Origin: a virus
Reading direction: 5' to 3' (one strand)
Length of the DNA stretch: 64,000 nucleotides
IMG/VR virus record: IMGVR_UViG_3300042465_009257
Coordinates: 62,001 to 126,000 of that record
The number at the start of each line of letters is the position of its first letter. Positions within the stretch are counted from its first letter, which is position 1. The notes under the pieces were generated by a model that was given only the letters and a program-made list of their open reading frames with translations, was not told the origin of the DNA and did not search any database. The translations under genes and the position numbers were made by a program. Below, in pieces: positions 1 through 64,000 of the stretch.

Positions 1-3000
1 CTCCTGTAAATAATGACTCAATATTACCTGTCTCATCTGCCAAAGTGATTTTTGCATATTTATTCCCAGATTTTTTAGCTGTGCCGGTTTTTATCTCTTT
101 AACCTCCGCAACGACTTGGAGTCGCTCTTTTTCATAAAGTTCAGTTTTAATCTGTCCGATTTTAGAAAGGTCAGGATATTCGTCAAAGAGTTCTGAAAGG
201 GTGATACTAGGGCAGTATCCGAGGAGCTTCTTTTCGAAGAGCCATTGGGAGACCATGGGATTTTTGGAGTTCTCTTTGTAGATTTCGAAGTAGCTGGCGC
301 AATTTTTACGGAGAGTAGCCAAGCGTGATTCTTTGCCGATGGGTTTACCGTTCAGGCCAATCCATTCCAAATAACTTTTCATCATAGAAATTAGATCAAA
401 ATTATGAGACTTCCCATTTTCAAGACAATAGTTCTGTTCTTTTGTTGTAAGCTCTTTCCAGATTTTAGAACAGAGAACGGTTTTTTGTCTATCGAATGGA
501 GCAAGATCCTCCAAAACCCCACATTCAATTAAAGCTGAAATAACAGTGGAGTTAACCTTTGATTGCTGTGCCGCTTGGAATACTTCAAATAAATTTGCAG
601 TATCTTTTTGAATAAAGCTTTGAATATTGGCAATAGATTTTTCTGAAATCCCTTTAATAGCTTCTAATCCAAAACGGATATTCGGTCCCTCTAGTTTGAA
701 ATCTCTTTCAGATTTAGTCAGTGATGGGGGTAGAAGTTTCAAATTAAAAGATGGCATCTCTTGGACCAAGATGGACACTTCTTCCGCTTGGTCTTGCTTA
801 TCTTTTGATAAACGTAAAGCTTCCAAAAAGAAATGACTGGGATGATTAAACTTTAAGTATACACTTAAAGCACATAACTTGCTATAACAAAAACTGTGAG
901 AAAAATTGAAAAGATAATCCGCTGACATCAACGCTAGACTCCATAATTTCTTTCCAGCCTCAATATCAATATTATTCTCTGCACATTTGTCATAAATTTT
1001 TTGCTCCCACTGTGCAATCTCATCAACCTTCTTTTTCCCTACGATGCGCCGAATATCATCAGCTTCGCTTAAACTAAAACCAATTTTTACAAAAAGAGCC
1101 ATGAGAGATTCTTGATAAATCATAACTCCTCCAGTCTTATTCAAAATTTCATCAAACAAAGGATGAACACTTGGCTTATCTCCAACTCCATTAACATAAT
1201 CTGCATACTGATCCAAAAAGACAAAACTTCCAGGGCGGCAAATAGCCAATACCGCCGATAGATCGTTCATCGATTTTGGTTTAATTTTATTTAATCCTCT
1301 CTTTGCGCTATCGCCAGAAATCTGGAATAGATTAGATGCACTTTCTAAATTTTGGAGATGACAATAGATATCGTCCCAACTTTCATAATTAATCTTAGAA
1401 ATATCAATCCCTAATGTCTTTACGATATTATCAAAAAGAGTAACTGATTGTAATCCTAAAAGATCAAGTTTGATTGTTGAAATTTCTGCGACATGAGCAT
1501 CTGCCGAAGTTACAATTTCTCCATCATTTCCATACTGCAAAGGCATGAAATCATTAAGAGGGTAATAAGAAATAATATAAGCTGAGGCGTGACTCCCGAA
1601 ATTTTTAATACAATTCTGTAGCTTCTTCACGCACCCGAATATCTCTGGATTATTATCTGCAAATTGTTTTATCTTCTCAGATTCTTCATACGCGGCTTCA
1701 GGTCTAGCGACTTTACCGAATTTAACAGGAATTTCATCTGAATAAACTTTAACCTGCTCTTCTGATAATCCACCGATAACTTTCCCAGCGTCTTTTAATA
1801 AAGCCTTTGTAGTTTGTGTGTTATAGGTCGAAAGTTTTGCGAATTTACCTGGATATTTCCCAGTCAAATATTCAATTACTTTATCTCTAGCTTCGGCCCC
1901 GTAATCGCAATCAATATCGCATAAAGACCCTGCTAAAAAAGTAACTCCATCAATAATTGAAGTTTTTGCGCGGGAAAGAGAAATAAATCTCTCGAAATAT
2001 AATCCTTTATCAACTGGGTCTACATCTACGATTCCCACAAGATAATTGATTAAACTCCCTGCACTAGAGCCTCGTCCGAAGCCATGAGCCAATTTATTTT
2101 TACGAGCAAATCTCATCGTCATCCATACGAGTAGAATATAAGAATCAAAACTTGTTTTATCAAGCATATCTAGCTCATACTCAAATCGTTGGCGATATTC
2201 CTCTTGTCTATCTTTACTTATGTCGCCATTATTTACTTTTTCTTTATATCCATGTCTGGATAAAATACGAAGAGTTTCAATATTCGTGGCACCCTCTGGA
2301 ATATTAAATTCCAATCGATCTTCCTCATCTAACTTAAACTCAGGCAATCTTACTCCTGGTAGAAACAAATCCAAAGGAGTCTCAAACTGCTTTTCAAAAT
2401 CAGACTCTCCATCGCCCAAGATATCCTTATTTTCATTCCAACTCTCTAAGCAAAACTCTGCTGAAGAGAAAAACTCCATATTTGGCTCTTCGATTGTATT
2501 TCCACTACCAAAAGATTTTCTGTCCATTAGTTTCCGCGCTTGGAAATAAGTAAGATCTGCACGGTTCTTGTAATAACAGGTTTTAACCTCGACAGTCTTC
2601 AATCCAAACGCCTTTGCATAATCCAAAGTCTTCTCCCTGATAATCCTATCAAAGAACATATCGCAATCTTCAAGAAACATGAAGGGTTGAATCTTACCAA
2701 AATCAGGAATTGTGCTTGTTTTCCGAGTCAAGTTATTCATAACAAATCCGTCGTAATGAGGAATAGCTAATACCAATTCATCACTCCAAAGTTCCTGTAA
2801 TTTCTTCCAATCAATTCGAGCCTCTTCAAAATATCCATCTACTTGGCCATAGGTTGCCAATTTCACTAAAGATTTCCATCCGGCCTCGCTGCGAACGAAT
2901 ATAATGATTTTGGAAGAACTCTGCTTTTCCTTTTTCGTAGCGTCGTCACAAATTGAAACACGCCAGCCAAATACAAGGTTACAATTCAACGCTTTGGCTG

Positions 3001-3187
3001 CTTTATAAGCCGGGATAAACCCACCAACATTATCTTCACATAAAAACAGCGTTTTAAATCCATAATCTGCGATAATATCTTCTATGTTATCTGGCTGATC
3101 AGGTTTATTTTTTTCTCCTGATTTAATTGGAGAGATTTGAATAATACTTTTGCCGATACTCATATCGGTCTTGATAAGGGGTAGCAT
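1..3187 (-). CDS. dnaE: DNA polymerase III alpha subunit (family C replicase), 3' end outside window
   Basis: This is the replicative DNA polymerase, which copies phage DNA. The frame is open from the ATG at 3187 to the window edge (about 1060 residues seen). The catalytic acidic pair is visible as CDIDCDYG near 1920, equivalent to the PDxDxDF motif of bacterial DnaE. It is followed by the finger-domain segment around HASAYIISYYPL and GDSAKRGLNKIKPKS. Near the window edge an OB-fold-like stretch appears (VVAEVKEIKTGTAKKSGNKY). The N-terminal PHP domain is short and lacks the usual HxH metal motif, so it is probably inactive; proofreading is likely supplied by the DEDDh exonuclease encoded 5 nt upstream. 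The family is certain; the C-terminus is not visible. Confidence 0.93.
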   Translation of the reverse strand, partial: MLPLIKTDMSIGKSIIQISPIKSGEKNKPDQPDNIEDIIADYGFKTLFLCEDNVGGFIPAYKAAKALNCNLVFGWRVSICDDATKKEKQSSSKIIIFVRSEAGWKSLVKLATYGQVDGYFEEARIDWKKLQELWSDELVLAIPHYDGFVMNNLTRKTSTIPDFGKIQPFMFLEDCDMFFDRIIREKTLDYAKAFGLKTVEVKTCYYKNRADLTYFQARKLMDRKSFGSGNTIEEPNMEFFSSAEFCLESWNENKDILGDGESDFEKQFETPLDLFLPGVRLPEFKLDEEDRLEFNIPEGATNIETLRILSRHGYKEKVNNGDISKDRQEEYRQRFEYELDMLDKTSFDSYILLVWMTMRFARKNKLAHGFGRGSSAGSLINYLVGIVDVDPVDKGLYFERFISLSRAKTSIIDGVTFLAGSLCDIDCDYGAEARDKVIEYLTGKYPGKFAKLSTYNTQTTKALLKDAGKVIGGLSEEQVKVYSDEIPVKFGKVARPEAAYEESEKIKQFADNNPEIFGCVKKLQNCIKNFGSHASAYIISYYPLNDFMPLQYGNDGEIVTSADAHVAEISTIKLDLLGLQSVTLFDNIVKTLGIDISKINYESWDDIYCHLQNLESASNLFQISGDSAKRGLNKIKPKSMNDLSAVLAICRPGSFVFLDQYADYVNGVGDKPSVHPLFDEILNKTGGVMIYQESLMALFVKIGFSLSEADDIRRIVGKKKVDEIAQWEQKIYDKCAENNIDIEAGKKLWSLALMSADYLFNFSHSFCYSKLCALSVYLKFNHPSHFFLEALRLSKDKQDQAEEVSILVQEMPSFNLKLLPPSLTKSERDFKLEGPNIRFGLEAIKGISEKSIANIQSFIQKDTANLFEVFQAAQQSKVNSTVISALIECGVLEDLAPFDRQKTVLCSKIWKELTTKEQNYCLENGKSHNFDLISMMKSYLEWIGLNGKPIGKESRLATLRKNCASYFEIYKENSKNPMVSQWLFEKKLLGYCPSITLSELFDEYPDLSKIGQIKTELYEKERLQVVAEVKEIKTGTAKKSGNKYAKITLADETGNIESLFTG

Positions 3188-3192
3188 GTATT

Positions 3193-3840
3193 TTAAATAT
3201 CTAGAGCGTAAATTAGTTTATTAAGTACAGAATTTGTCAACTGGCAATCATATTCTCCTCTGTGAGTTTTATTCGGATCGACTTCAATCTGAAATTCTTT
3301 GCACATTGCTGATAGGTTACTCTTCTTCGAACCACGTGCCGGTCGGCCTATTTCCTGCATCTGTGACCCAAGAAAATTCTCAATATCTGGACGAGTTCCA
3401 TTATGATACATTCTAGACAAACATAAAGTATCAATCACTCTCTCAATATATCCATTCCAACCTCGCCAATCACCGCAATCAATAGCAAGTTTTCTAATTA
3501 AGAAAATGTCGTATCCAATAAAATTATGACCCACAACTAAATAATCAGAATTATATAAAAAAGATGAAATTTCTTCCCATACTTCTTCTTTTGGAGTCGC
3601 TAAATCGCGATACCTTTCCATACTAAACCCTGTAATTTGCGCCGCTCTCTTTCCAACTTTTAAATCTGGGTAGAGTGGATAGAGAGACTTTGCCGCCAAT
3701 ACTTTATTCCCCTGATGGATAGAGTATGCAATTTCCCAAGGACGATGTAAGTGTAAAGAAAGACCCTCTGTCTCACTATCAGCTACGAAATATTTTTGCT
3801 GAAAGTTGTGACTCAATCTGGGAATTTTAAATTTACTCAT
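3193..3840 (-). CDS. DEDDh 3'-5' exonuclease (DnaQ/epsilon-like)
   Basis: A 215-residue DnaQ-fold exonuclease, probably the proofreading partner of the family C polymerase directly downstream. Exo I is seen as VADSETEGL near residue 20 (DxE). Exo II is VGHNFIGYDIF near residue 103. Exo III is HRGEYDCQLT near residue 194, with the His and Asp that define the DEDDh type. The stop is 5 nt from the polymerase ATG, so the two are co-transcribed. The insert between Exo II and Exo III is larger than in compact epsilon subunits. A role in host DNA degradation is possible but the position favours proofreading. Confidence 0.85.
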   Translation of the reverse strand: MSKFKIPRLSHNFQQKYFVADSETEGLSLHLHRPWEIAYSIHQGNKVLAAKSLYPLYPDLKVGKRAAQITGFSMERYRDLATPKEEVWEEISSFLYNSDYLVVGHNFIGYDIFLIRKLAIDCGDWRGWNGYIERVIDTLCLSRMYHNGTRPDIENFLGSQMQEIGRPARGSKKSNLSAMCKEFQIEVDPNKTHRGEYDCQLTNSVLNKLIYALDI

Positions 3841-3843
3841 ATT

Positions 3844-4161
3844 TTATATTTTAAAGAAACTATATCCCTCCAATATTTCTACAGCATCCCGCATTTTCTC
3901 TTTTATATCTCCAGTATCAATATTCCCAATCTCATTTGCCGTCATCAAACGGAAACAATCTTCAGAACCATCAATCCCAGCAAACCTTAATCCATTTTTC
4001 CCGAAAGTCAAGACTAAAGTTATACTTTCTTCCGGCGCAGAAGCGATTTCTGAGGCCAAGTCTTGATACCGATCTATATTTTTCCAATCTGAGAGATAAG
4101 CAGCCGTTCGTTTGGCAATTAGTGACGGGGTATAAAGTTGAAATAATGAGGATATACGCAT
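3844..4161 (-). CDS. hypothetical protein, 105 aa
   Basis: I do not recognise this protein. It is 105 residues with mixed hydrophobic and acidic content, no signal peptide and no Cys/His cluster. It contains a beta-rich middle (SITLVLTFGKNGLRFAGIDG) and a C-terminal helix. The stop is 3 nt from the exonuclease start, so it belongs to the polymerase transcription unit. The start is the ATG at 4161, preceded by an A/T-rich leader without a Shine-Dalgarno sequence, as for most genes here. Confidence 0.6.
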   Translation of the reverse strand: MRISSLFQLYTPSLIAKRTAAYLSDWKNIDRYQDLASEIASAPEESITLVLTFGKNGLRFAGIDGSEDCFRLMTANEIGNIDTGDIKEKMRDAVEILEGYSFFKI

Positions 4162-4206
4162 AATTTTAAAATAAATTATTCAAATTTAACGGACAGGAGA
4201 TCATAG

Positions 4207-4222
4207 GAGGAGATATCTCCTC
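4207..4222. repeat. 16-nt perfect palindrome directly after a stop codon
   Basis: GAGGAGATATCTCCTC is a perfect 16-nt palindrome starting right after the TAA of the 78-residue gene (minus strand). In RNA it would form an 8-bp hairpin with essentially no loop. No T-tract follows, so it is not a classic terminator. It also carries an AGGAGA purine run that could mimic a ribosome site. It could be an operator or an mRNA 3'-end element. Confidence 0.5.
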
Positions 4223-4459
4223 TTATAAAAAGAAAAATTGATCCTCCGCAAAAATTACCTCAATTACCTCATACCCTTTAGCCTCATAACTTTTCTTGAC
4301 TTCCCACTCTTCGCCCTTGATGCCTTCTAAGAAGAATGGTCCTACACCGCCACGGCAATCGATACGATAGCAGCCTGTCGGAATTTTTTTAGACTCTATA
4401 GCTGGTTTAACTATATAGCCCAGATTTTTTAAAAATTGGATGGCTGATTCCTCTGTCAT
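4223..4459 (-). CDS. hypothetical protein, 78 aa
   Basis: Unrecognised small protein of 78 residues. It begins with a short helix (AIQFLKNLGY) and alternates predicted strands, with two cysteines (residues 29 and 35) but no metal-binding pair. It ends with a hydrophobic FFFL. It is encoded between the RecB-like nuclease and the exonuclease unit, with ATG start and TAA stop. The stop abuts the palindrome at 4207-4222. Confidence 0.5.
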   Translation of the reverse strand: MTEESAIQFLKNLGYIVKPAIESKKIPTGCYRIDCRGGVGPFFLEGIKGEEWEVKKSYEAKGYEVIEVIFAEDQFFFL

Positions 4460-4491
4460 AATTTTGCTTCTTACTATGAATTTTTAAGATA

Positions 4492-5484
4492 TCAAGAATT
4501 ATTTTTTAGCTCTTCTCTCCAAGCCCAACAGCCTGGATGAGAACATTGCAAAATTAAATCCCCTTCTTTCTTTATTTTATCTAATTCAATTCGATTTCTA
4601 TCCGTTTTAATAGTTTTACCATCACGGGATAAAGCAAAATAAAGGAATGGTTTCCGATAATCACAGGCCCAGTGTTCACTGCCGTCAGGCTTTTTCGCGG
4701 TAAGATCTTTTTTCCCGCAGGCCCAACTTTTTCCTGGGCCTTTATCTTTCGGAGTGTTTCCCTTAGCATCCTCAAAGGTAAGAGAGTCAATATGTTGAGA
4801 AACCTCCTTGAGCCATACAGAAAATCCTTCCATTTCCCTTTCTCCAATGGTCGGTGCTGTTTGGGTAACTTTCGGGGGAAATTTCAAAAACTGGAAATCA
4901 AATGTCACTGTTTTCCCCGGCCATAGTTGTTGGGCGGCGTAAGTGTAGAAATAATTCTGTAGATTGAAATTGAGTTCTTCTTTGCTGAACTTCTTTTTGC
5001 TTGTTTTGTAGTCAATAATCCGAACGCTGTCTTTCCCAACCGCTGCTTTGTCGATAAATCCATTTAGAGTAAACCCATCCCCCTCAAGAAGAAAATGTCG
5101 CTCAATCTCTACCGAATCTGCGCCATCACAATAAAAATCGCTTTGAATTGCCGCGAGAATAAATTGTCGGATCATCTCAAAATTGTCATGGTCGTGAACC
5201 CCTTCTTTTACGGCTAAAATGTAAGCGAGTCGTCTTGTTGCTTCATCATGCCACGGGTCCTTTAATTCTGTCATTTTCTCCACTTTCTTCCGGCGCTTGG
5301 GGTTCGAAAGGCACTCTAAAACGGCGTGCGTAACTCCACCCCTTCTTGCTCCGTCATTAGAAGTTCCTGGGATTCCGCATTCTCCATTTTTGTGTCCTTT
5401 GTAACCGTACCAGTATTTTAACGAACAATCGAAAAAAGTTTTGGTCCTACTCGGGCTTAGTTTTAATTTGGACTTTTCTGACAT
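4492..5484 (-). CDS. PD-(D/E)XK exonuclease, RecB/Cas4-like
   Basis: A 330-residue nuclease of the RecB/Cas4 branch. It starts with LSPSRTKTFFDCSLKYWY, the usual first helix of this family. The nuclease core is seen as GFIDKAAVGKDSVRIIDYKT (D...DYK, motifs II and III) followed by QNYFYTYAAQQLW (QxxxY). Cys20 and three late cysteines (in WACGKK, WACDYR and LQCSHP) could hold an Fe-S cluster as in Cas4 and AddB, but spacing is unusual and this is inference. It probably acts in recombination or end processing of replicating phage DNA, together with the RecA-like and DnaB proteins encoded upstream. Confidence 0.82.
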   Translation of the reverse strand: MSEKSKLKLSPSRTKTFFDCSLKYWYGYKGHKNGECGIPGTSNDGARRGGVTHAVLECLSNPKRRKKVEKMTELKDPWHDEATRRLAYILAVKEGVHDHDNFEMIRQFILAAIQSDFYCDGADSVEIERHFLLEGDGFTLNGFIDKAAVGKDSVRIIDYKTSKKKFSKEELNFNLQNYFYTYAAQQLWPGKTVTFDFQFLKFPPKVTQTAPTIGEREMEGFSVWLKEVSQHIDSLTFEDAKGNTPKDKGPGKSWACGKKDLTAKKPDGSEHWACDYRKPFLYFALSRDGKTIKTDRNRIELDKIKKEGDLILQCSHPGCWAWREELKNNS

Positions 5485-5501
5485 TTATTTTAAAATTTAT
5501 T

Positions 5502-5618
5502 AACTTTGGTAATTATAAAAATGCCAAAGAGGCGGCGGAAGTCTACGATAGAAAAGCTATTGAATTAAAGGGCAAGAATGCCAGAACAAACTTCCCAATA
5601 AAAACTATATTAATTTAA
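5502..5618 (+). pseudogene. remnant of an AP2-type homing endonuclease (C-terminal end only)
   Basis: The plus-strand frame from 5502 reads NFGNYKNAKEAAEVYDRKAI and then ELKGKNARTNFPI before a TAA at 5616. This matches the end of AP2 DNA-binding domains of HNH/AP2 homing endonucleases (pattern F..A.EAA..YD..A....G..AR.NFP). No start codon, nuclease domain or N-terminal half exists upstream, because the minus-strand RecB-like gene begins at 5484. It is therefore a decayed fragment. It overlaps the 3' end of the metallophosphoesterase gene by 14 nt. Confidence 0.7.
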
Positions 5619-6873
5619 TTTCAGAACCTTTAGAATAAATAATCTGTTGTAATCCCCAATCTGCGAAAAGTAGTCCTTGTCCCGCCTGGACATTTCCCAC
5701 GTAACCGGCATCTACGTGGTATTTATCAGGAGGGCATAGCGCTGGACAGATCATAACCCGAATTCCCTTAATGTCAAGAAGTTTTTCCGTATGAGTATGA
5801 CCCCCGAGAACAAAAAATTGTTCATAATTTGAAACCTCTTTTTGGTTTTCTCTCATCATAATCAATGGGAGGTCCGCCAATTTAATGCCGTCTGTGTGAG
5901 TAAAACAAATTAAAGTTTTCTCAAATCCAAAGTATTTTCTATTTAGAGGGCGATTGTCTACACTTACATTTTCGTGATTGCGGAAAAAGGCTTTAACGTA
6001 ACTACCTAGTGCATATTCTGTCAACCTAGCATGGTTCCCACAAACAATCATTACCTCAACCTTGAATTGTGACGCGAGTTTCTGAACTACGTCAGTGATC
6101 ATTTCGCAAACCTCATTGTAAAGAGTGTGCCAACTACAGGCCCCTTCTAATCTCGTCCCCTTTGTAGTGGTCACTTGTTCATTTTCAAAATGAATTAGAT
6201 CAGAACCGCATACTAGCATAACTGTCCCGATTTCTCCAACAGGCGCACTTTTAATCAGTTCGTCAACAGCGTCTTTGTAAACCTGTTTCGCGATTTCCAA
6301 GTTATAATCGCCCCATCCAGTTTCGCTCGACTTCGCGATTTTTCCTCCATGCCAGTCCTGAAGATTGAGGATGTATAGTTTCCCACCATCTTTCGGTTTG
6401 GTGTATTTGAATGATTTGGGGGCAATCTTTTCGGCATTTTTCTCAAAACCTTCCAGTAAAGACTCAAGAGCTTTCTCTTCCACCTTCTTACGGAACTCGG
6501 CCTTTACCGACCAATCACCTTTCCAAACTCCAACGCTACTCTTCACCATCTCCCAAACTTCTAAGTCTACCCGTGCAGCTTCAATTAATCCGTCTAGAGT
6601 ACTGACTCCCTTAATTTCTGCTACCGCAGTATCACCATGATCTTGGAAACCTTCAACATTCACGAATACAGTTTCAACCTCTATTCGAGGAATAGCTGCC
6701 CGCTCCTTCTTAGTCAGACTTTTATCAATCTTATTATAATAATCGTTACCTTGCGTTTTGCCAAGGCCGCGTTCGTGCCGGATATATTTACGAATATCTG
6801 TTGGATTTTCCCCAGCCAGGATCTTTCCTTTGATTTTGGCGGCGAAACTGTCAGGGTCGAATGTGTCGTGCAT
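5605..6873 (-). CDS. calcineurin-like metallophosphoesterase
   Basis: Two-metal phosphoesterase of about 422 residues. Motifs in order are DWHGGK (D-x-H), CGSDLIHFE (the GD-type Asp), IVCGNHARLTEY (GNH), FTHTDG and LGGHTHTEK (GHxH), which together supply the full metal site. The N-terminal 150 residues are charged and specific to this group. I chose the ATG at 6873, not the in-frame TTG at 6948, because the latter lies inside the upstream gene and because a near-perfect promoter ends 7 nt before the ATG. The substrate is unknown; nuclease (SbcD/Mre11-like) or nucleotide phosphatase roles are both possible. Confidence 0.85.
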   Translation of the reverse strand: MHDTFDPDSFAAKIKGKILAGENPTDIRKYIRHERGLGKTQGNDYYNKIDKSLTKKERAAIPRIEVETVFVNVEGFQDHGDTAVAEIKGVSTLDGLIEAARVDLEVWEMVKSSVGVWKGDWSVKAEFRKKVEEKALESLLEGFEKNAEKIAPKSFKYTKPKDGGKLYILNLQDWHGGKIAKSSETGWGDYNLEIAKQVYKDAVDELIKSAPVGEIGTVMLVCGSDLIHFENEQVTTTKGTRLEGACSWHTLYNEVCEMITDVVQKLASQFKVEVMIVCGNHARLTEYALGSYVKAFFRNHENVSVDNRPLNRKYFGFEKTLICFTHTDGIKLADLPLIMMRENQKEVSNYEQFFVLGGHTHTEKLLDIKGIRVMICPALCPPDKYHVDAGYVGNVQAGQGLLFADWGLQQIIYSKGSEIKLI

Positions 6874-6880
6874 CGTGAAT

Positions 6881-6909
6881 ATTATACGGTTTATAAGAGA
6901 ATTAGTCAA
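6881..6909 (-). promoter_or_regulatory. sigma70-like promoter, predicted leaderless
   Basis: TTGACT (6904-6909), 17-nt spacer, TATAAT (6881-6886) on the minus strand. The ATG at 6873 begins 7 nt after the -10, so transcription should start at the start codon. The -35 lies over the stop region of the upstream gene. Confidence 0.8.
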
Positions 6910-7498
6910 TGCTCCATTGTTGGGCAATTGCTTCCGCCATTCCTTCAAAACTTTTAGAGCGAATTTTCCAACGATCTGGTCCTGGAGGAGCGCGGTGAAT
7001 AGCAGACCATAGTTTATGTTCTTCGGTTCCTTTAACAGGAGGAGTCAATTTATGAGTCGGAACTAGCGGGGGTAAATTCTTTAGCCAAAAACAAGTTGCC
7101 TTAAAGGCCAGATCGCCAAACCACCAAGGCTGAACAATACAATCTGGCTTTCGATAACGGCTCGACATAATACCAATTGGATTTTCTACCGCAATTTTGG
7201 GGATTGGAGCATTAATGAGTTTCATAAAAAACTCAATTGCTGCTTGTTGTGATCCATCTGCAATCTTTTGAGGAAACCATCTCGCGCCACTCACGCAAAG
7301 ATGAGTGCATTCGGGGTGAAAAATAGCAAGATCCCATCCATCTTCTAAATGATTCATCACATCATCTTGAATATGAAAAGGAGAACCGTCATCAGCGGGA
7401 AGAATGTCAAGGCTCCAAGCATCATGGCCAAGTTTTCTAAAAGCTTCCCGAATTGTTCCGCTTGATTCACAGCCAACGAGGATTTTAAGTTTTTTCAT
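6902..7498 (-). CDS. DNA cytosine methyltransferase-like protein
   Basis: A 198-residue Rossmann protein. The N-terminus (KILVGCESSGTIREAFRKLG) fits the cofactor-binding first motif of C5-methyltransferases. AIFHPECTHL sits where the catalytic PC loop is expected, with an inserted residue (P-E-C). VENPIGIMSSRYRKP matches the ENV/ENP motif. The IVQPWWFGDLAFKATCFW segment is typical of a phage-borne group usually annotated as cytosine-specific methyltransferase. It is too short for a full target-recognition domain, so activity is uncertain. The start codon overlaps the HNH gene stop (ATGA). Confidence 0.6.
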   Translation of the reverse strand: MKKLKILVGCESSGTIREAFRKLGHDAWSLDILPADDGSPFHIQDDVMNHLEDGWDLAIFHPECTHLCVSGARWFPQKIADGSQQAAIEFFMKLINAPIPKIAVENPIGIMSSRYRKPDCIVQPWWFGDLAFKATCFWLKNLPPLVPTHKLTPPVKGTEEHKLWSAIHRAPPGPDRWKIRSKSFEGMAEAIAQQWSID

Positions 7499-8130
7499 TT
7501 TTGTTTTGAATTTCTAATTTGCATTACCGCATCCTCAATATTCATTCCTTTTGTAGTGATTCTATATCTCAATTTTTCATAATCTACTTCTAAAGTCTCC
7601 GATAGCTCCACCATTGTAATTTCACGCCCTTGGTAATTAATAATATTATTATTCCTTTTATTTCTGCCCTGCTCTTTTAAAGATGACCATTTACAATTTT
7701 CAATACTGTATCCTTTATTATTATCTTTTCTATCTAAAGTTTTTCCTTCGGGCCTTTCCCCCATATCCAATAAAAATAAACTAAAATCTTTCCATCTTTC
7801 TTCTATGGTAATTCCTCTTCCTCCATAGTCTTTATACCTTTTCTTGTTTTTTTGATTGACTCTAGCCCACATTGATTCCCAAGATGAATAGGTTGGGCTT
7901 TTTATACTATTTTTAATATGCCCATGTTTAATACTTCTCTCTCCAATGTTATCCATGAATTCTTGAGCTAAACATCCGCAACTTTTTATTTTTCCGCTAG
8001 TTACACTCCACCGTAAATATTCCTTTTCTTTCCCGCAGTCACATTTAAAAAGATAAAGACGGTTTCCAACGTATTTTACTACTGTCAGTCGTTCAAATTT
8101 TAGCCCAGTTTGAAGATATTCTCTTGCCAT
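7495..8130 (-). CDS. HNH homing endonuclease
   Basis: A 211-residue free-standing phage HNH nuclease. It has an N-terminal Cys cluster (FKCDCGKEKEYL, KSCGCL). The core includes YSSWESMWARVNQKNKKRYK, then YGGRGI, LDRKDNNKGY and ENCKWSSLKEQGRN (the N...N/H metal part). A C-terminal helix-turn-helix-like NUMOD segment follows (GREITMVELSETLEVDYEKL). It lies between primase and methyltransferase-like genes, 4 nt after the former and overlapping the latter by ATGA, in the same orientation; it was probably inserted there. I chose the ATG at 8130; a longer TTG start would overlap the primase. Confidence 0.88.
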   Translation of the reverse strand: MAREYLQTGLKFERLTVVKYVGNRLYLFKCDCGKEKEYLRWSVTSGKIKSCGCLAQEFMDNIGERSIKHGHIKNSIKSPTYSSWESMWARVNQKNKKRYKDYGGRGITIEERWKDFSLFLLDMGERPEGKTLDRKDNNKGYSIENCKWSSLKEQGRNKRNNNIINYQGREITMVELSETLEVDYEKLRYRITTKGMNIEDAVMQIRNSKQK

Positions 8131-8134
8131 ATTT

Positions 8135-9058
8135 TTAATATTTAACGTCAAATTTATTTACCCAGTTTGAAATCTCTTCTTTATTCATCTCGCCAAAATC
8201 ACCTTTGCTTGGTGGGGCGTTGATAATTTTATCTGAAGAAAAAAAAGTAGAAAGCTTTATCTTTATTTTAGCAGCGGCGATTTGGCCCCTATTCTCCAAG
8301 CTGTCTGCATCATCATTCAGAGCTACGAAGATAGAGGTTGGGTTGATTTTTAATAAGAAGCTAAGTCTCGCCGCAGATAGAGACAACCCAAAATTACATA
8401 ATACATTCCAGTAGCCCGAATCACAAAGTTGCAATACATCTCCTATGCTTTCTACAATAATGATTTGACCAGTCTGCCGAATTGCTTCGATGTTCCTCTC
8501 AAATGCCGGGTAAATCCAATCACTCTTTGAGCCTTTAAGCTTCCATTTAACGACGCCCCTTTCTCCACGATTCAATGCGTCCCGTCCTGCCGCCCCAATC
8601 AATTTCCCCTTATCATTTCGGATCTTAAATACAATTCTTCCATAAAGGGGGCCATTTTGTGCTAAACCTGCCCCCATGTAATCTAATGTCTCTTTCGAAA
8701 TTCCGCGCCGCAAGAAGAAATCGTAGCTTTTTACCAAATCGGCGTAATCAGATTCTACTAGAAATTTTTGTACTTTTATCTTTTCCTTGTCTTGCTCTTC
8801 ATATTCGCCGTCATCAACATCAGTGCCCGTAAGCCACTTTTTTGCGTCGGCCTCGCTAATCTTTTTGCAAATAGAAACAAACTTTTCCCAAGTCAAGAAA
8901 CGAGATTCAATAGCATCCCAGACATTACTTTCGTAACACCAAGCACCATTAGGATTATTTCCGCCGCGATACTCGGTTGAGATTGCACAATAGTTGCCCC
9001 CAACATAGTTTACGGCAATACCTAGTCTATCTAGACGATTTCGGATTTTATCTAACAT
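8135..9058 (-). CDS. DNA primase (TOPRIM, DnaG-type without zinc domain)
   Basis: A 307-residue primase-like protein that should make primers for the replisome. The DnaG catalytic core is visible: RIVFKIRNDKGKLIGAAGRD, then a TOPRIM domain with IIIVESIGDVLQL (the catalytic Glu) and FVALNDDADSLENRGQIAA (the DxD-type acidic cluster). No CHC2 zinc finger is visible in the first 100 residues, so template recognition may differ or rely on another protein. Its neighbours include polymerase, exonuclease and, further upstream, the DnaB helicase. Confidence 0.8.
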   Translation of the reverse strand: MLDKIRNRLDRLGIAVNYVGGNYCAISTEYRGGNNPNGAWCYESNVWDAIESRFLTWEKFVSICKKISEADAKKWLTGTDVDDGEYEEQDKEKIKVQKFLVESDYADLVKSYDFFLRRGISKETLDYMGAGLAQNGPLYGRIVFKIRNDKGKLIGAAGRDALNRGERGVVKWKLKGSKSDWIYPAFERNIEAIRQTGQIIIVESIGDVLQLCDSGYWNVLCNFGLSLSAARLSFLLKINPTSIFVALNDDADSLENRGQIAAAKIKIKLSTFFSSDKIINAPPSKGDFGEMNKEEISNWVNKFDVKY

Positions 9059-9409
9059 TTATAAAGAAAATGGACTCCACTCTACACGATATCCCGCTTT
9101 TTGCAAATCTTCTACCATATTTTTTGCGGCAAATTCATTGTAACTATGTACCACAAATTCCTTAACATCGGGCTTATTAGCTGTAATAAATCTCACAACC
9201 TCTGAGCCAGTATTCTTCTCTGCGGGATTTTGATAAGCCTCTCCATTTAAATCATGATCTAAAGAAACGAGATCATACCGACCCTCTTTCAAAGCCTCAA
9301 TGCAATCTGCCGCGTTCCAAACCTGACGCAATTCATCACCCTGCTCTTTAGTTTGGAAGAACTTCGAGTGCCTGGACGAATCATCATCACAAAAAAGTAT
9401 TTTTTTCAT
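9059..9409 (-). CDS. cREC (cyclic-phosphate processing receiver) domain protein
   Basis: A 116-residue single-domain receiver-fold protein. ILFCDDDSSRH carries the acidic cluster, LVSLDHDLNG the phospho-acceptor-like Asp followed by HD, and FVVHSYNEFAAKNM the conserved HS. This pattern fits the cREC family found in phages and in defence or signalling contexts, not ordinary two-component regulators. The biochemical role is inferred for the family only. The stop abuts the primase start (TAA then ATG), so the two are co-translated. The plus-strand homing cassette lies immediately upstream. Confidence 0.75.
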   Translation of the reverse strand: MKKILFCDDDSSRHSKFFQTKEQGDELRQVWNAADCIEALKEGRYDLVSLDHDLNGEAYQNPAEKNTGSEVVRFITANKPDVKEFVVHSYNEFAAKNMVEDLQKAGYRVEWSPFSL

Positions 9410-9464
9410 ATTTGTTAAAATAAAATTTCAAATTGTTTTACGCTCCCTGTAACTAAAGGTATCT

Positions 9465-9620
9465 ATGAGATTAAAAATTGTTACCGAAAAATATCACTTC
9501 ACCTTTAGTAAGTCATTATCAGAATTGTTTAAGAGAATTGTTAAAGAGACTGACCTTTCTCAAATTCGCGTTATTGAGCGTGCCATCGAAGATTTCGCGG
9601 TTAAGAAGGGGGTAAAATAA
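9465..9620 (+). CDS. small ribbon-helix-helix (CopG/Arc-like) protein, cassette 1
   Basis: A 51-residue basic protein with the RHH layout: a short strand (KYHFTF), helix A (LSELFKRIVKE) and helix B (IRVIERAIEDFAVKKG). It is probably a dimeric DNA-binding repressor. It ends 1 nt before the GIY-YIG endonuclease start and should be co-transcribed with it. A homologue (21 of 51 aligned residues identical by eye) precedes the second GIY-YIG gene at 27571. Both share a CCTGTAA[CT]TAAA block just upstream of the ATG, a candidate operator or promoter part. Confidence 0.7.
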   Translation: MRLKIVTEKYHFTFSKSLSELFKRIVKETDLSQIRVIERAIEDFAVKKGVK

Positions 9621-9621
9621 T

Positions 9622-10620
9622 ATGAAGAAGGGTCGTGGAAATTACAGGCTAGACAATTATGTTTATCTATACTTAGATAATCGGAAGCTTGGTAAATGGG
9701 AATTTAGAGACTGGACTTTTCTTTATCAGCCATTTTATGTCGGACGCGGTCTTGATGATAGAATTAACGCACATACAAAGCCGTCTGAACTTTCTAAACC
9801 TTTTCGGAAATCTAGGATAATAAATAAAATAAGACGAGTTCTAGGGGAGGAGGTTATCCGATTTAAACTTTATGAAGATTTATCTTACCAAGAATCGGCG
9901 TTCCTCGAAAAGGATATAATTGCATTTTTTGGGAGAGAGAAAAATGGAGGTATTTTGGTTAATCTCTCTAAGGACGAATGGGACCGCCCGGCGAAAGAAC
10001 GAACTTCAAAAACCTCAAATTCAAGAGCGTTACCCACGAGTAAAAGAGTTAATCAATATTCTTTAGATGGAGTTTTTATAAAAACTTGGGAGTATTTAAC
10101 AGAAATAAGAAACTCTCTGAGAGGGAAAAGTCGAGGGATTGAGTATAGAATCAGAGAATGTTGCAGGGGCGAAAGAGATAACTGTGATGGTTTTATTTGG
10201 AAATATGAGGGGACTTCCCCTTACTCTCCTCCTCGCATTCCTCAGCCACACTCTAAACCTGTTTTTCAATATTTCAATGGGAATTTTGTAAAAAGTTATG
10301 AATCTGGTGTCGAGGCGGCATTACAAACCGGATTAAATCATAAAGCTATATCACTATGTTGTCTAGGAAAAACTAAGACATCAGGAGGTTTTCGGTGGTT
10401 TTTCGAATATGTAGGAGAATCTATACCTCCTCTTGCAGCCACTGTTCGAAAACTATACGGAAGAGGTGTCAACTGTTTCGATTTGGAAATGAACTTTCTT
10501 GAAAAATATATAAATATCAAGGATTTTTCAAGATCCAACTCTATAAATGAATCTGCGGGCTATCGCGCTGTAAATACTGGTTTACCCGTTAAGGGGTTTT
10601 ATGTAAAATACTCTTCATAG
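9622..10620 (+). CDS. GIY-YIG homing endonuclease with NUMOD repeats, cassette 1
   Basis: A 332-residue homing endonuclease. The GIY-YIG module is the divergent type with VYLYLDNRK and PFYVGRGLDDRINAH, and the catalytic Arg follows. The conserved Glu appears to lie in YQESAFLEKDI. After residue 135, three DNA-binding repeats follow: VNQYSLDGVFIKTWEYL, VFQYFNGNFVKSYES and VNCFDLEMNFLEKY. The middle of the repeats has the NUMOD1-like ending SGGFRWFFE. It is on the opposite strand to all flanking phage genes, as expected of an inserted selfish gene. Its target is presumably near the 9.4 kb or 10.6 kb junction. Confidence 0.85.
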   Translation: MKKGRGNYRLDNYVYLYLDNRKLGKWEFRDWTFLYQPFYVGRGLDDRINAHTKPSELSKPFRKSRIINKIRRVLGEEVIRFKLYEDLSYQESAFLEKDIIAFFGREKNGGILVNLSKDEWDRPAKERTSKTSNSRALPTSKRVNQYSLDGVFIKTWEYLTEIRNSLRGKSRGIEYRIRECCRGERDNCDGFIWKYEGTSPYSPPRIPQPHSKPVFQYFNGNFVKSYESGVEAALQTGLNHKAISLCCLGKTKTSGGFRWFFEYVGESIPPLAATVRKLYGRGVNCFDLEMNFLEKYINIKDFSRSNSINESAGYRAVNTGLPVKGFYVKYSS

Positions 10621-10623
10621 TTT

Positions 10624-10884
10624 TCATTTCGTTAATTTCTCAACCTCATTTAATTTTTTAATAATCTTCCCAACATTCTTAATTGCCGCTAGATCAACTT
10701 TAACATCATAAATCACTAAACCTTTTTTAAAAGAAATATTGATTCCAAATGCAGCATCAGCGCTAATCCAACCTCCGTCAAATTCCGCCCAAGCTAGGTC
10801 GTCGGCGTGACCGATTTTAGTAACTTTGATCCCGGCTGATATTAAGATTTCGTTAATTTGGGCAATGGTCGCTTCTGTATCCAT
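10624..10884 (-). CDS. hypothetical protein, 86 aa
   Basis: Unrecognised 86-residue protein: an N-terminal helix (IAQINEILISAGIKVTKIG), two strands around AWAEFDGGWI and INISFKKGLVIYDVKVDL, and a C-terminal helix rich in Lys. The fold looks alpha/beta. It is 3 nt downstream of another small hypothetical gene and ends just beyond the homing cassette, so it is the first phage gene on that side of the insertion. Confidence 0.5.
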   Translation of the reverse strand: MDTEATIAQINEILISAGIKVTKIGHADDLAWAEFDGGWISADAAFGINISFKKGLVIYDVKVDLAAIKNVGKIIKKLNEVEKLTK

Positions 10885-10887
10885 TTC

Positions 10888-11127
10888 CTACCAGTTATAA
10901 TAGCTAATAGATGGGGCATGAATGTCTGAGGCTGATTTACCAAGATAATGTTTCTCATCTTTATCAGCACCACAATCCGCAGAAAAATAAAGAAATCCAT
11001 CTTCATCAATTTTTAAATCTCCTCTCTGCCCATAATAGAATGTATCGTCGCCTGGGCTTCTATTGGAAAAATATGCCCTTGCCGAACCTACTTCCGAGAC
11101 TTTTTCGTAAAGTTTTTTTAAAGTCAT
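10888..11127 (-). CDS. hypothetical protein, 79 aa
   Basis: Unrecognised small protein beginning MTLKKLYEKVSEVG and containing FYYGQRGDLKIDEDGFLYFS. I start it at the ATG 11127; an upstream TTG at 11154 would run into the preceding gene. No motif of known function is visible. It is part of a string of small minus-strand genes. Confidence 0.5.
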   Translation of the reverse strand: MTLKKLYEKVSEVGSARAYFSNRSPGDDTFYYGQRGDLKIDEDGFLYFSADCGADKDEKHYLGKSASDIHAPSISYYNW

Positions 11128-11137
11128 TATATTGGCT

Positions 11138-11614
11138 TTATTTCCAATTTTCAATTTCTTCTTCCTGTGCTGGAGTTAAAGTCGTTTCCAATTCACCAAT
11201 TCTATCATTTACATCAATTTCTGGAAATCCAAAAATCATTTCATGAAATTCTTTCACATGAGGCAGGTTTCGATCTGTTTGGTCTAAAGTAAGACGTAGA
11301 CCTGTTCCCATCATCAGATCGTCAATATCTTTTTCAAAATCATTAATTTCAATATAGTATCGCTCCCCTTCAGCGTCCCAGCTAATTACTTCATTTTCTT
11401 CGCCATAAATTGTTGTAATATTTTCTCGAACAACTTCTGTGCCAGTTCTTAAACTATCAATCATTTCTTGGGGAACATATTGGCTTGCCTCCGCCATTTG
11501 ATCCTTAGTGAGAGAGATACGATATGTACAAGGCTCTGATAAAAGAAATTGTTTAATTGAGTTTGGAAGGTCGCAGCTTCTTCCAATTGTCGGCGATAGC
11601 ATAAGTTTTGTCAT
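11138..11614 (-). CDS. hypothetical acidic protein, 158 aa
   Basis: Unrecognised 158-residue acidic protein. A central part (TYRISLTKDQ ... WDAEGERYYIEINDFEKDI ... MGTGLRL) matches in order a segment of the next upstream gene (TYRHSAP ... WDKNGWRFYIQPETLEDL ... KETGFEAG), suggesting distant paralogy. A TTGACA lies upstream at 11663-11668 but without a convincing -10 box. ATG start at 11614. Confidence 0.55.
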   Translation of the reverse strand: MTKLMLSPTIGRSCDLPNSIKQFLLSEPCTYRISLTKDQMAEASQYVPQEMIDSLRTGTEVVRENITTIYGEENEVISWDAEGERYYIEINDFEKDIDDLMMGTGLRLTLDQTDRNLPHVKEFHEMIFGFPEIDVNDRIGELETTLTPAQEEEIENWK

Positions 11615-11685
11615 AGATTATATTTGATTGAGCTTGATTACCGTAGTCTGATTTTTTCTATTGTCAAATGGGCTTTCAGATTTAT

Positions 11686-12234
11686 TTAGTCGTCTGGATT
11701 GCATTCAGAGCATCCTGGGTCCCCACAATTACTTTCTCCACCTTGGTTTTCGTCCATAAGGAAGCTATCCATCAGTTGGAGGATTACAAAAGGTTCTTCC
11801 GGTAAAGGCATTCCAATCTGATTTTCACTCCAAGCCTCTTCGTCATCATCTTCCCATTCTTCCGGGTCAATGACATTAATTCCTGCTTCAAAACCTGTCT
11901 CTTTAACGAAGTTCTCTAAATCTTCCAAGGTCTCAGGCTGAATATAGAAGCGCCAGCCATTTTTATCCCAGTGCGTAAATGCGACCTCCTTCATTTCCAT
12001 ATCGCCGTCTTTCGTAAGCGAAACCATCTTCTGCATATCTTTTACTACCTCACGGGAGTTTTTCAGATCTTCTTTTGTCAAAATTTCAGAAGGTGCTGAG
12101 TGGCGATAAGTAGCTCTTTCTTTAAATGCTAATTCTTTTACATGGTCAAGCTGTTGCGAGGAATTAAAAATTTGGGATGTGATAAACCATTTTTTTGTTA
12201 CGGTTTTTTTAGGTTTCTGGATTTTTGCGGGCAT
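11686..12234 (-). CDS. hypothetical acidic protein with Cys-rich tail, 182 aa
   Basis: A 182-residue protein with a basic N-terminus (PAKIQKPKKTVTKK), a very acidic middle (EEWEDDDEEAW) and a C-terminal cysteine knot (GESNCGDPGCSECNPDD) that could bind zinc. Function unknown. It is possibly related to the 158-residue protein encoded downstream. It has its own strong promoter, spaced to give a leader of about a dozen nucleotides, unlike the leaderless set. Confidence 0.55.
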   Translation of the reverse strand: MPAKIQKPKKTVTKKWFITSQIFNSSQQLDHVKELAFKERATYRHSAPSEILTKEDLKNSREVVKDMQKMVSLTKDGDMEMKEVAFTHWDKNGWRFYIQPETLEDLENFVKETGFEAGINVIDPEEWEDDDEEAWSENQIGMPLPEEPFVILQLMDSFLMDENQGGESNCGDPGCSECNPDD

Positions 12235-12253
12235 ATTAAAGTTTGACTAATTT

Positions 12254-12282
12254 AGTATATAGAGTTTTTAAGGATTGGTCAA
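12254..12282 (-). promoter_or_regulatory. sigma70-like promoter with short leader
   Basis: TTGACC (12277-12282), 17-nt spacer, TATACT (12254-12259) on the minus strand. The ATG at 12234 is 19 nt after the -10. This is the exception among the strong promoters of the window, since all others sit 5-9 nt from the start codon. Confidence 0.75.
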
Positions 12283-12290
12283 TTTTAAGA

Positions 12291-13811
12291 TTATTTTGAA
12301 TATTTCGAGTAAGTTGCTTTATTGCGATCTGAAGAGCTTTGACGAGGAGTGAGTTGACCTGCTGATCCCAACGCCGCAACAACGTCCTTATAAGTTCCTG
12401 CCTCTGTAACTCGAAAATTAGAAAAATTTAGATTAATATGATTCTCTACCCAAACTGTTTGGTTTCCTTCTAATACTTCAAAAGGGCCAGACTCATCAGC
12501 GAATTCTCCAAGATTTCGTACAACAATCATACTCAGTTTGTGACTCCCAAATTTATTACTTTCTGTTCCAATCTCTTCTGGACTTTTACGGGTTAAGCTA
12601 AAAATTCCAGTGCTGTACCACTTTACCCGGTCAGCCTGTGCGATTTCTGAAGATCTATTTGTCTGGATGGCTGTAATGGAAATTGTTCTTGGCAGCTTTT
12701 CCGCTAATTGTTTCATAAGATCTGTTTTCATGCCGATTAGCTCATACTCTTTTAATGCTTGGCCTCCATTTCCAGCAGTTCGATCTTCATTTCCGGCAAA
12801 CTTTAGATAATCTAAAACGCATACAAAAATATCATCTGGTCCAACAAATTTAGAATGGAATCTTTTTGCTACACTTTCGATCTTATGAATATCCGCTGTT
12901 GGTAAATAATGATGGTAGATTGTTCCAGCCTTATCTCTAAACGATTGGAGCGAGTCTTGAGTTTTTTCTAAGCGATCTTTATCTTCCGCGAATTTGCCAT
13001 TGAGATAATAAAATGCATTTACTCCACTTTTCGCTGCCATTTTTCGGCAAGCTACCTCTCTTTTTGTCATTTCGGTATCAATAAAAAGAACCCGAATTTT
13101 CCCCTTCTCCCTCTTCGCTCCAAGTTCAACAAAATGATCTGTCAAAGCTGATAAAAAAGAACTCTTGCCTACCTTGGATGAAGCGGCAAAAACATACAGA
13201 CCTCCAATCATAAACTGCCCGTACCAACGATTAAAAATTGGGAAAGGCGACGGGAGTCCAAGCTCTCCTTTATTTCCTAATCCTTCGTTTAGCAAAGCCT
13301 CCATATCCCCATTGATATCGGTAAAGCTTTGGTCTTCTCCTAATACAGATTCAATTGTAACAGCATCAGTAACGATCTTCTCTGTCCCCGATAGAATATC
13401 TCGAAAATTAATCTCAGGATTTTCTAAACTTGTCTCAATAAATTTCTGCGCCTGAATAAGTTTCTTATATGTCTGCCGAGACCAATGGAATTTAGTTAAT
13501 TCGTCTAGGTATGCAATTTTGGCGTCTAAATTAATAGACATATGCGAAATTGAAGTAACGTAGTCGGCAACATCAAGGCCCTCTACGGAACTAAGTCCCA
13601 TCAAATTCAATCTAGAAATTAATAAATGCTCATCTAGTGTTTTTGTTTCAGCATAAAGAGTTTTAATTGCCGAAAATATCTTCTGATTAGGAGGAAAAGA
13701 GAAGAAGTCTGGCTTTAGATGTTCTCCAACTTCTCCAAGCCATCCAGGATCTTTGAAAAAACATGAAATCAAACAACGCTCAACTTCTCCGGTAATAATT
13801 CGTTTTGACAT
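12291..13811 (-). CDS. dnaB: replicative DNA helicase, DnaB family
   Basis: A 506-residue hexameric helicase that unwinds the phage fork. The DnaB N-terminal domain is seen from ERCLISCFFKDPGWLGEVGE through FFSFPPNQKIFSAI. The RecA-like ATPase core has Walker A ASSKVGKSS near residue 210, VLFIDTEMTKREVA, Walker B FVCVLDYLKFAG and the sensor ITAIQTNRSSEI. ATG at 13811; a TTG one codon earlier is also in frame. The alpha-CTD-like protein encoded just upstream is a candidate loader. Confidence 0.9.
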   Translation of the reverse strand: MSKRIITGEVERCLISCFFKDPGWLGEVGEHLKPDFFSFPPNQKIFSAIKTLYAETKTLDEHLLISRLNLMGLSSVEGLDVADYVTSISHMSINLDAKIAYLDELTKFHWSRQTYKKLIQAQKFIETSLENPEINFRDILSGTEKIVTDAVTIESVLGEDQSFTDINGDMEALLNEGLGNKGELGLPSPFPIFNRWYGQFMIGGLYVFAASSKVGKSSFLSALTDHFVELGAKREKGKIRVLFIDTEMTKREVACRKMAAKSGVNAFYYLNGKFAEDKDRLEKTQDSLQSFRDKAGTIYHHYLPTADIHKIESVAKRFHSKFVGPDDIFVCVLDYLKFAGNEDRTAGNGGQALKEYELIGMKTDLMKQLAEKLPRTISITAIQTNRSSEIAQADRVKWYSTGIFSLTRKSPEEIGTESNKFGSHKLSMIVVRNLGEFADESGPFEVLEGNQTVWVENHINLNFSNFRVTEAGTYKDVVAALGSAGQLTPRQSSSDRNKATYSKYSK

Positions 13812-13857
13812 CAATAATTAATTTTACAATAAAGGTTTTCTATGAAAACTAAAATTT

Positions 13858-14472
13858 TCATTTTCTCAAATTCAAAAAGTCCGCTAAGCTACTAGGAGCC
13901 TTCTTCTTGGCTACATACACTACCTCTGGAGCGTTTGCAAGCTCTAAAACCTCCTCTACCCCACCAGCTTCCTCTAAATCGATTTTAGGGGCCTCTATGA
14001 GCCTGACTGGTGCAAACTTCCTAAAGAATTCATCGCACCAAGATGCGATCATTCCACCCGTAAAAAAATATCTAAACGTCGGCGGCTGAATTCTTTCAGG
14101 AATCTTCATATTTCTTACGGTCTCCTTTCCGTACCTCTCAATCAATTGTCCACATTTTTGGTGCTCAATGGCATAATTACTTACTTGACCATCTAAAACA
14201 TGAAGCATGATCTCTTTAGTCTCTGGGTCCCATTTAGGCAATTTCTTTTCCTTCACTGGACCCTTCTTTAACTTAATTCCAGCTTCACGTAGAAATAACC
14301 GTAATTCAGTCAGCAAGACTGCACCTAAGCCATCTAGAGCCTTAATGTCTTGGAGAGTAAAATTTGAAAAATCCGCCGAAGTGTTGATTTGGGCGGATTG
14401 GAGAAGATTAATCGTGCGTTTTGATATAGGGAAATTCCCTATAGGAATAGGCTGTTTTTTGGGTCGGGGCAT
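13858..14472 (-). CDS. protein with RNA polymerase alpha-CTD-like helix-hairpin-helix domain
   Basis: A 204-residue protein. Residues about 13-68 (PISKRTINLLQSAQINTSAD ... LDGLGAVLLTELRLFLREAG) reproduce the layout of the bacterial RpoA C-terminal domain: L-S-x-R..N.L..A.I.T..DL, then a G-x-G...L.E.. helix-hairpin-helix. The rest (from KKGPVKEKK) is unknown, with a FRYFFTGGMIASWCDEFFRK segment. The alpha-CTD fold binds DNA or proteins, so candidate roles are a helicase loader (it lies next to DnaB) or a modifier of host transcription. This is inference from domain and neighbours. Confidence 0.6.
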   Translation of the reverse strand: MPRPKKQPIPIGNFPISKRTINLLQSAQINTSADFSNFTLQDIKALDGLGAVLLTELRLFLREAGIKLKKGPVKEKKLPKWDPETKEIMLHVLDGQVSNYAIEHQKCGQLIERYGKETVRNMKIPERIQPPTFRYFFTGGMIASWCDEFFRKFAPVRLIEAPKIDLEEAGGVEEVLELANAPEVVYVAKKKAPSSLADFLNLRK

Positions 14473-14508
14473 ATTTATTCCATTTAGATTAGGATTTACT
14501 TTGCCATC

Positions 14509-14649
14509 TTACATCTCGACAAGAGGCTCAATTTGTCGCATCACTGCTAGCATTTCATCAAAATCCAACGCTACTACAATTGGCCCAACCTTGATGTTGT
14601 GCTTTTCTTTTCTGCGGCGCAATTCACGTTCTAGATCTTCAGTTTCCAT
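14509..14649 (-). CDS. small hypothetical protein, 46 aa
   Basis: A 46-residue frame starting METEDLERELRRRKEKHNIK and ending VMRQIEPLVEM. The N-terminal half is a charged helix. It is supported mainly by a textbook promoter whose -10 box ends 5 nt before its ATG, so it is probably a genuine leaderless gene. Function unknown. Confidence 0.55.
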   Translation of the reverse strand: METEDLERELRRRKEKHNIKVGPIVVALDFDEMLAVMRQIEPLVEM

Positions 14650-14654
14650 TTTAA

Positions 14655-14683
14655 AGTATATAACCGTTTTGGGTGATTGTCAA
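14655..14683 (-). promoter_or_regulatory. sigma70-like promoter, predicted leaderless
   Basis: Perfect -35 TTGACA (14678-14683), 17-nt spacer, TATACT (14655-14660). The ATG of the 46-residue gene at 14649 begins 5 nt after the -10. The -35 overlaps the stop codon of the upstream nuclease gene. Confidence 0.8.
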
Positions 14684-15138
14684 CTATTTTTTCGCGGAAG
14701 TATATTTGGATAAGTTTTTTCAAACCACTTAATCGTAAGTTCTGGATCATCCTCAAAAAAACGAATTATAGGAAACTTTGAATTCTTAGCGGCGAATAGT
14801 TCTTTTAAACCGTCCCTCGTTAATTGATCTTCAAATTTTTCCATAGTTCCATGGAAATGTTTCGAAAAAATAGAATGCTGATTCCCATCCACTTCGATAA
14901 AAACTTTCTGCTTCTCCTCTTTTTTATCCTCAAAAACACAAAGGAAATCCCATCTAAGCCGATTGATATCTTTTCCACAGAGCGGCACCTCCTCATACCA
15001 TTCTAAATGCGAATAGTGATCACAGAAAAATTTCTTAATCCGGGTTTGAAACTTCGATAAGCTTGCGGCTTTCCATTTGATCTTGTATGGAGCTAGACCA
15101 AGCGGAATTTCATTGCCGCCGAGGGTAGTGAAGATCAT
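14680..15138 (-). CDS. PD-(D/E)XK nuclease, Vsr/DUF559-like
   Basis: A 152-residue single-domain nuclease. RWDFLCVF provides the first catalytic Asp and VFIEVDGNQH the E-x-D-G motif of very-short-patch/DUF559-type enzymes. A downstream QLTRDGLKELFAAKN helix and PIIRFFEDD complete the fold. It may be a structure-specific or nicking endonuclease in recombination. It overlaps the next nuclease-like gene upstream by 4 nt and is followed in the unit by RecA-like and DnaB functions. Confidence 0.72.
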   Translation of the reverse strand: MIFTTLGGNEIPLGLAPYKIKWKAASLSKFQTRIKKFFCDHYSHLEWYEEVPLCGKDINRLRWDFLCVFEDKKEEKQKVFIEVDGNQHSIFSKHFHGTMEKFEDQLTRDGLKELFAAKNSKFPIIRFFEDDPELTIKWFEKTYPNILPRKNS

Positions 15139-15551
15139 AAGTCTACTCCTAATTCTGCAAATGTTTCCTTGCTTAAGTTTTTTAAATGTAAATCAGTTAA
15201 TTCAACATAATGAAATCCATTTTGTTCTGCCCAAACTCTCTTTTGCTCATCTCTTTTAATAGTTCCAAGAAATCCAATTCGCGACCCATGCATAAAAGGA
15301 TTGAACTTTTTATGAGTTGAGTTTGGCGAGACTTCCAAAAAAACCTTGGTTGTCAAATTAATCAAGTCTACCCGCAATCTACTCCCTGGAATAATAAATT
15401 CTTCAAGAATAGTAGACGTTTCCCAATATTGCCGTAAAAATAATTTAGTAGCTAATTGGGGCTTTGAAACTTTTCGATCCCAGTCTACTAAATATTTTGA
15501 GACTGAAATATTAACAATCTTTTCTGGATTGTTTAGCTTGGAGAATTTCAC
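15135..15551 (-). CDS. PD-(D/E)XK nuclease-like protein
   Basis: A 138-residue protein resembling its downstream neighbour in fold. LEEFIIPGSRLRVDLINL gives the expected Asp, and KVFLEVSPNSTHKKFN takes the place of the E-x-D-G motif with Ser for the second Asp. FLGTIKRDEQKRVWAEQNGF and HYVELTD match the following helix and strand. The changed motif may mean altered or lost catalysis, perhaps a partner subunit. GTG start at 15551, 3 nt after the RecA-like stop. Confidence 0.6.
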   Translation of the reverse strand: MKFSKLNNPEKIVNISVSKYLVDWDRKVSKPQLATKLFLRQYWETSTILEEFIIPGSRLRVDLINLTTKVFLEVSPNSTHKKFNPFMHGSRIGFLGTIKRDEQKRVWAEQNGFHYVELTDLHLKNLSKETFAELGVDL

Positions 15552-15554
15552 GGG

Positions 15555-16691
15555 TCAACCCTGTTCAACTCTTATAATAAACTCCTTGGAGAGAAAATCA
15601 ACGATTGCTGGATTATCATCCAGCCATTTGCCAACTGCTCCGATTCCCCGGAACTTTTCTTCTGGCTCAAATCCTCCACGAGCTAAATCCTTAATTAAAT
15701 TTGGATGCGGATAATACATCTGACCCTTACCTTCTGGTCGAGAAACAAGCTGCCACATTTCAAGCAAATCAAGAACCTCTTTTTCACGCCAAACAGATTT
15801 TCCATCAGTCTGTCCATAACGAATTGGATATCGAATTTCTCTCAAATAACTTTCGTTGTCAGATTTGACAATTTTGCATTTTGCGTAATGACCGATTGGC
15901 TTTGATTTTTTTTCGTCTCCTTCGCGAATGATATCCGTTTCCCAGCGAGGCTGAAAGTCTAAAACCCATCCAGCCGCGTGTTCTACAGCGTGTCCTCCAC
16001 TCGCAGATCCCTGCTTGGGATTACTTTTTTCGTAAGTATTGATCTTAATTGTATCTCGTACTTGGGAGATTAAAACCGTATAATGTCCACGCTTTGAAAG
16101 AGCAATTGATACGGTTTTAAAGAAAACTGATGTCAATAAAGCTCCTCCTGCAACTTGTCCAGCAACACCGAATGGTTTCAAAGCATCCTCTTTTTTAATC
16201 ATCATGTCAAGACTATCCATGATAAAGAAATATTTACACTTGGACTTATTGAACTGAAGCAGATCACGGATCATTTGGAAAACGAACTCAAAAATATTGC
16301 TGTCAACAATAAAACAGGTTCCGTTCTCCCACTCTTCTTCATTTTCTACGAATTTAATACCAGAGCGTTTTTGGGAATTTGGAGAAAGCTTTCCCTCGCA
16401 ACGGAAGTAAATCCCACGACGCTCAAATTTATCGCCATTGCCCTGAAGAAAATGAAACATATAATCTAGTGCCGCACTAGTTTTTCCTCCCGAAGGCGCT
16501 CCAATGAATCGATGCGCTCCTGGTTCTAATCCACCATCCATCTGTGAATTCATTAACATACTAGAAGACGGAACTTTATAGTAGATAGTATCTTCAAAGT
16601 TGTAATGATCTTCTTTATTTGCTTTCAGGATATTTGATAATACCCGAATTGATTCATTACCTTCTTCTTCTTTTTCCTTCTTAATTGCCAT
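15555..16691 (-). CDS. RecA/UvsX-like recombinase
   Basis: A 378-residue strand-exchange ATPase. Walker A GAPSGGKT lies at residues 64-71, an ATP-proximal GIYFRCEG follows, Walker B is FFIMDSLDMM, and VLISQVRDTI precedes a glycine-rich loop (KQGSASGGHAVEHAAG) like the DNA-binding L2 region of RecA/UvsX. It should drive phage recombination and recombination-dependent replication. It sits upstream of two small nucleases, a helicase and a possible loader in one transcription unit. Confidence 0.83.
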   Translation of the reverse strand: MAIKKEKEEEGNESIRVLSNILKANKEDHYNFEDTIYYKVPSSSMLMNSQMDGGLEPGAHRFIGAPSGGKTSAALDYMFHFLQGNGDKFERRGIYFRCEGKLSPNSQKRSGIKFVENEEEWENGTCFIVDSNIFEFVFQMIRDLLQFNKSKCKYFFIMDSLDMMIKKEDALKPFGVAGQVAGGALLTSVFFKTVSIALSKRGHYTVLISQVRDTIKINTYEKSNPKQGSASGGHAVEHAAGWVLDFQPRWETDIIREGDEKKSKPIGHYAKCKIVKSDNESYLREIRYPIRYGQTDGKSVWREKEVLDLLEMWQLVSRPEGKGQMYYPHPNLIKDLARGGFEPEEKFRGIGAVGKWLDDNPAIVDFLSKEFIIRVEQG

Positions 16692-16702
16692 AATAATTAT
16701 TT

Positions 16703-16918
16703 TTAATTCCCAAATGGGCTAGTCGGCCTTTCTGCGGCATAACTCTTACATCCCTCACAAATTTTTGGGACGACTGGATTAATATTCTTTTTCCAACAAA
16801 AGTAGCCAGATGTCTGGCCCTTGAAACACCCGCCGCAACCGATTTGTGCAACGGAAACCACATTATGAGGCTCGTCGCTTCGGTAGCAGCAGGTGTCGAA
16901 TTTTTCTTGACCGGTCAA
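16703..16918 (-). CDS. cysteine-rich small protein, start uncertain
   Basis: A frame of up to 71 residues with eight cysteines: CC near residue 9, CGGC near 28-31, C near 41 and CEGC near 54-57, probably a zinc-binding protein. The frame opens at a TTG (16918) and a stop codon lies just above, so a GTG inside (VVSVAQIGCGG) is an alternative start. An overlapping frame 16681-16863 is less convincing. A TTGACCGGTCAA palindrome covers the upstream end. Confidence 0.5.
   Translation of the reverse strand: MTGQEKFDTCCYRSDEPHNVVSVAQIGCGGCFKGQTSGYFCWKKNINPVVPKICEGCKSYAAERPTSPFGN
16907..16918. repeat. 12-bp perfect palindrome TTGACCGGTCAA
   Basis: A perfect 12-bp palindrome at the 5' end of the Cys-rich gene, made of two TTGACC half sites. 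It has the form of an operator for a symmetric dimer, but only one copy is seen here and no matching -10 box follows on the minus strand. Confidence 0.4.
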
Positions 16919-16969
16919 AACTTTTTAAGAAAAAGTGTAGTCAAAAATGGATAAATCAACAAAGCGGAT

Positions 16970-17149
16970 TTACTGAATAAAAGAACTGATCTTTTTCAGG
17001 ATAATCTCGCCGCTATTGACATCTCGAAATTTAACGGTTTGATCAGTAACTTTGAGGATCTTCGCGCAATAGCATTCTGTCTTATTCCCGTTACGGAAAG
17101 AGAGAGATGTGAAGCGCCCATTGTGGTTATTCAGTGTGTTTTTATTCAT
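16970..17149 (-). CDS. small hypothetical protein, 59 aa
   Basis: A 59-residue frame with ATG at 17149: it starts MNKNTLNNHNGRFTSLSFRN and includes TECYCAKILKVTDQTVKFRD. The alternating strands look like a small beta-barrel (SH3-like). It fills a region otherwise without a gene, in the same orientation as its neighbours. Function unknown. Confidence 0.5.
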   Translation of the reverse strand: MNKNTLNNHNGRFTSLSFRNGNKTECYCAKILKVTDQTVKFRDVNSGEIILKKISSFIQ

Positions 17150-17171
17150 AAAAATTCCGGAAGCCCGGTAG

Positions 17172-17360
17172 CTATTGGGGGTCCATAGGGGACCTTAGCC
17201 CATTATTAAGAAATGGTACGATTACGGATTTAAATTCTGCATGAATAATCCTTTTCAGTGCCTTAAAATCTTCCTCGTCACGCCAAGCCATTTTGGAGTA
17301 ACTTACGGCACATTGCATTGCAAAATCCGAACCAAGCTCTTCTAATTCTTTTTCGTCCAT
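17172..17360 (-). CDS. small hypothetical protein, 62 aa
   Basis: A 62-residue mostly helical acidic protein (MDEKELEELGSDFAMQCAVS start). Function unknown. It is supported by a near-perfect promoter with the -10 ending 8 nt before its ATG, so it should be made from a leaderless transcript and may be expressed early. Confidence 0.6.
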   Translation of the reverse strand: MDEKELEELGSDFAMQCAVSYSKMAWRDEEDFKALKRIIHAEFKSVIVPFLNNGLRSPMDPQ

Positions 17361-17368
17361 CTGTGTAT

Positions 17369-17397
17369 ATTATATAGGAAATTTAAAATTTGGTCAA
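17369..17397 (-). promoter_or_regulatory. sigma70-like promoter, predicted leaderless
   Basis: TTGACC (17392-17397), 17-nt spacer, TATAAT (17369-17374) on the minus strand, 8 nt before the ATG at 17360. It lies in the 41-nt gap after the thymidylate synthase gene. Confidence 0.8.
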
Positions 17398-17401
17398 TCT
17401 A

Positions 17402-18268
17402 CTAAATTGAAGATTTGCATGTCATCGGCTCTAAACTTTTCTCATTTTGAATTTTTTGCCGATATTGCCCCCACCCGCAAAAGTTGCCTGACCATAAACG
17501 TCCCAGCTTGTCTTTATGGGTGAAAAAGATACTTGATTGGTCATAAAGTGGAGTTGCTTGATGTTCCATGGGTGAAAAATGAGCAGGTTCGCTATCGACC
17601 AATTTGTCGTAGATTCGGCAAGCCTTCTCTAAGCTTTCATCGGCTTTTCGGTATGATGTTTGAGCGCAAAGAGAAGCGGATAGTTTCAGTTTACTATCTA
17701 TGTCAAACTCTAGTCCATCATCTTCTACGTAAGGAAGATGCCATTCACCAGATTTTAATAGTTTAGGAGTACTTCCATCATGAGCCTTTTTCATATTAGC
17801 CGCCAATTGATGAATCGTAGGATCAGCATCTTTGTGATCTCGAAGCTTATACCAATTTTCAAAATTTGTCCCCGTCACTAAAACTTTGATAAAAGAAGAA
17901 GATTCAGTTAAACGATTAGCTATTTGCTTATGCGCTCCAATTTTTGAAAGGGCAAAAGAAAAAATACAATTGAATTTTGAGGATAAATCCCAAATCTTTT
18001 TTGCGGTAAATAGCCTCCAGCCTGTCAAATCTTCCTTTGCTGACATTCCTGCTTGGTTTTTTCCCCAGCTTACAGGTGCGGCAGGATTGTTCCATACAGC
18101 TTTAATCATCGTCAGAATTGGAATAGCTCTGGAACTCGCGGATGATTTTGATAGAATTTTATGTGTCAACAATTCTGAGTGAATGATCCGTGGATATTCT
18201 AGCTCAAATGTAATAATTTCTTGACCCCATTCAGTGATAGAATGTTTGATAATTTTGGCGGATGTCAT
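17402..18268 (-). CDS. thyX: flavin-dependent thymidylate synthase
   Basis: A 288-residue ThyX, which methylates dUMP to dTMP using FAD, NADPH and methylenetetrahydrofolate. The ThyX signature is diverged: LLTHKILSKSSASSR in place of RHRxxSxNxxSxR. The partner motif IGAHKQIANRLTESS is well kept. SLCAQTSYRK and HFSPMEHQATP fit the C-terminal half. It starts immediately after the MazG stop (TAAATG), so the two thymidine-pool genes are co-translated. Confidence 0.85.
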   Translation of the reverse strand: MTSAKIIKHSITEWGQEIITFELEYPRIIHSELLTHKILSKSSASSRAIPILTMIKAVWNNPAAPVSWGKNQAGMSAKEDLTGWRLFTAKKIWDLSSKFNCIFSFALSKIGAHKQIANRLTESSSFIKVLVTGTNFENWYKLRDHKDADPTIHQLAANMKKAHDGSTPKLLKSGEWHLPYVEDDGLEFDIDSKLKLSASLCAQTSYRKADESLEKACRIYDKLVDSEPAHFSPMEHQATPLYDQSSIFFTHKDKLGRLWSGNFCGWGQYRQKIQNEKSLEPMTCKSSI

Positions 18269-18652
18269 TTAGCTTGCTGCCTCCTCATTTAAATATTTGA
18301 AATCTTCAATTTTGTCTTGGCGAATTTGTGCCGCTGAATCAGAATATCCATCTGCATACCGCAACATTAGCTTTGCCTTATTCCCGTCAAGAATAGAAGA
18401 TCTTAAAAGACCTAGAATCTGTCGAATTCCTTCTGCGCCAAATTCAAGGTCTCCCATTTCTTCATGAATATTTTCAACATCTAGTTTTTTATTATAGACA
18501 ACGTGTTTTTTAACAGCGTCTAGAATTTCTGCCGCTTCACCCACTAGTAAAGTCGCCATGTGCCATAGGTCAACTTTTTCAGGAGTCAGCGTTTCTAGAA
18601 TTTGTTCGCCAGGTTTTTTCAGTGTTTTTACTAGTTCTTCGTGAGTCATCAT
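18269..18652 (-). CDS. MazG-like nucleotide pyrophosphohydrolase
   Basis: A 127-residue all-alpha NTP pyrophosphatase. LLVGEAAEILDAVKKHVVYN and IHEEMGDLEFGAEG give the ExxE...ExxD magnesium-binding pattern of MazG/dUTPase-like enzymes. It probably sanitises or converts nucleotides for ThyX, directly downstream. The first 13 residues (MTHEELVKTLKKP) resemble the start of the 80-residue protein at 19318 (MTHKELTKPLEKP). Two consecutive ATG codons are possible starts. Confidence 0.75.
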   Translation of the reverse strand: MMTHEELVKTLKKPGEQILETLTPEKVDLWHMATLLVGEAAEILDAVKKHVVYNKKLDVENIHEEMGDLEFGAEGIRQILGLLRSSILDGNKAKLMLRYADGYSDSAAQIRQDKIEDFKYLNEEAAS

Positions 18653-18679
18653 AAATTTTAAAAAATTAATATATTGTGC

Positions 18680-18811
18680 TTATTCGCCAGTTTGTTTTTC
18701 TTTATTTGGAATCCTCTCGCATTTACATTGCCACGCCGTGAAAGAGCCATAGTAAAATCCTTGGTAAGTAACTGGTTTCATTTCAGCTTTACAATAAGGA
18801 CAGATCGGCAT
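18680..18811 (-). CDS. small zinc-ribbon-like protein, 43 aa
   Basis: A 43-residue frame starting MPICPYCKAEMKPVTYQGFY, with a second pair at WQCKCERI, giving CPYC...CKC, a compact zinc knuckle. It lies between MazG and a 76-residue gene in a stretch without another gene. Partner and role unknown. Confidence 0.6.
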   Translation of the reverse strand: MPICPYCKAEMKPVTYQGFYYGSFTAWQCKCERIPNKEKQTGE

Positions 18812-18840
18812 TTTTATACGATTTAACTTTATAGTAGATT

Positions 18841-19071
18841 TCACGAAATTCTTTTATATCCAGAAATGTTTTCAGGTATTTGATCGACCAAAGATTTACT
18901 TTGACCGCCCATTGCCCATTCATGCTTTATGAACACTCCATCTGTATTAACATAAAAATCAATTGCATTTGTAAACATCGCGCCCAACCCCTGCCGAAAC
19001 TCGGCTATTAACTTTGCCGAACAAAGTGATAATGTTGCCGTTTTTACATTTGTTTCTATAGCATGTTCCAT
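18841..19071 (-). CDS. hypothetical protein, 76 aa
   Basis: Unrecognised 76-residue protein (MEHAIETNVKTATLSLCSAK start), probably alpha/beta, with an AEFRQGLGAMFTNAI helix. It is 4 nt downstream of an 80-residue gene and co-oriented. No family assignment. Confidence 0.45.
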   Translation of the reverse strand: MEHAIETNVKTATLSLCSAKLIAEFRQGLGAMFTNAIDFYVNTDGVFIKHEWAMGGQSKSLVDQIPENISGYKRIS

Positions 19072-19075
19072 ATTA

Positions 19076-19318
19076 TTATTTACTTAAGGTGTTGGCAACA
19101 AGCCATTCTTTAAATTTCGCTTTATCCTCCGCAGAATCGTCCCAATCATCTCTAAGAGATTTAATAGGCTCAATACTAGTAACTCTAGTGGAATAGTTTT
19201 CTGTCTTAGCCTTACGGACAACAACTAATGAACGGTAGTCTTCGCGGCTTTGAATTTCAGATGGGCAAAGTTTCCGTTTTGGCTTTTCCAGTGGTTTCGT
19301 TAGTTCTTTATGAGTCAT
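19076..19318 (-). CDS. hypothetical basic protein, 80 aa
   Basis: An 80-residue protein. Its N-terminus MTHKELTKPLEKP nearly repeats that of the MazG-like protein, pointing to a local duplication of a gene start or a shared N-terminal peptide. The rest is charged. Upstream, TTGACT at 19346-19351 is followed by repeated TAG units, and no good -10 box is present. Confidence 0.5.
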   Translation of the reverse strand: MTHKELTKPLEKPKRKLCPSEIQSREDYRSLVVVRKAKTENYSTRVTSIEPIKSLRDDWDDSAEDKAKFKEWLVANTLSK

Positions 19319-19358
19319 ATTACACTACTACTACAGATTCAGAATAAGTCAACAAATT

Positions 19359-19817
19359 TCAGAAAAAATTTAAATTCAATGGCCAGTAGTCAACGATTTC
19401 TTGCAAGCGGTCAAGAGGAAAATCATTGGTCATAATAGTTTGCGCTGGAATATTAACAGATGGTTGAATAGTTATAATTCCATTGTCATTAACATTAATT
19501 AAATTTTCATACATGTAATCCCATACTGTTTGGAGCACCATGAAATCATCTTCATTTTCAATTTGATCCCAATCGTCTTGGCACTCCCATGTTTCAAAAT
19601 CTTGTAAATTATCAAGATTGTCAAAATATGCAACTAAACTACATTCTTGGCCAATGCTATATTTATCAAGCCATCTATATGCGGCCCATATTTTATAGCT
19701 AGAATCGGGTTCTGTTTTTTCTTCAATCCGAACTGTTACAACAGCTTCTACTTTTTTAGATTTCGGAGACTGCTTATAAAACAAATAATGAATATTATCA
19801 GATGTAGAATTTTCCAT
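19359..19817 (-). CDS. hypothetical acidic protein, 152 aa
   Basis: A 152-residue acidic protein rich in Trp, Tyr and Asp. Segments such as EAVVTVRIEEKT, SYKIWAAYRWLDKY and WECQDDWDQIENEDDFMVLQ suggest a small beta-sheet domain. No known motif; DNA mimicry is conceivable only from its charge. It lies 9 nt below a 48-residue coiled-coil gene. Confidence 0.5.
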   Translation of the reverse strand: MENSTSDNIHYLFYKQSPKSKKVEAVVTVRIEEKTEPDSSYKIWAAYRWLDKYSIGQECSLVAYFDNLDNLQDFETWECQDDWDQIENEDDFMVLQTVWDYMYENLINVNDNGIITIQPSVNIPAQTIMTNDFPLDRLQEIVDYWPLNLNFF

Positions 19818-19826
19818 ATCACGCCT

Positions 19827-19973
19827 TTAATTGTATTTAGAGTCTACTTTTTTCCTAACTTCTTCCAACTTTTTAATCTCCTCAATTTCTGCTTGAATCT
19901 TTATTTTTTCCTTTTCAATATCAGTAATTATAGGAAAGATATATTTTGCCAATGATTTTAATTTTTTCTTCAT
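19827..19973 (-). CDS. small coiled-coil protein, 48 aa
   Basis: A 48-residue frame, MKKKLKSLAKYIFPIITDIE then a Lys/Glu/Ile helix with heptad spacing (EKEKIKIQAEIEEIKKLEEV). Its ATG overlaps the stop of the upstream 80-residue gene (ATGA), which supports translational coupling. Function unknown. Confidence 0.55.
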   Translation of the reverse strand: MKKKLKSLAKYIFPIITDIEKEKIKIQAEIEEIKKLEEVRKKVDSKYN

Positions 19974-20212
19974 CCTTCACCAGGCACCGAGACTTCCCAT
20001 CCTAGTCGGGAAATAATTTTATCCATTGACTCTTTAGTCCGAAAAGTATTAACTTGGCAAGTTTCATTACGACCTTCAAATGTCGAGGCGCTAATCTGTT
20101 TAATTTCTGAATCAGGAATTACCAACATAGAATCATCTATGAGGCGTAGCAGCATGGCGCGGATTTTTACAGCAGGCTTTTTTTTACTTAGGGCTTTATT
20201 TTTTACAATCAT
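19970..20212 (-). CDS. hypothetical protein downstream of tRNA-like leader, 80 aa
   Basis: An 80-residue protein starting MIVKNKALSKKKPAVKIRAM. I chose the ATG at 20212; the frame remains open further up into the tRNA-like element, which argues against the longer start. The ATG is only 12 nt after the encoded CCA of that element, so both come from the promoter at 20322-20350. If RNase P or RNase Z processes the element, expression of this gene would change. Confidence 0.5.
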   Translation of the reverse strand: MIVKNKALSKKKPAVKIRAMLLRLIDDSMLVIPDSEIKQISASTFEGRNETCQVNTFRTKESMDKIISRLGWEVSVPGEG

Positions 20213-20224
20213 AATATTAAATTT

Positions 20225-20314
20225 TGGTGGGAGATGAGGGAATTGCACCCATCGCCGCCTTCCACTTTGTTATAATGGCAACGGATTTACAGTCCGCCAA
20301 GTGGGGCATCGCCC
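20225..20314 (-). tRNA. tRNA-Tyr-like element (anticodon GTA), degenerate D and T arms
   Basis: A 90-nt minus-strand element. A 7-bp acceptor stem pairs GGGCGAT with ATCTCCC (one C-U mismatch), followed by discriminator A and encoded CCA. A standard anticodon arm, GCGGA-CTGTAAA-TCCGT, carries GTA (Tyr). A long class II-type variable region and a T loop TGCAATT follow. Abnormal features: only 10 nt separate the acceptor and anticodon stems, so the D arm is truncated; only three T-stem pairs form; and CCACTT in the D region is complementary to AAGTGG in the variable region. It is therefore either a decayed tRNA-Tyr or a tRNA mimic in the leader of the next gene. Confidence 0.55.
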
Positions 20315-20321
20315 GTATTCA

Positions 20322-20350
20322 AGTATACGGCGGGAATTTTGAAAAGTCAA
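20322..20350 (-). promoter_or_regulatory. sigma70-like promoter of the tRNA-like element
   Basis: TTGACT (20345-20350), 17-nt spacer, TATACT (20322-20327). The -10 ends 7 nt before the first base of the tRNA-like acceptor stem, so the transcript should begin at or next to the mature 5' end. Confidence 0.75.
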
Positions 20351-20375
20351 GAGAAATTATTATGCCAACATCAGT

Positions 20376-20422
20376 TTAAATGGTTCCTAAACCGTCATCT
20401 GTACGGAAAAGGAACCATTTAA
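20376..20422. repeat. 12-bp perfect inverted repeat between RNR and tRNA-like element
   Basis: TTAAATGGTTCC (20376-20387) is perfectly repeated in inverted form at 20411-20422, around a 23-nt loop containing a further ACCGT/ACGGA-type inner stem. It lies 10 nt past the TAG of the ribonucleotide reductase alpha gene. There is no T-tract on either side, so it is more likely an mRNA 3'-end stabiliser, processing site or protein-binding cruciform than an intrinsic terminator. Confidence 0.6.
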
Positions 20423-20432
20423 GCTTTGGATT

Positions 20433-22079
20433 CTACGCTTCGCAAGACGAACAATTAAGAATCGATCTGGCCAATTGCTGACTAGGATTACTAGAGCGTT
20501 GGTAATAGACTCCTTTTAGTCCTTTTCGCCACGCTTCAATCAAAAGAAGGCTCATGTCCTTTACAGGAGTCTCAGGAGGAATCATGAAATTGATACTTTG
20601 TCCTTGGTCAATATCTTTCTGCCGCGCCGAAGCCTGATTAATAATTTCCATCTGGCTAATTTCACCAAAAGTTTTGAATACATCTTTTTCATCTTGAGTC
20701 AAAAAGGTGAGATGCTGAACTGATCCCCCATGATTCAAGATAGATTTCCAAACTTCTGTAGAGTTTTCCCCTTTTTCTTTTAAGAGTTTTTTAACATACG
20801 GATTTTTAAAGGTGAACTTCCCTTTAGCTAAATCCTTAATGAAATAATTGGAGTTTAGTGGCTCAATCGACGGAGATACTTGGCCAAGAATAAACGAACT
20901 TGATGTTGTCGGGGCAACGGCACGAGTTGTACTATTCCTAATCCCATACCCCTTTAGAAGCTCAGGCTCTCCGAATAAAACCGCTAATTCTTGTGTAGCT
21001 TTATTGCACTTATTTGCAATATTTTTCCAAACTTGGGAGTTCAAAAGCTTTGCTTCCATGGACTCAAAGCTAATCATTTTTGACTGTAACAGAGAATGCC
21101 ATCCTAAAACTCCTAATCCAAGCGCTCGTTGGTTCATCGCAAAGCGCCGTGGAGCTTCCATGAATGCCATGCCTTCTGTTTTATTGATGAACTCTGTCAT
21201 CACTGCATCTAAAAAGTAAATTAGCGTCTCTACAGCGTCAGTATCTTTCCATTCATCATAATGAAGTAGATTCATTGAAGAAAGGTTGCAAACAAAAGAC
21301 TCTTTATCCGAATTAGCTAAATAAATTTCATTACACAGATTGGAATGGTTAATCTTTAGTCCTTTGTCTTTATAAACTTGCGGAGAGTTTTTATTTACTG
21401 TGTCAGAAAAGAAAAGATAAGGATATCCCGAACTCGACCGTTTCTCCAAAATCTTTTTCCAAACAGTCATATTCTCTTTTTTCTTCTCCAAGAGATCATT
21501 CATCCACTGATCGGAAATACAAACTCCTAAAGACATTTCTTGGATTGGATGCCCAGTATCGCGAATACGCAAAAACTCTAAAATATCAGGATGATCTACT
21601 GGAAGGTATGCCGCGAAAGATCCTCTGCGAACATTTCCTTGACTTACAACATTCATTAGCTTGTCGAAAATTTCCATAAAATGGACAGAACCAGTTGATT
21701 CACCACCAGACGAAATTTTGCTACCTCTGCCGCGAAGATCACCGAAAAAAGCAGAAGTTCCACCTCCAGCTTTTGTCATCATTCCTACTTCTGCCGCTTT
21801 GCCAAGAATATCTTCCATGCTATCCCCAATGTAACTTCCGAAACAGGAGATAGGCAAGCCACGAGACTTAGAGAAATTAGACCAAATTGGAGAGCTTAAG
21901 CTATACCAGCCGCGAGATAGGTAATCTTCAAATTTTTCGGCAAATCCATCAATTCCAAGATTTTTTTCTGCCTCTTTCGCGATTTCCCAAATTCGATCTT
22001 CGGCAGATTGTCCTTCTTCAAGATACCCCCTGGATAAATATTTGCGTGATTCCTCATTAAGCCAATAATATTTACTCAT
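20433..22079 (-). CDS. nrdA: class I ribonucleoside-diphosphate reductase, alpha subunit
   Basis: A 548-residue catalytic subunit that reduces ribonucleotides to deoxyribonucleotides. It shows PISCFGSYIGDS (first redox Cys), NLCNEIYL (N-x-C-x-E active site), SFVCNLSSMN (second redox Cys), GVYYQRSSN (radical-transfer Tyr pair) and a C-terminal CSSC thiol pair for thioredoxin/glutaredoxin. It lacks an ATP-cone, so it is shorter than cellular NrdA (about 760 residues) and probably not feedback-inhibited by dATP; this is family-based inference. Stop codon TAG; the beta gene ends 3 nt upstream. Confidence 0.93.
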   Translation of the reverse strand: MSKYYWLNEESRKYLSRGYLEEGQSAEDRIWEIAKEAEKNLGIDGFAEKFEDYLSRGWYSLSSPIWSNFSKSRGLPISCFGSYIGDSMEDILGKAAEVGMMTKAGGGTSAFFGDLRGRGSKISSGGESTGSVHFMEIFDKLMNVVSQGNVRRGSFAAYLPVDHPDILEFLRIRDTGHPIQEMSLGVCISDQWMNDLLEKKKENMTVWKKILEKRSSSGYPYLFFSDTVNKNSPQVYKDKGLKINHSNLCNEIYLANSDKESFVCNLSSMNLLHYDEWKDTDAVETLIYFLDAVMTEFINKTEGMAFMEAPRRFAMNQRALGLGVLGWHSLLQSKMISFESMEAKLLNSQVWKNIANKCNKATQELAVLFGEPELLKGYGIRNSTTRAVAPTTSSSFILGQVSPSIEPLNSNYFIKDLAKGKFTFKNPYVKKLLKEKGENSTEVWKSILNHGGSVQHLTFLTQDEKDVFKTFGEISQMEIINQASARQKDIDQGQSINFMIPPETPVKDMSLLLIEAWRKGLKGVYYQRSSNPSQQLARSILNCSSCEA

Positions 22080-22082
22080 AAA

Positions 22083-23069
22083 TTAAAATAGATCGTCGGT
22101 ATCAAAGCTCTGAGACTTCTTGCTATATTCTACAGGTCGGCGGGCAAAAAAGTCAGTAGATGTATTTCCTAAAACTTCTTCGTCAAACCAAAGAGTTTGC
22201 TTAATTAAAAATTCATCGATTTCAAAAGCTTTGCGGTAGCCAATCTCAATTAAAGAATCATTAATTCTATTCTTAACGAACTCTTTCAAGACTTCTGGAT
22301 TCAATCCATCTTCGGTTACTCCTTCTAAAGCCCAATCAATAATATTTGATTCAGCTTTAAATGCTTCTTTCGCCTCATGAATAATTTTTTCTTCTAAGTC
22401 TTGATCAAAAAGTTCTGGGTATTCATCTCGGATTACATTAATAATCTTGATTCCTACCATTGAATGAATTCTCTCCTCTTTCGCGGTATAAGCAGTCTGC
22501 TGAGTGACCGACTTTAAAACATTCTTGTGCCGATTTAGCCAATTGACAATATAGAATTGACTGAAAAGAGAAACATTTTCAACGAACAAAGTGAACAAAG
22601 TCACGGCGTAGAGATATTGCTTTTTCTTATCAGAGTATTCTTTTTTCCGATATTTACGAAGATAGTCTACACGACCCTTAAAAAAGGGCAACTTTAGATT
22701 CTTCTCAAAGACATCTTCGATCCCTAGTTCTTCCAAAAGTCTCCCATAAGCTTGGGAATGGGTTACCTCAATGGCTGCGAGTTTAAAACCAAGGTCAATT
22801 AAACTAGGATGCGGAAGATTTTCTCCTAATTTGCCCCAATAAACTTTTACTTCTGTTTCCACTTGGGAGATAGCAGAAAGAGTTCTAATGACACACTCTT
22901 TGATTTGTGGTGATAGAGCTACATTAAAATCTTGGATATCGCTAGCAAAAGAAAATTCTTTGTCTGTCCAGTGCCCTGAGTCCATTGCGTCAATGAATTC
23001 ATAAGCCCATGGATATCGGTCTGGCTTGCGACTAATTTGTTCATCAAAGATTCTAATTTTATCACTCAT
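22083..23069 (-). CDS. nrdB: class I ribonucleoside-diphosphate reductase, beta subunit
   Basis: A 328-residue radical-generating subunit. Metal ligands are in SQVETEVKVYW (Glu), AAIEVTHSQAYGRL (E-x-x-H), FVENVSLFSQF (Glu) and KEERIHSMVG (E-x-x-H). The Tyr four residues after the first ligand His corresponds to the stable tyrosyl radical. The C-terminus (SQSFDTDDLF) resembles the acidic tail that docks into alpha. It is followed at 3 nt by the alpha gene. Confidence 0.93.
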   Translation of the reverse strand: MSDKIRIFDEQISRKPDRYPWAYEFIDAMDSGHWTDKEFSFASDIQDFNVALSPQIKECVIRTLSAISQVETEVKVYWGKLGENLPHPSLIDLGFKLAAIEVTHSQAYGRLLEELGIEDVFEKNLKLPFFKGRVDYLRKYRKKEYSDKKKQYLYAVTLFTLFVENVSLFSQFYIVNWLNRHKNVLKSVTQQTAYTAKEERIHSMVGIKIINVIRDEYPELFDQDLEEKIIHEAKEAFKAESNIIDWALEGVTEDGLNPEVLKEFVKNRINDSLIEIGYRKAFEIDEFLIKQTLWFDEEVLGNTSTDFFARRPVEYSKKSQSFDTDDLF

Positions 23070-23078
23070 ATTTAAAAT

Positions 23079-23486
23079 TTATAGTCCACTGCTAATTTCC
23101 ATCGCCTCTACCTCTGCCGCAATTTTTGCCTGCTCTGTTGTTGCGTTTATTGAGGCTTGTTTTGTTGCCTCTTTCGCTGCCGTATTCGTTACATCCGCCG
23201 CAGTCTTGGAGTTCTTCACGGATTGATAAGTGGCGTTCCCAGTGCTCCAGATATCAGTTGCTGCCCACGCCCCAATACCCCATTTAACAACCCCGCCCAA
23301 ATCAGAAAAGGATTTCTCATTATTGGCTCCCGCCATAACTACTGTATCTCCTTTCTTCACAAAAATCATATCCTTGCCGCCGACTCGGCTTCCAGATTTG
23401 ATAGAAATTCCATCTACAACTACTGAATTCGATGTGCTACATGCTACAAGAAAACACGGAAATGCTAAAAGGATTAGATTTTTCAT
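23079..23486 (-). CDS. putative lipoprotein, 135 aa
   Basis: A 135-residue protein with a lipoprotein signal: MKNLILLAFPCFLVACSTSN has a Lys, a hydrophobic stretch and a lipobox LVAC with Cys at residue 16. The mature part has a short beta region and then an Ala/Thr-rich helix (AATDIWSTGNATYQSVKNSK then TAADVTNTAAKEATK). It is probably anchored in the host envelope. A superinfection-exclusion role or a spanin-like role is possible, but no lysis genes are adjacent. Confidence 0.65.
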   Translation of the reverse strand: MKNLILLAFPCFLVACSTSNSVVVDGISIKSGSRVGGKDMIFVKKGDTVVMAGANNEKSFSDLGGVVKWGIGAWAATDIWSTGNATYQSVKNSKTAADVTNTAAKEATKQASINATTEQAKIAAEVEAMEISSGL

Positions 23487-23497
23487 TTAAATTTTAT

Positions 23498-23827
23498 TTA
23501 GCTAAGTTTTCCAAGGACCTCTAAAAAATCCTTAATAACAGGATCTTTGATCATCTTCTCATAGCTACGATAATTGGCTTTCTTCTTTTTGTCAAGAGCC
23601 GCTTTGGCTTTTTTCCATGCTGCATATAACTTTGCAGGATCAGTTTCTAAATCGCCAATAGGAAATTCCAGCAACAACCGCTCTGTTTCTAAGCCGCCGA
23701 CATTCTCTACATAAAATGAAAAAGTTGACTCCGTTACTGACGCCCCGCTATAAAAATTGCCTTCTAGCTTAGCAATAAATTCGCCAGCAATCTCATCAAT
23801 TTTTTCAAAAACTTCTTCTAATTCCAT
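23498..23827 (-). CDS. hypothetical protein, 109 aa
   Basis: Unrecognised 109-residue protein: an acidic N-terminal helix (LEEVFEKIDEIAGEFIAKLE), two or three strands (STFSFYVENVGG, RLLLEFPIGD), then a Lys-rich helical half (YAAWKKAKAALDKKKKANYR). Gene spacing of 11-15 nt on both sides fits the same operon as the reductase genes. Confidence 0.5.
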   Translation of the reverse strand: MELEEVFEKIDEIAGEFIAKLEGNFYSGASVTESTFSFYVENVGGLETERLLLEFPIGDLETDPAKLYAAWKKAKAALDKKKKANYRSYEKMIKDPVIKDFLEVLGKLS

Positions 23828-23842
23828 ATTAATTTTTAAAAT

Positions 23843-24214
23843 TTATTCAATTATAATGTCTCGACTTGGCTTTGCTTGTTTACCACGCTTTGCTTTTCCA
23901 CCTCTAGCATCACTATATTTTTTATCAGCTTCTGCTTTAAGAAGATCAACTCCACCCATTTTCTCGGCCCTAGCTTCGCTAAGATCAGAAGCGCGATCCC
24001 AGATATCACCCAAGGTTCCACCTTTTGAGGTTTTGTCAAGGAATTGTTTTGGGTTAAACGGGTCAGATTTAACGTCCATGCTAATCTGAGGTACGGTCCA
24101 GACCCGATCCCATTTTACTCCCGCAAGAATATATTCGTGAACATCGTTTACGGATAGAAAAAGAGAAATAATATCTCTGGGATCTTGTGGATTAGAAAAT
24201 TGATATTCTGGCAT
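23843..24214 (-). CDS. hypothetical protein, 123 aa
   Basis: Unrecognised protein starting MPEYQFSNPQDPRDIISLFL. I use the ATG at 24214 in place of an in-frame TTG three codons earlier. It has a hydrophobic first half and a Lys/Arg/Gly-rich C-terminus (SDARGGKAKRGKQAKPSRD) that could contact nucleic acid. No family is recognised. Confidence 0.5.
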   Translation of the reverse strand: MPEYQFSNPQDPRDIISLFLSVNDVHEYILAGVKWDRVWTVPQISMDVKSDPFNPKQFLDKTSKGGTLGDIWDRASDLSEARAEKMGGVDLLKAEADKKYSDARGGKAKRGKQAKPSRDIIIE

Positions 24215-24264
24215 GGCTGGCAAATGATATTACAGTAGTTCCTAAAAGGCTGGAAATATTTTCT

Positions 24265-24858
24265 TTAAGAAATTGAAAATTCAGAGCGGATTGTTAAATT
24301 AAATTCTGGAATTGAGATAGATGTGGCGATGCCTAGCTCTAAAGCTTTTTCGCTGGTAATCAACCAGTCATCCAATAAATTATTCTTTAATTGCTTTTTA
24401 ATCCAATCCTTGGGTTTCTTAAGATGCTTACTAAGAACTTCATTCATTAAATCATTTTCCTTACCGTGCCACTCAACGACTTGTCGAGCCTCTTGTAGAT
24501 TTCCCTCAAAGCCTAGTTGAGTACTGTGAAATAAGAGTGAAGAGAATTTCCCCATGTACCGGTGATCACAATACATGAAAACACAGCATCCTGCTGAAGC
24601 TGCTGTTCCAGATACTACGGCAGCAAATTGCATTCCCTTCTCACGATAACAATCCATGATTGACATAAAGCCAAACAAAATTGCTGCACTGCCTCCATCG
24701 CTTTGAATAAAGATGGGCATCAAAGGCTGAGAATTCTCATGAGCGCGATGCAGCGTCTTTGAGAATGCCTGCAAAGACCTTTCTGAAAAATCGGTAAGAT
24801 GAAAAACACCCGGCACTGCGACATCTCTGACTTGAGGCGATTGACTAATATTCCACAT
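24265..24858 (-). CDS. ClpP-like serine protease (S14)
   Basis: A 197-residue ClpP-fold protein. The nucleophile Ser is in SGTAASAGCC, the His in SLLFHSTQLGF, and the Asp candidate in DDWLITSEKALELGIA, so the triad is present. IFIQSDGGSAAILFGFMSIM matches the oxyanion-hole loop. Phage ClpP-like enzymes usually mature heads and sit beside portal and capsid genes; here it sits between a glycosyltransferase and nucleotide genes, so it may process something else. The partner is unknown. Confidence 0.78.
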   Translation of the reverse strand: MWNISQSPQVRDVAVPGVFHLTDFSERSLQAFSKTLHRAHENSQPLMPIFIQSDGGSAAILFGFMSIMDCYREKGMQFAAVVSGTAASAGCCVFMYCDHRYMGKFSSLLFHSTQLGFEGNLQEARQVVEWHGKENDLMNEVLSKHLKKPKDWIKKQLKNNLLDDWLITSEKALELGIATSISIPEFNLTIRSEFSIS

Positions 24859-24895
24859 AATTATTTTTTATTATTCTCTATTTTAGATATAAATT

Positions 24896-25987
24896 TTAAA
24901 AATCCAAAAGACAATCAACTGTATTTTTCACAGAAAACTTATCTGCCAAAGCTTTTCCAACCTCTGGATCTGGAACATCCATATTTAAGGCTTGTTCCAT
25001 TCCTGCAATTCCAGCGTCCTCATCCCAAGTAAAAATATTACCTTGGTTGTATGGCTGGCCTTTTTGGAAAAACATTCCATCTGTTGCGTCTTCTTTTCCA
25101 GAAGGCTCAACAAAAATAGAGTTCGTATCAGAACAATAGTCAGTATGAGCATGAGCACGTAGAACTACGCCTCTTTTGCCTAAACAGCGAGTTTGTAACA
25201 ATGGTAGTCCAAACCCTTCTCCACCGCTTAGTCCTAGATCGATATCAATTACATTTAGAGCTTGGTTGAACTCTTCCTTTGTAAGAAAACCAAATAGATT
25301 TACATTCCAAGGAAGCTCTCTTCCAATTTCCCGCTCAATAATTTGCTTGTGTGCTGCAATATGATTTTTAGGGTCTATTCCGCCCATGATGAATGGATTA
25401 AAGACATGGCAATGTAGCCGATATTTCTTATCCCCTCCAAAGCGTTTTACCCAAGCTCCGATTGTCTTGGTCGTCCACTTGCGCTTTTCAAGTTTGCCTA
25501 AAACTGAGAAGATTGTGACATCTTCAAGGCCCTTTCGTGGGGCATCTACGTGAGAAAACAGACTGGCGTCAAAGAAGTTAGGAGTTACGCCAGCCTGGAG
25601 ACCTTTAGCCTCAAAAGTTTGTTTAGAAAAATTCGATGGAACTAGAATCCTCGAATACTGAGCCATGATATTCTTTTCAGTATCCGTAATGGAGTCGATT
25701 TCATGAACTGTATAAAGAGTATTTATATCAGACAGTCTCGATTGGCTACCATTAATGTGCCAAACCTTAATTGCTGGTTCAGACTTTTTATAATTAGTTA
25801 ATGCTTTTCCACTGCAATACTGGAACCACTGTGGAAACCCTTCTGGTAAATTGGCATATCCAAAATCAGGATTTCCAATAATGAAGATATTCGGGGTCAA
25901 ACCTCTTTTAAAAAGTTCAACGGCAATACCCATTCCGACACTGCCAAGGCCGGTTTGATTTAGAGGGAGTTCAATACTAAACGTCAT
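24896..25987 (-). CDS. glycosyltransferase, GT-B fold (GT4-like)
   Basis: A 363-residue glycosyltransferase. The N-terminus has a Gly-rich loop (NQTGLGSVGMGIAVELFKRG); the C-terminal nucleotide-sugar domain shows FSVLGKLEKRKW and LGLSGGEGFGLPLLQ, the GEGFGLP/E motif of GT4 enzymes. It could glucosylate modified DNA bases or alter host surface sugars; the window does not decide this. Its promoter puts the -10 box 5 nt before the ATG. Confidence 0.8.
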   Translation of the reverse strand: MTFSIELPLNQTGLGSVGMGIAVELFKRGLTPNIFIIGNPDFGYANLPEGFPQWFQYCSGKALTNYKKSEPAIKVWHINGSQSRLSDINTLYTVHEIDSITDTEKNIMAQYSRILVPSNFSKQTFEAKGLQAGVTPNFFDASLFSHVDAPRKGLEDVTIFSVLGKLEKRKWTTKTIGAWVKRFGGDKKYRLHCHVFNPFIMGGIDPKNHIAAHKQIIEREIGRELPWNVNLFGFLTKEEFNQALNVIDIDLGLSGGEGFGLPLLQTRCLGKRGVVLRAHAHTDYCSDTNSIFVEPSGKEDATDGMFFQKGQPYNQGNIFTWDEDAGIAGMEQALNMDVPDPEVGKALADKFSVKNTVDCLLDF

Positions 25988-25992
25988 GGTTG

Positions 25993-26021
25993 ATTCTACT
26001 TAAAGTTTTAGGATTGGTCAA
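25993..26021 (-). promoter_or_regulatory. sigma70-like promoter, predicted leaderless
   Basis: TTGACC (26016-26021), 17-nt spacer, TAGAAT (25993-25998) on the minus strand, 5 nt before the glycosyltransferase ATG at 25987. The -35 overlaps the 3' end of the upstream gene. Confidence 0.75.
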
Positions 26022-26424
26022 TCTCTGTTTCTTCGATTTGAATGGTTTTGTCAAACTTTTTGATAAGAGCAAAAGATGAATCTAATCCAAATAAAGTTTC
26101 TGCCCAAGTTGAAATCCAGCCTTCAGTATTTTCAAGGGTTTCCCAAGAAGGGAGGTATAAAACTTCAGGAGGTCCATGCGGCTCAAAAACTTCAAAGCAT
26201 TGAATAATCCAATCCATTCCTGGTTTTAGAGAAGTGAAAATCCGCGCATCTTCTTCCATCGCTAAACTTTCTAAGTTGAATACTGAAACAGTCACAGTAA
26301 ATTTCTCATGCTGATCCTCAATCAATTGCGTCATCACCTGATATCGTATTCCACCATCAATAGATACCAAAAATGGTTCCCGATGGGAGAAACAGGCTGC
26401 ACGGACTAGGTTGGATTGAGACAT
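26008..26424 (-). CDS. hypothetical protein, 138 aa
   Basis: Unrecognised 138-residue alpha/beta protein starting MSQSNLVRAACFSHREPFLV. I chose the ATG at 26424 because a TTGACA promoter ends 9 nt before it; the frame is open further up but that would overlap most of the membrane-protein gene. The content is strand-rich (IRYQVMTQLI, KFTVTVSVFNL) with an acidic C-terminus. Confidence 0.55.
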   Translation of the reverse strand: MSQSNLVRAACFSHREPFLVSIDGGIRYQVMTQLIEDQHEKFTVTVSVFNLESLAMEEDARIFTSLKPGMDWIIQCFEVFEPHGPPEVLYLPSWETLENTEGWISTWAETLFGLDSSFALIKKFDKTIQIEETEIDQS

Positions 26425-26702
26425 TTGTTTTTTACGATAAACGCGATTATTGGACTTGTCAATGGAATATATAATGGAAAACCTGCGATAAGGCAAATCC
26501 CGAGAGATAGCCAAAGATTATGGCACAATTGGCATTTCCACAAGTTGAAAATTAAATCTGCACAAATTTTTTCAGCGGCGCGACGACTTTGCATCCAAAT
26601 CAGAAGCCTAGTTCTGAAATCTTCAAAAAGTGTAGACTCATGGGTTACAAAATTTAAATAAGACAGTAAAATGCCTACGCAAATAATTAGTTCTAAATTC
26701 AT
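26406..26702 (-). CDS. small membrane protein, DUF1360-like
   Basis: A 98-residue membrane protein with an N-terminal segment (LELIICVGILLSYLNFV) and a second hydrophobic region (LWLSLGICLIAGFPLYIPLT) ending with IIAFIVKN. WKCQLCHNLWLSL resembles the CPFC.GFW signature of DUF1360-type phage and sporulation membrane proteins. The start ATG overlaps the kinase stop (ATGA), which supports translation. Role unknown; holin-like function is possible but unproven. Confidence 0.55.
   Translation of the reverse strand: MNLELIICVGILLSYLNFVTHESTLFEDFRTRLLIWMQSRRAAEKICADLIFNLWKCQLCHNLWLSLGICLIAGFPLYIPLTSPIIAFIVKNKCLNPT
26434..26462 (-). promoter_or_regulatory. sigma70-like promoter inside upstream gene
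   Basis: Perfect -35 TTGACA (26457-26462), 17-nt spacer, weak -10 TATCGT (26434-26439), 9 nt before the ATG at 26424. It lies within the 3' end of the membrane-protein gene. Confidence 0.6.
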
Positions 26703-27388
26703 ACATCTTGTAAACCTTCTTTTAGCTCCGAGTCAACCCATTTTTCCATTTTTCTCACCATCTCGCCGCCTTCTTTCCACAAACCAGAATTTTCCTTCAT
26801 TACACGTTCCACCTCTAAACGTGGAATCGACTCTCCATTCTCAAATTTGCTAAAATCATGCCAGCGGAATTGAACATCAGCAGCTTTGCGGATTAGTGGG
26901 TCATTTTTCTCTTCCTCGCTGTTCGCTGGCTCTAGAACATGGAATTGCCCATACCAGTCCTTGCTGTCATATCTTTCAACGTGGACGATTTTCCCACCAT
27001 TAGATTTTACAAATCCAAGCTCGTCGCCGCCGCCAAATTCCGCAAAACGCAAATCCGTAATAAATCTTACTTGCGGTCCTTCTGGGGAAAGGAGAGTATC
27101 TCGGATTTTATTCAACCAATACTGCCCCTTACTATCATTTCTGCGGAGCTTGCCATATTGAACAAGCAATGGCCGAACCCTTGTCTTCTCTTCAGTAACC
27201 TCGGTAAACGCCGAAAATCCAAACTTATCAGTTATAAAATGGTCCAGGTCTCTCTTCAATTCGTCGGCGAAAGCCCATCGCCCGCAGGTGATTCCTTCTT
27301 CTTTGAGAAAATCAGAGGCGAATCTGTAAAAAGAGTCCTTGCCCGATCGCCCGACCCCCGAAAGGGCTATAATTTTAAATGATTTCAT
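26699..27388 (-). CDS. deoxynucleoside monophosphate kinase, intact copy
   Basis: A 229-residue T4 gp1-type dNMP kinase, which phosphorylates dNMPs for the reductase/ThyX pathway. The P-loop GVGRSGKDS lies at residues 11-19, CGRWAFADELKRDL follows, and VRFITDLRFAEF plus GKIVHVERYDS fit the core. I start it at the ATG 27388: a frame from TTG 27424 begins inside the -35 box of its own promoter. A diverged 5' stump of a second copy lies at 28510-28674, across the inserted homing cassette. Confidence 0.82.
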   Translation of the reverse strand: MKSFKIIALSGVGRSGKDSFYRFASDFLKEEGITCGRWAFADELKRDLDHFITDKFGFSAFTEVTEEKTRVRPLLVQYGKLRRNDSKGQYWLNKIRDTLLSPEGPQVRFITDLRFAEFGGGDELGFVKSNGGKIVHVERYDSKDWYGQFHVLEPANSEEEKNDPLIRKAADVQFRWHDFSKFENGESIPRLEVERVMKENSGLWKEGGEMVRKMEKWVDSELKEGLQDV

Positions 27389-27394
27389 TCCTTT

Positions 27395-27424
27395 ATTATA
27401 GGTGGAAACGAAAGAAAAAGTCAA
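27395..27424 (-). promoter_or_regulatory. sigma70-like promoter, predicted leaderless
   Basis: TTGACT (27419-27424), 18-nt spacer, TATAAT (27395-27400), 6 nt before the kinase ATG at 27388. The same arrangement, also with an 18-nt spacer, precedes the truncated kinase copy. Confidence 0.8.
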
Positions 27425-27570
27425 CCGACTGTCTCAAAATGATTATTTTCGCGAAAAAAAATGGTTGAGGCTTTCGGATTTGACCAAAAAACGGGCAGGA
27501 AAAGAATCATTAATAATTTAAAATAAATTGTTCCCTTTTCTTTACCATTCCTGTAATTAAACATATAATT

Positions 27571-27729
27571 ATGAATCACCGAATTAAAACTAAACGCTAT
27601 AATTTTTGCTTTGACCCGAAAATTGACGAACTCTTGAAAAAAATTAAAGCAGAAACTTCAATAGGATTAACGAAAATTGTGGAGTTAGCTGTTGTTGATT
27701 TTGCCGAAAAGAAAGGAGTTTCTTTATGA
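27571..27729 (+). CDS. small ribbon-helix-helix (CopG/Arc-like) protein, cassette 2
   Basis: A 52-residue basic protein: strand KRYNFCF, helix A IDELLKKIKAET, helix B LTKIVELAVVDFAEKKG. It is homologous to the RHH gene at 9465 (21 of 51 residues identical by eye) and in the same position relative to a GIY-YIG gene. Its TGA overlaps the endonuclease ATG (ATGA), so the two are translationally coupled. It is a likely autoregulator of the selfish cassette. Confidence 0.72.
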   Translation: MNHRIKTKRYNFCFDPKIDELLKKIKAETSIGLTKIVELAVVDFAEKKGVSL

Positions 27730-28523
27730 TCGGTGTCGTTTTTAACATGAATATCGAATCTCTTGCGATTTGCCCAAGAACCAACGGAATTTACAAAATC
27801 ACAAATACGAAAACAGGAAGATTCTATATTGGCCGAGCAGAATACAAGAAAGGTTTTTTTCGCCGGTGGTATCACCATAGGTGGCAACTTAGAAAAAATA
27901 TCCATGAAAATCCTCATTTGCAAAACTCTTATAACAAATATGGAGAGTCTTGTTTCACCTTCGAGATTCTTGAAATTAAAGACTATGGAGATCCGTTAAT
28001 AGATCTAGAGTCAGAATATATCATAAATTTAAAAGCCATGTACTTTGAAGACGGGTATAATCTTACGAATGAAAGGTTTGCCGCAAAATATCCTAAAATA
28101 TACAGAGAAAATCATCATAACTCAAAAGAATTTGAACTGCTTGACCCAGAAGGAAATTTAATTAAAGGCAGGAATTTAAGTCAATTCTGTGAAGAACTAG
28201 ATGTGGGCGTAGGAGCCATGTGGGATGTCATCCACGGAGATAGAAAATCCTACAAAGGATTCAAATCTCCCAATCCCGAATTTCACGTAGTTAAAAAAGA
28301 GTATCGCTTGCTCTCGCCCGAAAAAGAATTGTTCGTATTTGACAACGCCGCAGAATTCGCGAGAAAGATAGGGGTAAACAAACGTTCTATACACAAAGTA
28401 TTAAAAGGGGAAAGGTCTAATGCCGAGGGCTACCATCTTGAAAATCCATTACCAGAACATCAAAGAAATCTTGATAATTATTTCAATAGGAAGCATCTCT
28501 CTGATCGAATCAACTTTCAATGA
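27726..28523 (+). CDS. GIY-YIG homing endonuclease with NUMOD repeats, cassette 2
   Basis: A 265-residue endonuclease. The catalytic module shows NGIYKITNTKTGRFYIGRAE, FFRRWYHHRWQLRK (catalytic Arg and following basic helix), NKYGESCFTFEILE and DLESEYI (the conserved Glu). The C-terminal half has NUMOD-type helix-turn-helix repeats (LSQFCEELDVGVGAMWDVIH; AAEFARKIGVNKRSIHKVLK). A second ATG nine codons in is an alternative start. Its 3' end runs 14 nt into the truncated kinase copy, so the kinase gene was the insertion target. Confidence 0.9.
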   Translation: MIGVVFNMNIESLAICPRTNGIYKITNTKTGRFYIGRAEYKKGFFRRWYHHRWQLRKNIHENPHLQNSYNKYGESCFTFEILEIKDYGDPLIDLESEYIINLKAMYFEDGYNLTNERFAAKYPKIYRENHHNSKEFELLDPEGNLIKGRNLSQFCEELDVGVGAMWDVIHGDRKSYKGFKSPNPEFHVVKKEYRLLSPEKELFVFDNAAEFARKIGVNKRSIHKVLKGERSNAEGYHLENPLPEHQRNLDNYFNRKHLSDRINFQ

Positions 28524-28674
28524 ATCCGTCCAAATCCTTTTTTAGCTCATCAGCAAAAGCCCAGCGGCCACATGAAATTCCCTCCGTTTCTAGAAATTCC
28601 GAAGCGAAGCGGTAAAAAGAGTCCTTCCCCGCCCGACCGACGCCAGAGATTCCGATAATTTTAAATGGTTGCAT
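28510..28674 (-). pseudogene. 5' stump of a second dNMP kinase gene
   Basis: A 54-residue frame, MQPFKIIGISGVGRAGKDSF onward, that matches the first 52 residues of the intact kinase at 41 positions and then stops (TGA) at the end of the homing endonuclease gene. It keeps the P-loop and its own promoter but lacks about three quarters of the enzyme. It is most simply the recipient allele left behind when the cassette and a donor kinase gene were copied in. A short peptide may still be made. Confidence 0.8.
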
Positions 28675-28680
28675 TGATGA

Positions 28681-28710
28681 ATTGTATCGGGCTTTTGTGC
28701 GGAAAGTCAA
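28681..28710 (-). promoter_or_regulatory. sigma70-like promoter of the kinase stump
   Basis: TTGACT (28705-28710), 18-nt spacer, TACAAT (28681-28686), 6 nt before the ATG at 28674. It is homologous in layout to the intact kinase promoter at 27395-27424. Confidence 0.7.
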
Positions 28711-28764
28711 TCTTAGAATTTTTAAAATTAAATTCCTTTTCTGCATATTCGCCTGTAAAAGAAC

Positions 28765-28793
28765 TTGACTTATTTGATTTCCGACTTTTTAAT
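28765..28793 (+). promoter_or_regulatory. sigma70-like promoter, predicted leaderless, plus strand
   Basis: TTGACT (28765-28770), 17-nt spacer, TTTAAT (28788-28793), 7 nt before the ATG at 28801. It is the only plus-strand member of the promoter series and drives the polymerase-like gene, divergent from the kinase stump promoter. Confidence 0.7.
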
Positions 28794-28800
28794 TACTGTG

Positions 28801-30345
28801 ATGCCTAAAATGAATTACTCTCTGGTAAACCCCGATAAAACGATTCTCAAAAATGAAAACATGATTCGAACAATAGGGTATGGGGGAGAGGGGACCATTG
28901 CTGGAGGGAGGGAGAGGGTGTCTCTTTATAAGGGGAGGTTTAGAGAAGTACAAGAAGTAATAGAGGGGAGGTCTATACTTAGTAATGATGTAGATTGGGA
29001 ATTTAAAGAGAAATCTTTCTTAATCCCTTCAGACTTTTCTAATAATGAGCTTCTTAGCCTTGGCTTGAAAGAGAAACATATTGCGAATGCTATGGTTTTT
29101 CTTTCCTTATTAAGGATTTCAACAAAGTACAAAGAGGTTGTTCTGAGGGATGTTAATCCATTCAGTAGAATTAACAGTATAGTTCTTTCGGAATTTATGT
29201 TAACTCTTGGCTCCGGTACGAAAGACATGTTGAAAAAATTAAGCATTGCACAATGGATTGAGATTGACCATTCTTACCAAGCAGGAATCAAATCAAAAGG
29301 ATATCGTCTTGGGAAAAGATTTGAAAACTCAAAATGGATTTCCGCAAATTGGAAAGAAAGTCTTGAAAAATTTGTCCCAGGTGTCCTGCAAGGAGGTTAT
29401 ATTTCTAGGAGCAGAGATGTTTTGTATGGACTCTGGGATAGAGCTTGTATATATTTTACCAACTGGCAGGCTATGGCTGACGGCCCTTTAAAGGAAATCT
29501 GCAAAAGAACGTCAGAAATAGGCCGTAAATTGATCGTAAGATACTGTGAGGCTCTGACTAAGGAAATTAATACAAACGCTGTAGAGCATATCAAATGCCC
29601 AGCAAATCAAGCATCTGTAGAAAATGGATGGACACTAGAGAAACAAATTCAAAATTATTGGGATTCTTTGTCGTATTTTGACGGTAAAAGTTTTTCTGTT
29701 ACCTGTCACGACGAAAGGTTTAAGTTTTTTACTTACCGTTTGTATTCAAATGTTGTAAATTTAAAATCTGAGTTTCGCCAATTTCTAGAACTAGATGGAC
29801 AGCAAATGGTGAACGTGGATATCCAATCCTGCCAAGTGGCTTTACTGGCGACATTCTATAACACTGAAGATTTAGTGGAAAAAGAGAAATTCATCAAAAT
29901 TATTTGCGAAAAAGATATTTATCTATTTATCGCGGGAGATAAAATTGAGCGGAAACAAGCGAAATCTGACTTTTTCTATATCATGTTCGACAAGAATTGT
30001 AACCAAAAAGGAGAAACTTGCCGCCGATTTAAAGAGGAATTTCCAATCTTAACTCAAAGGATTTACGACGAAAAGAAAAGAAATGGTTATAAAAGTGTAG
30101 CTCGTCTAATGCAGACAAAAGAAGCTTCTATTATGATATTAGGAGCATTGAATAAACTCCTTTTCGTAAATGAAATTGAAGCTTTTTCAATCCACGACTC
30201 TATCTTTTGTCTTCTTAAAGACGTAAAATTAGTAGAAGAAACTATCCGCTCCTTCTTTACAAATCAAATGGGCTTCTGCCCAGCAATTAAAGTGGAAGCG
30301 CCCAGAGTGGATGAATCTGCCAACCGTATTGGGCAGCAATCATAA
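28801..30345 (+). CDS. compact family-A-like polymerase of unknown role
   Basis: A 514-residue protein whose C-terminal half carries the palm/fingers motifs of single-subunit family A polymerases. Motif A is VNVDIQSCQVALLA (Asp 340). Motif B is ERKQAKSDFFYIMFDKN (Arg 384, Lys 388), preceded by DIYLFIAG. A QTKEASIMILGAL helix and motif C FSIHDSIFC (Asp 466) follow. No 3'-5' exonuclease domain is visible and the first 280 residues match nothing I know. The same motif pattern occurs in uncharacterised proteins of bacteria and phages (established only as a recollection of the pattern). I start it at ATG 28801; the in-frame TTG 28765 is the -35 box. It is on the opposite strand to neighbouring phage genes and overlaps the next one at its 3' end by 59 nt. 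Confidence 0.65.
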   Translation: MPKMNYSLVNPDKTILKNENMIRTIGYGGEGTIAGGRERVSLYKGRFREVQEVIEGRSILSNDVDWEFKEKSFLIPSDFSNNELLSLGLKEKHIANAMVFLSLLRISTKYKEVVLRDVNPFSRINSIVLSEFMLTLGSGTKDMLKKLSIAQWIEIDHSYQAGIKSKGYRLGKRFENSKWISANWKESLEKFVPGVLQGGYISRSRDVLYGLWDRACIYFTNWQAMADGPLKEICKRTSEIGRKLIVRYCEALTKEINTNAVEHIKCPANQASVENGWTLEKQIQNYWDSLSYFDGKSFSVTCHDERFKFFTYRLYSNVVNLKSEFRQFLELDGQQMVNVDIQSCQVALLATFYNTEDLVEKEKFIKIICEKDIYLFIAGDKIERKQAKSDFFYIMFDKNCNQKGETCRRFKEEFPILTQRIYDEKKRNGYKSVARLMQTKEASIMILGALNKLLFVNEIEAFSIHDSIFCLLKDVKLVEETIRSFFTNQMGFCPAIKVEAPRVDESANRIGQQS

Positions 30346-30571
30346 GGGCATCTTTTAGAGGGATAGGAACTTGTGTCGGCCCGAAAGCTCCATCTTCGTC
30401 CTCAAAACCCGCTGACCAGCAAATATCATTTCCATTAAATTTTCCGAACTGTGGGCGAAGGCTCATCAAGTAAACGGTCATGTTTGGATCTGGGAAATCT
30501 TCTTTGTCAACGTCTCTCCAGTAATCTGGTGCCGCGACATTATCCCACAAATTTACTTTTTGATCTTCCAT
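30287..30571 (-). CDS. hypothetical protein, 94 aa
   Basis: Unrecognised 94-residue protein starting MEDQKVNLWDNVAAPDYWRD. An acidic beta-rich middle (ICWSAGFEDEDGAFGPTQVP) is followed by a helix (LKDALMIAAQYGW). Its last 59 nt overlap the convergent polymerase-like gene, so its C-terminus may have been changed by that insertion. It has its own leaderless-type promoter. Confidence 0.55.
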   Translation of the reverse strand: MEDQKVNLWDNVAAPDYWRDVDKEDFPDPNMTVYLMSLRPQFGKFNGNDICWSAGFEDEDGAFGPTQVPIPLKDALMIAAQYGWQIHPLWALPL

Positions 30572-30579
30572 ACCGCTTG

Positions 30580-30608
30580 ATTCTAAATTATTTTTTAAAT
30601 AAAGTCAA
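30580..30608 (-). promoter_or_regulatory. sigma70-like promoter, predicted leaderless
   Basis: TTGACT (30603-30608), 17-nt spacer, TAGAAT (30580-30585), 8 nt before the ATG at 30571. The -35 overlaps the stop codon of the nuclease gene upstream. Confidence 0.72.
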
Positions 30609-30928
30609 GTCATAAACGGTACAGCATGTCCATCAGCAACAATTAATTCATTTAAATTAACTTCATCTAAATATACAGTCGCCAGCCACCTTCCGTATTT
30701 ATCTGTAGGATTTTTGAAAGTTTCAATGGTAACTTCTTTTCCAACTGGTAACTTCGTTTTGACGTAAGCTGTTGCTTCTGAACCTCCTAAAGCATTTCTC
30801 TCTGGGGTATTAATTCCAATGAGTCTCACGCGAACCTCATGATTGATGCGAAATCCAAGAGACACGAAAAAGTCAATAGTGTCACCATCGACGACTCGCT
30901 GAACAGTAGCTTTATATTTGTAGTACAT
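30605..30928 (-). CDS. thermonuclease-like (SNase) nuclease
   Basis: A 107-residue staphylococcal-nuclease fold protein. VVDGDTIDF holds the calcium-binding Asp residues, VRVRLIGINTPERN the first catalytic Arg and Glu, and DKYGRWLATVYLD the second Arg. It has no signal peptide, so it acts inside the cell or in the virion. It follows the tail-tip genes in the same direction, 15 nt after the 228-residue gene, an unusual place for a nuclease. Confidence 0.85.
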   Translation of the reverse strand: MYYKYKATVQRVVDGDTIDFFVSLGFRINHEVRVRLIGINTPERNALGGSEATAYVKTKLPVGKEVTIETFKNPTDKYGRWLATVYLDEVNLNELIVADGHAVPFMT

Positions 30929-30943
30929 AATAGTTTTAAAAAG

Positions 30944-31630
30944 TTAATTTCGATAATACCCCGAGACTTTATCATAGGTGAATGGCAAGTCTTTCTTCTT
31001 GCCGCCCTGCTCTACTTTATAAATATCAGAAAAGTAACGAATTGATCCGCAATCAAAGTATTCAATATTTAAACGTCCATTTATAGGCTCAATTGAGAAA
31101 ATAGGTATATAAAGGGTGTAGGTCAAATTCCCTAATTCATCATATTTTAAACCAGAATTTTTTGGAATAGCCGTCCCTTGTTCAATCCGCGCCCATTGTG
31201 TGCTTAATTTTTCATAGTCGCCTCTTGTATACCCATATGGAATTTTCATCCAAAATAAGGTTTTCCCAACCTTATCTACAAAAAACCTCCCACCTGAGGC
31301 ATCATCTGGAGTTAAATATAAATTTTCGCTAGTCTCAGTATCAACATCAAACGCTGTAAGAGGGAAGTACTGAGAAATTTCATCTTTTCTTTTCTCCTTT
31401 ACTAAAAATGAATATAAGAAAATTGCAAACTCAGTTGCCGCAGGTGAATAAAAGTCCAAAAAAGAATTTCCTAAAACGCTTGAAGAAGATGATGCAACAT
31501 TAAAATCACGTAGAAGTTGCGGTCTAAATCGCGGCCCAACATTAATTTCATATTTTGAATCTGTTACGTCACGAACTGAAACTCGAAAGTCTCTTATTGG
31601 TTGAATATAAGTTGGTCTACTTTCAAACAC
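30944..31630 (-). CDS. putative tail-tip protein, 228 aa
   Basis: Last gene of the tail block, unrecognised. It is a beta-rich protein with an N-terminal IQPIRDFRVSVRDVTDSKYE and a C-terminal SIEPINGRLNIEYFDCG. The start is a GTG (31630) overlapping the stop of the 316-residue gene by 8 nt. The virion role is inferred only from tight coupling to the tail genes upstream. Confidence 0.5.
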   Translation of the reverse strand: MFESRPTYIQPIRDFRVSVRDVTDSKYEINVGPRFRPQLLRDFNVASSSSSVLGNSFLDFYSPAATEFAIFLYSFLVKEKRKDEISQYFPLTAFDVDTETSENLYLTPDDASGGRFFVDKVGKTLFWMKIPYGYTRGDYEKLSTQWARIEQGTAIPKNSGLKYDELGNLTYTLYIPIFSIEPINGRLNIEYFDCGSIRYFSDIYKVEQGGKKKDLPFTYDKVSGYYRN

Positions 31631-32573
31631 GGCAGAAAAAATGGTCGTTAAAGTCTTTTAGATCAGATGAAGAAGAGGTGCCCTTAAATTGAAAAACCTG
31701 TCGATATCTATTTTTACCAGAAATATCATCACGATATTCCTGAAGTAAATCTGGCGATATATTATTAATATCAATAGTAGTCCCTTTACTAAAAATTAAT
31801 TCAGTTGCAGATCCTAATCCAGAATAGCTAGAGTTTTCCCAAGAGTCCAATAAAGTAATAGAGACTTTATCTTTCATGTATGGCGCTCCTTCTTTTATTA
31901 TCCAAGACCCTCCAAGCTTCTCAAATACATTTTTAGCCATTAACTGGTCAAAGCTTATAATTTCTGCCCCTAGAACTCTTGAATAATTCTCTGGATTAAT
32001 GGGGGTTCCATCTGGATTGGCCTGTTTTTTAATTAAAAAATAAATTTGGCCCCTATTATAATTTATATTTTCAGGTTCTTTTGGCAATGCGTATCCATCT
32101 TGATCAAATTTAATTGTTGTCGTAAGAGTCGCCGCATCAATACTCTTTTGATCTTTAAAATCAATCTGTTTCATTTCAGTCCCATTAATCATTATCGGGA
32201 TACGGTACTTTTCTAATTCATCTTCAGTTAATATTAAATTCTGATTAAATGTGATAATATTATATGTCCCATCAGATAATTTTACTACTAAAAGCGGTTT
32301 AGTTCGAGACCTCTCAATACTAGAAATATCATAAAGTTTACCTCTTTGGATTGCCACTTTAATAGTTACCTCTAGATTTTTCGGCCCAGGAACTAAAAAA
32401 TTAGGAGTATCTTCATAAATTGGAGCATTTGATTCTAAATAATATTTTTTAAAAGGATAATCATCAGGATACGGCGCACCTATGATTGGCGCAATTAGCT
32501 CATTACGCTCGGTGCCAACCCACCTTCTATTTTGGAATCCTACCCAACGCGGGATATAACTCGATTCAAACAT
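31623..32573 (-). CDS. putative tail-tip protein, 316 aa
   Basis: A 316-residue protein with a Tyr/Pro-rich start (FESSYIPRWVGFQNRRWVG) and several beta segments, unrecognised. Its ATG overlaps the stop of the 851-residue gene (TAATG) and its stop overlaps the next gene. It is part of a five-gene chain of overlapping structural genes. Confidence 0.5.
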   Translation of the reverse strand: MFESSYIPRWVGFQNRRWVGTERNELIAPIIGAPYPDDYPFKKYYLESNAPIYEDTPNFLVPGPKNLEVTIKVAIQRGKLYDISSIERSRTKPLLVVKLSDGTYNIITFNQNLILTEDELEKYRIPIMINGTEMKQIDFKDQKSIDAATLTTTIKFDQDGYALPKEPENINYNRGQIYFLIKKQANPDGTPINPENYSRVLGAEIISFDQLMAKNVFEKLGGSWIIKEGAPYMKDKVSITLLDSWENSSYSGLGSATELIFSKGTTIDINNISPDLLQEYRDDISGKNRYRQVFQFKGTSSSSDLKDFNDHFFCRV

Positions 32574-35128
32574 TAAGTTGTAAATTGGTTGGTCAGAATA
32601 TTTACTTCACCAGTTTTTCCTCCTGCCTTCACACGTAGTGTGACCTCATCTGAAGAGTCAGTATCGGTTGAAGTATAATCAACTTTAACATACCCTTTTA
32701 TGAATCCAGCATCGTAATTATAAGGAGTTGGATTCATAAATTTAGTTGGAGAAAACCAGCCGTAATCTTTATAGCTTGTGCCGTAATTTCCATCTGTCTC
32801 AGAATAATAAAGATTAAATTTACTATTTATATTACCAGATGGAACATATCCATATCCATAAAATAATCCTGAGGCTGTCAGATTAATTGCAGGATCAGGA
32901 AACTCTAATGAAATAGTATTATAAATAATAGTTTCTTCCTCTCCAATAACTTCACGAGTTGCTGGATAAATAACAGGAAGTGGGATAAAAGCACGATCAC
33001 ATGTTCCGGCATAAGTACCAAAATATCCACCACTTTGAATAGAATACTCAACTTCAAAAGGGGTATCTGTTCCTTTTATAACGTATAGTCCAAATGTTTC
33101 TGATCCATCATCACTACTTCCAGAAGAGAAAATGCAACCCCGTCCGTAATAAGAATTCCCATTTGTCGCAATTATTCCATTTCCAACATAAGGATAAACC
33201 CCAGTATCATTTGGGCTTGAAAAGACTGGGCCTTGCATTGTAATACCAGGAAAATTAATATATCCTACTGTACGGCCTGTAAATCCAAATACGGCTGGAT
33301 TAACTACTCCTCCACTGGTTGGAGAATAACCCCCAGTTATATTTGGCACTGCAAGATTTTCATAAAATTCAAGCATCATTGGAGCTATAACAATATTAGA
33401 AGGTCCTGTAGGAAATCCCCAAGTTTGATATTGTTCAAGTGGAGCGCCAGTTCCATAAAAGCCTGTTATTCCATTAGAAATCCATCCTCTAGCGGTCGTA
33501 CTTGTTAAATTACATTCTGCCCCATAGCCCCATTCATCAGTGACAGGGCCGTAAGGAACTCCAATTCCATTTGGCTCCCAATCATAAGCGTTTCCAACAA
33601 AAGATACATCACCAGTACCACTTCCGTAAAGCTCAATTCGACTAGTGTAAGTGCGCCCTGTCCCCTCGCCAAAGAAAGAAGCAACAGGAGACTCTCTAGT
33701 TACAATACCTTCCCCTGTTTTTAAAACATTAACATTTCCTCCTCCAAGCCCAGTCGCAAATAAAGCTGGATTGTATGCATCAACTTTAACTCCACCATTA
33801 ACAAAAGGAGTTGTACTAGAGTCAACATAAAAATAAGGACTGTATCCAGAATTTAGATAACCATAACATCTTTCATTAAAAATATGAATTCCTTGCTCGG
33901 ATTCTATATAATCATGAGTCGCTACAACATCGCCCAAACCGCTAAATGAATACCCCATATAACCAGGATAAGGACCATTATAAAGACCATCAATTAAAAC
34001 TCCAGTAATTATAAAAGAATTTACACCAGTAAAATAAACTTGTGTAGTTCGTGATGGGGCAGCTTTTGAAATACTAATTATAGTATCTACAAGATTATAT
34101 TGGGTATTGAATGGTTCGTTTTCTGGATCTAAAAGGTTCGCAGTTCCAGTAATTTTTGGTGCAGAATAAATTAATCCACTTCCTCTTACATTCCCAGAAT
34201 AATTTAGAATACCCGTGCCTGTCCCCGAAAGATTAGAAGTCGCAAAACTAGAAGCCGTCTCTAATTCTAAAGTCATCTTATTATCATAATTAGAATAATA
34301 ATCAATTTCAAATTCTAAAGAGCTATTAGTTTGAACTAAATTAGATGGGCCGTAAAGACTTAAATAGATTCCTGAATCATATATGCCCGCAACGGTTGAC
34401 GTTCCTGTCGTCGCAATTAGCGTCTTTGAAATACGACCAAATAAAGTATCAAATTCAACATTAACGGATTGATTGCTGAAAATATTATTCCCACTAATAA
34501 TATAATGGACTCCACCAGATCCAGAAGCTTGGAAGCTTTTGACTGATCCATCTGACGCAGCAACAGAAACGCCTAATAATCCATAAGGAACGCTCTGAGA
34601 AGGATAACCACTTAGACCTGATTGTATAAGATTTCCAGAAAATAAGTTTTCTCCAATTCCAATAAGATTAGAATATTCAGTGGGCGGGGCGAATCCATTA
34701 ATTGATAAATCAAAATTTACATTTTCCGATCCTAGATTTTGAATAAAAAATCTATCAAATGGTTTTCCCGTATATCCAGAGTATAGATCCTCTGAAGAAA
34801 TTAACCGTCCATTAAATTTCTGATAACTATAGTAATCCTCTGTTCCAAGATTAAAGATTAATTCCTTTTTTAATCCATAATCAAAGCGGTTCTCTCCGCT
34901 CTGGTATGTGGTAATAAAACGGTCTTGATAATCAAATACTAGACCGCTTTTAAGAGTATATTGTGATCTTACTGTTCCGTCACTAGACTTAAGGCCGAAA
35001 ATAAGATTTTTTCCTGGCGAGTAAAGAGATAAAGAGTAATTAAAATCAAGATTATCTCCCAAGTAGTCAGGCGGAAGCTGCTGTTGGAATCGACGAGTTT
35101 TAGAGGTATTTCCTGAAACGGTAATCAT
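32573..35128 (-). CDS. large putative tail-tip/adhesin protein, 851 aa
   Basis: An 851-residue protein very rich in Gly, Ser and Tyr, with no transmembrane segment. The composition and many short strand-turn units (such as FFGEGTGRTYTSRIELYGSG and FNERCYGYLNSGYSPYFYV) suggest a beta-structured virion protein with repeated immunoglobulin-like or jelly-roll modules. Its ATG overlaps the stop of the 831-residue gene. No specific family is recognised. Confidence 0.55.
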   Translation of the reverse strand: MITVSGNTSKTRRFQQQLPPDYLGDNLDFNYSLSLYSPGKNLIFGLKSSDGTVRSQYTLKSGLVFDYQDRFITTYQSGENRFDYGLKKELIFNLGTEDYYSYQKFNGRLISSEDLYSGYTGKPFDRFFIQNLGSENVNFDLSINGFAPPTEYSNLIGIGENLFSGNLIQSGLSGYPSQSVPYGLLGVSVAASDGSVKSFQASGSGGVHYIISGNNIFSNQSVNVEFDTLFGRISKTLIATTGTSTVAGIYDSGIYLSLYGPSNLVQTNSSLEFEIDYYSNYDNKMTLELETASSFATSNLSGTGTGILNYSGNVRGSGLIYSAPKITGTANLLDPENEPFNTQYNLVDTIISISKAAPSRTTQVYFTGVNSFIITGVLIDGLYNGPYPGYMGYSFSGLGDVVATHDYIESEQGIHIFNERCYGYLNSGYSPYFYVDSSTTPFVNGGVKVDAYNPALFATGLGGGNVNVLKTGEGIVTRESPVASFFGEGTGRTYTSRIELYGSGTGDVSFVGNAYDWEPNGIGVPYGPVTDEWGYGAECNLTSTTARGWISNGITGFYGTGAPLEQYQTWGFPTGPSNIVIAPMMLEFYENLAVPNITGGYSPTSGGVVNPAVFGFTGRTVGYINFPGITMQGPVFSSPNDTGVYPYVGNGIIATNGNSYYGRGCIFSSGSSDDGSETFGLYVIKGTDTPFEVEYSIQSGGYFGTYAGTCDRAFIPLPVIYPATREVIGEEETIIYNTISLEFPDPAINLTASGLFYGYGYVPSGNINSKFNLYYSETDGNYGTSYKDYGWFSPTKFMNPTPYNYDAGFIKGYVKVDYTSTDTDSSDEVTLRVKAGGKTGEVNILTNQFTT

Positions 35129-37620
35129 GATTTTCTAAAATAGTTCTTTGCTTTGCCAAGAATAGCTGCATTTTTTTTAAAATTTTTCTCTAAAATAGAG
35201 TCAGATTTGCTTTGCGGAGGTAAGTTTGAAAAAGAAAGAGAAGATCGCAGCCCGCTCTCGCTGACATTAATAGTAAAACTTTGTAGTCCGTCTTTTGCCG
35301 AAAAAGCCACGTTCGGAATCCCTGAAATATCATACCTCTTTTCAATTCTTTCAATATTTGGAAACATTTTTTGGCGAGCATTAAATTTAAATAATAGTTG
35401 CCGAATTGCATTATCGCTGTAACCACAAGTATTTGTTCCAGATGACTCAAGAAATTCTATCAAATTTTGAGTAGCATCTTCAAAAACCAATTCAGTTGAA
35501 ATATCTTTATTTGATTCCGTTATAGAGTCCCCTAGAATTACTTCTTTTTTCTCTAAAACTATATTATAGTCACTTGTAGAGTTGTCACTATTAGCAATAA
35601 CTCGATATCCTCCATAATTAGATCCAAATCTTGCTCCAGCTTGACTTGGAAGATGAATTTGTAGATTTGATCCAGCCGTTTTTATTACAAAATATTGAGT
35701 TTCTGATGAAAGCAGGCCATAAGGAGTTATCGTACCATCCCTTTCAGATGAAAGGCCAGTATTTTTAGAATCCAACGGATTTCTATCAGATTGAGTTTCC
35801 CCTTTTGTTATTTCAAGATCTAGTTTTTCTGGTTTTGGATAAACTTCAAAAATGGTATAATCATCATTTTCCGCAAATATACTTGTTGCCTCTGATCCCG
35901 TAAGATTTGCTCCGTCAATGTCCTCTTTACCTAATTCTATCATTCGATAAGGTCGGACTGTGTTTAAAACCTTTTCCATTACAGTAGAATTACGAGCGGG
36001 TGACCAAAGACCAGTTCTCTTCATCATTAGAAATTTTCCATGAGCCTGTGTTGAAGTAATAACTCCAGGCTCACTTTCCTGAGAAGATTCAATTAAATCT
36101 TGTAGAAAATCACTTGATTTTTGAATATCTTCAGGAAGATCATTGATAAAAGGGAATTGAATATCAGAGCCATTAGAATAATAATCAACTGTTCCATCTG
36201 GAGCATCAAACGAGTATCTTGTTCCATCAGCAAAAGGTCTAATCCAGTATTGGCCAATAAAATTTTCAGCTAAAGATGTTTCGAGTTTTTCCAATTTCTC
36301 TTGAGCGTCTTTTTCCCAAGAGGCTACAATAAAAAAGCCTTTCTTCTTCTTAAATTTTAAACCATCTTCAGCCTTCTTCTTCCCTAAAAGTTTTTTATAA
36401 ATACCTAAATATATTTTATTTTGCGAATCTGCGCTTAAAACAATTGTTGGTTTCAAATTTCCCAAAGCTGGAATTGACTTCTTTTTAGGATTTTTTATCC
36501 AATCTTCAAAAGCCTTAGCATCAACAAGTCCTTCTTTTTCATAAAGAAAATATAAATCTCTCAGAATTCCTGAATAGTAAGAAAGAACAATTGCATCATA
36601 GAAGTTTTCTAGTGCCGTTTTCGAACTCTTAACGTGTGGGTCGTAATTCTTTTTTAAGTAAGTGTCGGCTGGAGATGGAGAAGTTATTCCATCTGGTCCT
36701 GGCCTTGGTTCGTCAGTAAGAAGATCGTAGAGAGTTATAGGTTTTAAGACAATCGTTCGCGATCCTGAAGAAGAACAAGAATAGCTCCTTTCTTCTCCAT
36801 CTGCTCCAAAATATACGACTTTAGCTTTTGCTGAATTATCTCGAATTGATTTTGTTTCCGTATAGTTTGTAACGTTAAATCCAGTATCTAGTCCCGCTAC
36901 ATTAATATTTATTCCACGAGATAAATCATAAAAATAAACAGAATTCGATTCCCAGTAAAATCCAATTCCAAAATCGCCGCACCAGTTTTGCAGAACCTCA
37001 CGAACAGTTCCCGTGTAACTTGCTCGATATTCAGAATTAATAGATTCTGGAAAACCTCCAAATTGAATTTTAGATGATAGGGCTGCTTTCAGTTCAGGAA
37101 AGGAATAATCTACCTGTAGAATCTTTAATAGACGCTCTTTATTACAGTCAAAATTCTGTCTTTGACCTGCACTATCATCGCAGGCTGGAGCACACGGATC
37201 AGTTGGGGTATTAGTTACATTTTGACAAGGGTCTACTTGAGTTCCAACCAAGACAATATCAGAGCTAAAATTACCTGTAACTGCACTAGTAAATCCGGCA
37301 CCATGAATTCCACGCAAACCAATTACTGTTTTATCAAGAACAATACTTGAATCAACGTAAGTAATATGAAGGAGTTTTCCTCCATTTGGTGCAGAAGTAG
37401 TGGTCGTTTCTACTACATAAGCATCAATACTACGAAAATTCCCAATCTTTATCTTAACTAATTGGGTAGAGTCTGTTGATGGAACATCATAATCTCCATC
37501 TTTATTCACGAAGCTTAATGAAATCTCTGACGCCTCTGCGCCACCATCACTATAGTCAATTGAATAAGGGTAGACATTTTGTCCATCAACCAGAGTATTT
37601 GGAATAGCAATAATATTCAT
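35125..37620 (-). CDS. putative tail hub/baseplate-like protein, 831 aa
   Basis: An 831-residue protein. The first 100 residues are strand-rich, and residues about 200-235 (ASYTGTVREVLQNWCGDFGI, then GFYWESNSVYFYD) resemble the hub-like segments of distal tail and tail-associated proteins in siphoviruses. A Lys-rich coiled segment (KKLLGKKKAEDGLKFKKKKG) follows. The position after the tape measure fits a tail-tip hub. This is a tentative call from layout and weak pattern. Confidence 0.5.
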   Translation of the reverse strand: MNIIAIPNTLVDGQNVYPYSIDYSDGGAEASEISLSFVNKDGDYDVPSTDSTQLVKIKIGNFRSIDAYVVETTTTSAPNGGKLLHITYVDSSIVLDKTVIGLRGIHGAGFTSAVTGNFSSDIVLVGTQVDPCQNVTNTPTDPCAPACDDSAGQRQNFDCNKERLLKILQVDYSFPELKAALSSKIQFGGFPESINSEYRASYTGTVREVLQNWCGDFGIGFYWESNSVYFYDLSRGININVAGLDTGFNVTNYTETKSIRDNSAKAKVVYFGADGEERSYSCSSSGSRTIVLKPITLYDLLTDEPRPGPDGITSPSPADTYLKKNYDPHVKSSKTALENFYDAIVLSYYSGILRDLYFLYEKEGLVDAKAFEDWIKNPKKKSIPALGNLKPTIVLSADSQNKIYLGIYKKLLGKKKAEDGLKFKKKKGFFIVASWEKDAQEKLEKLETSLAENFIGQYWIRPFADGTRYSFDAPDGTVDYYSNGSDIQFPFINDLPEDIQKSSDFLQDLIESSQESEPGVITSTQAHGKFLMMKRTGLWSPARNSTVMEKVLNTVRPYRMIELGKEDIDGANLTGSEATSIFAENDDYTIFEVYPKPEKLDLEITKGETQSDRNPLDSKNTGLSSERDGTITPYGLLSSETQYFVIKTAGSNLQIHLPSQAGARFGSNYGGYRVIANSDNSTSDYNIVLEKKEVILGDSITESNKDISTELVFEDATQNLIEFLESSGTNTCGYSDNAIRQLLFKFNARQKMFPNIERIEKRYDISGIPNVAFSAKDGLQSFTINVSESGLRSSLSFSNLPPQSKSDSILEKNFKKNAAILGKAKNYFRKS

Positions 37621-37621
37621 T

Positions 37622-39205
37622 TTAAATCCAATTCTCGTCTATATTGTTAAAAATTCCAGAAGCAGAACTAGTAGCATATTGTTTATTATGATATAAATGA
37701 TAACGATGAGTTTCTAAAAAGCTACTTTCTTGTAACCGATAAAGTGGTTCAAAAGAAAAAATTCCTGTAGCAACAAATGCTGTTCCAGGCCAATAGTCTC
37801 CAGTAGCTTTGCTTGAATTCGCCAAAGCTACTAATTGAATCCCAGACACTTCATCATAAATAATAGTATCGCTTGAAGCCTCATTATAAGCGAGAACATC
37901 AATCCTTCCATCCACGACAGTAAAACCAGTAACTTGTAAACCATTTAAATAAATTGGAATTCCGGTAGAAGCGCCAGAACCGAAAAATGCCCCTAAGGTT
38001 GAATCGAATACGGCTTCTTTCCCGACTTGATCAAAAGATCCAGGGACAACCCCAAAAACAATTTGACTTGAGTTTGGCGCAACGACACCATTCATTTCGT
38101 ACCCAGCAAAATAACCAGTATTAGAGGTTTGGACGAAAGACTCGTCGAAAGTCAGAGTCCACAGATCATTGAACCTTAAGCCTTGATATACTTCAGAAAT
38201 GTCATAAGTGAAATACATCTCTTGCGGCTGATAAATTGAAATCTCGTTATCTAAAGGGCCTATCGTAAAATTGATATTAACTGCAAAGCCAGTTGGGAAT
38301 AAACCAGTTTCAGCAAAAGTAAATTCATCGGTACCTCCCATTTGGATTGAAGCGCCAGTTTGGCAAAATCCAAGCTGCGATAAACCATAATAATTTCTTG
38401 TTGTAAATCCTCCAGAATGACCTGAAAATGTAATTCGGCCTAAATAATCCAGTCCCTCTTGAAGATTTTCTCCAGAAACGTAGTTCTGATAAACTCCAGT
38501 AAAATAATCTTGTAAACCTGACTGCATTCCAGAAGTAAATCCAGTATTTGAAATAAACCATTCACTAGAAGTTACTTCATATGTCCCCCAAATATCTTCT
38601 ACTACTGTTAAATTTGAGAAACCTGAGAAAATAGTGAGGGCATTTTGAGGAGATACTTTCTCAGAAAGAAATAAAAGTTGATCGACTTCTCCGTAAAAAT
38701 TATTAATTCCTGAAACAGCAGGTGTATATCCTCCGAAACGATACCCCGTTCCATTTAAATTAGTTAAAGCGCTGACTACTGTATTCTGTGTTGAAGTAAT
38801 TCCTGAAGATGGAATATTATAATTTAGAACTGAAAATAGATTATCTGATTTCTGTAAACAGATCGTATTTTTGCCTCCTAAATTAATCTTATCGAATGTA
38901 TAGCAATCCCCGTTAGTTTTTAAGTAAGGAAAATTTCCAGCATCTAAGCCAAAATCAAAACCATTCGTTCCGCTGATATTAGAAAAAAGAGAAACTGCTT
39001 TGTTATTAAAGGTAGACTGTTCTTTTTTATATGTAAAGAAAAGACTGAAGTCGTTGTAATTCAAACCAGAAACTACTCTTGTCGTCGTATTCGCGGTAGA
39101 ATTCGTCATAAAATCCCCCAATCCCACCGAGGCGTTGTAATCCCATTGGTCTCGGACAATGCCCGTTCCTAATTGCGTTAGACCATAAAAATATTCTAGA
39201 CTCAT
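37622..39205 (-). CDS. putative tail protein with ConA/LamG-like domain, 527 aa
   Basis: A 527-residue protein. Residues about 45-200 (FSLFFTYKKEQ, LFSNISGTNGFDFGLDAGN, KNTICLQKSD, FYGEVDQLLFLSEKVSP) have the strand order of a concanavalin A/LamG-type jelly roll, often used for sugar binding. The rest is Gly/Tyr-rich beta structure. The role is probably receptor contact or tail tip, inferred from neighbours. A candidate promoter lies in the 61-nt gap upstream. Confidence 0.5.
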   Translation of the reverse strand: MSLEYFYGLTQLGTGIVRDQWDYNASVGLGDFMTNSTANTTTRVVSGLNYNDFSLFFTYKKEQSTFNNKAVSLFSNISGTNGFDFGLDAGNFPYLKTNGDCYTFDKINLGGKNTICLQKSDNLFSVLNYNIPSSGITSTQNTVVSALTNLNGTGYRFGGYTPAVSGINNFYGEVDQLLFLSEKVSPQNALTIFSGFSNLTVVEDIWGTYEVTSSEWFISNTGFTSGMQSGLQDYFTGVYQNYVSGENLQEGLDYLGRITFSGHSGGFTTRNYYGLSQLGFCQTGASIQMGGTDEFTFAETGLFPTGFAVNINFTIGPLDNEISIYQPQEMYFTYDISEVYQGLRFNDLWTLTFDESFVQTSNTGYFAGYEMNGVVAPNSSQIVFGVVPGSFDQVGKEAVFDSTLGAFFGSGASTGIPIYLNGLQVTGFTVVDGRIDVLAYNEASSDTIIYDEVSGIQLVALANSSKATGDYWPGTAFVATGIFSFEPLYRLQESSFLETHRYHLYHNKQYATSSASGIFNNIDENWI

Positions 39206-39229
39206 TTTTTACCCGTCATCCTTACCATT

Positions 39230-39237
39230 ATTATACA
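39230..39237 (-). promoter_or_regulatory. candidate extended -10 promoter in the tail operon
   Basis: TG-TATAAT (minus strand) lies in the 61-nt gap before the 527-residue gene, about 24 nt ahead of its ATG. There is no good -35. It is the longest gap within the tail-tip gene chain. Low confidence. Confidence 0.3.
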
Positions 39238-39266
39238 GTTTCAAGGATAAAAAGGAAATTAAATAA

Positions 39267-41156
39267 TCAATTATATTGGATGATAATTGCATTATAAACT
39301 ATTGCATTCCCATTATAAAGCAAGCCAGAGAAGTTCATGAACTCGCTTGCTATATATTTTGCATCAGCGCTCCAGCTAAAATTAAAGGAATAGAAGTCTC
39401 CATTTTTATCTTCTTCAATTTGACTATTGAGAAGAACCCTGTTTGACCCAGGGAAATATTTGAGCATAAGGAGATTAACTCTTGATTTAATTTCTCCTAT
39501 AGCAGATTCTTTAGAATAGCATTTTACCCTTTTTGCTGTTCCATTCATCGCAAACTGTTTGCGATTTTTAAATCCAAGATCTTGCACGCTATAATAACCC
39601 ATGCCATTTAAAATTGGCTCAGGCGCATACTTTTGAATTGATGGCGTAAAGTCCATCGTATATTTAAAAGCTTCAATTGCTGAACACTCAACTTCGACTT
39701 CAGCGCAATACTGAACCGAGAAAGAAATTTCTCCAGAAAAAGGATTATATGTAAGTGATTTGGAATTTGCGTTGGCATTTAAAGTTTCCCCATTTCCATA
39801 AATCGCCCATTTCTGTAAAACCCGCGCATCCCAATTTATGTTTTCAAAGAAAGTTTTAACTAGATCATAGCGAGTCCCTGGACATCCAGAGTCTGATTTC
39901 ACTTTTCCTGTATATTGGAAACAGGTTGGACCGCCTGATTTGCTAATAGAAACAGTTGAAGTATCTATGATATATGGAGAACTTTCCGCTTGGGAATTCC
40001 ATCCCATGTCAAAAGAAACTGTACCAAGATCTGGATTTTCAGTTATAGATAAGTTAACAATCGATGCCAAGATTAAAGTTCCGCCATTTGCGGTATATTC
40101 GCTTTGAGCAATTGCTTGGAAATCAATAGAGTCAAACGTTGTTTTGGCATTGACAATTTCATTTGCCGCCGCGTCAACCCGAGCAACTTGAATTTCGCCG
40201 GAAATATTAACGGTAGTCGTTCCTTCTGATTCGGAAACAGAAGTCGTATAAGTGATGATTCCGTATCCCGCGCCCGTGTATTCAGGATTATACAGCCAAG
40301 TTTCAACCATCCTAAATTCGCCAGTGAGACGATTGCAGAAGCTTTTTCTTGAAATCAGTGGATATTTGCGATTTTTAGAATCGACTAATAAAGGAGTTGT
40401 GTCATTATCTAATAAAAGGAATGTTTCTACTCCTCCGTCCATAAATAAGAAAACATCGTCTGCCCCATCTGATTGAGAAAATACGAAATCTCTTGCTTTT
40501 TCAAATGCTTGATTTCCAACCCCACGAGCCGAAACAGTATGGGTGATTGTAACTGTAGAATCTGCTGTCTCGTCAGTAGTCCACTGGTTTACTGGATCAA
40601 GAATATTTGAATCATTATAAGAGGCAATACAGTCGATGACAATCTCATATCGGTAAAATCCAGAGAAATTAGATTCTGGGAAAGAGATTGAAATAATCTT
40701 TGCGGCAGAATGATAAAAGATCTGATTAGAGTCTTCTAGAATTTCAAAAGTCTTAAACTGCTGAGAGAAATAATATTTGAGTAAATCAAAATCATTTTTA
40801 TAATCTAAGAAGGATGCGTTACAAGAAGACCCTTTTACCTCAAAAGGAGAATAAGTTGAACTTCCATCAGGTCGAAAAATTGAGGAGACCCCATCTGAAC
40901 GTATGTAAATAGAACCGCTTTCAGGAGATAGCTCTGTTCCAAAAAAAGAATCTCCATCTGAGTCGGCAATCAAGCTTCCGTCTGAATCAATAATAGAAAA
41001 AAATGCAGCATTCGGGCGAGGGCGAGTTCCAGAAAGAGTCAGCCGAGTGACTCCAGAAATATATCCATTAACCTCCTGCCGATTAAATTCGCGTGAAACG
41101 AAAGGAGTCCGAGTTCCGAATGGATTAACTCCATTATATTTAATTTCAATAGCCAT
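39267..41156 (-). CDS. putative tail-tip protein, 629 aa
   Basis: A 629-residue protein of unknown family: the N-terminus NGVNPFGTRTPFVSREF, a GVTRLTLSGTRPRP segment, then alternating beta modules with conserved-looking cysteine pairs (SYNDSNIL; GPTCFQYTGKVKSDSGCPG; QYCAEVEVECSAIEAF). Its ATG overlaps the stop of the 547-residue gene (TAATG), so the two are coupled. A distal-tail function is inferred from position. Confidence 0.5.
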   Translation of the reverse strand: MAIEIKYNGVNPFGTRTPFVSREFNRQEVNGYISGVTRLTLSGTRPRPNAAFFSIIDSDGSLIADSDGDSFFGTELSPESGSIYIRSDGVSSIFRPDGSSTYSPFEVKGSSCNASFLDYKNDFDLLKYYFSQQFKTFEILEDSNQIFYHSAAKIISISFPESNFSGFYRYEIVIDCIASYNDSNILDPVNQWTTDETADSTVTITHTVSARGVGNQAFEKARDFVFSQSDGADDVFLFMDGGVETFLLLDNDTTPLLVDSKNRKYPLISRKSFCNRLTGEFRMVETWLYNPEYTGAGYGIITYTTSVSESEGTTTVNISGEIQVARVDAAANEIVNAKTTFDSIDFQAIAQSEYTANGGTLILASIVNLSITENPDLGTVSFDMGWNSQAESSPYIIDTSTVSISKSGGPTCFQYTGKVKSDSGCPGTRYDLVKTFFENINWDARVLQKWAIYGNGETLNANANSKSLTYNPFSGEISFSVQYCAEVEVECSAIEAFKYTMDFTPSIQKYAPEPILNGMGYYSVQDLGFKNRKQFAMNGTAKRVKCYSKESAIGEIKSRVNLLMLKYFPGSNRVLLNSQIEEDKNGDFYSFNFSWSADAKYIASEFMNFSGLLYNGNAIVYNAIIIQYN

Positions 41157-42799
41157 TATACTTTGTAGTCATTAAGTTGGCGATACTTCGAGTAAGTATA
41201 GTCGCGATTGAAAGAAAAAGAATAAGAGAAAGGATCAAAAGAAAATTTTTCATCTGAAATGAATGAAACGCCGCTGGGTACTCTAATTTCCTGAATGGCG
41301 CGGGCATAATAAGCAGGAATTATCACGCCTGGAGTTCCGATAATCTCTACCCGATTTGATAAAACTCCAAGAGTTGATTGATTTGATCCTTGAACCAATT
41401 CTTCACTATTAATAATAGTAAAATTATTTGCCAAATGAACTGGCTTGGTATCAGAATAAGTAGATTTTACTCTTCTAATAGTCCCAGATCCAATAAAAGA
41501 GGGATCGTCTGTAAAATTATAAGTATAATCAATCGATGGCGGGCGCTCAGTATATGATTTATCATTATTGGTTTCCACTAAAATTCCAGTATACCCAGTA
41601 GAGCAAACAGCGTTTTTAAAGAAACTGGATGAAGATGAGTATATTGAATTAACTCGACTCACAATTCCTGACTCAACACCAGACATTGCTAAAATTAAAA
41701 CCCCAATTTCCCCAGTAGTATATTTTTTACTTCTTAGGCCACCATTTTCAGATACTTCCGCCCATCCATCTTGGCTTTGTGAGATTTGATTTTCGTAGGA
41801 CCAGTAGTAGCCCGATTGATTTGATGGGTCATTAGAATAAGAATATCCATAAGAGACGCTTCCCTCAAAATAATTCTTAGAAACACTTTTTTCAATTGGA
41901 TCGTTTAGAAACTCACAAGTAGAATCATAAACGCCAGACCAACGGGAGTATACTCCTGAAATTCGATTAAAAATTCCAGTTTCAACTATAGCCCATCCCA
42001 AAAGAGCAGAATTAATTTTACTATCTTCAGCTATATTCCTACGAGTGGATATAATTTTCCCATTTTCCGCAACAGTAGAAACCCCATTTTCCGAATAAGT
42101 CAGATTATGACTATAGTCCCAATTATAAGGAAGTCCAGATTGATAAGAGTATGATTCGCCGTAGGAATAAGTCCCATTAATTTCGTCAAGAGATGATGAA
42201 CTTTGTTTGATTCCTTGACCACTGAAATATTGACCTGGTTGAATCGGATGGTAAATTCCAAAATCTGTTAGCGTCCCTAGAATCGTCGCTTGAATCCCAC
42301 TCGCTCCAGACAGAGTATTAGTGAAACCGCGCTCAAAATTAATATCCAGATTACGGCTAAAATCAACTGTTCGATTATGGTCTTGAGAGTAGTCAAAGGT
42401 TTCAGTAAAAGAGTTTAAATAAGGGAAAAAAGAAGTATTACCAGCATATCCAGAAAATAATTGACCCGTTAGAAAAGCTAAATCGCCAGTTTTAAGAATT
42501 TGAAAGCCGACATTATAAAGTTTATTAGAGATGTCCTGCCCGCCTTCAGAAGAAAAAGAGGTGATTTTTCCTGAGCCAAGATTAACTCCGTTTGCGTAAA
42601 TTTGAAAATAATCCCCTGTAATATAAGGAGTCAGTCCTGAAATTCCAGACCAAAGTGGCGCGGCGAGACCTAAGTAAGTTTTAAATCTGGCGCGGGCTGT
42701 ATAATCCTCGACATTACGGTAATTGATGGTATCTCCCCAGAAATCACATCTTTGGGAGAAACCAAGAACTTCGGCGCAATCTAGGAAAAAGTCAGGCAT
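41156..42799 (-). CDS. putative distal tail protein, 547 aa
   Basis: A 547-residue protein encoded right after the tape measure (1 nt gap), the usual place of the distal tail protein. The N-terminal half has a GDYFQIYANGVNLGSGKITS segment. The C-terminal half has two similar units ending in a CEFLND or SSFFKNAVCSTG segment, with SYSYSNDPSN/NFTDDPS repeats, so it has an internal duplication. No sequence family is recognised. Confidence 0.5.
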   Translation of the reverse strand: MPDFFLDCAEVLGFSQRCDFWGDTINYRNVEDYTARARFKTYLGLAAPLWSGISGLTPYITGDYFQIYANGVNLGSGKITSFSSEGGQDISNKLYNVGFQILKTGDLAFLTGQLFSGYAGNTSFFPYLNSFTETFDYSQDHNRTVDFSRNLDINFERGFTNTLSGASGIQATILGTLTDFGIYHPIQPGQYFSGQGIKQSSSSLDEINGTYSYGESYSYQSGLPYNWDYSHNLTYSENGVSTVAENGKIISTRRNIAEDSKINSALLGWAIVETGIFNRISGVYSRWSGVYDSTCEFLNDPIEKSVSKNYFEGSVSYGYSYSNDPSNQSGYYWSYENQISQSQDGWAEVSENGGLRSKKYTTGEIGVLILAMSGVESGIVSRVNSIYSSSSSFFKNAVCSTGYTGILVETNNDKSYTERPPSIDYTYNFTDDPSFIGSGTIRRVKSTYSDTKPVHLANNFTIINSEELVQGSNQSTLGVLSNRVEIIGTPGVIIPAYYARAIQEIRVPSGVSFISDEKFSFDPFSYSFSFNRDYTYSKYRQLNDYKV

Positions 42800-42800
42800 A

Positions 42801-45800
42801 TTAGACCGTTGCGGTAGATGGTGCTAGAACTGGGGTTACACCTTTTGATTCTTCTTCATATTGTATGTATAAACGTTTAAAAGTAGAAGCAAGTTCTTCT
42901 GTAGCTTTTGGAGTATTAAAAGGTCCAGTGACGGCAACATTTACATTAGCATTAGTATTGATATTTTGGACTGTTCCTTTTGCAAAGAGTTCGGCGGCAG
43001 TCTGAATAGCAGCGGCGCTGACTTCAAAAGACCTCGCAGAATCTTCGGTTTTCTTTTGAGAATCTTCCAAAGCTTTCTTCTCTGCTTCTTTTGTTTTTTG
43101 ATCAGATTTGATTTTACTTTCTTGTTGGTCTAAAGGCGATAAATTTAGATTAGTATCTAGAGACGGAAGTTTTTGCAGTACCCCTCTAGACAATTGTTCA
43201 AAACGCCCCTGAGGAAGTTTTTCTTTTAAAAATGCTTCTTTATCTTGTAAATTTCCAGGCATACTATAAGCCTGTCGAAGTAAACCTGCCTCCTGATCAT
43301 TAATTTTATTATTAACTAAATTAGCTTGTCTTTCTCCAGCTTGAGGCCCAGCCATATCAGTATAGTTACTATATCTAGCTGTATCAGGAGCTTTTAGAGC
43401 ATTTCCAATTACATTTTCTATAGTAGATCTATCACCTTGCATTTTAAGACGATCATCAGCAATCTTTTTTAAATCGGCATTTGATTTTTCTAAAGATTTT
43501 GTTAATTCTGAAATCTTCGAGTCTCTTTCAAATCCTTTTGTTTGATCTGATAAAGAAACCTCTTTCGGAGTAATATTAACTAAATCCTTAATTTCTTTAT
43601 CTGCCTCAGCGCTAATTCTAGTGTACTCTGCAATATTTTTAAGATTTATAGCGTTTTCAGTTTCTAAATTAGCGAGAGGACCCGCTTTTAGATTTCTCTC
43701 ACTTTCAGCTACAATCTGATCTTGAAGTTTAGCCTTATCTTCGTCTTTCACACCGATCAAATTAGAAACCATTTTACTGGCTTCCATAAAATCACCTTTT
43801 AGAACAGAAGCTTGTATTTTCTTTCCAGTCGATGCATTTATATCTTTTGATGATTTATTTTGGTATTTAAATTGATCACCACTCAACAAATTAGTAATTT
43901 CATCTCCAATGATAGAACTCCCCTGCCGCTGATTAACCTGTTCAGCTTTTGTTTTAGTAGCAAGAATTCTAATAGGATCAGAGAAAGCCCCTTCTCTCCC
44001 AAGTGTTTTTTGATCCTCATCAGCCTTACGAATAGCATCTGCTTCAGCCTCCGTTAAAGTAGCTTTTTTATCTGGAGTTTCTTTCCTTTTTCTTTCATTA
44101 AAAGCTCGTTCAGCGGCCTTACCAGCACTCAAGGAAGAAATAGCTTCAGACTGATCTGCATTTAAATCTCCAAAAGTATTTCTAAGGGCATCATCTTTAG
44201 CTTTTTTTAGCTGAGCATCTGTCAAAGCCTTTAAAGAAAGTTTAGCTAAATCTGCTTTAGTTCTAGATTTGTCTAATTCATCAGTAAAGCCCTCCATAGA
44301 CTTTGTCACAGATTTTATTGTAAGCTCATCAATACCAAGAGACTTCAAATCACCTCCAATATTATTAATATTATAATCTTGTGAAGTGAATTTTTCCAAA
44401 AACTTAGAGACTTTCGCTTGATCTTCTGAGCTTTTAGCAGACTTATTAAGATCTTGTGAGATCCCCATTTTTACTGCAAGCTTAGCAGCTTTCTGTTCTT
44501 CTGAGGCCGAAATAGAAATTTCTGCTAAGCCTTTAGCATAAGACTCTTGGACTTGTTGCATTTCGTTTCCGGCTCCATCAAAAACACCAGCAGCAGAAAG
44601 ACGAGACTTAAGACCAGCAGTTTTACGTTCATCATCTTTAGCAGTTTTTTCAAATGATCTTGAAATAGCTTTTTCAAAATTAGCCGTTAATTGACGAGTA
44701 GAAATAGCAAGCTTAGCTTGGGCATCACTGAATTTTTTAGTTGCATCTTTTGCCGCTAAAGCTTCAAAAACAAGTAAAGCCAATGCTTCTGAACCGCCTT
44801 CAAAATTAGTAGTTAAAATTTCAAAATTAGGAACAAGGCTTGAAATTACATCTTTAATACCAGAAGATTCACCAGTTTGAATAAAGTTAGACTGAAGAAC
44901 AGGGATAGCCTTAGTAATTTTTGAAAGATCAATAGAACCAACTACAGAATCTACAAGAGGTTTTGCATCAGCCTTATTAAGAGTTTTTTGATAACCGAAA
45001 AGAGACAAAGCTTTTTCAAAACCATTATATGATTTTTCAGCTAAATCATTTGCATTTACCATTGATAAAAGTGCAGACTGAGCGCGTTCAGAAGATTCCG
45101 TTAACTTTTCATAAGCGGACGCAAGTTTTTCTGGATCAGTAATACTTAATAGTGAAGTAAAATCGCCTGTTAATGAGCCACCAGCAGTTGCTAAATTCTT
45201 ACGTGATCTTTCGATCAAATTTTGATCACCATCTTCTAAAGCTTTATTAAATTCAAATTGTGCTTGTAAATATGCTTCGCCAGCCTTACCTTCTTTTTGC
45301 TTTTGTAAAATCTCATCTGTTAATTTTACATTTAAATCTTTAAAATTACCGAAAAGCTCTTCAGTGACAGTCGAAAGAAGTTTAAATCCTCCCACCGCCG
45401 CTGCAATTGGTGCCGCAATCCCGCCAATAGCCAAACCAACAGCCGCGATTCCAAGTCCTTGTCCTGCTGATTCGGCAATCCTTCCCCCTTTTCCTCCGAT
45501 AGCTTGCCCAACGGCAGAGCCGATTAATGGAGCTAAGAAGGAAGCTCCAAAAGCTCCACCTCTTATTGTTTGAGAGCGGTCAGCTCTAGATTGAGCAATC
45601 CTATCTTTAACTACTTGTTTATTTTCGCTTACTCCCTGACTTCTGGCAAACTCTTTCTCTCTTTTCGCAATTCCGAAAAACCCACCTTGACGGGCAGTTT
45701 GACTATAAGCTCCCTCTCTTGATAATTTTTCTCTAGCATAAGCTGATGATCCAGCCTTATTTTGAGCCGCCCTAGTTGATACTTGAGCATTATAGTTTGA

Positions 45801-47441
45801 CATGTCCCTAAGGTAATTCCTAGGAAGGGACGATGTAGGTTGAGCCGTTAAAGATATTGATTGTCTATATTTTGGATCAGCCCTATCAGGCTTAATGATT
45901 GGAGAATTATTAGGTAAAAATCTACCACCACCTAAAGGATTTGGCCCATATGGGGCAGAAGGAGCCATAGTGGTAGCGCCAGTTCTACCAGATGCTCCTG
46001 CCCCATAAACTCTACCTGATAAAGCAGCTAATCTCTCCATCAAAGCCACTTGAGATGAAAGTTGTGAAGTAATTCCTTTTAATAAACCTTGGCTGGAGGC
46101 AAAACCATTATTCATGCCAATGACACTCTTAGTCGCATTAAATAAATCAGTGCCTATCTTTTTTATCAGCTTTAAAATCAACGCGCCCCCAAGAATCAAA
46201 ACAGGACCCCCTAATACTCCAGAAATCCCTGCCGCTAAAGCCTTGCCTACTGGATTCTCTTTTTCAAAAATAGATCCAAGAGTTGTGGCGGCATTACTTG
46301 CGAAGTCACTAAGACCTTTAATAGCATCCGTAAAAATTCCACCAATATTAGTCGTAGCTAATTTAGTAACAGCGTTTTGCAAACGTTGAATAGAAGTCTC
46401 TGTAGTATCATTTAGAGTCGCCAATCGCTCTGCAATAGAACCTCCAGCATTATTCGCTACATCAAGAGCTTTTTGGGAAACCCCTTGATTCTGAGCAAAA
46501 ATTGCGCCTTGGAGAACGTTCTTATTATATTTTCCAGCGACTTTAAAAGTAATATTAGCTTGTTGAGCATCAGTCAGATTCTCGTAAGCCTTGGCTAGAT
46601 TTTGTAAAATCTTTTCAGCATCAATAAAAGATCCATCTAAATTACGAGTCTCGACCCCAATCGCCCGAAGTTCTTCTTGAACCTTATCCGTACCAATGTT
46701 GGTAAAAATAGATTTAAAAGCATTACCAATAACCGCTTCAGAACGACCTGTCACCTGCTTAGTCGCCGCAATTAAAGCCGACATTTCTGTAAAACTGACC
46801 CCTACATCATTAGCAATCGAAGCTACTCGAGCTAGACCTTCCGCCAAGCCTGTCGTAGTAGTAGAGAAAGCCGCGTCTAATGCGCCCAAGGTATCAGCTA
46901 CTTCGCTGTAAGCTAGAGCCTCATTACCGAAAGCGGAGCTAATAGCTACCAAATCGCCAACAGTCTTTGTAAGATTGCCCCCGGACACGCGGGCGAGAGA
47001 CATTGCGGCCTCAGTTGCCTTGAGAGTTTTCTCAAGAGATAAACCTTGGCGGGAGAATTCTTCAGCGGCCATCGCTGCCTCAGTAAAGCCCAAGCCAGTT
47101 TTGTTTGCCAAATCAAAAAGAGAACTAGTAAAACTATTTAAGTCAGAACTAGTTGCTTGTAGAATACTTTGGATTTTGGAAATGGCAGTTTCTACCGAAA
47201 TGGCATCAGTAGCCAAGCGGCGCATTGCGGTCCCAACAGAGGCTAAGACTGTAGTAGCGGCGGTAAAACTAAGAACGCGATTAGTAGCCTGATCTAAAGA
47301 ACGATTAAAACCTTTTGAATCTAAATTTAACTGGTAACCATTTTTAGAAAAAAGGGTATTTCCTTGCCTGTGAAGATCCAGCAGAACCTTGCGGGCCTGA
47401 TCTCCGTTTAAATTAAGAATGAAATCGACGTTTTGTGCCAT
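42801..47441 (-). CDS. tail tape measure protein
   Basis: A 1546-residue protein setting tail length and probably DNA ejection. The N-terminal 270 residues are the phage tail minor (TP901/TIGR01760-like) domain: FSRQGLSLEKTLKATEAAMS, ISSAFGNEALAYSEVADTLG, SALIAATKQVTGRSEAVIGN. A Gly/Ala hydrophobic stretch near residue 400 (GISGVLGGPVLILGGALILK) and another near 650 look membrane-active. Long Lys/Glu/Ala helices follow. By the common rule of about 1.5 A per residue, the tail would be about 230 nm (an estimate, not a measurement). Confidence 0.9.
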   Translation of the reverse strand: MAQNVDFILNLNGDQARKVLLDLHRQGNTLFSKNGYQLNLDSKGFNRSLDQATNRVLSFTAATTVLASVGTAMRRLATDAISVETAISKIQSILQATSSDLNSFTSSLFDLANKTGLGFTEAAMAAEEFSRQGLSLEKTLKATEAAMSLARVSGGNLTKTVGDLVAISSAFGNEALAYSEVADTLGALDAAFSTTTTGLAEGLARVASIANDVGVSFTEMSALIAATKQVTGRSEAVIGNAFKSIFTNIGTDKVQEELRAIGVETRNLDGSFIDAEKILQNLAKAYENLTDAQQANITFKVAGKYNKNVLQGAIFAQNQGVSQKALDVANNAGGSIAERLATLNDTTETSIQRLQNAVTKLATTNIGGIFTDAIKGLSDFASNAATTLGSIFEKENPVGKALAAGISGVLGGPVLILGGALILKLIKKIGTDLFNATKSVIGMNNGFASSQGLLKGITSQLSSQVALMERLAALSGRVYGAGASGRTGATTMAPSAPYGPNPLGGGRFLPNNSPIIKPDRADPKYRQSISLTAQPTSSLPRNYLRDMSNYNAQVSTRAAQNKAGSSAYAREKLSREGAYSQTARQGGFFGIAKREKEFARSQGVSENKQVVKDRIAQSRADRSQTIRGGAFGASFLAPLIGSAVGQAIGGKGGRIAESAGQGLGIAAVGLAIGGIAAPIAAAVGGFKLLSTVTEELFGNFKDLNVKLTDEILQKQKEGKAGEAYLQAQFEFNKALEDGDQNLIERSRKNLATAGGSLTGDFTSLLSITDPEKLASAYEKLTESSERAQSALLSMVNANDLAEKSYNGFEKALSLFGYQKTLNKADAKPLVDSVVGSIDLSKITKAIPVLQSNFIQTGESSGIKDVISSLVPNFEILTTNFEGGSEALALLVFEALAAKDATKKFSDAQAKLAISTRQLTANFEKAISRSFEKTAKDDERKTAGLKSRLSAAGVFDGAGNEMQQVQESYAKGLAEISISASEEQKAAKLAVKMGISQDLNKSAKSSEDQAKVSKFLEKFTSQDYNINNIGGDLKSLGIDELTIKSVTKSMEGFTDELDKSRTKADLAKLSLKALTDAQLKKAKDDALRNTFGDLNADQSEAISSLSAGKAAERAFNERKRKETPDKKATLTEAEADAIRKADEDQKTLGREGAFSDPIRILATKTKAEQVNQRQGSSIIGDEITNLLSGDQFKYQNKSSKDINASTGKKIQASVLKGDFMEASKMVSNLIGVKDEDKAKLQDQIVAESERNLKAGPLANLETENAINLKNIAEYTRISAEADKEIKDLVNITPKEVSLSDQTKGFERDSKISELTKSLEKSNADLKKIADDRLKMQGDRSTIENVIGNALKAPDTARYSNYTDMAGPQAGERQANLVNNKINDQEAGLLRQAYSMPGNLQDKEAFLKEKLPQGRFEQLSRGVLQKLPSLDTNLNLSPLDQQESKIKSDQKTKEAEKKALEDSQKKTEDSARSFEVSAAAIQTAAELFAKGTVQNINTNANVNVAVTGPFNTPKATEELASTFKRLYIQYEEESKGVTPVLAPSTATV

Positions 47442-47489
47442 GACCTTTTACCTATCACATATTACAATCGACTACTCCAAAATGGAAAT

Positions 47490-48362
47490 TTAATTGCGTT
47501 TTTTCTTACTCTGCGCCAAATCAGCCTCAACCTCCGATCCCGACAATTCTTTTTCCTCTGGCGGCGCGTTATTTTTAACGATAGCGTAGGTCTCCAGCAT
47601 TTTCGGCTCTTTATAGAAATCCTCTGGCGCTTCCCAAGCAATTTTAATAACCTCATTATATCTCTTAGCCAAACGAAGCAAATTCATTTGATATACTGTC
47701 AATTCCGGCGCGGGTTTTTTAAAGAAATCTCCTGGATTTGAAACGTAATTATCAAAAACAGAATAGAAAAAAGAAGAAACAACAAGAAGTTCTAGGTATT
47801 CCTCATTGAATTTTAATACTTTATTAGAGTAATCATTGCGCAAAATGGTCAATTCAACTTCGCCCAATAGATTAAATTCTTCTTCTTCAAAGAACGGCGA
47901 CCCATCAAGTTTGCGGCTGGCCAAGAAAATTTCAAAATCATACGAGCGACTATAGGCATAAGACTCGCAACAATCCTGGGTAGCAATATTCCGCTTCATA
48001 GCGTCAGAATCAATGTCGTCCTTCATCTCCCGCAAAGTCTCATGGAAGCTTCGAATATTCTGCACCATTCCCATTGCCGGAATTTTGGAACGCCGCGCCC
48101 AAATCATCTTATAATCATCTAATTTTCTTTTAAATGATTCTTCATTTTCTTGGCTCCAAAAAGTCGGATCATTAAATTTATTTAATATAGTATCCCGCAA
48201 CTCTACTCCGTGATCTTTGGCCCATTTTAGATGTTTCTCGCGGTCCTCATCTACTAAACACTGGTCAAAAATAGATTGATGAATATATACGATAGGCTGG
48301 CCCCTGAAAACAGAGGTAGTCTTACCTTCGCAAATCTCTTTATATCCGAAAACTTGGCTCAC
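47490..48362 (-). CDS. putative tail assembly chaperone, second gene
   Basis: A 290-residue helical protein upstream of the tape measure. It starts at a GTG that overlaps the TGA of the 234-residue gene by 4 nt, in a different frame, recalling the gpG/gpGT arrangement of siphoviruses, although here both are full-length separate genes and I see no slippery heptamer. It has a charged C-terminus (EKELSGSEVEADLAQSKKK). Function inferred from order only. Confidence 0.5.
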   Translation of the reverse strand: MSQVFGYKEICEGKTTSVFRGQPIVYIHQSIFDQCLVDEDREKHLKWAKDHGVELRDTILNKFNDPTFWSQENEESFKRKLDDYKMIWARRSKIPAMGMVQNIRSFHETLREMKDDIDSDAMKRNIATQDCCESYAYSRSYDFEIFLASRKLDGSPFFEEEEFNLLGEVELTILRNDYSNKVLKFNEEYLELLVVSSFFYSVFDNYVSNPGDFFKKPAPELTVYQMNLLRLAKRYNEVIKIAWEAPEDFYKEPKMLETYAIVKNNAPPEEKELSGSEVEADLAQSKKKRN

Positions 48363-49060
48363 TCGGTTCTAATGAGTTCGGCAAAATCTTCCATTTTATC
48401 TTCTGTAACCCCCTTGAAAAGGAAAGCGTCAAGAATTAGAAAGGCTCTTTCAAAGGCGGCAATTTCAGCACCGTGCGTTTCTACACCGTCGAAAGCCTCG
48501 TAGTAATGAGTGCGCCGCGTTTCGTCTGCATGGCCCGCAAAGACAGGTTGACCTGATTCCCAGTGAAGAAGATTCAAGACCGCCCAGAGGCACGTTTCGC
48601 GCTCAGAAATCGATTCTGCGGTATGTTCATAAACCTCCAAGAGTCGCGCTTCCATTTTCTGGACCTGTTCGTAAAGATCTTGGAATTCCAGTTCAACTTT
48701 AGAGGTATCGCCACCTTCAACCTTAATTTTCTGGTATTCGTTACGCTTAATATTCAATTCCGGCAGGATAACATCAAGTTCTTCCAAATCAGCCTTGGCA
48801 TAAGCAAAACCACCTTGATTTAGAATTGCAGTTCGCATTGATTCGCGGCTTTGAACACCCATAGCGACAGCTTTGCCGAATTCGGCGGATTGAATTACCC
48901 GCATTTGCTCAATTTCGCGGCGACCTGGGAGTTTGACAAAACATCCAACATCCTCAACTAATTTTACTTCTTTGGTAAGAATTCCATCTTCTGTTTTTTC
49001 TTCAACTTTTTTAGTAATCGTCTTCGGGACGGTAAACGTGTGTAATTTCTTAATAGTCAT
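48359..49060 (-). CDS. putative tail assembly chaperone, first gene
   Basis: A 233-residue protein starting MTIKKLHTFTVPKTITKKVE; I use the ATG at 49060, not the TTG at 49084. A beta N-terminus (VKLVEDVGCFVKLPGRREIE) is followed by long helices, common for tail chaperones. It lies between the tail tube region and the tape measure, the expected place. No direct family match. Confidence 0.5.
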   Translation of the reverse strand: MTIKKLHTFTVPKTITKKVEEKTEDGILTKEVKLVEDVGCFVKLPGRREIEQMRVIQSAEFGKAVAMGVQSRESMRTAILNQGGFAYAKADLEELDVILPELNIKRNEYQKIKVEGGDTSKVELEFQDLYEQVQKMEARLLEVYEHTAESISERETCLWAVLNLLHWESGQPVFAGHADETRRTHYYEAFDGVETHGAEIAAFERAFLILDAFLFKGVTEDKMEDFAELIRTE

Positions 49061-49125
49061 ATGCTTTTTAGAAAAGTATGGCAAAATTTAATAGCCAAGC
49101 TTAGTTTTAATTTTTAATAAATAGT

Positions 49126-49416
49126 TTATAATCCTCTCCGTAATTCTCCACCGTAATCCAGCAATTTTTTCCTGTAGACTTGGTACTGAGCCTCACCTAA
49201 AGATTCTGCGTGTTTTGCCAAATGGGTCAATTCCACATCAATCCCTGATTTTTCGAAAACAAATAATTCATATTCCGAAAGCGACTCTCCAAGCTTCTCT
49301 ACTTGGGTTTCCTGCTGCACACGGGCATCCTCAAGAATTCCAAGACAGTATTTGACCATCTCTGTGATTCTCCGCTCGGCACGAAACCGCAGAACTTCTT
49401 CTTTCACCTCATCCAT
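49126..49416 (-). CDS. hypothetical helical protein, 96 aa
   Basis: A 96-residue almost entirely helical protein (VKEEVLRFRAERRITEMVKY start region; LTHLAKHAESLGEAQYQVYR). It is encoded just before the chaperone-like genes. It has a purine-rich TAAGGAATA ribosome site, unusual in this genome where most starts lack one, perhaps reflecting high late expression. Confidence 0.5.
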   Translation of the reverse strand: MDEVKEEVLRFRAERRITEMVKYCLGILEDARVQQETQVEKLGESLSEYELFVFEKSGIDVELTHLAKHAESLGEAQYQVYRKKLLDYGGELRRGL

Positions 49417-49474
49417 ATTCCTTAATCTATTTTACAAGAAAAAGGAAAAAAAGAGAAAGTTTATTTAAATAAAA

Positions 49475-51268
49475 TTAAAAAACCGGACCTGTAAAGAACT
49501 GGCGTGAAGTATTTACTGGGTTTGACGGATTGACCGGATCATAAGCTCCTCCACTAGGCGATCCGGCTACTGGTGTATAAGGTAAAGTGGTCGTCCATGC
49601 GTAGGCATTCCCACGGCTGTAGTGGGCAATACCAGCTAGTCCCTGAATCGTTGGCGACTGACCTTGACCAAATGCTCGGATATTTTTATTATACATTGCG
49701 TCACGAATCAGGAAAGTTACTCCACCGCTGCATTTCAGCCCGTTAATGTTTACGCGGTCTTTGACATTATACGGAACGGGATTAAGGGCAACTGTTGAGT
49801 ACGCTCTGCTAATTAAAACGCCAGTTCCGTAGCCAAAGTAACGTGTAGAATCATTAGTTGCATTGTATGTAATTGCATTTACCGCCGTTACTTCTGATTC
49901 ATTTGCAAAATCTACTCCAGAAAGTCCATCTTCATAATATAATGCGCCTCGTGCAGGGTCTTGCAGTTGCCAGATATTCAAACTCGTTAAACTAATATTA
50001 TTTCCGCCTGTGCTATTTTCTTCAACATGGATACCAACGACCGGACCTTCAATGTGAATATTTGAAACAGACATATTTCCTTGCGCCTTAATTCCGATCA
50101 GTGGATATGTAACAACCCATGCAGGTTCTGGGTCCGCAGGCGCAACATTCCAAGCTGAGCTGATTCTTTTTACCATGCTCATGTCGATTGTTCCAACATT
50201 GACACTCGCGTTATTGGTAGCATATGAAAAATAAATAGGTATCATATCACGAACAGTACGCCCGGTAATCCAGAAATTTTTAATACTTAGACCGTTGACA
50301 ACTGATGCTGGATAAGACCCTCCTGCGACCCTATGGGAGCAGAACCCAATTCCAAACCCAGTTGGATTTGAAATAACAACTTCATCAATAATTGAACATT
50401 CCTCGACATTTCCTTTAGAGGAAATCCCTGAGATTCGTTTATTAGTTAAACGGTAGGCAAACGAAGCGTAGTAACATTCAATTAAGACTCCCGTAACTTG
50501 ATTGCGATAAGTCGCTCCACCTCCAGGTCCTCCAATCCAAATAACTGCTCCGTGATTTGGCACATCCAGTGAAGGGTTATCCCAGACATCCGACTGAAGC
50601 CAAGTGTCTGCCACCCATTCAGATGTGGCAGTGATAGAAGTTTGCGCTGAGCCTGATCCTTTGATGTGAATGTATCCGCCATGGCAGTCGATTGGTCTCG
50701 CAACGTAGTAGATGCGTGGGCCAAGGCTGACGGTAGTCCCATGCCAATCAGGATATGTTAAACCAACGGCTCCGGCGCGGGTAGATGACTGAATCGCGCA
50801 GTTGATGGCAATGTCGTGACGGTCAGTTTGCAAGCCCCACCACTCAGGGTAGACTTCTGTTCTGCCGAACATTCCGACGATATCTCCTGCATCAAATCCG
50901 CTAAAGATCTGACTTCTATCGGCCAAGCACTGGCCAAAGAATTTCAAGGTAGATCCAGAGCCTTTTATTAATTTAAAAGTATTAAAATCAATTGTTTTTT
51001 CTACTGGAATTACTGTAGATCCAGCAGGAAGAGTAATATTTGCCCCAAGTCTAAGAGTTAAAGTTCCAGCTTCCGCTAAAGCGCTTGTTAATTGAGCTTG
51101 AGTAGTAATAAATCTTAAAGAGGAATCGGAATTAGTCTGTAACCAATTTTGCATTGCCGCCCGATCAGCCTTTGAATCTCCACTACTATCAATAAGATAA
51201 GTAAAGGCCGCACTACTAGGAGCGGTAGCTAAAGGTAAATCGCGAATTCTGTCTCCTGCTGTTGCCAT
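49475..51268 (-). CDS. tailspike with pectate-lyase-like beta-helix
   Basis: A 597-residue tailspike-like protein. The N-terminal 100 residues form a particle-binding part (RIRDLPLATAPSSAAFTYLI). RTEVYPEWWGLQTDRHDIAI is the VYPEWFGA...AI hallmark of phage pectate_lyase_3 domains, followed by IHIKGSGSAQTSITATSEW and repeated right-handed helix turns (SVSNIHIEGPVVGIHVEEN; NNISLTSLNIWQL). It may depolymerise a host capsule or exopolysaccharide. It is encoded after the probable tail tube gene, beyond a strong terminator. Confidence 0.75.
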   Translation of the reverse strand: MATAGDRIRDLPLATAPSSAAFTYLIDSSGDSKADRAAMQNWLQTNSDSSLRFITTQAQLTSALAEAGTLTLRLGANITLPAGSTVIPVEKTIDFNTFKLIKGSGSTLKFFGQCLADRSQIFSGFDAGDIVGMFGRTEVYPEWWGLQTDRHDIAINCAIQSSTRAGAVGLTYPDWHGTTVSLGPRIYYVARPIDCHGGYIHIKGSGSAQTSITATSEWVADTWLQSDVWDNPSLDVPNHGAVIWIGGPGGGATYRNQVTGVLIECYYASFAYRLTNKRISGISSKGNVEECSIIDEVVISNPTGFGIGFCSHRVAGGSYPASVVNGLSIKNFWITGRTVRDMIPIYFSYATNNASVNVGTIDMSMVKRISSAWNVAPADPEPAWVVTYPLIGIKAQGNMSVSNIHIEGPVVGIHVEENSTGGNNISLTSLNIWQLQDPARGALYYEDGLSGVDFANESEVTAVNAITYNATNDSTRYFGYGTGVLISRAYSTVALNPVPYNVKDRVNINGLKCSGGVTFLIRDAMYNKNIRAFGQGQSPTIQGLAGIAHYSRGNAYAWTTTLPYTPVAGSPSGGAYDPVNPSNPVNTSRQFFTGPVF

Positions 51269-51296
51269 AATGTTTATTACAATTCTTTTTTAAAAA

Positions 51297-51341
51297 ATGG
51301 AAAAAAATAAAGAGCCGCCCCGGAACTTTCCAGAGCGACTC
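51297..51341 (-). terminator. intrinsic terminator after the tail tube gene
   Basis: Minus-strand hairpin 51310-51341: AGAGTCGCTCTGGAA pairs with TTCCGGGGCGGCTCT (15 bp including G-T pairs, two-base loop). It is followed directly by TTATTTTTTT. This is the strongest rho-independent terminator I see in the window. It isolates the major tail protein gene from the tailspike gene. Confidence 0.85.
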
Positions 51342-51396
51342 TTCATAAACCTACTCAGAGAATTCCAAGGGGGTCCATAGGGAAATTTATCCCCTA

Positions 51397-52476
51397 TTAA
51401 GTGTTTGCGATACCAGACATAAACAATCCATTCAGAGAATCATTACCGCCACCGACAGTTCCTTGGAAGTTCATTGTTACCGTGGAAGCGTCCCCACCGA
51501 TAGAGAAATCATGAGCTTGGCTTTCGTAAGAGAGGTTTTTCAGGCGGAAAAGAGAGGCAACTGCGCCAGTTCCAGAACAGTTTGGACGACGGATGGTGAC
51601 ATCAACACTATAAGATCCGGTTTCACAAGCAAAAGTGGACAAACGCCCAGCCGTCATATCTTTTGCAAGGAATTCAACCGCAAAAGTTACAGGGATAACA
51701 TCAGCAATAATACTATCTTTACGATAGAAAGCGCCGAGACATTGCTGCTGCTGACGACCGAACTCAACTCCAATATCTACACTTTGCACGCAGGCATTGG
51801 CTAAATCGTAGAAAACCCCAGACGCGCCGGAAAGGTTGACGCTGATATCGCGGGGACGGAGAATTGGGTCGCGACCACCGAAAGCATTTCCAGAAGCGGT
51901 CGGTAGAGTAAATGTACCAGTGGCAATCGCTCCAGTATTTACGTTAATAGCGGGCAAACGCTCAGCACTAGAATCAACGTAGTATTCCGCGTCAACAGCC
52001 TCAAAAGACATGGAAACAGTAGGATAAGAGCCGACTGCCGCATTAAAATTATACGAAGAGATCGTAGCATTTCCGAAACCAATACAAGGAGTAGAGCCAG
52101 GAACTGCGCCGATAGCATCAATCCCATCCGAAGAAATCATCGCAAAAATGTTACGTTCATCTTTCGTTCCGTCAAGAAGATTTGAAAAAGCGCCGCTGAT
52201 AGTACTATCAGTGATAAATCCGAAGCTTTTCTCGTTATCGAAATTACTTAGGTAGTAAGATAGATCAAAAGTCACTACGGGAGCAGCAGGATCTTCGCGA
52301 CGATCAGCGGCACGTTTACCGAAGACCAGGATATCTTCCTTAGAGGTTGCGAAATTGTAACCAAAACTCTGAGTTCCGTAGATCTCTTTAATATTGGCGG
52401 TAGTATGTGTTCCAGTCGCAGGAGATGGGCCTGCGTAAAGGACAACGTTGGAAGAGGCGATTTTTTTGCGTGGCAT
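51397..52476 (-). CDS. putative major tail (tube) protein
   Basis: A 359-residue protein, probably the tail tube subunit. It is Ser/Ala/Asn-rich, beta-structured, with no signal peptide or coiled coil, and includes ATISSYNFNAAVGSYPTVSM, where the phrase that variants rise to full-length tube domains is typical (SYN...G..P.VS..FEA). It precedes chaperone and tape measure genes and is followed by a strong terminator, as expected for the most abundant tail protein. A major capsid or other abundant virion protein is less likely. Confidence 0.6.
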   Translation of the reverse strand: MPRKKIASSNVVLYAGPSPATGTHTTANIKEIYGTQSFGYNFATSKEDILVFGKRAADRREDPAAPVVTFDLSYYLSNFDNEKSFGFITDSTISGAFSNLLDGTKDERNIFAMISSDGIDAIGAVPGSTPCIGFGNATISSYNFNAAVGSYPTVSMSFEAVDAEYYVDSSAERLPAINVNTGAIATGTFTLPTASGNAFGGRDPILRPRDISVNLSGASGVFYDLANACVQSVDIGVEFGRQQQQCLGAFYRKDSIIADVIPVTFAVEFLAKDMTAGRLSTFACETGSYSVDVTIRRPNCSGTGAVASLFRLKNLSYESQAHDFSIGGDASTVTMNFQGTVGGGNDSLNGLFMSGIANT

Positions 52477-52551
52477 ACAGTAAAATTAGTTAATATTCTT
52501 TACAATCAGTCGGTTTTAAATGGAAATTTTAATTTTTGTTTTTTAATTAGC

Positions 52552-54168
52552 TTAAGGGGCCACTATTGGAGGTGCAGTTACAATGACTAAACGAGGGCGA
52601 ATAGAGGCAACAAGATTATTAGCTGAATTAAATTGTAATCCATCTCCACTACTTTCATCAGGCCCTTGAAGTAGCCAACCATTATTAGAAGATGGAGTCG
52701 TAACCCAGCCTTGTACGGTAGCTACATTTAGATTTATTGTGCAAAATCCAGTATAATTATCCAAGCCTTGCCCTACAGGAGTGGGACCATAAATTGTTTC
52801 AGGAGTACTTACAGCATCTACGTTATTAGCGCTGATTCCATTTACAAGGGTATCCCAAGTATCTGTAGCTACCCATGGAATTAAGATCTTATGCATTACG
52901 AAGCCAAGCCCTTCAGTTCCGATAAGTATTTCCAGATAAGCCTGGATTACTATTTGATCTGTAGGTATAGATGATAAATCAAACTGAATAAATGCTTGTC
53001 TTGTTCTAGAGACAGTTGGATAAGCCGAATAATCCCAGTCAACCACCAAAGTTGTTGATGTTCCATTCGCAGTAGTAGGAAGACTTGAATCTAAATACGT
53101 ATCAACATTTCCCGTGTAAGATGATACCCCTTGTTGAAAACTATAAGTAGTAGGTGCTCCCAATGAACGATCAAAGCGAAAAAGTGGATAATTCGTACTA
53201 GTCCCGCCGTGTGTTGTAACGTATTCAGAACAGGTATAATAATATAAACCAGATGAGTCAAAGCAGATTGCTTCCCCCTGAGGTTCTGCGTTGGTTTGAA
53301 CAGCTTTAAAACCACTTGCTTTTATTCCTGTCGCGCATGGCATTTGAGTTGGCGCAGTCGCCAAAGCATCATAAACGGTTTGAGTTGATGGATTGCGGGA
53401 AAAACGAGAGACTTTATCGTAAGAGCGAACTAGAATTTCGGTTCCATTTGGGGAAATACAGCCCCCGGTCGCATACCCATCATTACCAGAAGGTGTGGTG
53501 GAAAGTGTATTAAAAGTAGCATCTGCCGAAAGTTCCCCCATGTAAGTCAGCGTTTGAGTTCCGGTGTAACTCGCGGCCCATGACAATTTATAACATAAAG
53601 TTGGTGTAATTCTCTTTGTAATAATAAAAAGATCTCCAGTAAGAGGGTCTATAATCGCCGCCTCAACATCTTTATGCGTAGGAATATTCCCTCCTGGAAA
53701 GGCACAGACGATTTCTTCCCAATCAGTTCCGCTGGCTAAAGTCCCATCACTTCCTGTGACAACTGGCTCTTTTATCCGAAATACTTTAAATGTAGCCCTG
53801 GCATTGGCATTATCACCAGTATCCAGTAAATATACATAAGCGATGCCGCCGCGCCGAACTGAGCCGCATTCTTCTACGTCAGAAACACTCGCTCCAGTAA
53901 GAACCCACTTTCCTGCATTGGCGGCAGTGGCGCGATTAATGGCGATAATATGAGGATTTGCGCCGTCCTCAATTGCCCAAATATAATTCTTATTTTCTTG
54001 ACGTTGAGCAGTAGCTAATCCAGAAAGTTCAACATAAGCAATCGGTAAATTGCCAACCTTGACTGGGCCATAAAACCACCCTTTTTTACTCTGCTGTGAA
54101 GCAGCAGGATGCCCTGATAAGCTGACAACCGATAAGAGTAAAAAAATAATAAATAGAATACGATTCAT
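52552..54168 (-). CDS. secreted-type protein with propeller-like and DNRLRE-like domains
   Basis: A 538-residue protein with a signal peptide (Asn-Arg then ILFIIFLLLSVVSLSG, likely cleavage near ASQQ). Residues 50-330 look like a beta-propeller (LSGLATAQRQENKNYIWAIE; AYVYLLDTGDN; AAIIDPLTGDLFIITKR; GYATGGCISPNGTEILV). The C-terminus fits the DNRLRE adhesion domain (DTYLDSSLPTT, RQAFIQFDLSSIP, AYLEILIG). Lack of usual fibre features suggests a decorating adhesin or an exported host-surface protein. The 2-nt gap to the upstream gene shows coupling. Confidence 0.65.
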   Translation of the reverse strand: MNRILFIIFLLLSVVSLSGHPAASQQSKKGWFYGPVKVGNLPIAYVELSGLATAQRQENKNYIWAIEDGANPHIIAINRATAANAGKWVLTGASVSDVEECGSVRRGGIAYVYLLDTGDNANARATFKVFRIKEPVVTGSDGTLASGTDWEEIVCAFPGGNIPTHKDVEAAIIDPLTGDLFIITKRITPTLCYKLSWAASYTGTQTLTYMGELSADATFNTLSTTPSGNDGYATGGCISPNGTEILVRSYDKVSRFSRNPSTQTVYDALATAPTQMPCATGIKASGFKAVQTNAEPQGEAICFDSSGLYYYTCSEYVTTHGGTSTNYPLFRFDRSLGAPTTYSFQQGVSSYTGNVDTYLDSSLPTTANGTSTTLVVDWDYSAYPTVSRTRQAFIQFDLSSIPTDQIVIQAYLEILIGTEGLGFVMHKILIPWVATDTWDTLVNGISANNVDAVSTPETIYGPTPVGQGLDNYTGFCTINLNVATVQGWVTTPSSNNGWLLQGPDESSGDGLQFNSANNLVASIRPRLVIVTAPPIVAP

Positions 54169-54169
54169 A

Positions 54170-55909
54170 TTATTGCAGATTTCCAGAGATTACAACGGCA
54201 TTGGTGGCGTAGCTCATTATATCTACGACAGCGAATTGACCTTGGGTGGAGAGAAGAGTTCCGAAACTATTAATGGTCGCCGAAGCTCCTGGCGCGAGAG
54301 TAACAACGCCCGCTCCCCCTTGAACGATTTTGCAGGTAAAGTTCGCGGCGAGACCACTTGGAACAGTAAGAGTAATAGCTGAAGCATTTGTAAGAGTCAC
54401 AACCTTATCTTTATCAGAAGCTTGAAGAGTATAAGTAGTTCCTGTTTGGGCATTAATACCCCCAAGTGTAGCCCATTGTGGAGCAGTTGCCCCAGCATTA
54501 ACTTGCAAAACTTGTCCAGCTGTTCCAATTGCAAGCCGAGTCGCTGTGTCGGAACCAGTCCCATAGGCAAGATCTCCAGCTACATTCCATAATACATCAG
54601 TAGCCATATTCCCGCCTGAGGAAGGAGTCTGCCATGTTGCAGTTGTCCCACTTGTTGCCATTAGAACTTGACCATTAGTTGGAGCGGTTGCGGCTGATAC
54701 GCTTACAGTGGTGGTCGCAGATCTTAAAGCATTAGAAGTTCCAGCTGTAAATCCATTAGCAGTTCCGCTAATATTCGTTCCAACCAAAGTAGAAGGAGTT
54801 CCTAAATTAGGATTTATTAGGGTTGGCGAATCATTCATGACAACGAATCCCGTTCCTGTTTCATTAGAAATTACTCCTGCAAATTGGGCCGAGGTTGTGG
54901 CGGCAAATTGACTAAGGGGATTAGTAGTTAAAGCGTTTCCTGATGTAGCAGGATTTTGCCAACTTGCGACGCTTGAACTTGTGGCCGTTAAAATTTGACC
55001 AGCACTAGGAGCAGCAGAGGCCGATACACTGACAGTCGTAGTAGCAGACTTTAATGCATTGGAAACGCCAGAAGTAAGATTAGCAGCAGTTCCACTAATG
55101 TTTGTTCCGACTAAAGTGGAAGGAGTTCCTAAATTTGGAGCAATCAGAGTAGGATTATTGTTCATAACAACAAAACCAATTCCCGTTTCATCTGAAATCG
55201 CATTGGCAAAATTTCCACTGCTAGGAGTTCCCAAAAAGGTGGCAACTGCTGGCCCTAAACCGCTTACACCAGTACTGATTGGCAAGCCCGTCGCATTCGT
55301 TAAAGTCACGCTGGTCGGAGTTCCTAAAATTGGAGTTACTAAAGTTGGGGAGGTATTATAAACTAAAAGATTAGTTCCTGTTTCATTTGACATAACTCCG
55401 GCGAGTTGGGCGGAAGTCGTTGCCGCAAACTGGCTGAGAGGATTTTCCGTTAAAGCATTCCCTGATCCAACCGAAACAGTTGCCCCGTTAATTCTAGCTT
55501 TTAAAGCATTTGCGGTAGAATCATACCATAAATCACCGTTGACAAGAGTTGATGGATCAGAGGCTACCGCGCCGACATTAATGCCCGCCACTGTAGCACC
55601 AGGATTAAAACTAATGCGGACATTATCAAGCCAAGTCGCCGCGCCATTGACGGTCAAAGACGCGAAAGTCCCCGCGCCTGGAGTCACTGCCCCGATTGCG
55701 CCGGGTGCCCCCATCATTGTAGAAAGCAACGTACTATAATAGAGATTTTGGGTGGCATTGGTTCCAGAGTCCCAAAATAGAAAGGCATCCCCGGCGGCGG
55801 GGGTAGAATTAGTTGGGTAATCAGTTCCAGACCCTTGTTTCTTCCACGCGCCAAAAGAGGAGGTCGTAAGAGCCAGGACTAAAATCAGAGAGAGATAGAT
55901 TTTATTCAT
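54170..55909 (-). CDS. tail fibre-like repeat protein with signal peptide
   Basis: A 579-residue fibre-type protein with an apparent signal peptide (MNKIYLSLILVLALTTSSFG then AWKKQG). The body has three copies of a repeat of about 90 residues (FAATTSAQLAGVMSNETG / GIGFVVMNNNPTLIAPNLGT / PSTLVGTNISGTA) as in trimeric phage fibres. The C-terminus is a small beta domain (TYTLQASDKDKVVTLTNAS). A signal peptide is not expected for a virion protein assembled in the cytoplasm. Confidence 0.7.
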   Translation of the reverse strand: MNKIYLSLILVLALTTSSFGAWKKQGSGTDYPTNSTPAAGDAFLFWDSGTNATQNLYYSTLLSTMMGAPGAIGAVTPGAGTFASLTVNGAATWLDNVRISFNPGATVAGINVGAVASDPSTLVNGDLWYDSTANALKARINGATVSVGSGNALTENPLSQFAATTSAQLAGVMSNETGTNLLVYNTSPTLVTPILGTPTSVTLTNATGLPISTGVSGLGPAVATFLGTPSSGNFANAISDETGIGFVVMNNNPTLIAPNLGTPSTLVGTNISGTAANLTSGVSNALKSATTTVSVSASAAPSAGQILTATSSSVASWQNPATSGNALTTNPLSQFAATTSAQFAGVISNETGTGFVVMNDSPTLINPNLGTPSTLVGTNISGTANGFTAGTSNALRSATTTVSVSAATAPTNGQVLMATSGTTATWQTPSSGGNMATDVLWNVAGDLAYGTGSDTATRLAIGTAGQVLQVNAGATAPQWATLGGINAQTGTTYTLQASDKDKVVTLTNASAITLTVPSGLAANFTCKIVQGGAGVVTLAPGASATINSFGTLLSTQGQFAVVDIMSYATNAVVISGNLQ

Positions 55910-55930
55910 TTTTAAATTATTTAAATAATA

Positions 55931-57433
55931 TTATGCTAGAGTGAGGGAGACGGATCTGACTACGCCATCAGAGCCTTTCAGTCTGAGAGTTAATGAGGTA
56001 TTACTAGTTGCCTCGACAACAAGGTCACCGTTGCTAGCTGGAATTACAGATGCCAAGGGCTGCTGTACGAAAGTTCCATTATTTGTAATTTTAACCGTTT
56101 TACCATTTGCGTTCGCTTCAAGTAAATTATCGCATGTAACACTAGTTGAATTAAGAACAATTCCTTTATGACCATTTGGAACTGAAACCCCCACCTCAGT
56201 AGAGCCAAGGGCGGCTCCAGCAACCATTATTTTAGCTACAGAAAATGTACATACACTTGATATATTATTAGAATCTAACATTCTTAAAACAGTAGTGCCG
56301 CCTAATATAAAATCAATCCCACGATTATCAGCGTAAGATCCGCCTTTCTCCGTCCCAATCCTTAGAATATTACTTGTCCAGCCAAATGTCGCCCGGTCAA
56401 AATTGGTGGCTGGGGTGGCGTCAGTAGAATTATAAACGCGGAATGTTTGAGCGTTACCAATATTACGCTGGGCTAGAGTTCCGGTTGCATCTCGAAATAA
56501 AAATAAATCGTTGCCGCCGTTGTAATTATTATTTACGTTATTCCACCCAATACGAGCGGTACTAATTAAGCTAATACCGTTATAGTTCCCAGTTGGATGG
56601 TAAATATTATTTCCAATTAATGCCCCATCTGCCCCAGCGATATAAACATTACCGCCTCCATGGGCAGAAATTCCCGCCCCTCCACCGCAATAGATTAATC
56701 CTGATTTATTTACAGTAAACTTACTTATCCCACCAACTTGCAAATCTATCAAATTTGATGAAATATTCGACGCCGTATCAGTCACATTCAACTTCACACT
56801 TGTAAACAACTGCTGAATCGTCCCCCCGGAAACCCAGGTAGCCGTAGTAGCATTTGCATAAGAAACTGAAGTCGTAGTAGAAGCAGTCACCACAAAAGTC
56901 CCGTTATATCCAGCTGGATTGATACTCGCGACGACAATAGTAGATCCAACCACTATCGCGGCACTTTGCGCGGCAAAAGTAATAGTCGCAATCGAACCCG
57001 TGCCGCTTGCGCCCGTGACGGTGATATTACTATTCCAAGTTTCGGCGATGTCGAGTTTGGCCGTTGGCGCGGGATTACCGATACCAATTTTATTATCATT
57101 AACAACCAAAGCATTACTTCCGTAAGTCCCCATTGTAATTTTGTCCGTAAAATTAGATTCAACTTCAACAATAGGCAGGCCCGCCGCGTCATTGACGGAA
57201 AATACAACCCCAGTCACACTATCGGACACGCCGAATAATCTGCCGTAAGAGCCGTCAACAGTAAATCTATCCAAGAAGCTTTCCCCGGTAGTGTAGCTGC
57301 TTATATTCAAGCCGCCAGCATTATCGTAAGACAATCGCGGCGCGGCGGAAAGGGGGGAAATTCCGCTGAAATTCGGCGATTGTGAATCGAAAATAATAGC
57401 GCCTGAAGCGGGAATCATTAATATATTTGCCAT
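55931..57433 (-). CDS. tail fibre-like protein, 500 aa
   Basis: A 500-residue Gly/Ser/Thr/Asn-rich beta-structured protein. Residues about 125-245 (KLDIAETWNSNITVTGASGT, INPAGYNGTFVVTASTTTSV, VKLNVTDTASNISSNLIDL) are nearly the same as a segment in the giant fibre gene 59564-63328. LAQRNIGNAQTFRVYN and LRIGTEKGG match its other repeats. No signal peptide. It is probably a fibre or accessory adhesin. Confidence 0.65.
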   Translation of the reverse strand: MANILMIPASGAIIFDSQSPNFSGISPLSAAPRLSYDNAGGLNISSYTTGESFLDRFTVDGSYGRLFGVSDSVTGVVFSVNDAAGLPIVEVESNFTDKITMGTYGSNALVVNDNKIGIGNPAPTAKLDIAETWNSNITVTGASGTGSIATITFAAQSAAIVVGSTIVVASINPAGYNGTFVVTASTTTSVSYANATTATWVSGGTIQQLFTSVKLNVTDTASNISSNLIDLQVGGISKFTVNKSGLIYCGGGAGISAHGGGNVYIAGADGALIGNNIYHPTGNYNGISLISTARIGWNNVNNNYNGGNDLFLFRDATGTLAQRNIGNAQTFRVYNSTDATPATNFDRATFGWTSNILRIGTEKGGSYADNRGIDFILGGTTVLRMLDSNNISSVCTFSVAKIMVAGAALGSTEVGVSVPNGHKGIVLNSTSVTCDNLLEANANGKTVKITNNGTFVQQPLASVIPASNGDLVVEATSNTSLTLRLKGSDGVVRSVSLTLA

Positions 57434-57451
57434 TTTAATTATTTATTAGTT

Positions 57452-58138
57452 TTAGAGTAATCCAAATCTGGATTTAGTCGCGTTAAAATTTTGTTTGATT
57501 TCTTGAGGAGATAAGGCTCTGTTGTAAATAGATGTTTGAGCAATATTACCTTTCCAAAAACTATTGCCAGCAACACTTCCATTTCCAATCCATGGACCAT
57601 CAGGAAATCCCGCAGATGATCCAGCAGATGATTGAGATAATAATACTGAATTTACATATATTTTAGCGGCTCCATCATAAACTGCGACTGCATTATACCA
57701 AGTATTGATTAAAGGCGCATTATTATTATTATTTGTTTGTATAGCTGGACCTAAATATAAATTAAATCCATTTGCGCCATTATTTCCGACATTAATTCCA
57801 AAAAAAGAACCAATGCCACCTCCAACGTAAACCTTAGGACATGCTATCATTGGAAAATTTCCAGCGCCAGAAATAAGATAGACCCAAGAAGATATAGTAA
57901 AAAAACTATTAGATGTGATAATAGATGACGTATCTACATAATCATTTGTCCCATCAAAAACTATATTTCCACCATTAGCGCCACTAAATGTGGAACCATT
58001 AATTAATGTCCCATTATTCCCATTCCCGCTCCGATCAAACCAAGTCGCGCCGCTGCCAGGATAACTTTTCTTATCCGCCGCGTCTAAACATAATACCAAA
58101 CCATTTGTCACAATATCAGGACTGGCGCTAGAACTCAT
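57452..58138 (-). CDS. LamG/ConA-like lectin domain protein, copy 3
   Basis: A 228-residue protein made of one LamG-type jelly roll. The N-terminal module VTNGLVLCLDAADKKSYPGS, DRSGNGNNGTL and FDGTNDYVD is followed by SSWVYL, YDGAAKIYVNSVLLS and IYNRALSPQEIKQNFNATK. Such domains bind glycans and occur in phage adhesins. It is third of three tandem paralogues and overlaps the previous one by ATGA. Confidence 0.8.
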   Translation of the reverse strand: MSSSASPDIVTNGLVLCLDAADKKSYPGSGATWFDRSGNGNNGTLINGSTFSGANGGNIVFDGTNDYVDTSSIITSNSFFTISSWVYLISGAGNFPMIACPKVYVGGGIGSFFGINVGNNGANGFNLYLGPAIQTNNNNNAPLINTWYNAVAVYDGAAKIYVNSVLLSQSSAGSSAGFPDGPWIGNGSVAGNSFWKGNIAQTSIYNRALSPQEIKQNFNATKSRFGLL

Positions 58139-58830
58139 ATTCCATACCTCCCTCTTGTGGCGTTGAAGTTTTGGAGGATTTCTTGTGCTGTGAGCGCTCT
58201 ATTGTATATTTTAACGCCACCAATGCTACCACCAAATCCTGAACCTCCAGAACGAGAGCCTATAAGTAAAGGTTGAGTGTGGCCCGTTGGTCCATTTAAA
58301 ATAGAGGAATTGGTGTTTCTTAAAATGCCATTAACATAAATTTTAGCCGTAGTTACCGTTCGATCATAAGTTCCTACTACATGATACCAGTTTCCATCAT
58401 TAGTAACAATTCCAGTAACTACCCAATTATCACTATTAGGTTGTAACATAAAAACTAATTGACCAGGTATTCCAGGTGATCCTAGCGAACTACTAAAAAT
58501 TTGAAGTTGATAGTGACTGTTAATACTAGATTTCTCTATTAATACAGTGTTAAGAGGTGTCGTATATTTTACCCATGTCTCTAAACTAATAGTATTTACT
58601 AAATTTATATTATCGCTATTAGGTACTGTTACATAATCTGTTCCATCAAAACTCAAAGAACCTCCATTGCCACTATTAAATGTTGGGGTACTTACTAATG
58701 TTCCATTATTCCCATTCCCGCTCCGATCAGTCCAAAGCGTTCCAGTCCCAGGATAACTCTTCTTATCGGCGGCGTCTAAACACAAGACCAGCCCATTAGT
58801 TACAATTTTAGGAGAGTGACTTAAGCTCAT
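58135..58830 (-). CDS. LamG/ConA-like lectin domain protein, copy 2
   Basis: A 231-residue LamG-type protein with the same layout as its two neighbours: IVTNGLVLCLDAADKKSYPG, DRSGNGNNGTLV, FDGTDYVTVPN, LETWVKY, YDRTVTTAKIYVNGILRN and IYNRALTAQEILQNFNATRG. The first 30 and last 20 residues are highly conserved among the three; the middle, where ligand binding would lie, varies. Overlaps by ATGA on both sides. Confidence 0.8.
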   Translation of the reverse strand: MSLSHSPKIVTNGLVLCLDAADKKSYPGTGTLWTDRSGNGNNGTLVSTPTFNSGNGGSLSFDGTDYVTVPNSDNINLVNTISLETWVKYTTPLNTVLIEKSSINSHYQLQIFSSSLGSPGIPGQLVFMLQPNSDNWVVTGIVTNDGNWYHVVGTYDRTVTTAKIYVNGILRNTNSSILNGPTGHTQPLLIGSRSGGSGFGGSIGGVKIYNRALTAQEILQNFNATRGRYGI

Positions 58831-59561
58831 ATTCCGAACCTTCCTCTTGTTGAATTGAAGTTTTGTTGAATTTCTGCTGTAGAGAATGCTCTATTATAAA
58901 ATCGTATTAGCGGTATAGTTCCTATCCAGTTATTTGCTCCGCCACTGGACCTTGAACCAATGTTCCTATGGGTTGTTCCAGCACCTAGTGTATTTACATT
59001 CGGTCTGCCGTTTCCAATCTGATTTGTACTAGTAGTACTTTGTAATACTCCATTTAAGTATATAGAAACGCTAGATCCATTCCAAGAGCATACTAAATAG
59101 TAAAAAGTGTTTGCGAATAATGTTGAAGTAGTTCTTGCTCCTGTATTAAAACCTCCAGCATTGTCAAACCAACCTGATCCATTATTTAAATCTATTCCAA
59201 AAGCTATTACACCAGAAGGATTATAAAGCGCTATCCAAGTGCTATTTTCTTGAATATAAAGTTGATGATAGTTTCCTACTGTTGGTAGTGAATTTGAATA
59301 GCAAATAAATTCATACGTAGCCGAAGTAAATCCTGATTGTATATTTGTTGTCAAATTAACATGATCATTGGTCCCATCAAAAATAATAGACCCGCCATTG
59401 GCACTGCTAAATGTAGGTCCATTTGTTAAAGTGCCATTATTTCCTCTACCACTCCTATCCGCCCAAACAGTGCCGCTTCCAGGATAGCTCTTCTTATCCG
59501 CCGCATCTAAACACAGCACCAGCCCATTACTCACAATCTTATTCTGATAATTACACGCCAT
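58827..59561 (-). CDS. LamG/ConA-like lectin domain protein, copy 1
   Basis: A 244-residue LamG-type protein, first of the tandem set: IVSNGLVLCLDAADKKSYPG, DRSGRGNNGTLTNGPTF, FDGTNDHVNL, CSWNGSSVSIYLNGVLQS and RFYNRAFSTAEIQQNFNSTRG. It has an extra strand near residue 200 (GTTHRNIGSRSSGG). It begins 2 nt after the stop of the giant fibre gene, so the whole group is one transcription unit. Confidence 0.8.
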   Translation of the reverse strand: MACNYQNKIVSNGLVLCLDAADKKSYPGSGTVWADRSGRGNNGTLTNGPTFSSANGGSIIFDGTNDHVNLTTNIQSGFTSATYEFICYSNSLPTVGNYHQLYIQENSTWIALYNPSGVIAFGIDLNNGSGWFDNAGGFNTGARTTSTLFANTFYYLVCSWNGSSVSIYLNGVLQSTTSTNQIGNGRPNVNTLGAGTTHRNIGSRSSGGANNWIGTIPLIRFYNRAFSTAEIQQNFNSTRGRFGI

Positions 59562-59563
59562 AT

Positions 59564-62500
59564 TTAAATCTCAGTCTGTAGTTTATCAACGTCTTTGCGC
59601 TCCCCGAAAATTACGTAATTGTAAAAACCATCAACATTGCCCACCTCGACGCTCTCGGAATTCTGAGACGCGACGAATAGCTGCTGGGGCTTGCCGATTT
59701 GCGTGAGGGTGACGGTGACGGAATCTTCGTCTACTAATTCGCGCCAATACTCCGGCAAAAGAATAATGGATTCATTTGTTTTGCCGCGAATGTAAACGCC
59801 GTTTTCTGGACCTTCCAAACAGGCGTATTGGAGTTGTTTGGCGGCTTTGGTGGGATGCGGGATTAGGAATGATTTAGTCGCGGCGGAAAAGTGGCCGGAG
59901 ACTTTGGCATTGCCGACAACGTCGAGTTTTTCTGTGGGAAGGGCTATCCCAATACCAATATTTCCTGTTCTTAATATAGTTAAAGATGGAGTAGCATTCC
60001 ATGATCCTAATTTAGAATCAATATTAAAACTGCCGTTAAGATCAAGTCTAAATGCGCAGTATATATTGCTTGTGCCTGCTTGGCCAAGCATTACAGAACT
60101 ATCAGTCGATCCAATAGTACTGGTTAAAGGGCTTTGTACATTTAGTCTTGCGCCTGGAGCATTTGTTCCAATACCAACATCCCCAGTACTAGTAACCGTC
60201 ATTCGAGTCGTACCGTCCGTCTGAAACTCCATCGCACGAGCCGCGCCGCCGACGCTCCCCTTCTCAGTCCCGATCTTCAGAACATTAGTGTCCCATTTCA
60301 GATTTAAGCGCTCAAATGTCGTCGCGTCTGTGTAGGTGTTATAGAGTCTGAAGGTTTGAGCGTTGGCAAGATTACGTTGAGCTAGGATTCCTGCTCCTTC
60401 TCTGGAAAGGACAATATCTTGAGCTACTAATCCCCAGCTTAAAGTACATCCCGTCATTTCATATTGTAGCCCCGAATAAGCAGTTGTATCATTTAAACTG
60501 CTTACTCCGCTCATAGCGAATTGTATTTTATAACTACTAGGGCTATATACACCTACTGCATAGCTACCAGACAATGGGAATGCTAAAGCAGGACTATTAG
60601 AAGCTCCTGATGCTCCTCCAATGTAACTTCCGTATTTTGTAACTTTAGCTTTACTTACTCCACCAACTTGGAAATCTAAAAGATTACTACCAACATTCGA
60701 TGCCGTATCAGTCACATTAAGCTTTACCGCTGTAAATAATTGCTGCACAGTTCCTCCAGAAACCCAGGCTGCCGTAGTTGTATTCGCGTAAGAAACCGAA
60801 GTTAAACTCGAAGCCGTTACAATGAAAGTTCCATTATATCCAGAAGGATTAATACCCGTGACAACAATCGTAGATCCAACTGGAATTACAGCAGTTTGCG
60901 TAGCGAAAGTAATTGTTGCAATTGTGCCCGTGCCACTCGCTCCAGTAATAGCCACGCTATTATTATTCCATGTTTCTGCTATATCTAGTTTAGCAAATGG
61001 CGCGGCAGTTCCGATGCCGACATTACCAATTGCGGTAGTGCCATCATGAGCCAGAATTACATCTCCGTCTTTCGGACTAGTATTGGCCGCAACAGCTTTG
61101 CCGCCATAAACAAAAATTTTACCGCCAAAATTAAGACCACCTGTTGCTGCACTATTAGCGTCACCAGCCTTAAGTTTTAGCATTTCTCCAGGATGACCAG
61201 TTGACGCAGTTTCATTGATTTGGATAAATCTAGAACCTGTACCATTAGTTCCTGTTGTACTAAATTGGATTCCCGTATTGGTATAGTTGCCACCCTGATC
61301 ACCGGGGTTTTGAACTAGATTTCCTGATGAATCTAGTTGCCACATTCTTCTCAAAACTCCAGCAGAATCTGAGATAAAGAAGTTTAAAGAATTAAATCCT
61401 GCGGGGCGATACGCAGATCCTTCAATTTTAGCTGACTCGTAATTCCCTTGGCTATTATTAGAATGAAAACTAATTGATGGTAATACATAAACTGCTCCTG
61501 CATCGTAACCTTCGATTTTGATTGTAGGGGATACGCCGCCGCGCAAATGAAGAAGAGTGGAAGGAGTCGTGGTTCCAATACCAACATTCCCTGCGCTTGG
61601 ATTAAGAAGAACTTTCCCATTATCACCATTGAAAATTTGAATCTTAGATAATTGATCTGATGATCCTAAAGAGTTATAAACTGTAAAGTTAATTGCAGGA
61701 TTTGTCGTATCCCCTGATGGAAACCAGTTTGAAGTTAACTTTAACTGATTATATGTAGCCCCTGCAATACTACTACTTGTAATAGTTTTTACATGTAACC
61801 CAACTCCATCAAATGAGAATAAAGTATTACCTGTATTTCCAGAATCTATAACACTAAATCCTCCTCCACCAAGTTGTAATGTTGTTCCAAAAACCCCTTG
61901 TACGAAAGCCTCTATAGATGTATTATACGGCTTAAAGCTTATACGAGAATTATTTGATGTATCACCAAAACTTCCAATAATAACGCCCGTACCGCCAGAC
62001 TTTTTAACATCAAGAAGATATGAAGGAGCATTCGTACCAATACCAACATTCCCCGTACTTAATACCCTTAATCTTTCCGTCGCATCAGTTTCTAAAACAA
62101 GATCTCTCGCCGCGCCGCCGACACTGCCTTTTTCAGTCCCGATCTTCAGAACATTCGTGTCCCATTTTAGGTTTAGTCTCTCGAAGGCAGTGGCATCTGT
62201 ATATGTATTATAAAGTCGGAAGGTTTGAGCGTTTAATCCGTTTCGTTGGGCTAGGGTCCCTGTCGCATCTCTAAAAAGTGCTAAATCTCCATTACCATTT
62301 GCGGCATAACTTAAAGAGGACCATGAAAAACTTCCATTATTAGCTAATTGGACTAGTCCAAGAAGACTTTCCCAAAATGCAATTTTAGATGTATTTGGAG
62401 TTAAAACATTAGCTTTGCTTCCAATTTCAATCCATCCGCTTGGAGCAGCACCTTTTATGGCGAAAGCATCGTCTAAAATAATTGCATTTGCTCCAAGATT

Positions 62501-63328
62501 TGCATATGTAGAATCATCCGCCAGTCTAATATCTAGCCCCGCGCCGTTGCGTTTAATCGCGGGGAATGAGGAAGTAATTCCTCCTATACAAAGAGAATTA
62601 GCTACGTTTGGACTTGCGCGAAGTAATAATTGCGCTCCAGAAGCAGGATCAGAATTTGAGTTTGAAAAATGAATAGGAGCATCTCTTAATGTGAAATAAC
62701 CCCCATTTGCTAAAACACTACTTCCTACATAAAGATTCCTTGGTCTAGTCGCCCCACTTGCGCCAATATCATAGATATTGTCAGTATTAGCTAGTAAATA
62801 CCCAGCATTAGATATTTTCCATTTTACTGCTGTTCCAGTTTTAAAACGGATTTCTTGGGATGTATTATCGCCGTAGATTCCAGTCCCACTGCCCGATTCT
62901 GCCGTTAACGAGCCAAAGGAAAATGAGCCTACATTAATAGTTGAGTTTGTCGCTACGCTACGTGCGAATAAGTTTCCTGAACCGTCAATATAGGTTTCAT
63001 TTGGACTACTCGCCCAGCCCCATGACTGTAATTTGGCGGCTTGACCTCCACTTTGCCCCAAAACGGTAATAGCCTGCGTATTTGTATCAGGGGTACTAAT
63101 TGTAATAGTTGGGGTAATGACACTTGTCCCAAAATAGCCAGTCCTCGGCCTAGTCGCCCCACTTGCGCCGATGTCCTTGGTGTTATCCGTCCCAGTCAAC
63201 AAGTGACCGGCACTAAAGGTCCAGTCTACTCCTGCATTTGCTAAAGAGCCAAATCCCACAACTGATGATCCGCCAGTAATATTGATGGGTCTCGCAATTC
63301 CTGTTCCTGACCATTCTCTGCCAATCAC
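59564..63328 (-). CDS. C-terminal part of giant tail fibre with phage fibre chaperone-like end
   Basis: A 1254-residue frame that is the larger part of a longer fibre gene interrupted upstream (it opens at a GTG with no leader, in the middle of fibre sequence). It has fibre repeats (LLTGTDNTKDIGASGATRPR; QTFRLYNTYTDATAFERLNL; VGIGTNAPSYLLDVKK) twice or more. The C-terminal 120 residues (KSFLIPHPTKAAKQLQYACL, EGPENGVYIRG, PEYWRELV, LTQIGKPQQLFVA) match the intramolecular chaperone-like C-terminus known from marine and cyanophage fibres. Confidence 0.8.
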   Translation of the reverse strand: MIGREWSGTGIARPINITGGSSVVGFGSLANAGVDWTFSAGHLLTGTDNTKDIGASGATRPRTGYFGTSVITPTITISTPDTNTQAITVLGQSGGQAAKLQSWGWASSPNETYIDGSGNLFARSVATNSTINVGSFSFGSLTAESGSGTGIYGDNTSQEIRFKTGTAVKWKISNAGYLLANTDNIYDIGASGATRPRNLYVGSSVLANGGYFTLRDAPIHFSNSNSDPASGAQLLLRASPNVANSLCIGGITSSFPAIKRNGAGLDIRLADDSTYANLGANAIILDDAFAIKGAAPSGWIEIGSKANVLTPNTSKIAFWESLLGLVQLANNGSFSWSSLSYAANGNGDLALFRDATGTLAQRNGLNAQTFRLYNTYTDATAFERLNLKWDTNVLKIGTEKGSVGGAARDLVLETDATERLRVLSTGNVGIGTNAPSYLLDVKKSGGTGVIIGSFGDTSNNSRISFKPYNTSIEAFVQGVFGTTLQLGGGGFSVIDSGNTGNTLFSFDGVGLHVKTITSSSIAGATYNQLKLTSNWFPSGDTTNPAINFTVYNSLGSSDQLSKIQIFNGDNGKVLLNPSAGNVGIGTTTPSTLLHLRGGVSPTIKIEGYDAGAVYVLPSISFHSNNSQGNYESAKIEGSAYRPAGFNSLNFFISDSAGVLRRMWQLDSSGNLVQNPGDQGGNYTNTGIQFSTTGTNGTGSRFIQINETASTGHPGEMLKLKAGDANSAATGGLNFGGKIFVYGGKAVAANTSPKDGDVILAHDGTTAIGNVGIGTAAPFAKLDIAETWNNNSVAITGASGTGTIATITFATQTAVIPVGSTIVVTGINPSGYNGTFIVTASSLTSVSYANTTTAAWVSGGTVQQLFTAVKLNVTDTASNVGSNLLDFQVGGVSKAKVTKYGSYIGGASGASNSPALAFPLSGSYAVGVYSPSSYKIQFAMSGVSSLNDTTAYSGLQYEMTGCTLSWGLVAQDIVLSREGAGILAQRNLANAQTFRLYNTYTDATTFERLNLKWDTNVLKIGTEKGSVGGAARAMEFQTDGTTRMTVTSTGDVGIGTNAPGARLNVQSPLTSTIGSTDSSVMLGQAGTSNIYCAFRLDLNGSFNIDSKLGSWNATPSLTILRTGNIGIGIALPTEKLDVVGNAKVSGHFSAATKSFLIPHPTKAAKQLQYACLEGPENGVYIRGKTNESIILLPEYWRELVDEDSVTVTLTQIGKPQQLFVASQNSESVEVGNVDGFYNYVIFGERKDVDKLQTEI

Positions 63329-63618
63329 AAAAGTGCCAGCAGACCAGCCATTGAAATCCGCTCGTAATCAACTCCTGAGTTAGTATATGTATTATAAATT
63401 CTAAAAGTCTGAGCAACTCCTGCATTACGTAATGCTAGACTATTTGCAGCATCACGCTGTAAGTAAACATCAGGATTCGGCGTACTTGCTCCCATAGCAA
63501 GGTGACCTACCGTTACTAGTCCATTTGTACTAGTCTGAAAGATGCGATTTGTGCCATCTATAATAGAGAAACTGCGACTGCCTCCACCAGCAGGAACTTT
63601 AAAAGAAAAGTCATTATA
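63325..63618 (-). pseudogene. tail fibre gene, middle segment, in broken frame
   Basis: This segment continues the fibre reading frame immediately after the TAG at 63619-63621 (YNDFSFKVPAGGGSRSFSII, then VYLQRDAANSLALRNAGVAQ and TFRIYNTYTNSGVDYER) and then runs out of frame near 63356-63363, just before the 1254-residue frame. Fibre homology resumes there in the other frame (ADFNGWSAGTFVIG). It is therefore the middle of one ancestral gene, separated by a stop on one side and a frame shift on the other. Confidence 0.7.
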
Positions 63619-64000
63619 CTACCCTCCAATTGTAATATTACGATCACTATCAATAGTTAAAGCTGCTAATAAAGCATTCTGAGCAGAGCCTGAGCTTCCT
63701 GCGGGGGCGACTTGAAAGATTACAGATCCACCCGCCCCAGTCCCCGTTCCTTGGGACCCGGCGATGGTTAAGTTTGTTCCAGCGGTATTAGTTGTTCCCG
63801 CTATTACGGATTGAACGGATATAGTTTGAGCTATTGGGGCGGCGACATCTGTGTTTCCTAATCTAATGTTGGCGGCAGCGCGGCGAGTGAGAAATAAATC
63901 ATAACTACCACCATCGGCAAAAGATCCAGTAGACCACTGTAGGGCCAAAGAGTTTCCTAGAAATAATCCTGCAAATTGACCATTATAAAGACCCGCTCCA
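63619..64000 (-). pseudogene. tail fibre gene, upstream segment ending in TAG
   Basis: The frame is open from the window edge (GAGLYNGQFAGLFLGNSLAL onward) to a TAG at 63619-63621. It contains the fibre segment YDLFLTRRAAANIRLG, then AGTNLTIAGSQGTGTGAGGS, ALTIDSDRNITIGG. The next codons downstream, in the same frame, continue the fibre homology. The true start lies beyond the window. The TAG is either a nonsense mutation or a sequencing error; recoding is unlikely because other genes here end in TAG. Confidence 0.7.

Follow-up and report, generated by a model that had tools for sequence, protein, structure and literature searches.

Results

Promoter sites in the window

The window analysed here is a stretch of 64,000 nucleotides, bases 62001-126000 of the virus record IMGVR_UViG_3300042465_009257, which is 173,358 bases long in full and is called G000 below. 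Within the window, TTGAC-type promoter sequences are found close upstream of genes for a SbcD-like exonuclease, a glycosyltransferase-like protein, a dNMP kinase-like protein and its P-loop paralogue, a 514-aa protein and several short ORFs, and of a tRNA-like element (Table 1). No Pfam match was found for the 514-aa protein (28801-30345, + strand), the C-terminal half of which looked polymerase-like by eye. A phage-encoded DNA polymerase III alpha subunit is also present in the window (61-3163, - strand).

It was originally predicted that nine of these genes carry near-consensus promoters placed so that the mRNA would begin at or near the start codon. When read directly, all nine have TTGAC[TAC], a spacer of 17 or 18 nt, a hexamer matching TATAAT at 4-6 of 6 positions, a gap of 5-9 nt and an ATG. 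The nine genes are real members of the class, but the list was incomplete, as the gene at 19318 in the window also fits; it is a subset of the set in the whole record, which consists of 25 genes by exact TTGAC, plus 26424 and 30571, the two listed genes that were started elsewhere or missed by our gene caller. The gene at 12234, named as the exception, does have a longer gap.

The tRNA-like element was also expected to have its own promoter, and one was found. No tRNA was called at 20225-20314 by ARAGORN with default settings or by Rfam at the gathering threshold; ARAGORN gave a match only at a relaxed threshold, as Gly(tcc), and the Rfam match to Tymo_tRNA-like was sub-threshold. A second tRNA-like 3' half lies immediately upstream of the gene starting at 27373 of G000.

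Table 1. Promoter sites and associated elements in the window (window coordinates).
Feature	Position	Strand	Gap (nt)	Downstream gene and remarks
TTGACT-N17-TATAAT	6881..6909	-	7	ATG 6873; SbcD-like DNA repair exonuclease, 422 aa, 5605-6873
TTGACC-N17-TATACT	12254..12282	-	19	12234; exception, predicted leader about 12 nt
TTGACA-N17-TATACT	14655..14683	-	5	ATG 14649; 46-aa ORF
TTGACC-N17-TATAAT	17369..17397	-	8	ATG 17360; 62-aa ORF
TTGACT promoter	19322..19352	-	3	ATG 19318; 80-aa ORF; -10 assignment (TAGTGT) and gap uncertain
tRNA-like element	about 20225..20314	-		CCACCA end; GTA in anticodon-like loop
TTGACT-N17-TATACT	20322..20350	-	7	gap is to acceptor stem of tRNA-like element
TTGACC-N17-TAGAAT	25993..26021	-	5	ATG 25987; glycosyltransferase-like, 24896-25987
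TTGACA-N17-TATCGT	26434..26462	-	9	ATG 26424; TTGAC at 38; weakest of the set
TTGACT-N18-TATAAT	27395..27424	-	6	ATG 27388; dNMP kinase-like
TTGACT-N18-TACAAT	28681..28710	-	6	ATG 28674; 54-aa P-loop paralogue of 27388
TTGACT-N17-TTTAAT	28765..28793	+	7	ATG 28801; 514-aa protein
TTGACT-N17-TAGAAT	30580..30608	-	8	ATG 30571; 94-aa ORF
TTTCC-N17-TGTAA	47462..47488	-		ATG 47441, TGTAA starts 25 nt before it; 1546-aa protein
TTTCC-N17-TGTAA	before 9465	+
TTTCC-N17-TGTAA	before 24214
TTTCC-N17-TGTAA	before 49416
TTTCC-N17-TGTAA	before 51268
TTTCC-N17-TGTAA	before 52476

Distance of the promoter elements to gene starts

The two strands of G000 together contain 422 TTGAC sequences. Upstream of the 223 starts called by a home-made hexamer caller, on which all start statistics given here rest, it was found at 33-37 nt in 25 cases against 1.36 expected (P=3.6e-23), and no other distance stands out. 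A TANNNT sequence at a spacer of 16-18 nt accompanies 20 of the 25 start-proximal TTGAC but only 48 of the 397 others (Fisher P=3e-13). The class combines TTGACa and TATAAT-like hexamers at a spacing of 16-18 nt, the sigma70 housekeeping pattern. The placement of TANNNT by which leaderless genes are recognised, with the first T some 10-14 nt upstream of the start codon, occurs above chance.

The position-matrix scan proposed with the original prediction was carried out on the full record, using a generic matrix for E. coli sigma70 promoters, untrained on G000. In G000 the distance from -10 box to start peaked narrowly at 3-8 nt and was near background elsewhere; three relatives showed a TTGAC peak (see below). 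A -10 box at 3-8 nt was present at 24 of 223 starts (10.8%) and at 36 of 4984 other ATGs (0.7%), a 15-fold difference, so that the motif is not equally frequent at random positions. The same procedure gave 0 near sites in T4 and crAss001 (50 kb each), and near sites at 54 bacterial ribonucleotide-reductase loci were at background (5 vs 4.9). That this placement before starts arose by chance is excluded.

The TTGAC arrangement was found at 2% of starts with a same-strand upstream gene less than 25 nt away, at 28% of tandem starts with gaps of 25-59 nt and at 35% of divergent starts, which indicates promoter-like behaviour and not ribosome-binding sites. The nine genes, and most others in the window, had been noted to lack clear Shine-Dalgarno sequences; this holds for the whole record, in which Shine-Dalgarno-like tetramers precede 9% of starts compared with 13% in a control stretch, without enrichment, and 57% of T4 starts. 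The ribosomal protein S21 gene is absent from four of these phages.

Products of the class include a SbcD-like nuclease, dNMP-kinase-like P-loop proteins, a pyrimidine-dimer glycosylase, a RIIA-like ATPase, a PP2C-like protein and an endolysin-like glucosaminidase. None of the 25 starts lies between 92 and 160 kb of G000, where the virion genes and terminase are located, and it is from this layout, with the class away from the virion genes, that an early timing is suggested.

AATAA or AAATAA lies 6-10 nt upstream of 40 starts in G000 (3.5 expected), and A/T-rich start regions are commonest at operon-internal genes (24% of those with a tandem gap below 25 nt). These sequences could possibly act as a start signal other than Shine-Dalgarno, or be explained in part by stop codons of the genes before them.

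Predicted transcription start and start codons

The gap between -10 box and ATG in G000 is 3 nt in 2 genes, 5 in 10, 6 in 6, 7 in 4 and 8 in 3, and the first T of the -10 box lies mostly 11-14 nt before the start codon; in the relatives G002 and G003 the gaps are mainly 6-8 nt. Transcription usually starts at the 7th base after the -10 box, therefore a gap of 6 would put +1 on the A of the ATG. With a gap of 5 nt (about 10 genes), the A is the 6th base, so the predicted start may be off by 1-2 nt, and by this simple rule a start at A is not distinguishable from one at G of the ATG. A pyrimidine at -1, as expected for a start at A, was not enriched in G000 (14/25 vs 106/198) and was enriched only modestly in the other phages. 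A transcription start at or near the ATG, as suggested by this geometry, is the weakest step of the leaderless argument.

For several genes the start codon itself is fixed. P-loop, NAD-binding and PP2C motifs begin within about 8-15 residues of several of the ATGs, such as MKSFKIIALSGVGRSGKDSF in the gene at 27388 and MQPFKIIGISGVGRAGKDSF in that at 28674, and the P-loop near the N-terminus fixes ATG 27388 as the start. For nine of the 25 genes the first 40 codons contain no alternative in-frame start, and homologues of some of the proteins align from residue 1. It had been pointed out that the in-frame TTG of the -35 element can be mistaken for a start codon at 27424 and 28765. As the mechanical ORF list does start there, this correction stands.

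A second promoter class

Another pair of elements, TTTC (usually within AATTTCC) and TGTAA, was found before 21 genes of G000. The two elements are spaced by 22 nt from start to start, and TGTAA lies 13-48 nt from the ATG. Genome-wide, TTTCC-TGTAA pairs show one sharp spacing peak, at 22. Many virion genes and small-ORF cassettes lie behind sites of this class, and TTTC(C)-N17-TGTAA is probably a late promoter. By its geometry it would mostly give mRNAs with short leaders, about 35 nt long at most, and with this class mostly leadered, leaderless expression would not be the sole mode of G000. A sigma70 region-2 protein is encoded at 54694-55194 of G000 (Pfam E 1e-12; PHROG RNA polymerase sigma factor) and is a natural candidate for reading these sites.

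Relatives and host

Relatives were taken from the neighbours of G000 by ribonucleotide reductase in IMG/VR, among which are contigs with many further proteins in common with G000, mostly at 24-40% identity. With the terminase and one virion protein as queries, only relatives of 98-100% identity were found; such near-identical contigs give no independent evidence for the promoter pattern. TTGAC at 33-37 nt was found 16 times in G002 (1.1 expected), 13 times in G003 (0.8) and 13 times in G012 (1.05). There was no TTGAC peak at this distance in G001 and G010, and G011 and G015 showed the pattern in no excess. G001, G002 and G003 each encode a DnaB helicase homologue, 24-26% identical to that of G000, with TTGAC 36-41 nt before the ATG; the G000 gene has a TGTAA-type site in its place. 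G002 also has AAAAA tracts 19-23 nt before its starts (50 instances, 8 expected).

In G012 (IMGVR_UViG_3300042514_001858), 43 genes have a TAAATA with its first base exactly 11 nt before the start, and at 9-13 nt TAAATA was found before 54 starts (0.77 expected). It was present at 53% of divergent starts and 17% of close tandem starts. The protein encoded at 93900-94340 of G012 matches the PHROG late sigma transcription factor (E 7e-25) and is T4-like. In T4 the late promoter TATAAATA spans -13 to -6 and is read by gp55. TAAATA at 11 nt, together with the T4 geometry, would therefore place +1 at the A of the ATG in G012, which suggests that its early and late classes may both be leaderless. 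G012 resembles the T4 late promoters in its TAAATA core and late sigma factor match, whereas T4 late genes generally have leaders and Shine-Dalgarno sites.

Among the matches listed from IMG/VR-wide scans for the pattern, most loci have Shine-Dalgarno sites and there is no comparable leaderless peak. Strict consensus promoters at leaderless and leadered distance numbered 110 and 105 in 59 genomes from the phylum of G021 (a MAG of Candidatus Paceibacterota), and 123 and 111 in 21 genomes from the phylum of G025 (Paenibacillus). As the totals are similar in both, neither phylum is singled out as that of the host. Genomes with relatives of the ribonucleotide reductase include those of Patescibacteria, Bacteroidota, Bacillota and haloarchaea, a range not diagnostic of the host. 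Bacteroidetes promoters have a -33 TTTG and a -7 TAnnTTTG element. The latter was not seen as a consensus in the class (A48/T36 at position 5 of the -10 box and G at position 7 in only 24%), although the boxes compared were picked with a TANNNT bias and a few single sites do resemble TAnnTTTG. The canonical sigma70 consensus argues against a Bacteroidota host.

Discussion

The best explanation for the TTGAC class, and one we hold to be likely, is leaderless transcription (or transcription with leaders of 0-3 nt), probably early, by a sigma70-type polymerase. Promoters of the sigma70/sigmaA type would place the transcription start at, or within about 3 bases of, the AUG, and leaders would be lacking from the mRNAs of the first genes in these units, most of which are non-virion genes and probably early. 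The 5'-terminal AUG would then be recognised directly by the ribosome; Shine-Dalgarno pairing would not be used by the phage, nor presumably by its host. The use of the host sigma factor, the exact transcription start, the timing and the leaderless translation are inferred from the sequence. The leaderless reading made originally is supported by the promoter-like placement, the lack of Shine-Dalgarno sequences, the near-absence of the sites inside operons and their recurrence in divergent relatives.

The promoters could be real and yet give very short leaders of 1-8 nt, or initiate transcription slightly within the AUG, with translation through, for example, A-rich start regions; the description as leaderless would then hold only approximately. 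Gaps of 7-9 nt do permit leaders of 1-3 nt, and AATAA-type sequence 6-10 nt before starts is in excess genome-wide (40 vs 3.5 expected); however, the A/T-rich start regions peak at operon-internal genes (24%) and not in the TTGAC class, and the -10-to-ATG peak is narrow, making this reading unlikely. A further question is which sigma factor is used. As G000 encodes a sigma70 region-2 protein of its own, the TTGAC-N17-TATAAT-like sites could be read by this phage factor instead of the host factor, and be middle or late instead of early. We regard this as quite improbable, because the sites fit the bacterial housekeeping consensus and the TTTCC-N17-TGTAA class before virion genes is the more natural target of a phage sigma factor.

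If the ATGs were mis-assigned and downstream starts were used, the mRNAs would have ordinary leaders. Several of the short ORFs have other in-frame starts within 30 codons, but the motifs close to the N-terminus, the nine genes without an alternative in 40 codons and the homologues aligning from residue 1 make this very unlikely. The starts also come from a simple home-made caller, which could be thought to have produced the pattern, or it could be chance; this was tested and rejected on the statistics (P=4e-23), the independent matrix, the controls (other ATGs and other phages) and the recurrence in three relatives, and its probability is negligible.

Apart from cI, phage lambda uses Shine-Dalgarno sites. 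Its cI, mentioned as a leaderless phage gene in PMC3160421 and PMC12340547, is a single gene with an mRNA starting at the AUG, whereas some 25 genes of G000 are predicted to be expressed in this way. In Deinococcus-Thermus and Actinobacteria, leaderless mRNAs arise from a -10 box adjoining the ORF without a Shine-Dalgarno sequence (PMC3160421, PMC12340547), and in bacterial leaderless genes TANNNT has its first T about 12 nt upstream of the start codon (PMC3160421). The -10 boxes of G000 are similarly near the ORF, also without Shine-Dalgarno sequences. However, those are bacterial and mostly GC-rich genomes, while the phages here are AT-rich and show no Shine-Dalgarno enrichment anywhere; and the D. 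radiodurans polymerase needs little sequence beyond the -10 box, while a full TTGAC -35 element at strict spacing is present here.

A further parallel is the Thermus thermophilus phage phiYS40, most middle and late mRNAs of which are leaderless according to the account of Sevostyanova et al. (2007) in PMC3594737. Both are large phages with many mRNAs without leaders, although for G000 this is a prediction from sequence. Going by that account, the leaderless class of phiYS40 is middle and late, whereas that of G000 would be the TTGAC class outside the virion module, and the assignment appears to be reversed, with the timing in G000 deduced from gene order. The principle of leaderless expression is thus already known, and G000 would differ in its full -35 element and in this apparent reversal.

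The arrangement could allow leaderless gene expression to be recognised in uncultured phages from sequence alone, and start-codon calls can be corrected where annotators take the -35 TTG as the start. The many natural fusions of promoter and AUG could also provide material on how ribosomes initiate at 5'-terminal AUGs. More tentatively, and about as readily doubted as believed, there could be a loose group of large phages that have abandoned Shine-Dalgarno leaders and hard-wired promoter and start codon together, both early and late, as would be the case for the T4-type late promoter of the 43 genes in G012. On this reading, leaderless translation would be the main expression route for the first genes of transcription units. 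If both phases were leaderless, a phage programme would be built on a mode usually deemed exceptional, and this could be a clue to hosts with ribosomes favouring leaderless mRNAs.

A minor observation concerns the small-ORF cassettes. These repeats, at 27571-28523 (+) and 9465-10620 (+) of the window and at 59669-60917 (+) of G000, pair a short ORF of 51-52 aa with one of 265-363 aa after it, in each case behind a second-class promoter or a close variant. The cassette at 27571-28523 (+) encodes a ribbon-helix-helix protein and a GIY-YIG/NUMOD-type homing endonuclease.

Follow-up and report, generated by a model that had tools for sequence, protein, structure and literature searches.

TV-Pols, which occur on viruses and mobile elements, have been predicted to act as both primase and polymerase (PMC2579912, Iyer, Abhiman and Aravind 2008). 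CCPol-MP of SCCmec primes de novo with the help of a partner (PMC7581432, PMC10061031) and prefers dNTPs (PMC7581432), so that priming and the use of ribonucleotides have to be treated as separate questions. In Pol I, it is E710 that blocks ribonucleotides (PMC9324360). A survey of tailed phages found more than one DNA polymerase in only 8 genus-level groups, out of 563 that encode any (PMC11348598).

The protein considered here (P0001) is encoded in a stretch of 64,000 nucleotides of phage DNA, referred to as the window, which comprises positions 62,001 to 126,000 of the 173-kb IMG/VR record IMGVR_UViG_3300042465_009257. A first-pass annotation took it for a second, compact, family-A-like polymerase in a phage already provided with a family C replicase. 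Both parts of that description stand, the one on homologue conservation and fold, the other on the DnaE domain of the replicase. Our own proposal, to which we give an even chance, is that P0001 is a compact family-A polymerase, catalytically competent and lacking an exonuclease, which makes short or initiating products beside DnaE and is probably acquired cargo. The gene, the parts of its product and the replicase domain are the following.

28801..30345, plus strand: coding sequence of the compact family-A-like polymerase P0001, 514 aa (open frame, homologues, fold)
28801..29025, plus strand: N-terminal ~75 residues, unique to P0001, of low model confidence and with no counterpart in the alignments
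29071..29310, plus strand: residues 91-170, helix-helix-helix-strand-strand, winged-helix-like to judge from secondary structure, in the same order in the family model
29404..29667, plus strand: residues 202-289, long helices, the presumed thumb according to the model
29737..29739, plus strand: Arg313, the hairpin arginine, aligned with E. coli Pol I R668 (R in 54/54)
29809..29847, plus strand: motif A, VNVDIQSCQVALL, with catalytic Asp340 and Gln345 at the steric gate (D 54/54, Q 54/54)
29914..29997, plus strand: fingers with motif B, D372-I-Y374 ... R384xxxK388 ... F396 (K 54/54, R/K 53/54, F 53/54)
30112..30123, plus strand: Gln438 ... Glu441, the PolA Q849 region (Q 53/54, E 54/54)
30193..30201, plus strand: motif C, His465-Asp466-Ser467 (H and D 54/54, S 53/54)
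1454..2272, minus strand: DNA_pol3_alpha domain of the phage DnaE (family C) replicase (PF07733, E 2.5e-52)

The gene is real. Counted from the ATG, its product of 514 aa comes from a single open frame (526 aa if the start is the TTG at 28765), and a chance ORF was dropped as a reading because, when the surrounding 3 kb were base-shuffled 300 times, the longest frame averaged 95 codons and was never longer than 199. At its 3' end the frame overlaps, tail to tail and by 59 bases, a neighbour on the minus strand (30287-30571). That no ribosome site precedes the ATG is uninformative because this phage is almost without Shine-Dalgarno sequences, which are found at the starts of only 2 of the 17 large minus-strand genes checked in the window; A/T-rich leaders and near-absent Shine-Dalgarno sequences, as seen on these 17 genes, are as in Bacteroidota phages. 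The promoter of its own that had been ascribed to the gene did not survive a consensus scan, which found no site on the plus strand within 280 bases upstream. Inspection by eye gives a candidate promoter only, TTGACT-17-TTTAAT, around 28765-28793, and promoter-like sites in the region are modestly numerous (22 vs 14.0 +/- 4.1 in shuffles).

In the predicted structure, palm and fingers are confident (pLDDT mostly 80-94) and the N-terminus is poor (pLDDT about 30 over residues 1-70); the palm, on whose presence the polymerase assignment had been staked, is there. Foldseek matches the model to KlenTaq, Bst, Klenow and T7 DNA polymerase in the PDB (E 1.7e-5, probability 1.00), and the PDB matches of palm and fingers are family-A DNA polymerases only. 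Overall TM-scores against the PDB are low (0.25-0.30), because half of the model is uncertain. A viral structure library returns compact phage proteins called DNA polymerase and, as its 25th match, a replication protein of a virophage. The protein contains no recognisable nuclease (it has no Pfam match of any kind), as had been claimed. Of the 280 N-terminal residues that had been called novel, however, only about the first 75 are unique, and residues ~75-300 align with the N-domain and thumb of a family of relatives. Reading the protein as a PolA exonuclease fragment was rejected, there being no exonuclease, and the N-domain being its own and conserved in the family.

That family is not easily reached. 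Sequence searches of Pfam, NCBIfam, PADLOC and the PDB with P0001 give no match, and PF00476 (DNA_pol_A) matches nothing in the whole 173-kb record, even at E 10. Single-sequence searches find only the same phage (contig L001, 100% identical over 13.5 kb), tblastn against plasmids yields nothing meaningful, and the genome contigs scanned contain no confirmed relative. Loosening the threshold brings in two proteins of megaphages, 387 and 418 aa long; a profile made from these and P0001 extends to 28 and then to 31 loci, and a broader profile to at least 140 confirmed relatives in IMG/VR, 80 of the 140 being kept. Searching the PDB with profiles A1 and A2 gives no match. Phages of 595-735 kb (LR756501, LR756502, LR756504, LR745206 and LR756511) carry members, and a Hymenobacter plasmid protein, WP_187734701, also belongs (profile match E 5.7e-26). 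P0001 aligns with the family profile (alignment A5) over residues 294-499 (hhalign probability 98.4, E 4.7e-15) and has all of the 'DIxNSQ' family invariants (the D, the gate Q, the fingers K, E441 and HD). Its sequence thus makes it a divergent member of this unannotated phage 'DIxNSQ' polymerase family, placed there by the profile match despite its missing DxxGR and NSQP, which are majority and not universal traits of the family as defined here. In the tree it groups with DnaE-bearing jumbo phages and the Hymenobacter plasmid protein (88/59, weak), and its branch is the longest (4.78), P0001 being the most divergent member sampled.

Residue conservation was read from alignments of 3, 23, 24 and 54 relatives, the last set counting P0001 itself; equivalences with PolA rest on the anchoring motifs and on an alignment with the E. 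coli protein that is collinear, though weak by its statistics. The family-A catalytic set of P0001 consists of R313, D340, R384/K388, Q438 and H465-D466, with D340, R384, K388 and D466 lying where they had first been placed. Catalytic aspartates that varied among homologues would have spoken against a polymerase; D340 and D466 are invariant in all sets, from 3 to 54 relatives, and K388 and H465 are equally unchanging. The DxxGR hairpin of the family (D in 52 of 54, G in 53) is gapped in P0001, which keeps only the R, and motif A of P0001 reads QSCQV where most relatives have NSQP. Gln345, five residues after the motif A aspartate, takes the position of E710 of E. coli Pol I and is Gln in every one of the 54 sequences. 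The Pol I Tyr766 position is Phe, and the Glu883 position, directly after His-Asp, is Ser, each in 53 of 54. D372 of P0001 sits in KDIY; relatives carry other residues there.

The divergence of P0001 raises the question of a decaying or repurposed copy that has kept its fold and serves mainly as a DNA-binding regulator. The long branch, the missing D and G of DxxGR and the change of NSQP to SCQV would all fit, but all catalytic residues are kept despite the divergence, the 514-codon frame is intact and codon usage is typical of the phage, and we regard such a copy as very improbable indeed. The lost D and G and the longest branch also count against our proposal, since P0001 may be drifting.

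The same residues also bear on a single-subunit RNA polymerase, which would transcribe a phage gene set or make RNA primers and which, in the main clade of the family, might be packaged in the virion, since the gene lies there beside the major capsid gene. RNAP-type DxxGR is present in relatives, the gate Glu is absent, motif C is HDS, and a gp23-type capsid gene is near the compact polymerase in some main-clade loci. The model of a family representative (L006; pLDDT 92.7, pTM 0.87) has its best E-values with the apicoplast DNA polymerase (Pol I), but its top query TM-score among the top matches is with human mitochondrial RNA polymerase (0.44, vs 0.43 for Pol theta and 0.42 for Taq); residues 51-118 of this model, helix-strand-helix-helix-strand-strand, would read as a winged helix. 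Against an RNA polymerase stand the size of the compact proteins (400-514 aa vs about 880 aa or more in known enzymes), the want of a significant T7 RNAP profile match (hhalign E 0.5-0.6 for P0001 and for the family profile; E 0.014, at a probability of 3%, for a 4-row subgroup) and the lack of DxxGR in P0001 itself. HDS was downgraded as a sign of an RNA polymerase because a true phage DNA polymerase, that of Tt72, has it as well (S616; PMC9324360). A T7-type RNA polymerase was dropped as first choice on size and the absent profile match, and a single-subunit RNA polymerase in the wider sense seems to us improbable.

Whatever it makes, the compact polymerase has company. Another replicative polymerase is present in all 17 of the large phages checked, with the window's phage counted. 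Among the 16 further large records, a family B polymerase scores above the cut-off in 14, and the two that remain, LR756511 and the 341-kb contig of L012, possess DnaE and a short PolA whose gene adjoins that of the compact polymerase. Since a replicative polymerase is there in 17 of 17, the compact polymerase is an accessory enzyme and not the genome copier. Two side observations belong here. In LR756511 (L003:4434-6880) the frames of the compact polymerase and the short PolA overlap by 4 bases, and the short PolA, of about 430-460 aa in L003 and L012, could form a two-polymerase unit with its neighbour. The family B polymerase appears to be divided between two genes far apart, each of about 370-530 aa, in LR745206, LR756502, LR756504 and the IMG/VR contigs of L120, L148 and L022, with the N-terminal part of PF00136 in one gene and the palm part in the other, and with TAA or TAG inside the match in some of the frames.

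An accessory polymerase without proofreading could be a DNA polymerase that depends on a primer and fills gaps or bypasses lesions, working at repair or recombination ends in the manner of accessory A-family polymerases. The missing exonuclease, the compact fingers and the replicase that is always alongside agree with such a role, and homing endonuclease breaks need repair synthesis. It sits less well with the gate, where the Glu conserved in PolA-type enzymes is an invariant Gln, with a winged-helix-like N-domain that would be unusual in a repair polymerase, and with neighbourhoods that hold no pointer to repair. We consider this role possible but unlikely.

The neighbourhood of the gene in the window, and the other homing-endonuclease-like genes, are made up as follows.

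26699..27424, minus strand: full-length kinase, probably a deoxynucleoside monophosphate kinase (PF21448 E 0.003, below cut-off)
27726..28523, plus strand: GIY-YIG / NUMOD homing endonuclease adjoining the polymerase gene (PF22083 E 7.6e-8; PF01541 E 0.002, below cut-off)
28510..28746, minus strand: truncated N-terminal kinase copy, broken off at the end of the homing endonuclease (129 nt align with the full copy at 74% identity)
9622..10620 of the window, opposite the phage genes: homing-endonuclease-like gene
G000 5925-6884, 10072-11124, 13642-14811, 29933-30970 and 51615-52553, opposite the phage genes: homing-endonuclease-like genes, of GIY-YIG/NUMOD and LAGLIDADG types
G000 39915-40844 and 59775-60917, opposite the phage genes: homing-endonuclease-like genes, by eye only

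The homing endonuclease next door is as it had been described, and the polymerase gene does run against the tail genes, in a phage whose large frames amount to 118 kb on the minus strand vs 18 kb on the plus strand. Its flanks hold the kinase, the homing endonuclease, a 94-aa ORF and SNase. In the first ~155 kb, five of six scanned plus-strand genes match GIY-YIG, NUMOD or LAGLIDADG (E <=5e-5) and the sixth (G000 29933-30970) has a weak LAGLIDADG match (E 2e-4); among the substantial plus-strand genes of that region, which are mostly homing endonucleases, the polymerase gene clearly departs from the pattern. This departure, beside a homing endonuclease and a truncated kinase copy, gives the gene the look of acquired cargo, and it probably arrived together with a homing-endonuclease cassette or adjacent to one. 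The simplest reading would be that a stretch of a related phage came in during a homing event. A compositional test for recent import gives no signal, codon usage being typical of the phage (z 0.11), so that the import would not be recent or the donor would be similar. The empty-site comparison found the tail protein encoded at 31626-32573 in no related phage except the identical contig, leaving the insertion without date or proof. The truncated kinase copy beside the full one looks like a homing or recombination scar. Plus-strand ORFs at G000 164000-173358 have a GC content of 0.45-0.53, vs 0.39 for the genome, and unusual codon usage; some of them may be non-genes, or this end may be a different segment.

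The first-pass annotation had offered a mobile-element polymerase among its candidates, and the position among counter-strand homing endonucleases makes a link of that kind plausible. Its strongest form is a selfish-element polymerase, constituting one mobile cassette with the adjacent homing endonuclease and helping to copy the element into new sites. The two genes share a strand and are 0.3 kb apart, with the truncated kinase copy between them, homing endonucleases account for the other convincing plus-strand genes in the first ~155 kb, and TV-Pols were defined on mobile elements (PMC2579912). Yet no relative is found in the same arrangement, no empty site was located, and neither a recombinase nor terminal repeats were identified. 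The relatives' loci of the main clade have fixed neighbours instead (a 443-aa protein, a 179-aa protein and a glycosyltransferase, in 73-80 of 111). This survey of homologues, which the first-pass annotation had suggested, did find stable neighbours, but none of them points to a function. For the selfish cassette we see a slim chance.

Returning to short or initiating products, the parts of P0001 would be used as follows. The N-terminal winged-helix-like domain would bind DNA sites; the two palm aspartates D340 and D466 would bind metal; R384 and K388 of the short fingers would hold the incoming triphosphate; and a helical thumb would lie between the N-domain and palm/fingers. Primers or starting strands would then be made at the sites bound by the N-domain. 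The choice between dNTPs and rNTPs may be relaxed, given that Gln invariably replaces the steric-gate Glu, but a Gln gate is no proof of ribonucleotide use. Priming, taken as a claim by itself, is somewhat short of an even chance in our estimate. It is favoured because nuclease-less analogues on mobile DNA are predicted (TV-Pol) or shown (CCPol-MP) to prime, and because all 54 sequences have Gln in place of the Glu with which Pol I excludes ribonucleotides. What speaks against it is that no helicase, SSB or recombinase lies beside the gene and that the record contains no D5_N helicase. Priming would, moreover, be redundant, since by-eye reading of the window's ORFs gives the phage a putative TOPRIM primase (8135-9058) and a putative DnaB-like helicase (12291-13814). 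More tentatively still, the family might constitute a separate phage lineage of stand-alone primases or mixed DNA/RNA initiators, distinct from replicases and from DnaG/AEP primases, built on the family-A fold with an invariant Gln gate, carried as an extra in many of the largest phages known and moved between phages by homing elements.

The compact family is an extra polymerase in all of the large phages checked, including those of 595-735 kb, despite the rarity of second polymerases in the survey of tailed phages, and none of the profile libraries searched identifies it as a polymerase. Should priming or ribonucleotide use prove true, the family would add another case to the primases derived from family-A polymerases. 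The gate substitution is a distinct and testable active-site signature, for which one purified protein suffices.

In comparison with Pol I (PF00476), P0001 has the palm and fingers, the equivalents of R668, D705, K758 and H881/D882, and its best PDB matches. It differs in lying below Pfam detection, in having no exonuclease, in the spacing of its two aspartates (126 residues vs 177 in E. coli Pol I) and in its Gln for Glu710, Phe for Tyr766 and Ser for Glu883. Profile comparison with canonical PolA yields no significant sequence link, the tie being one of fold and motifs. With the mitochondrial and T7 RNA polymerases there is a common core fold, and relatives have DxxGR and HDS, but the compact polymerase is half the size. 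CCPol-MP also has an A-family catalytic domain without proofreading and is found on mobile DNA. It is closer to PolA in sequence than P0001 is, and its small OB-fold partner and Cch helicase are encoded adjacent to it, neither being found beside the P0001 gene.

The proteins of phrog_4756, from Rheinheimera Barba, Vibrio ICP1, Aeromonas and Pseudoalteromonas phages, have about 430 aa, the same layout of N-domain and polymerase, the motif A Asp, RxxxK and the motif C Asp, and they too accompany another polymerase: gp034 of Barba25A exists alongside gp022 (PolB-like by eye) and DnaG, and ICP1, whose replicase is of Pol-I type (PMC7145576), carries an unannotated phrog_4756 relative elsewhere in its genome. 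The phrog_4756 match to the family profile has a probability of 95.8 (E 7.5e-9), and to P0001 alone E 0.036; the PHROG profile itself matches P0001 at E 9.6e-4, over residues 318-398 only. phrog_4756 differs in forming a separate clade in the tree (100/100), in a canonical-looking DYSQ/DYK motif A with other gate residues, and in not always keeping the His of motif C. Proteins of this type (L152:8989-10293 in Vibrio phage ICP1, L151:20416-21723, which is gp034, in Rheinheimera phage Barba25A) are compact and polymerase-like, carry the label hypothetical in the majority of the 234 phage records retrieved, and are a second polymerase in well-studied phages.

TV-Pols have 400-600 aa and no nuclease, to which the 514 aa of P0001, with no Pfam match, correspond, and their hairpin Arg, two palm Asp and RxxxK have counterparts in R313, D340, D466 and R384xxxK388. 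For the conserved fingers Asp of TV-Pols, D372 of P0001 is a candidate at most, relatives having other residues there. A TV-Pol has a D5-like helicase fused or adjacent to it, or a resolvase, integrase or transposase as neighbour, and the neighbour of P0001 is a homing endonuclease; no D5_N helicase is found in the phage record, and the compact polymerase occurs in large tailed phages that have a replicase as well. The sole presumed TV-Pol compared, picked by eye, was Ma-LMM01 MAP_030 (L070:22746-24266), which, judged by its motifs and the transposase genes adjoining it, is likely the TV-Pol reported there by Iyer et al.; the comparison gave no significant match. Close copies of MAP_030 occur in 16 further IMG/VR loci, and its relatives, being near-identical only, give no usable TV-Pol profile. 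The gene in the window had been put forward as undescribed in kind; it belongs instead to a large phage family, so far unannotated, whose relatives or analogues already described are TV-Pol, CCPol-MP and phrog_4756. The family would work like the TV-Pols and phrog_4756 and is probably related to them.
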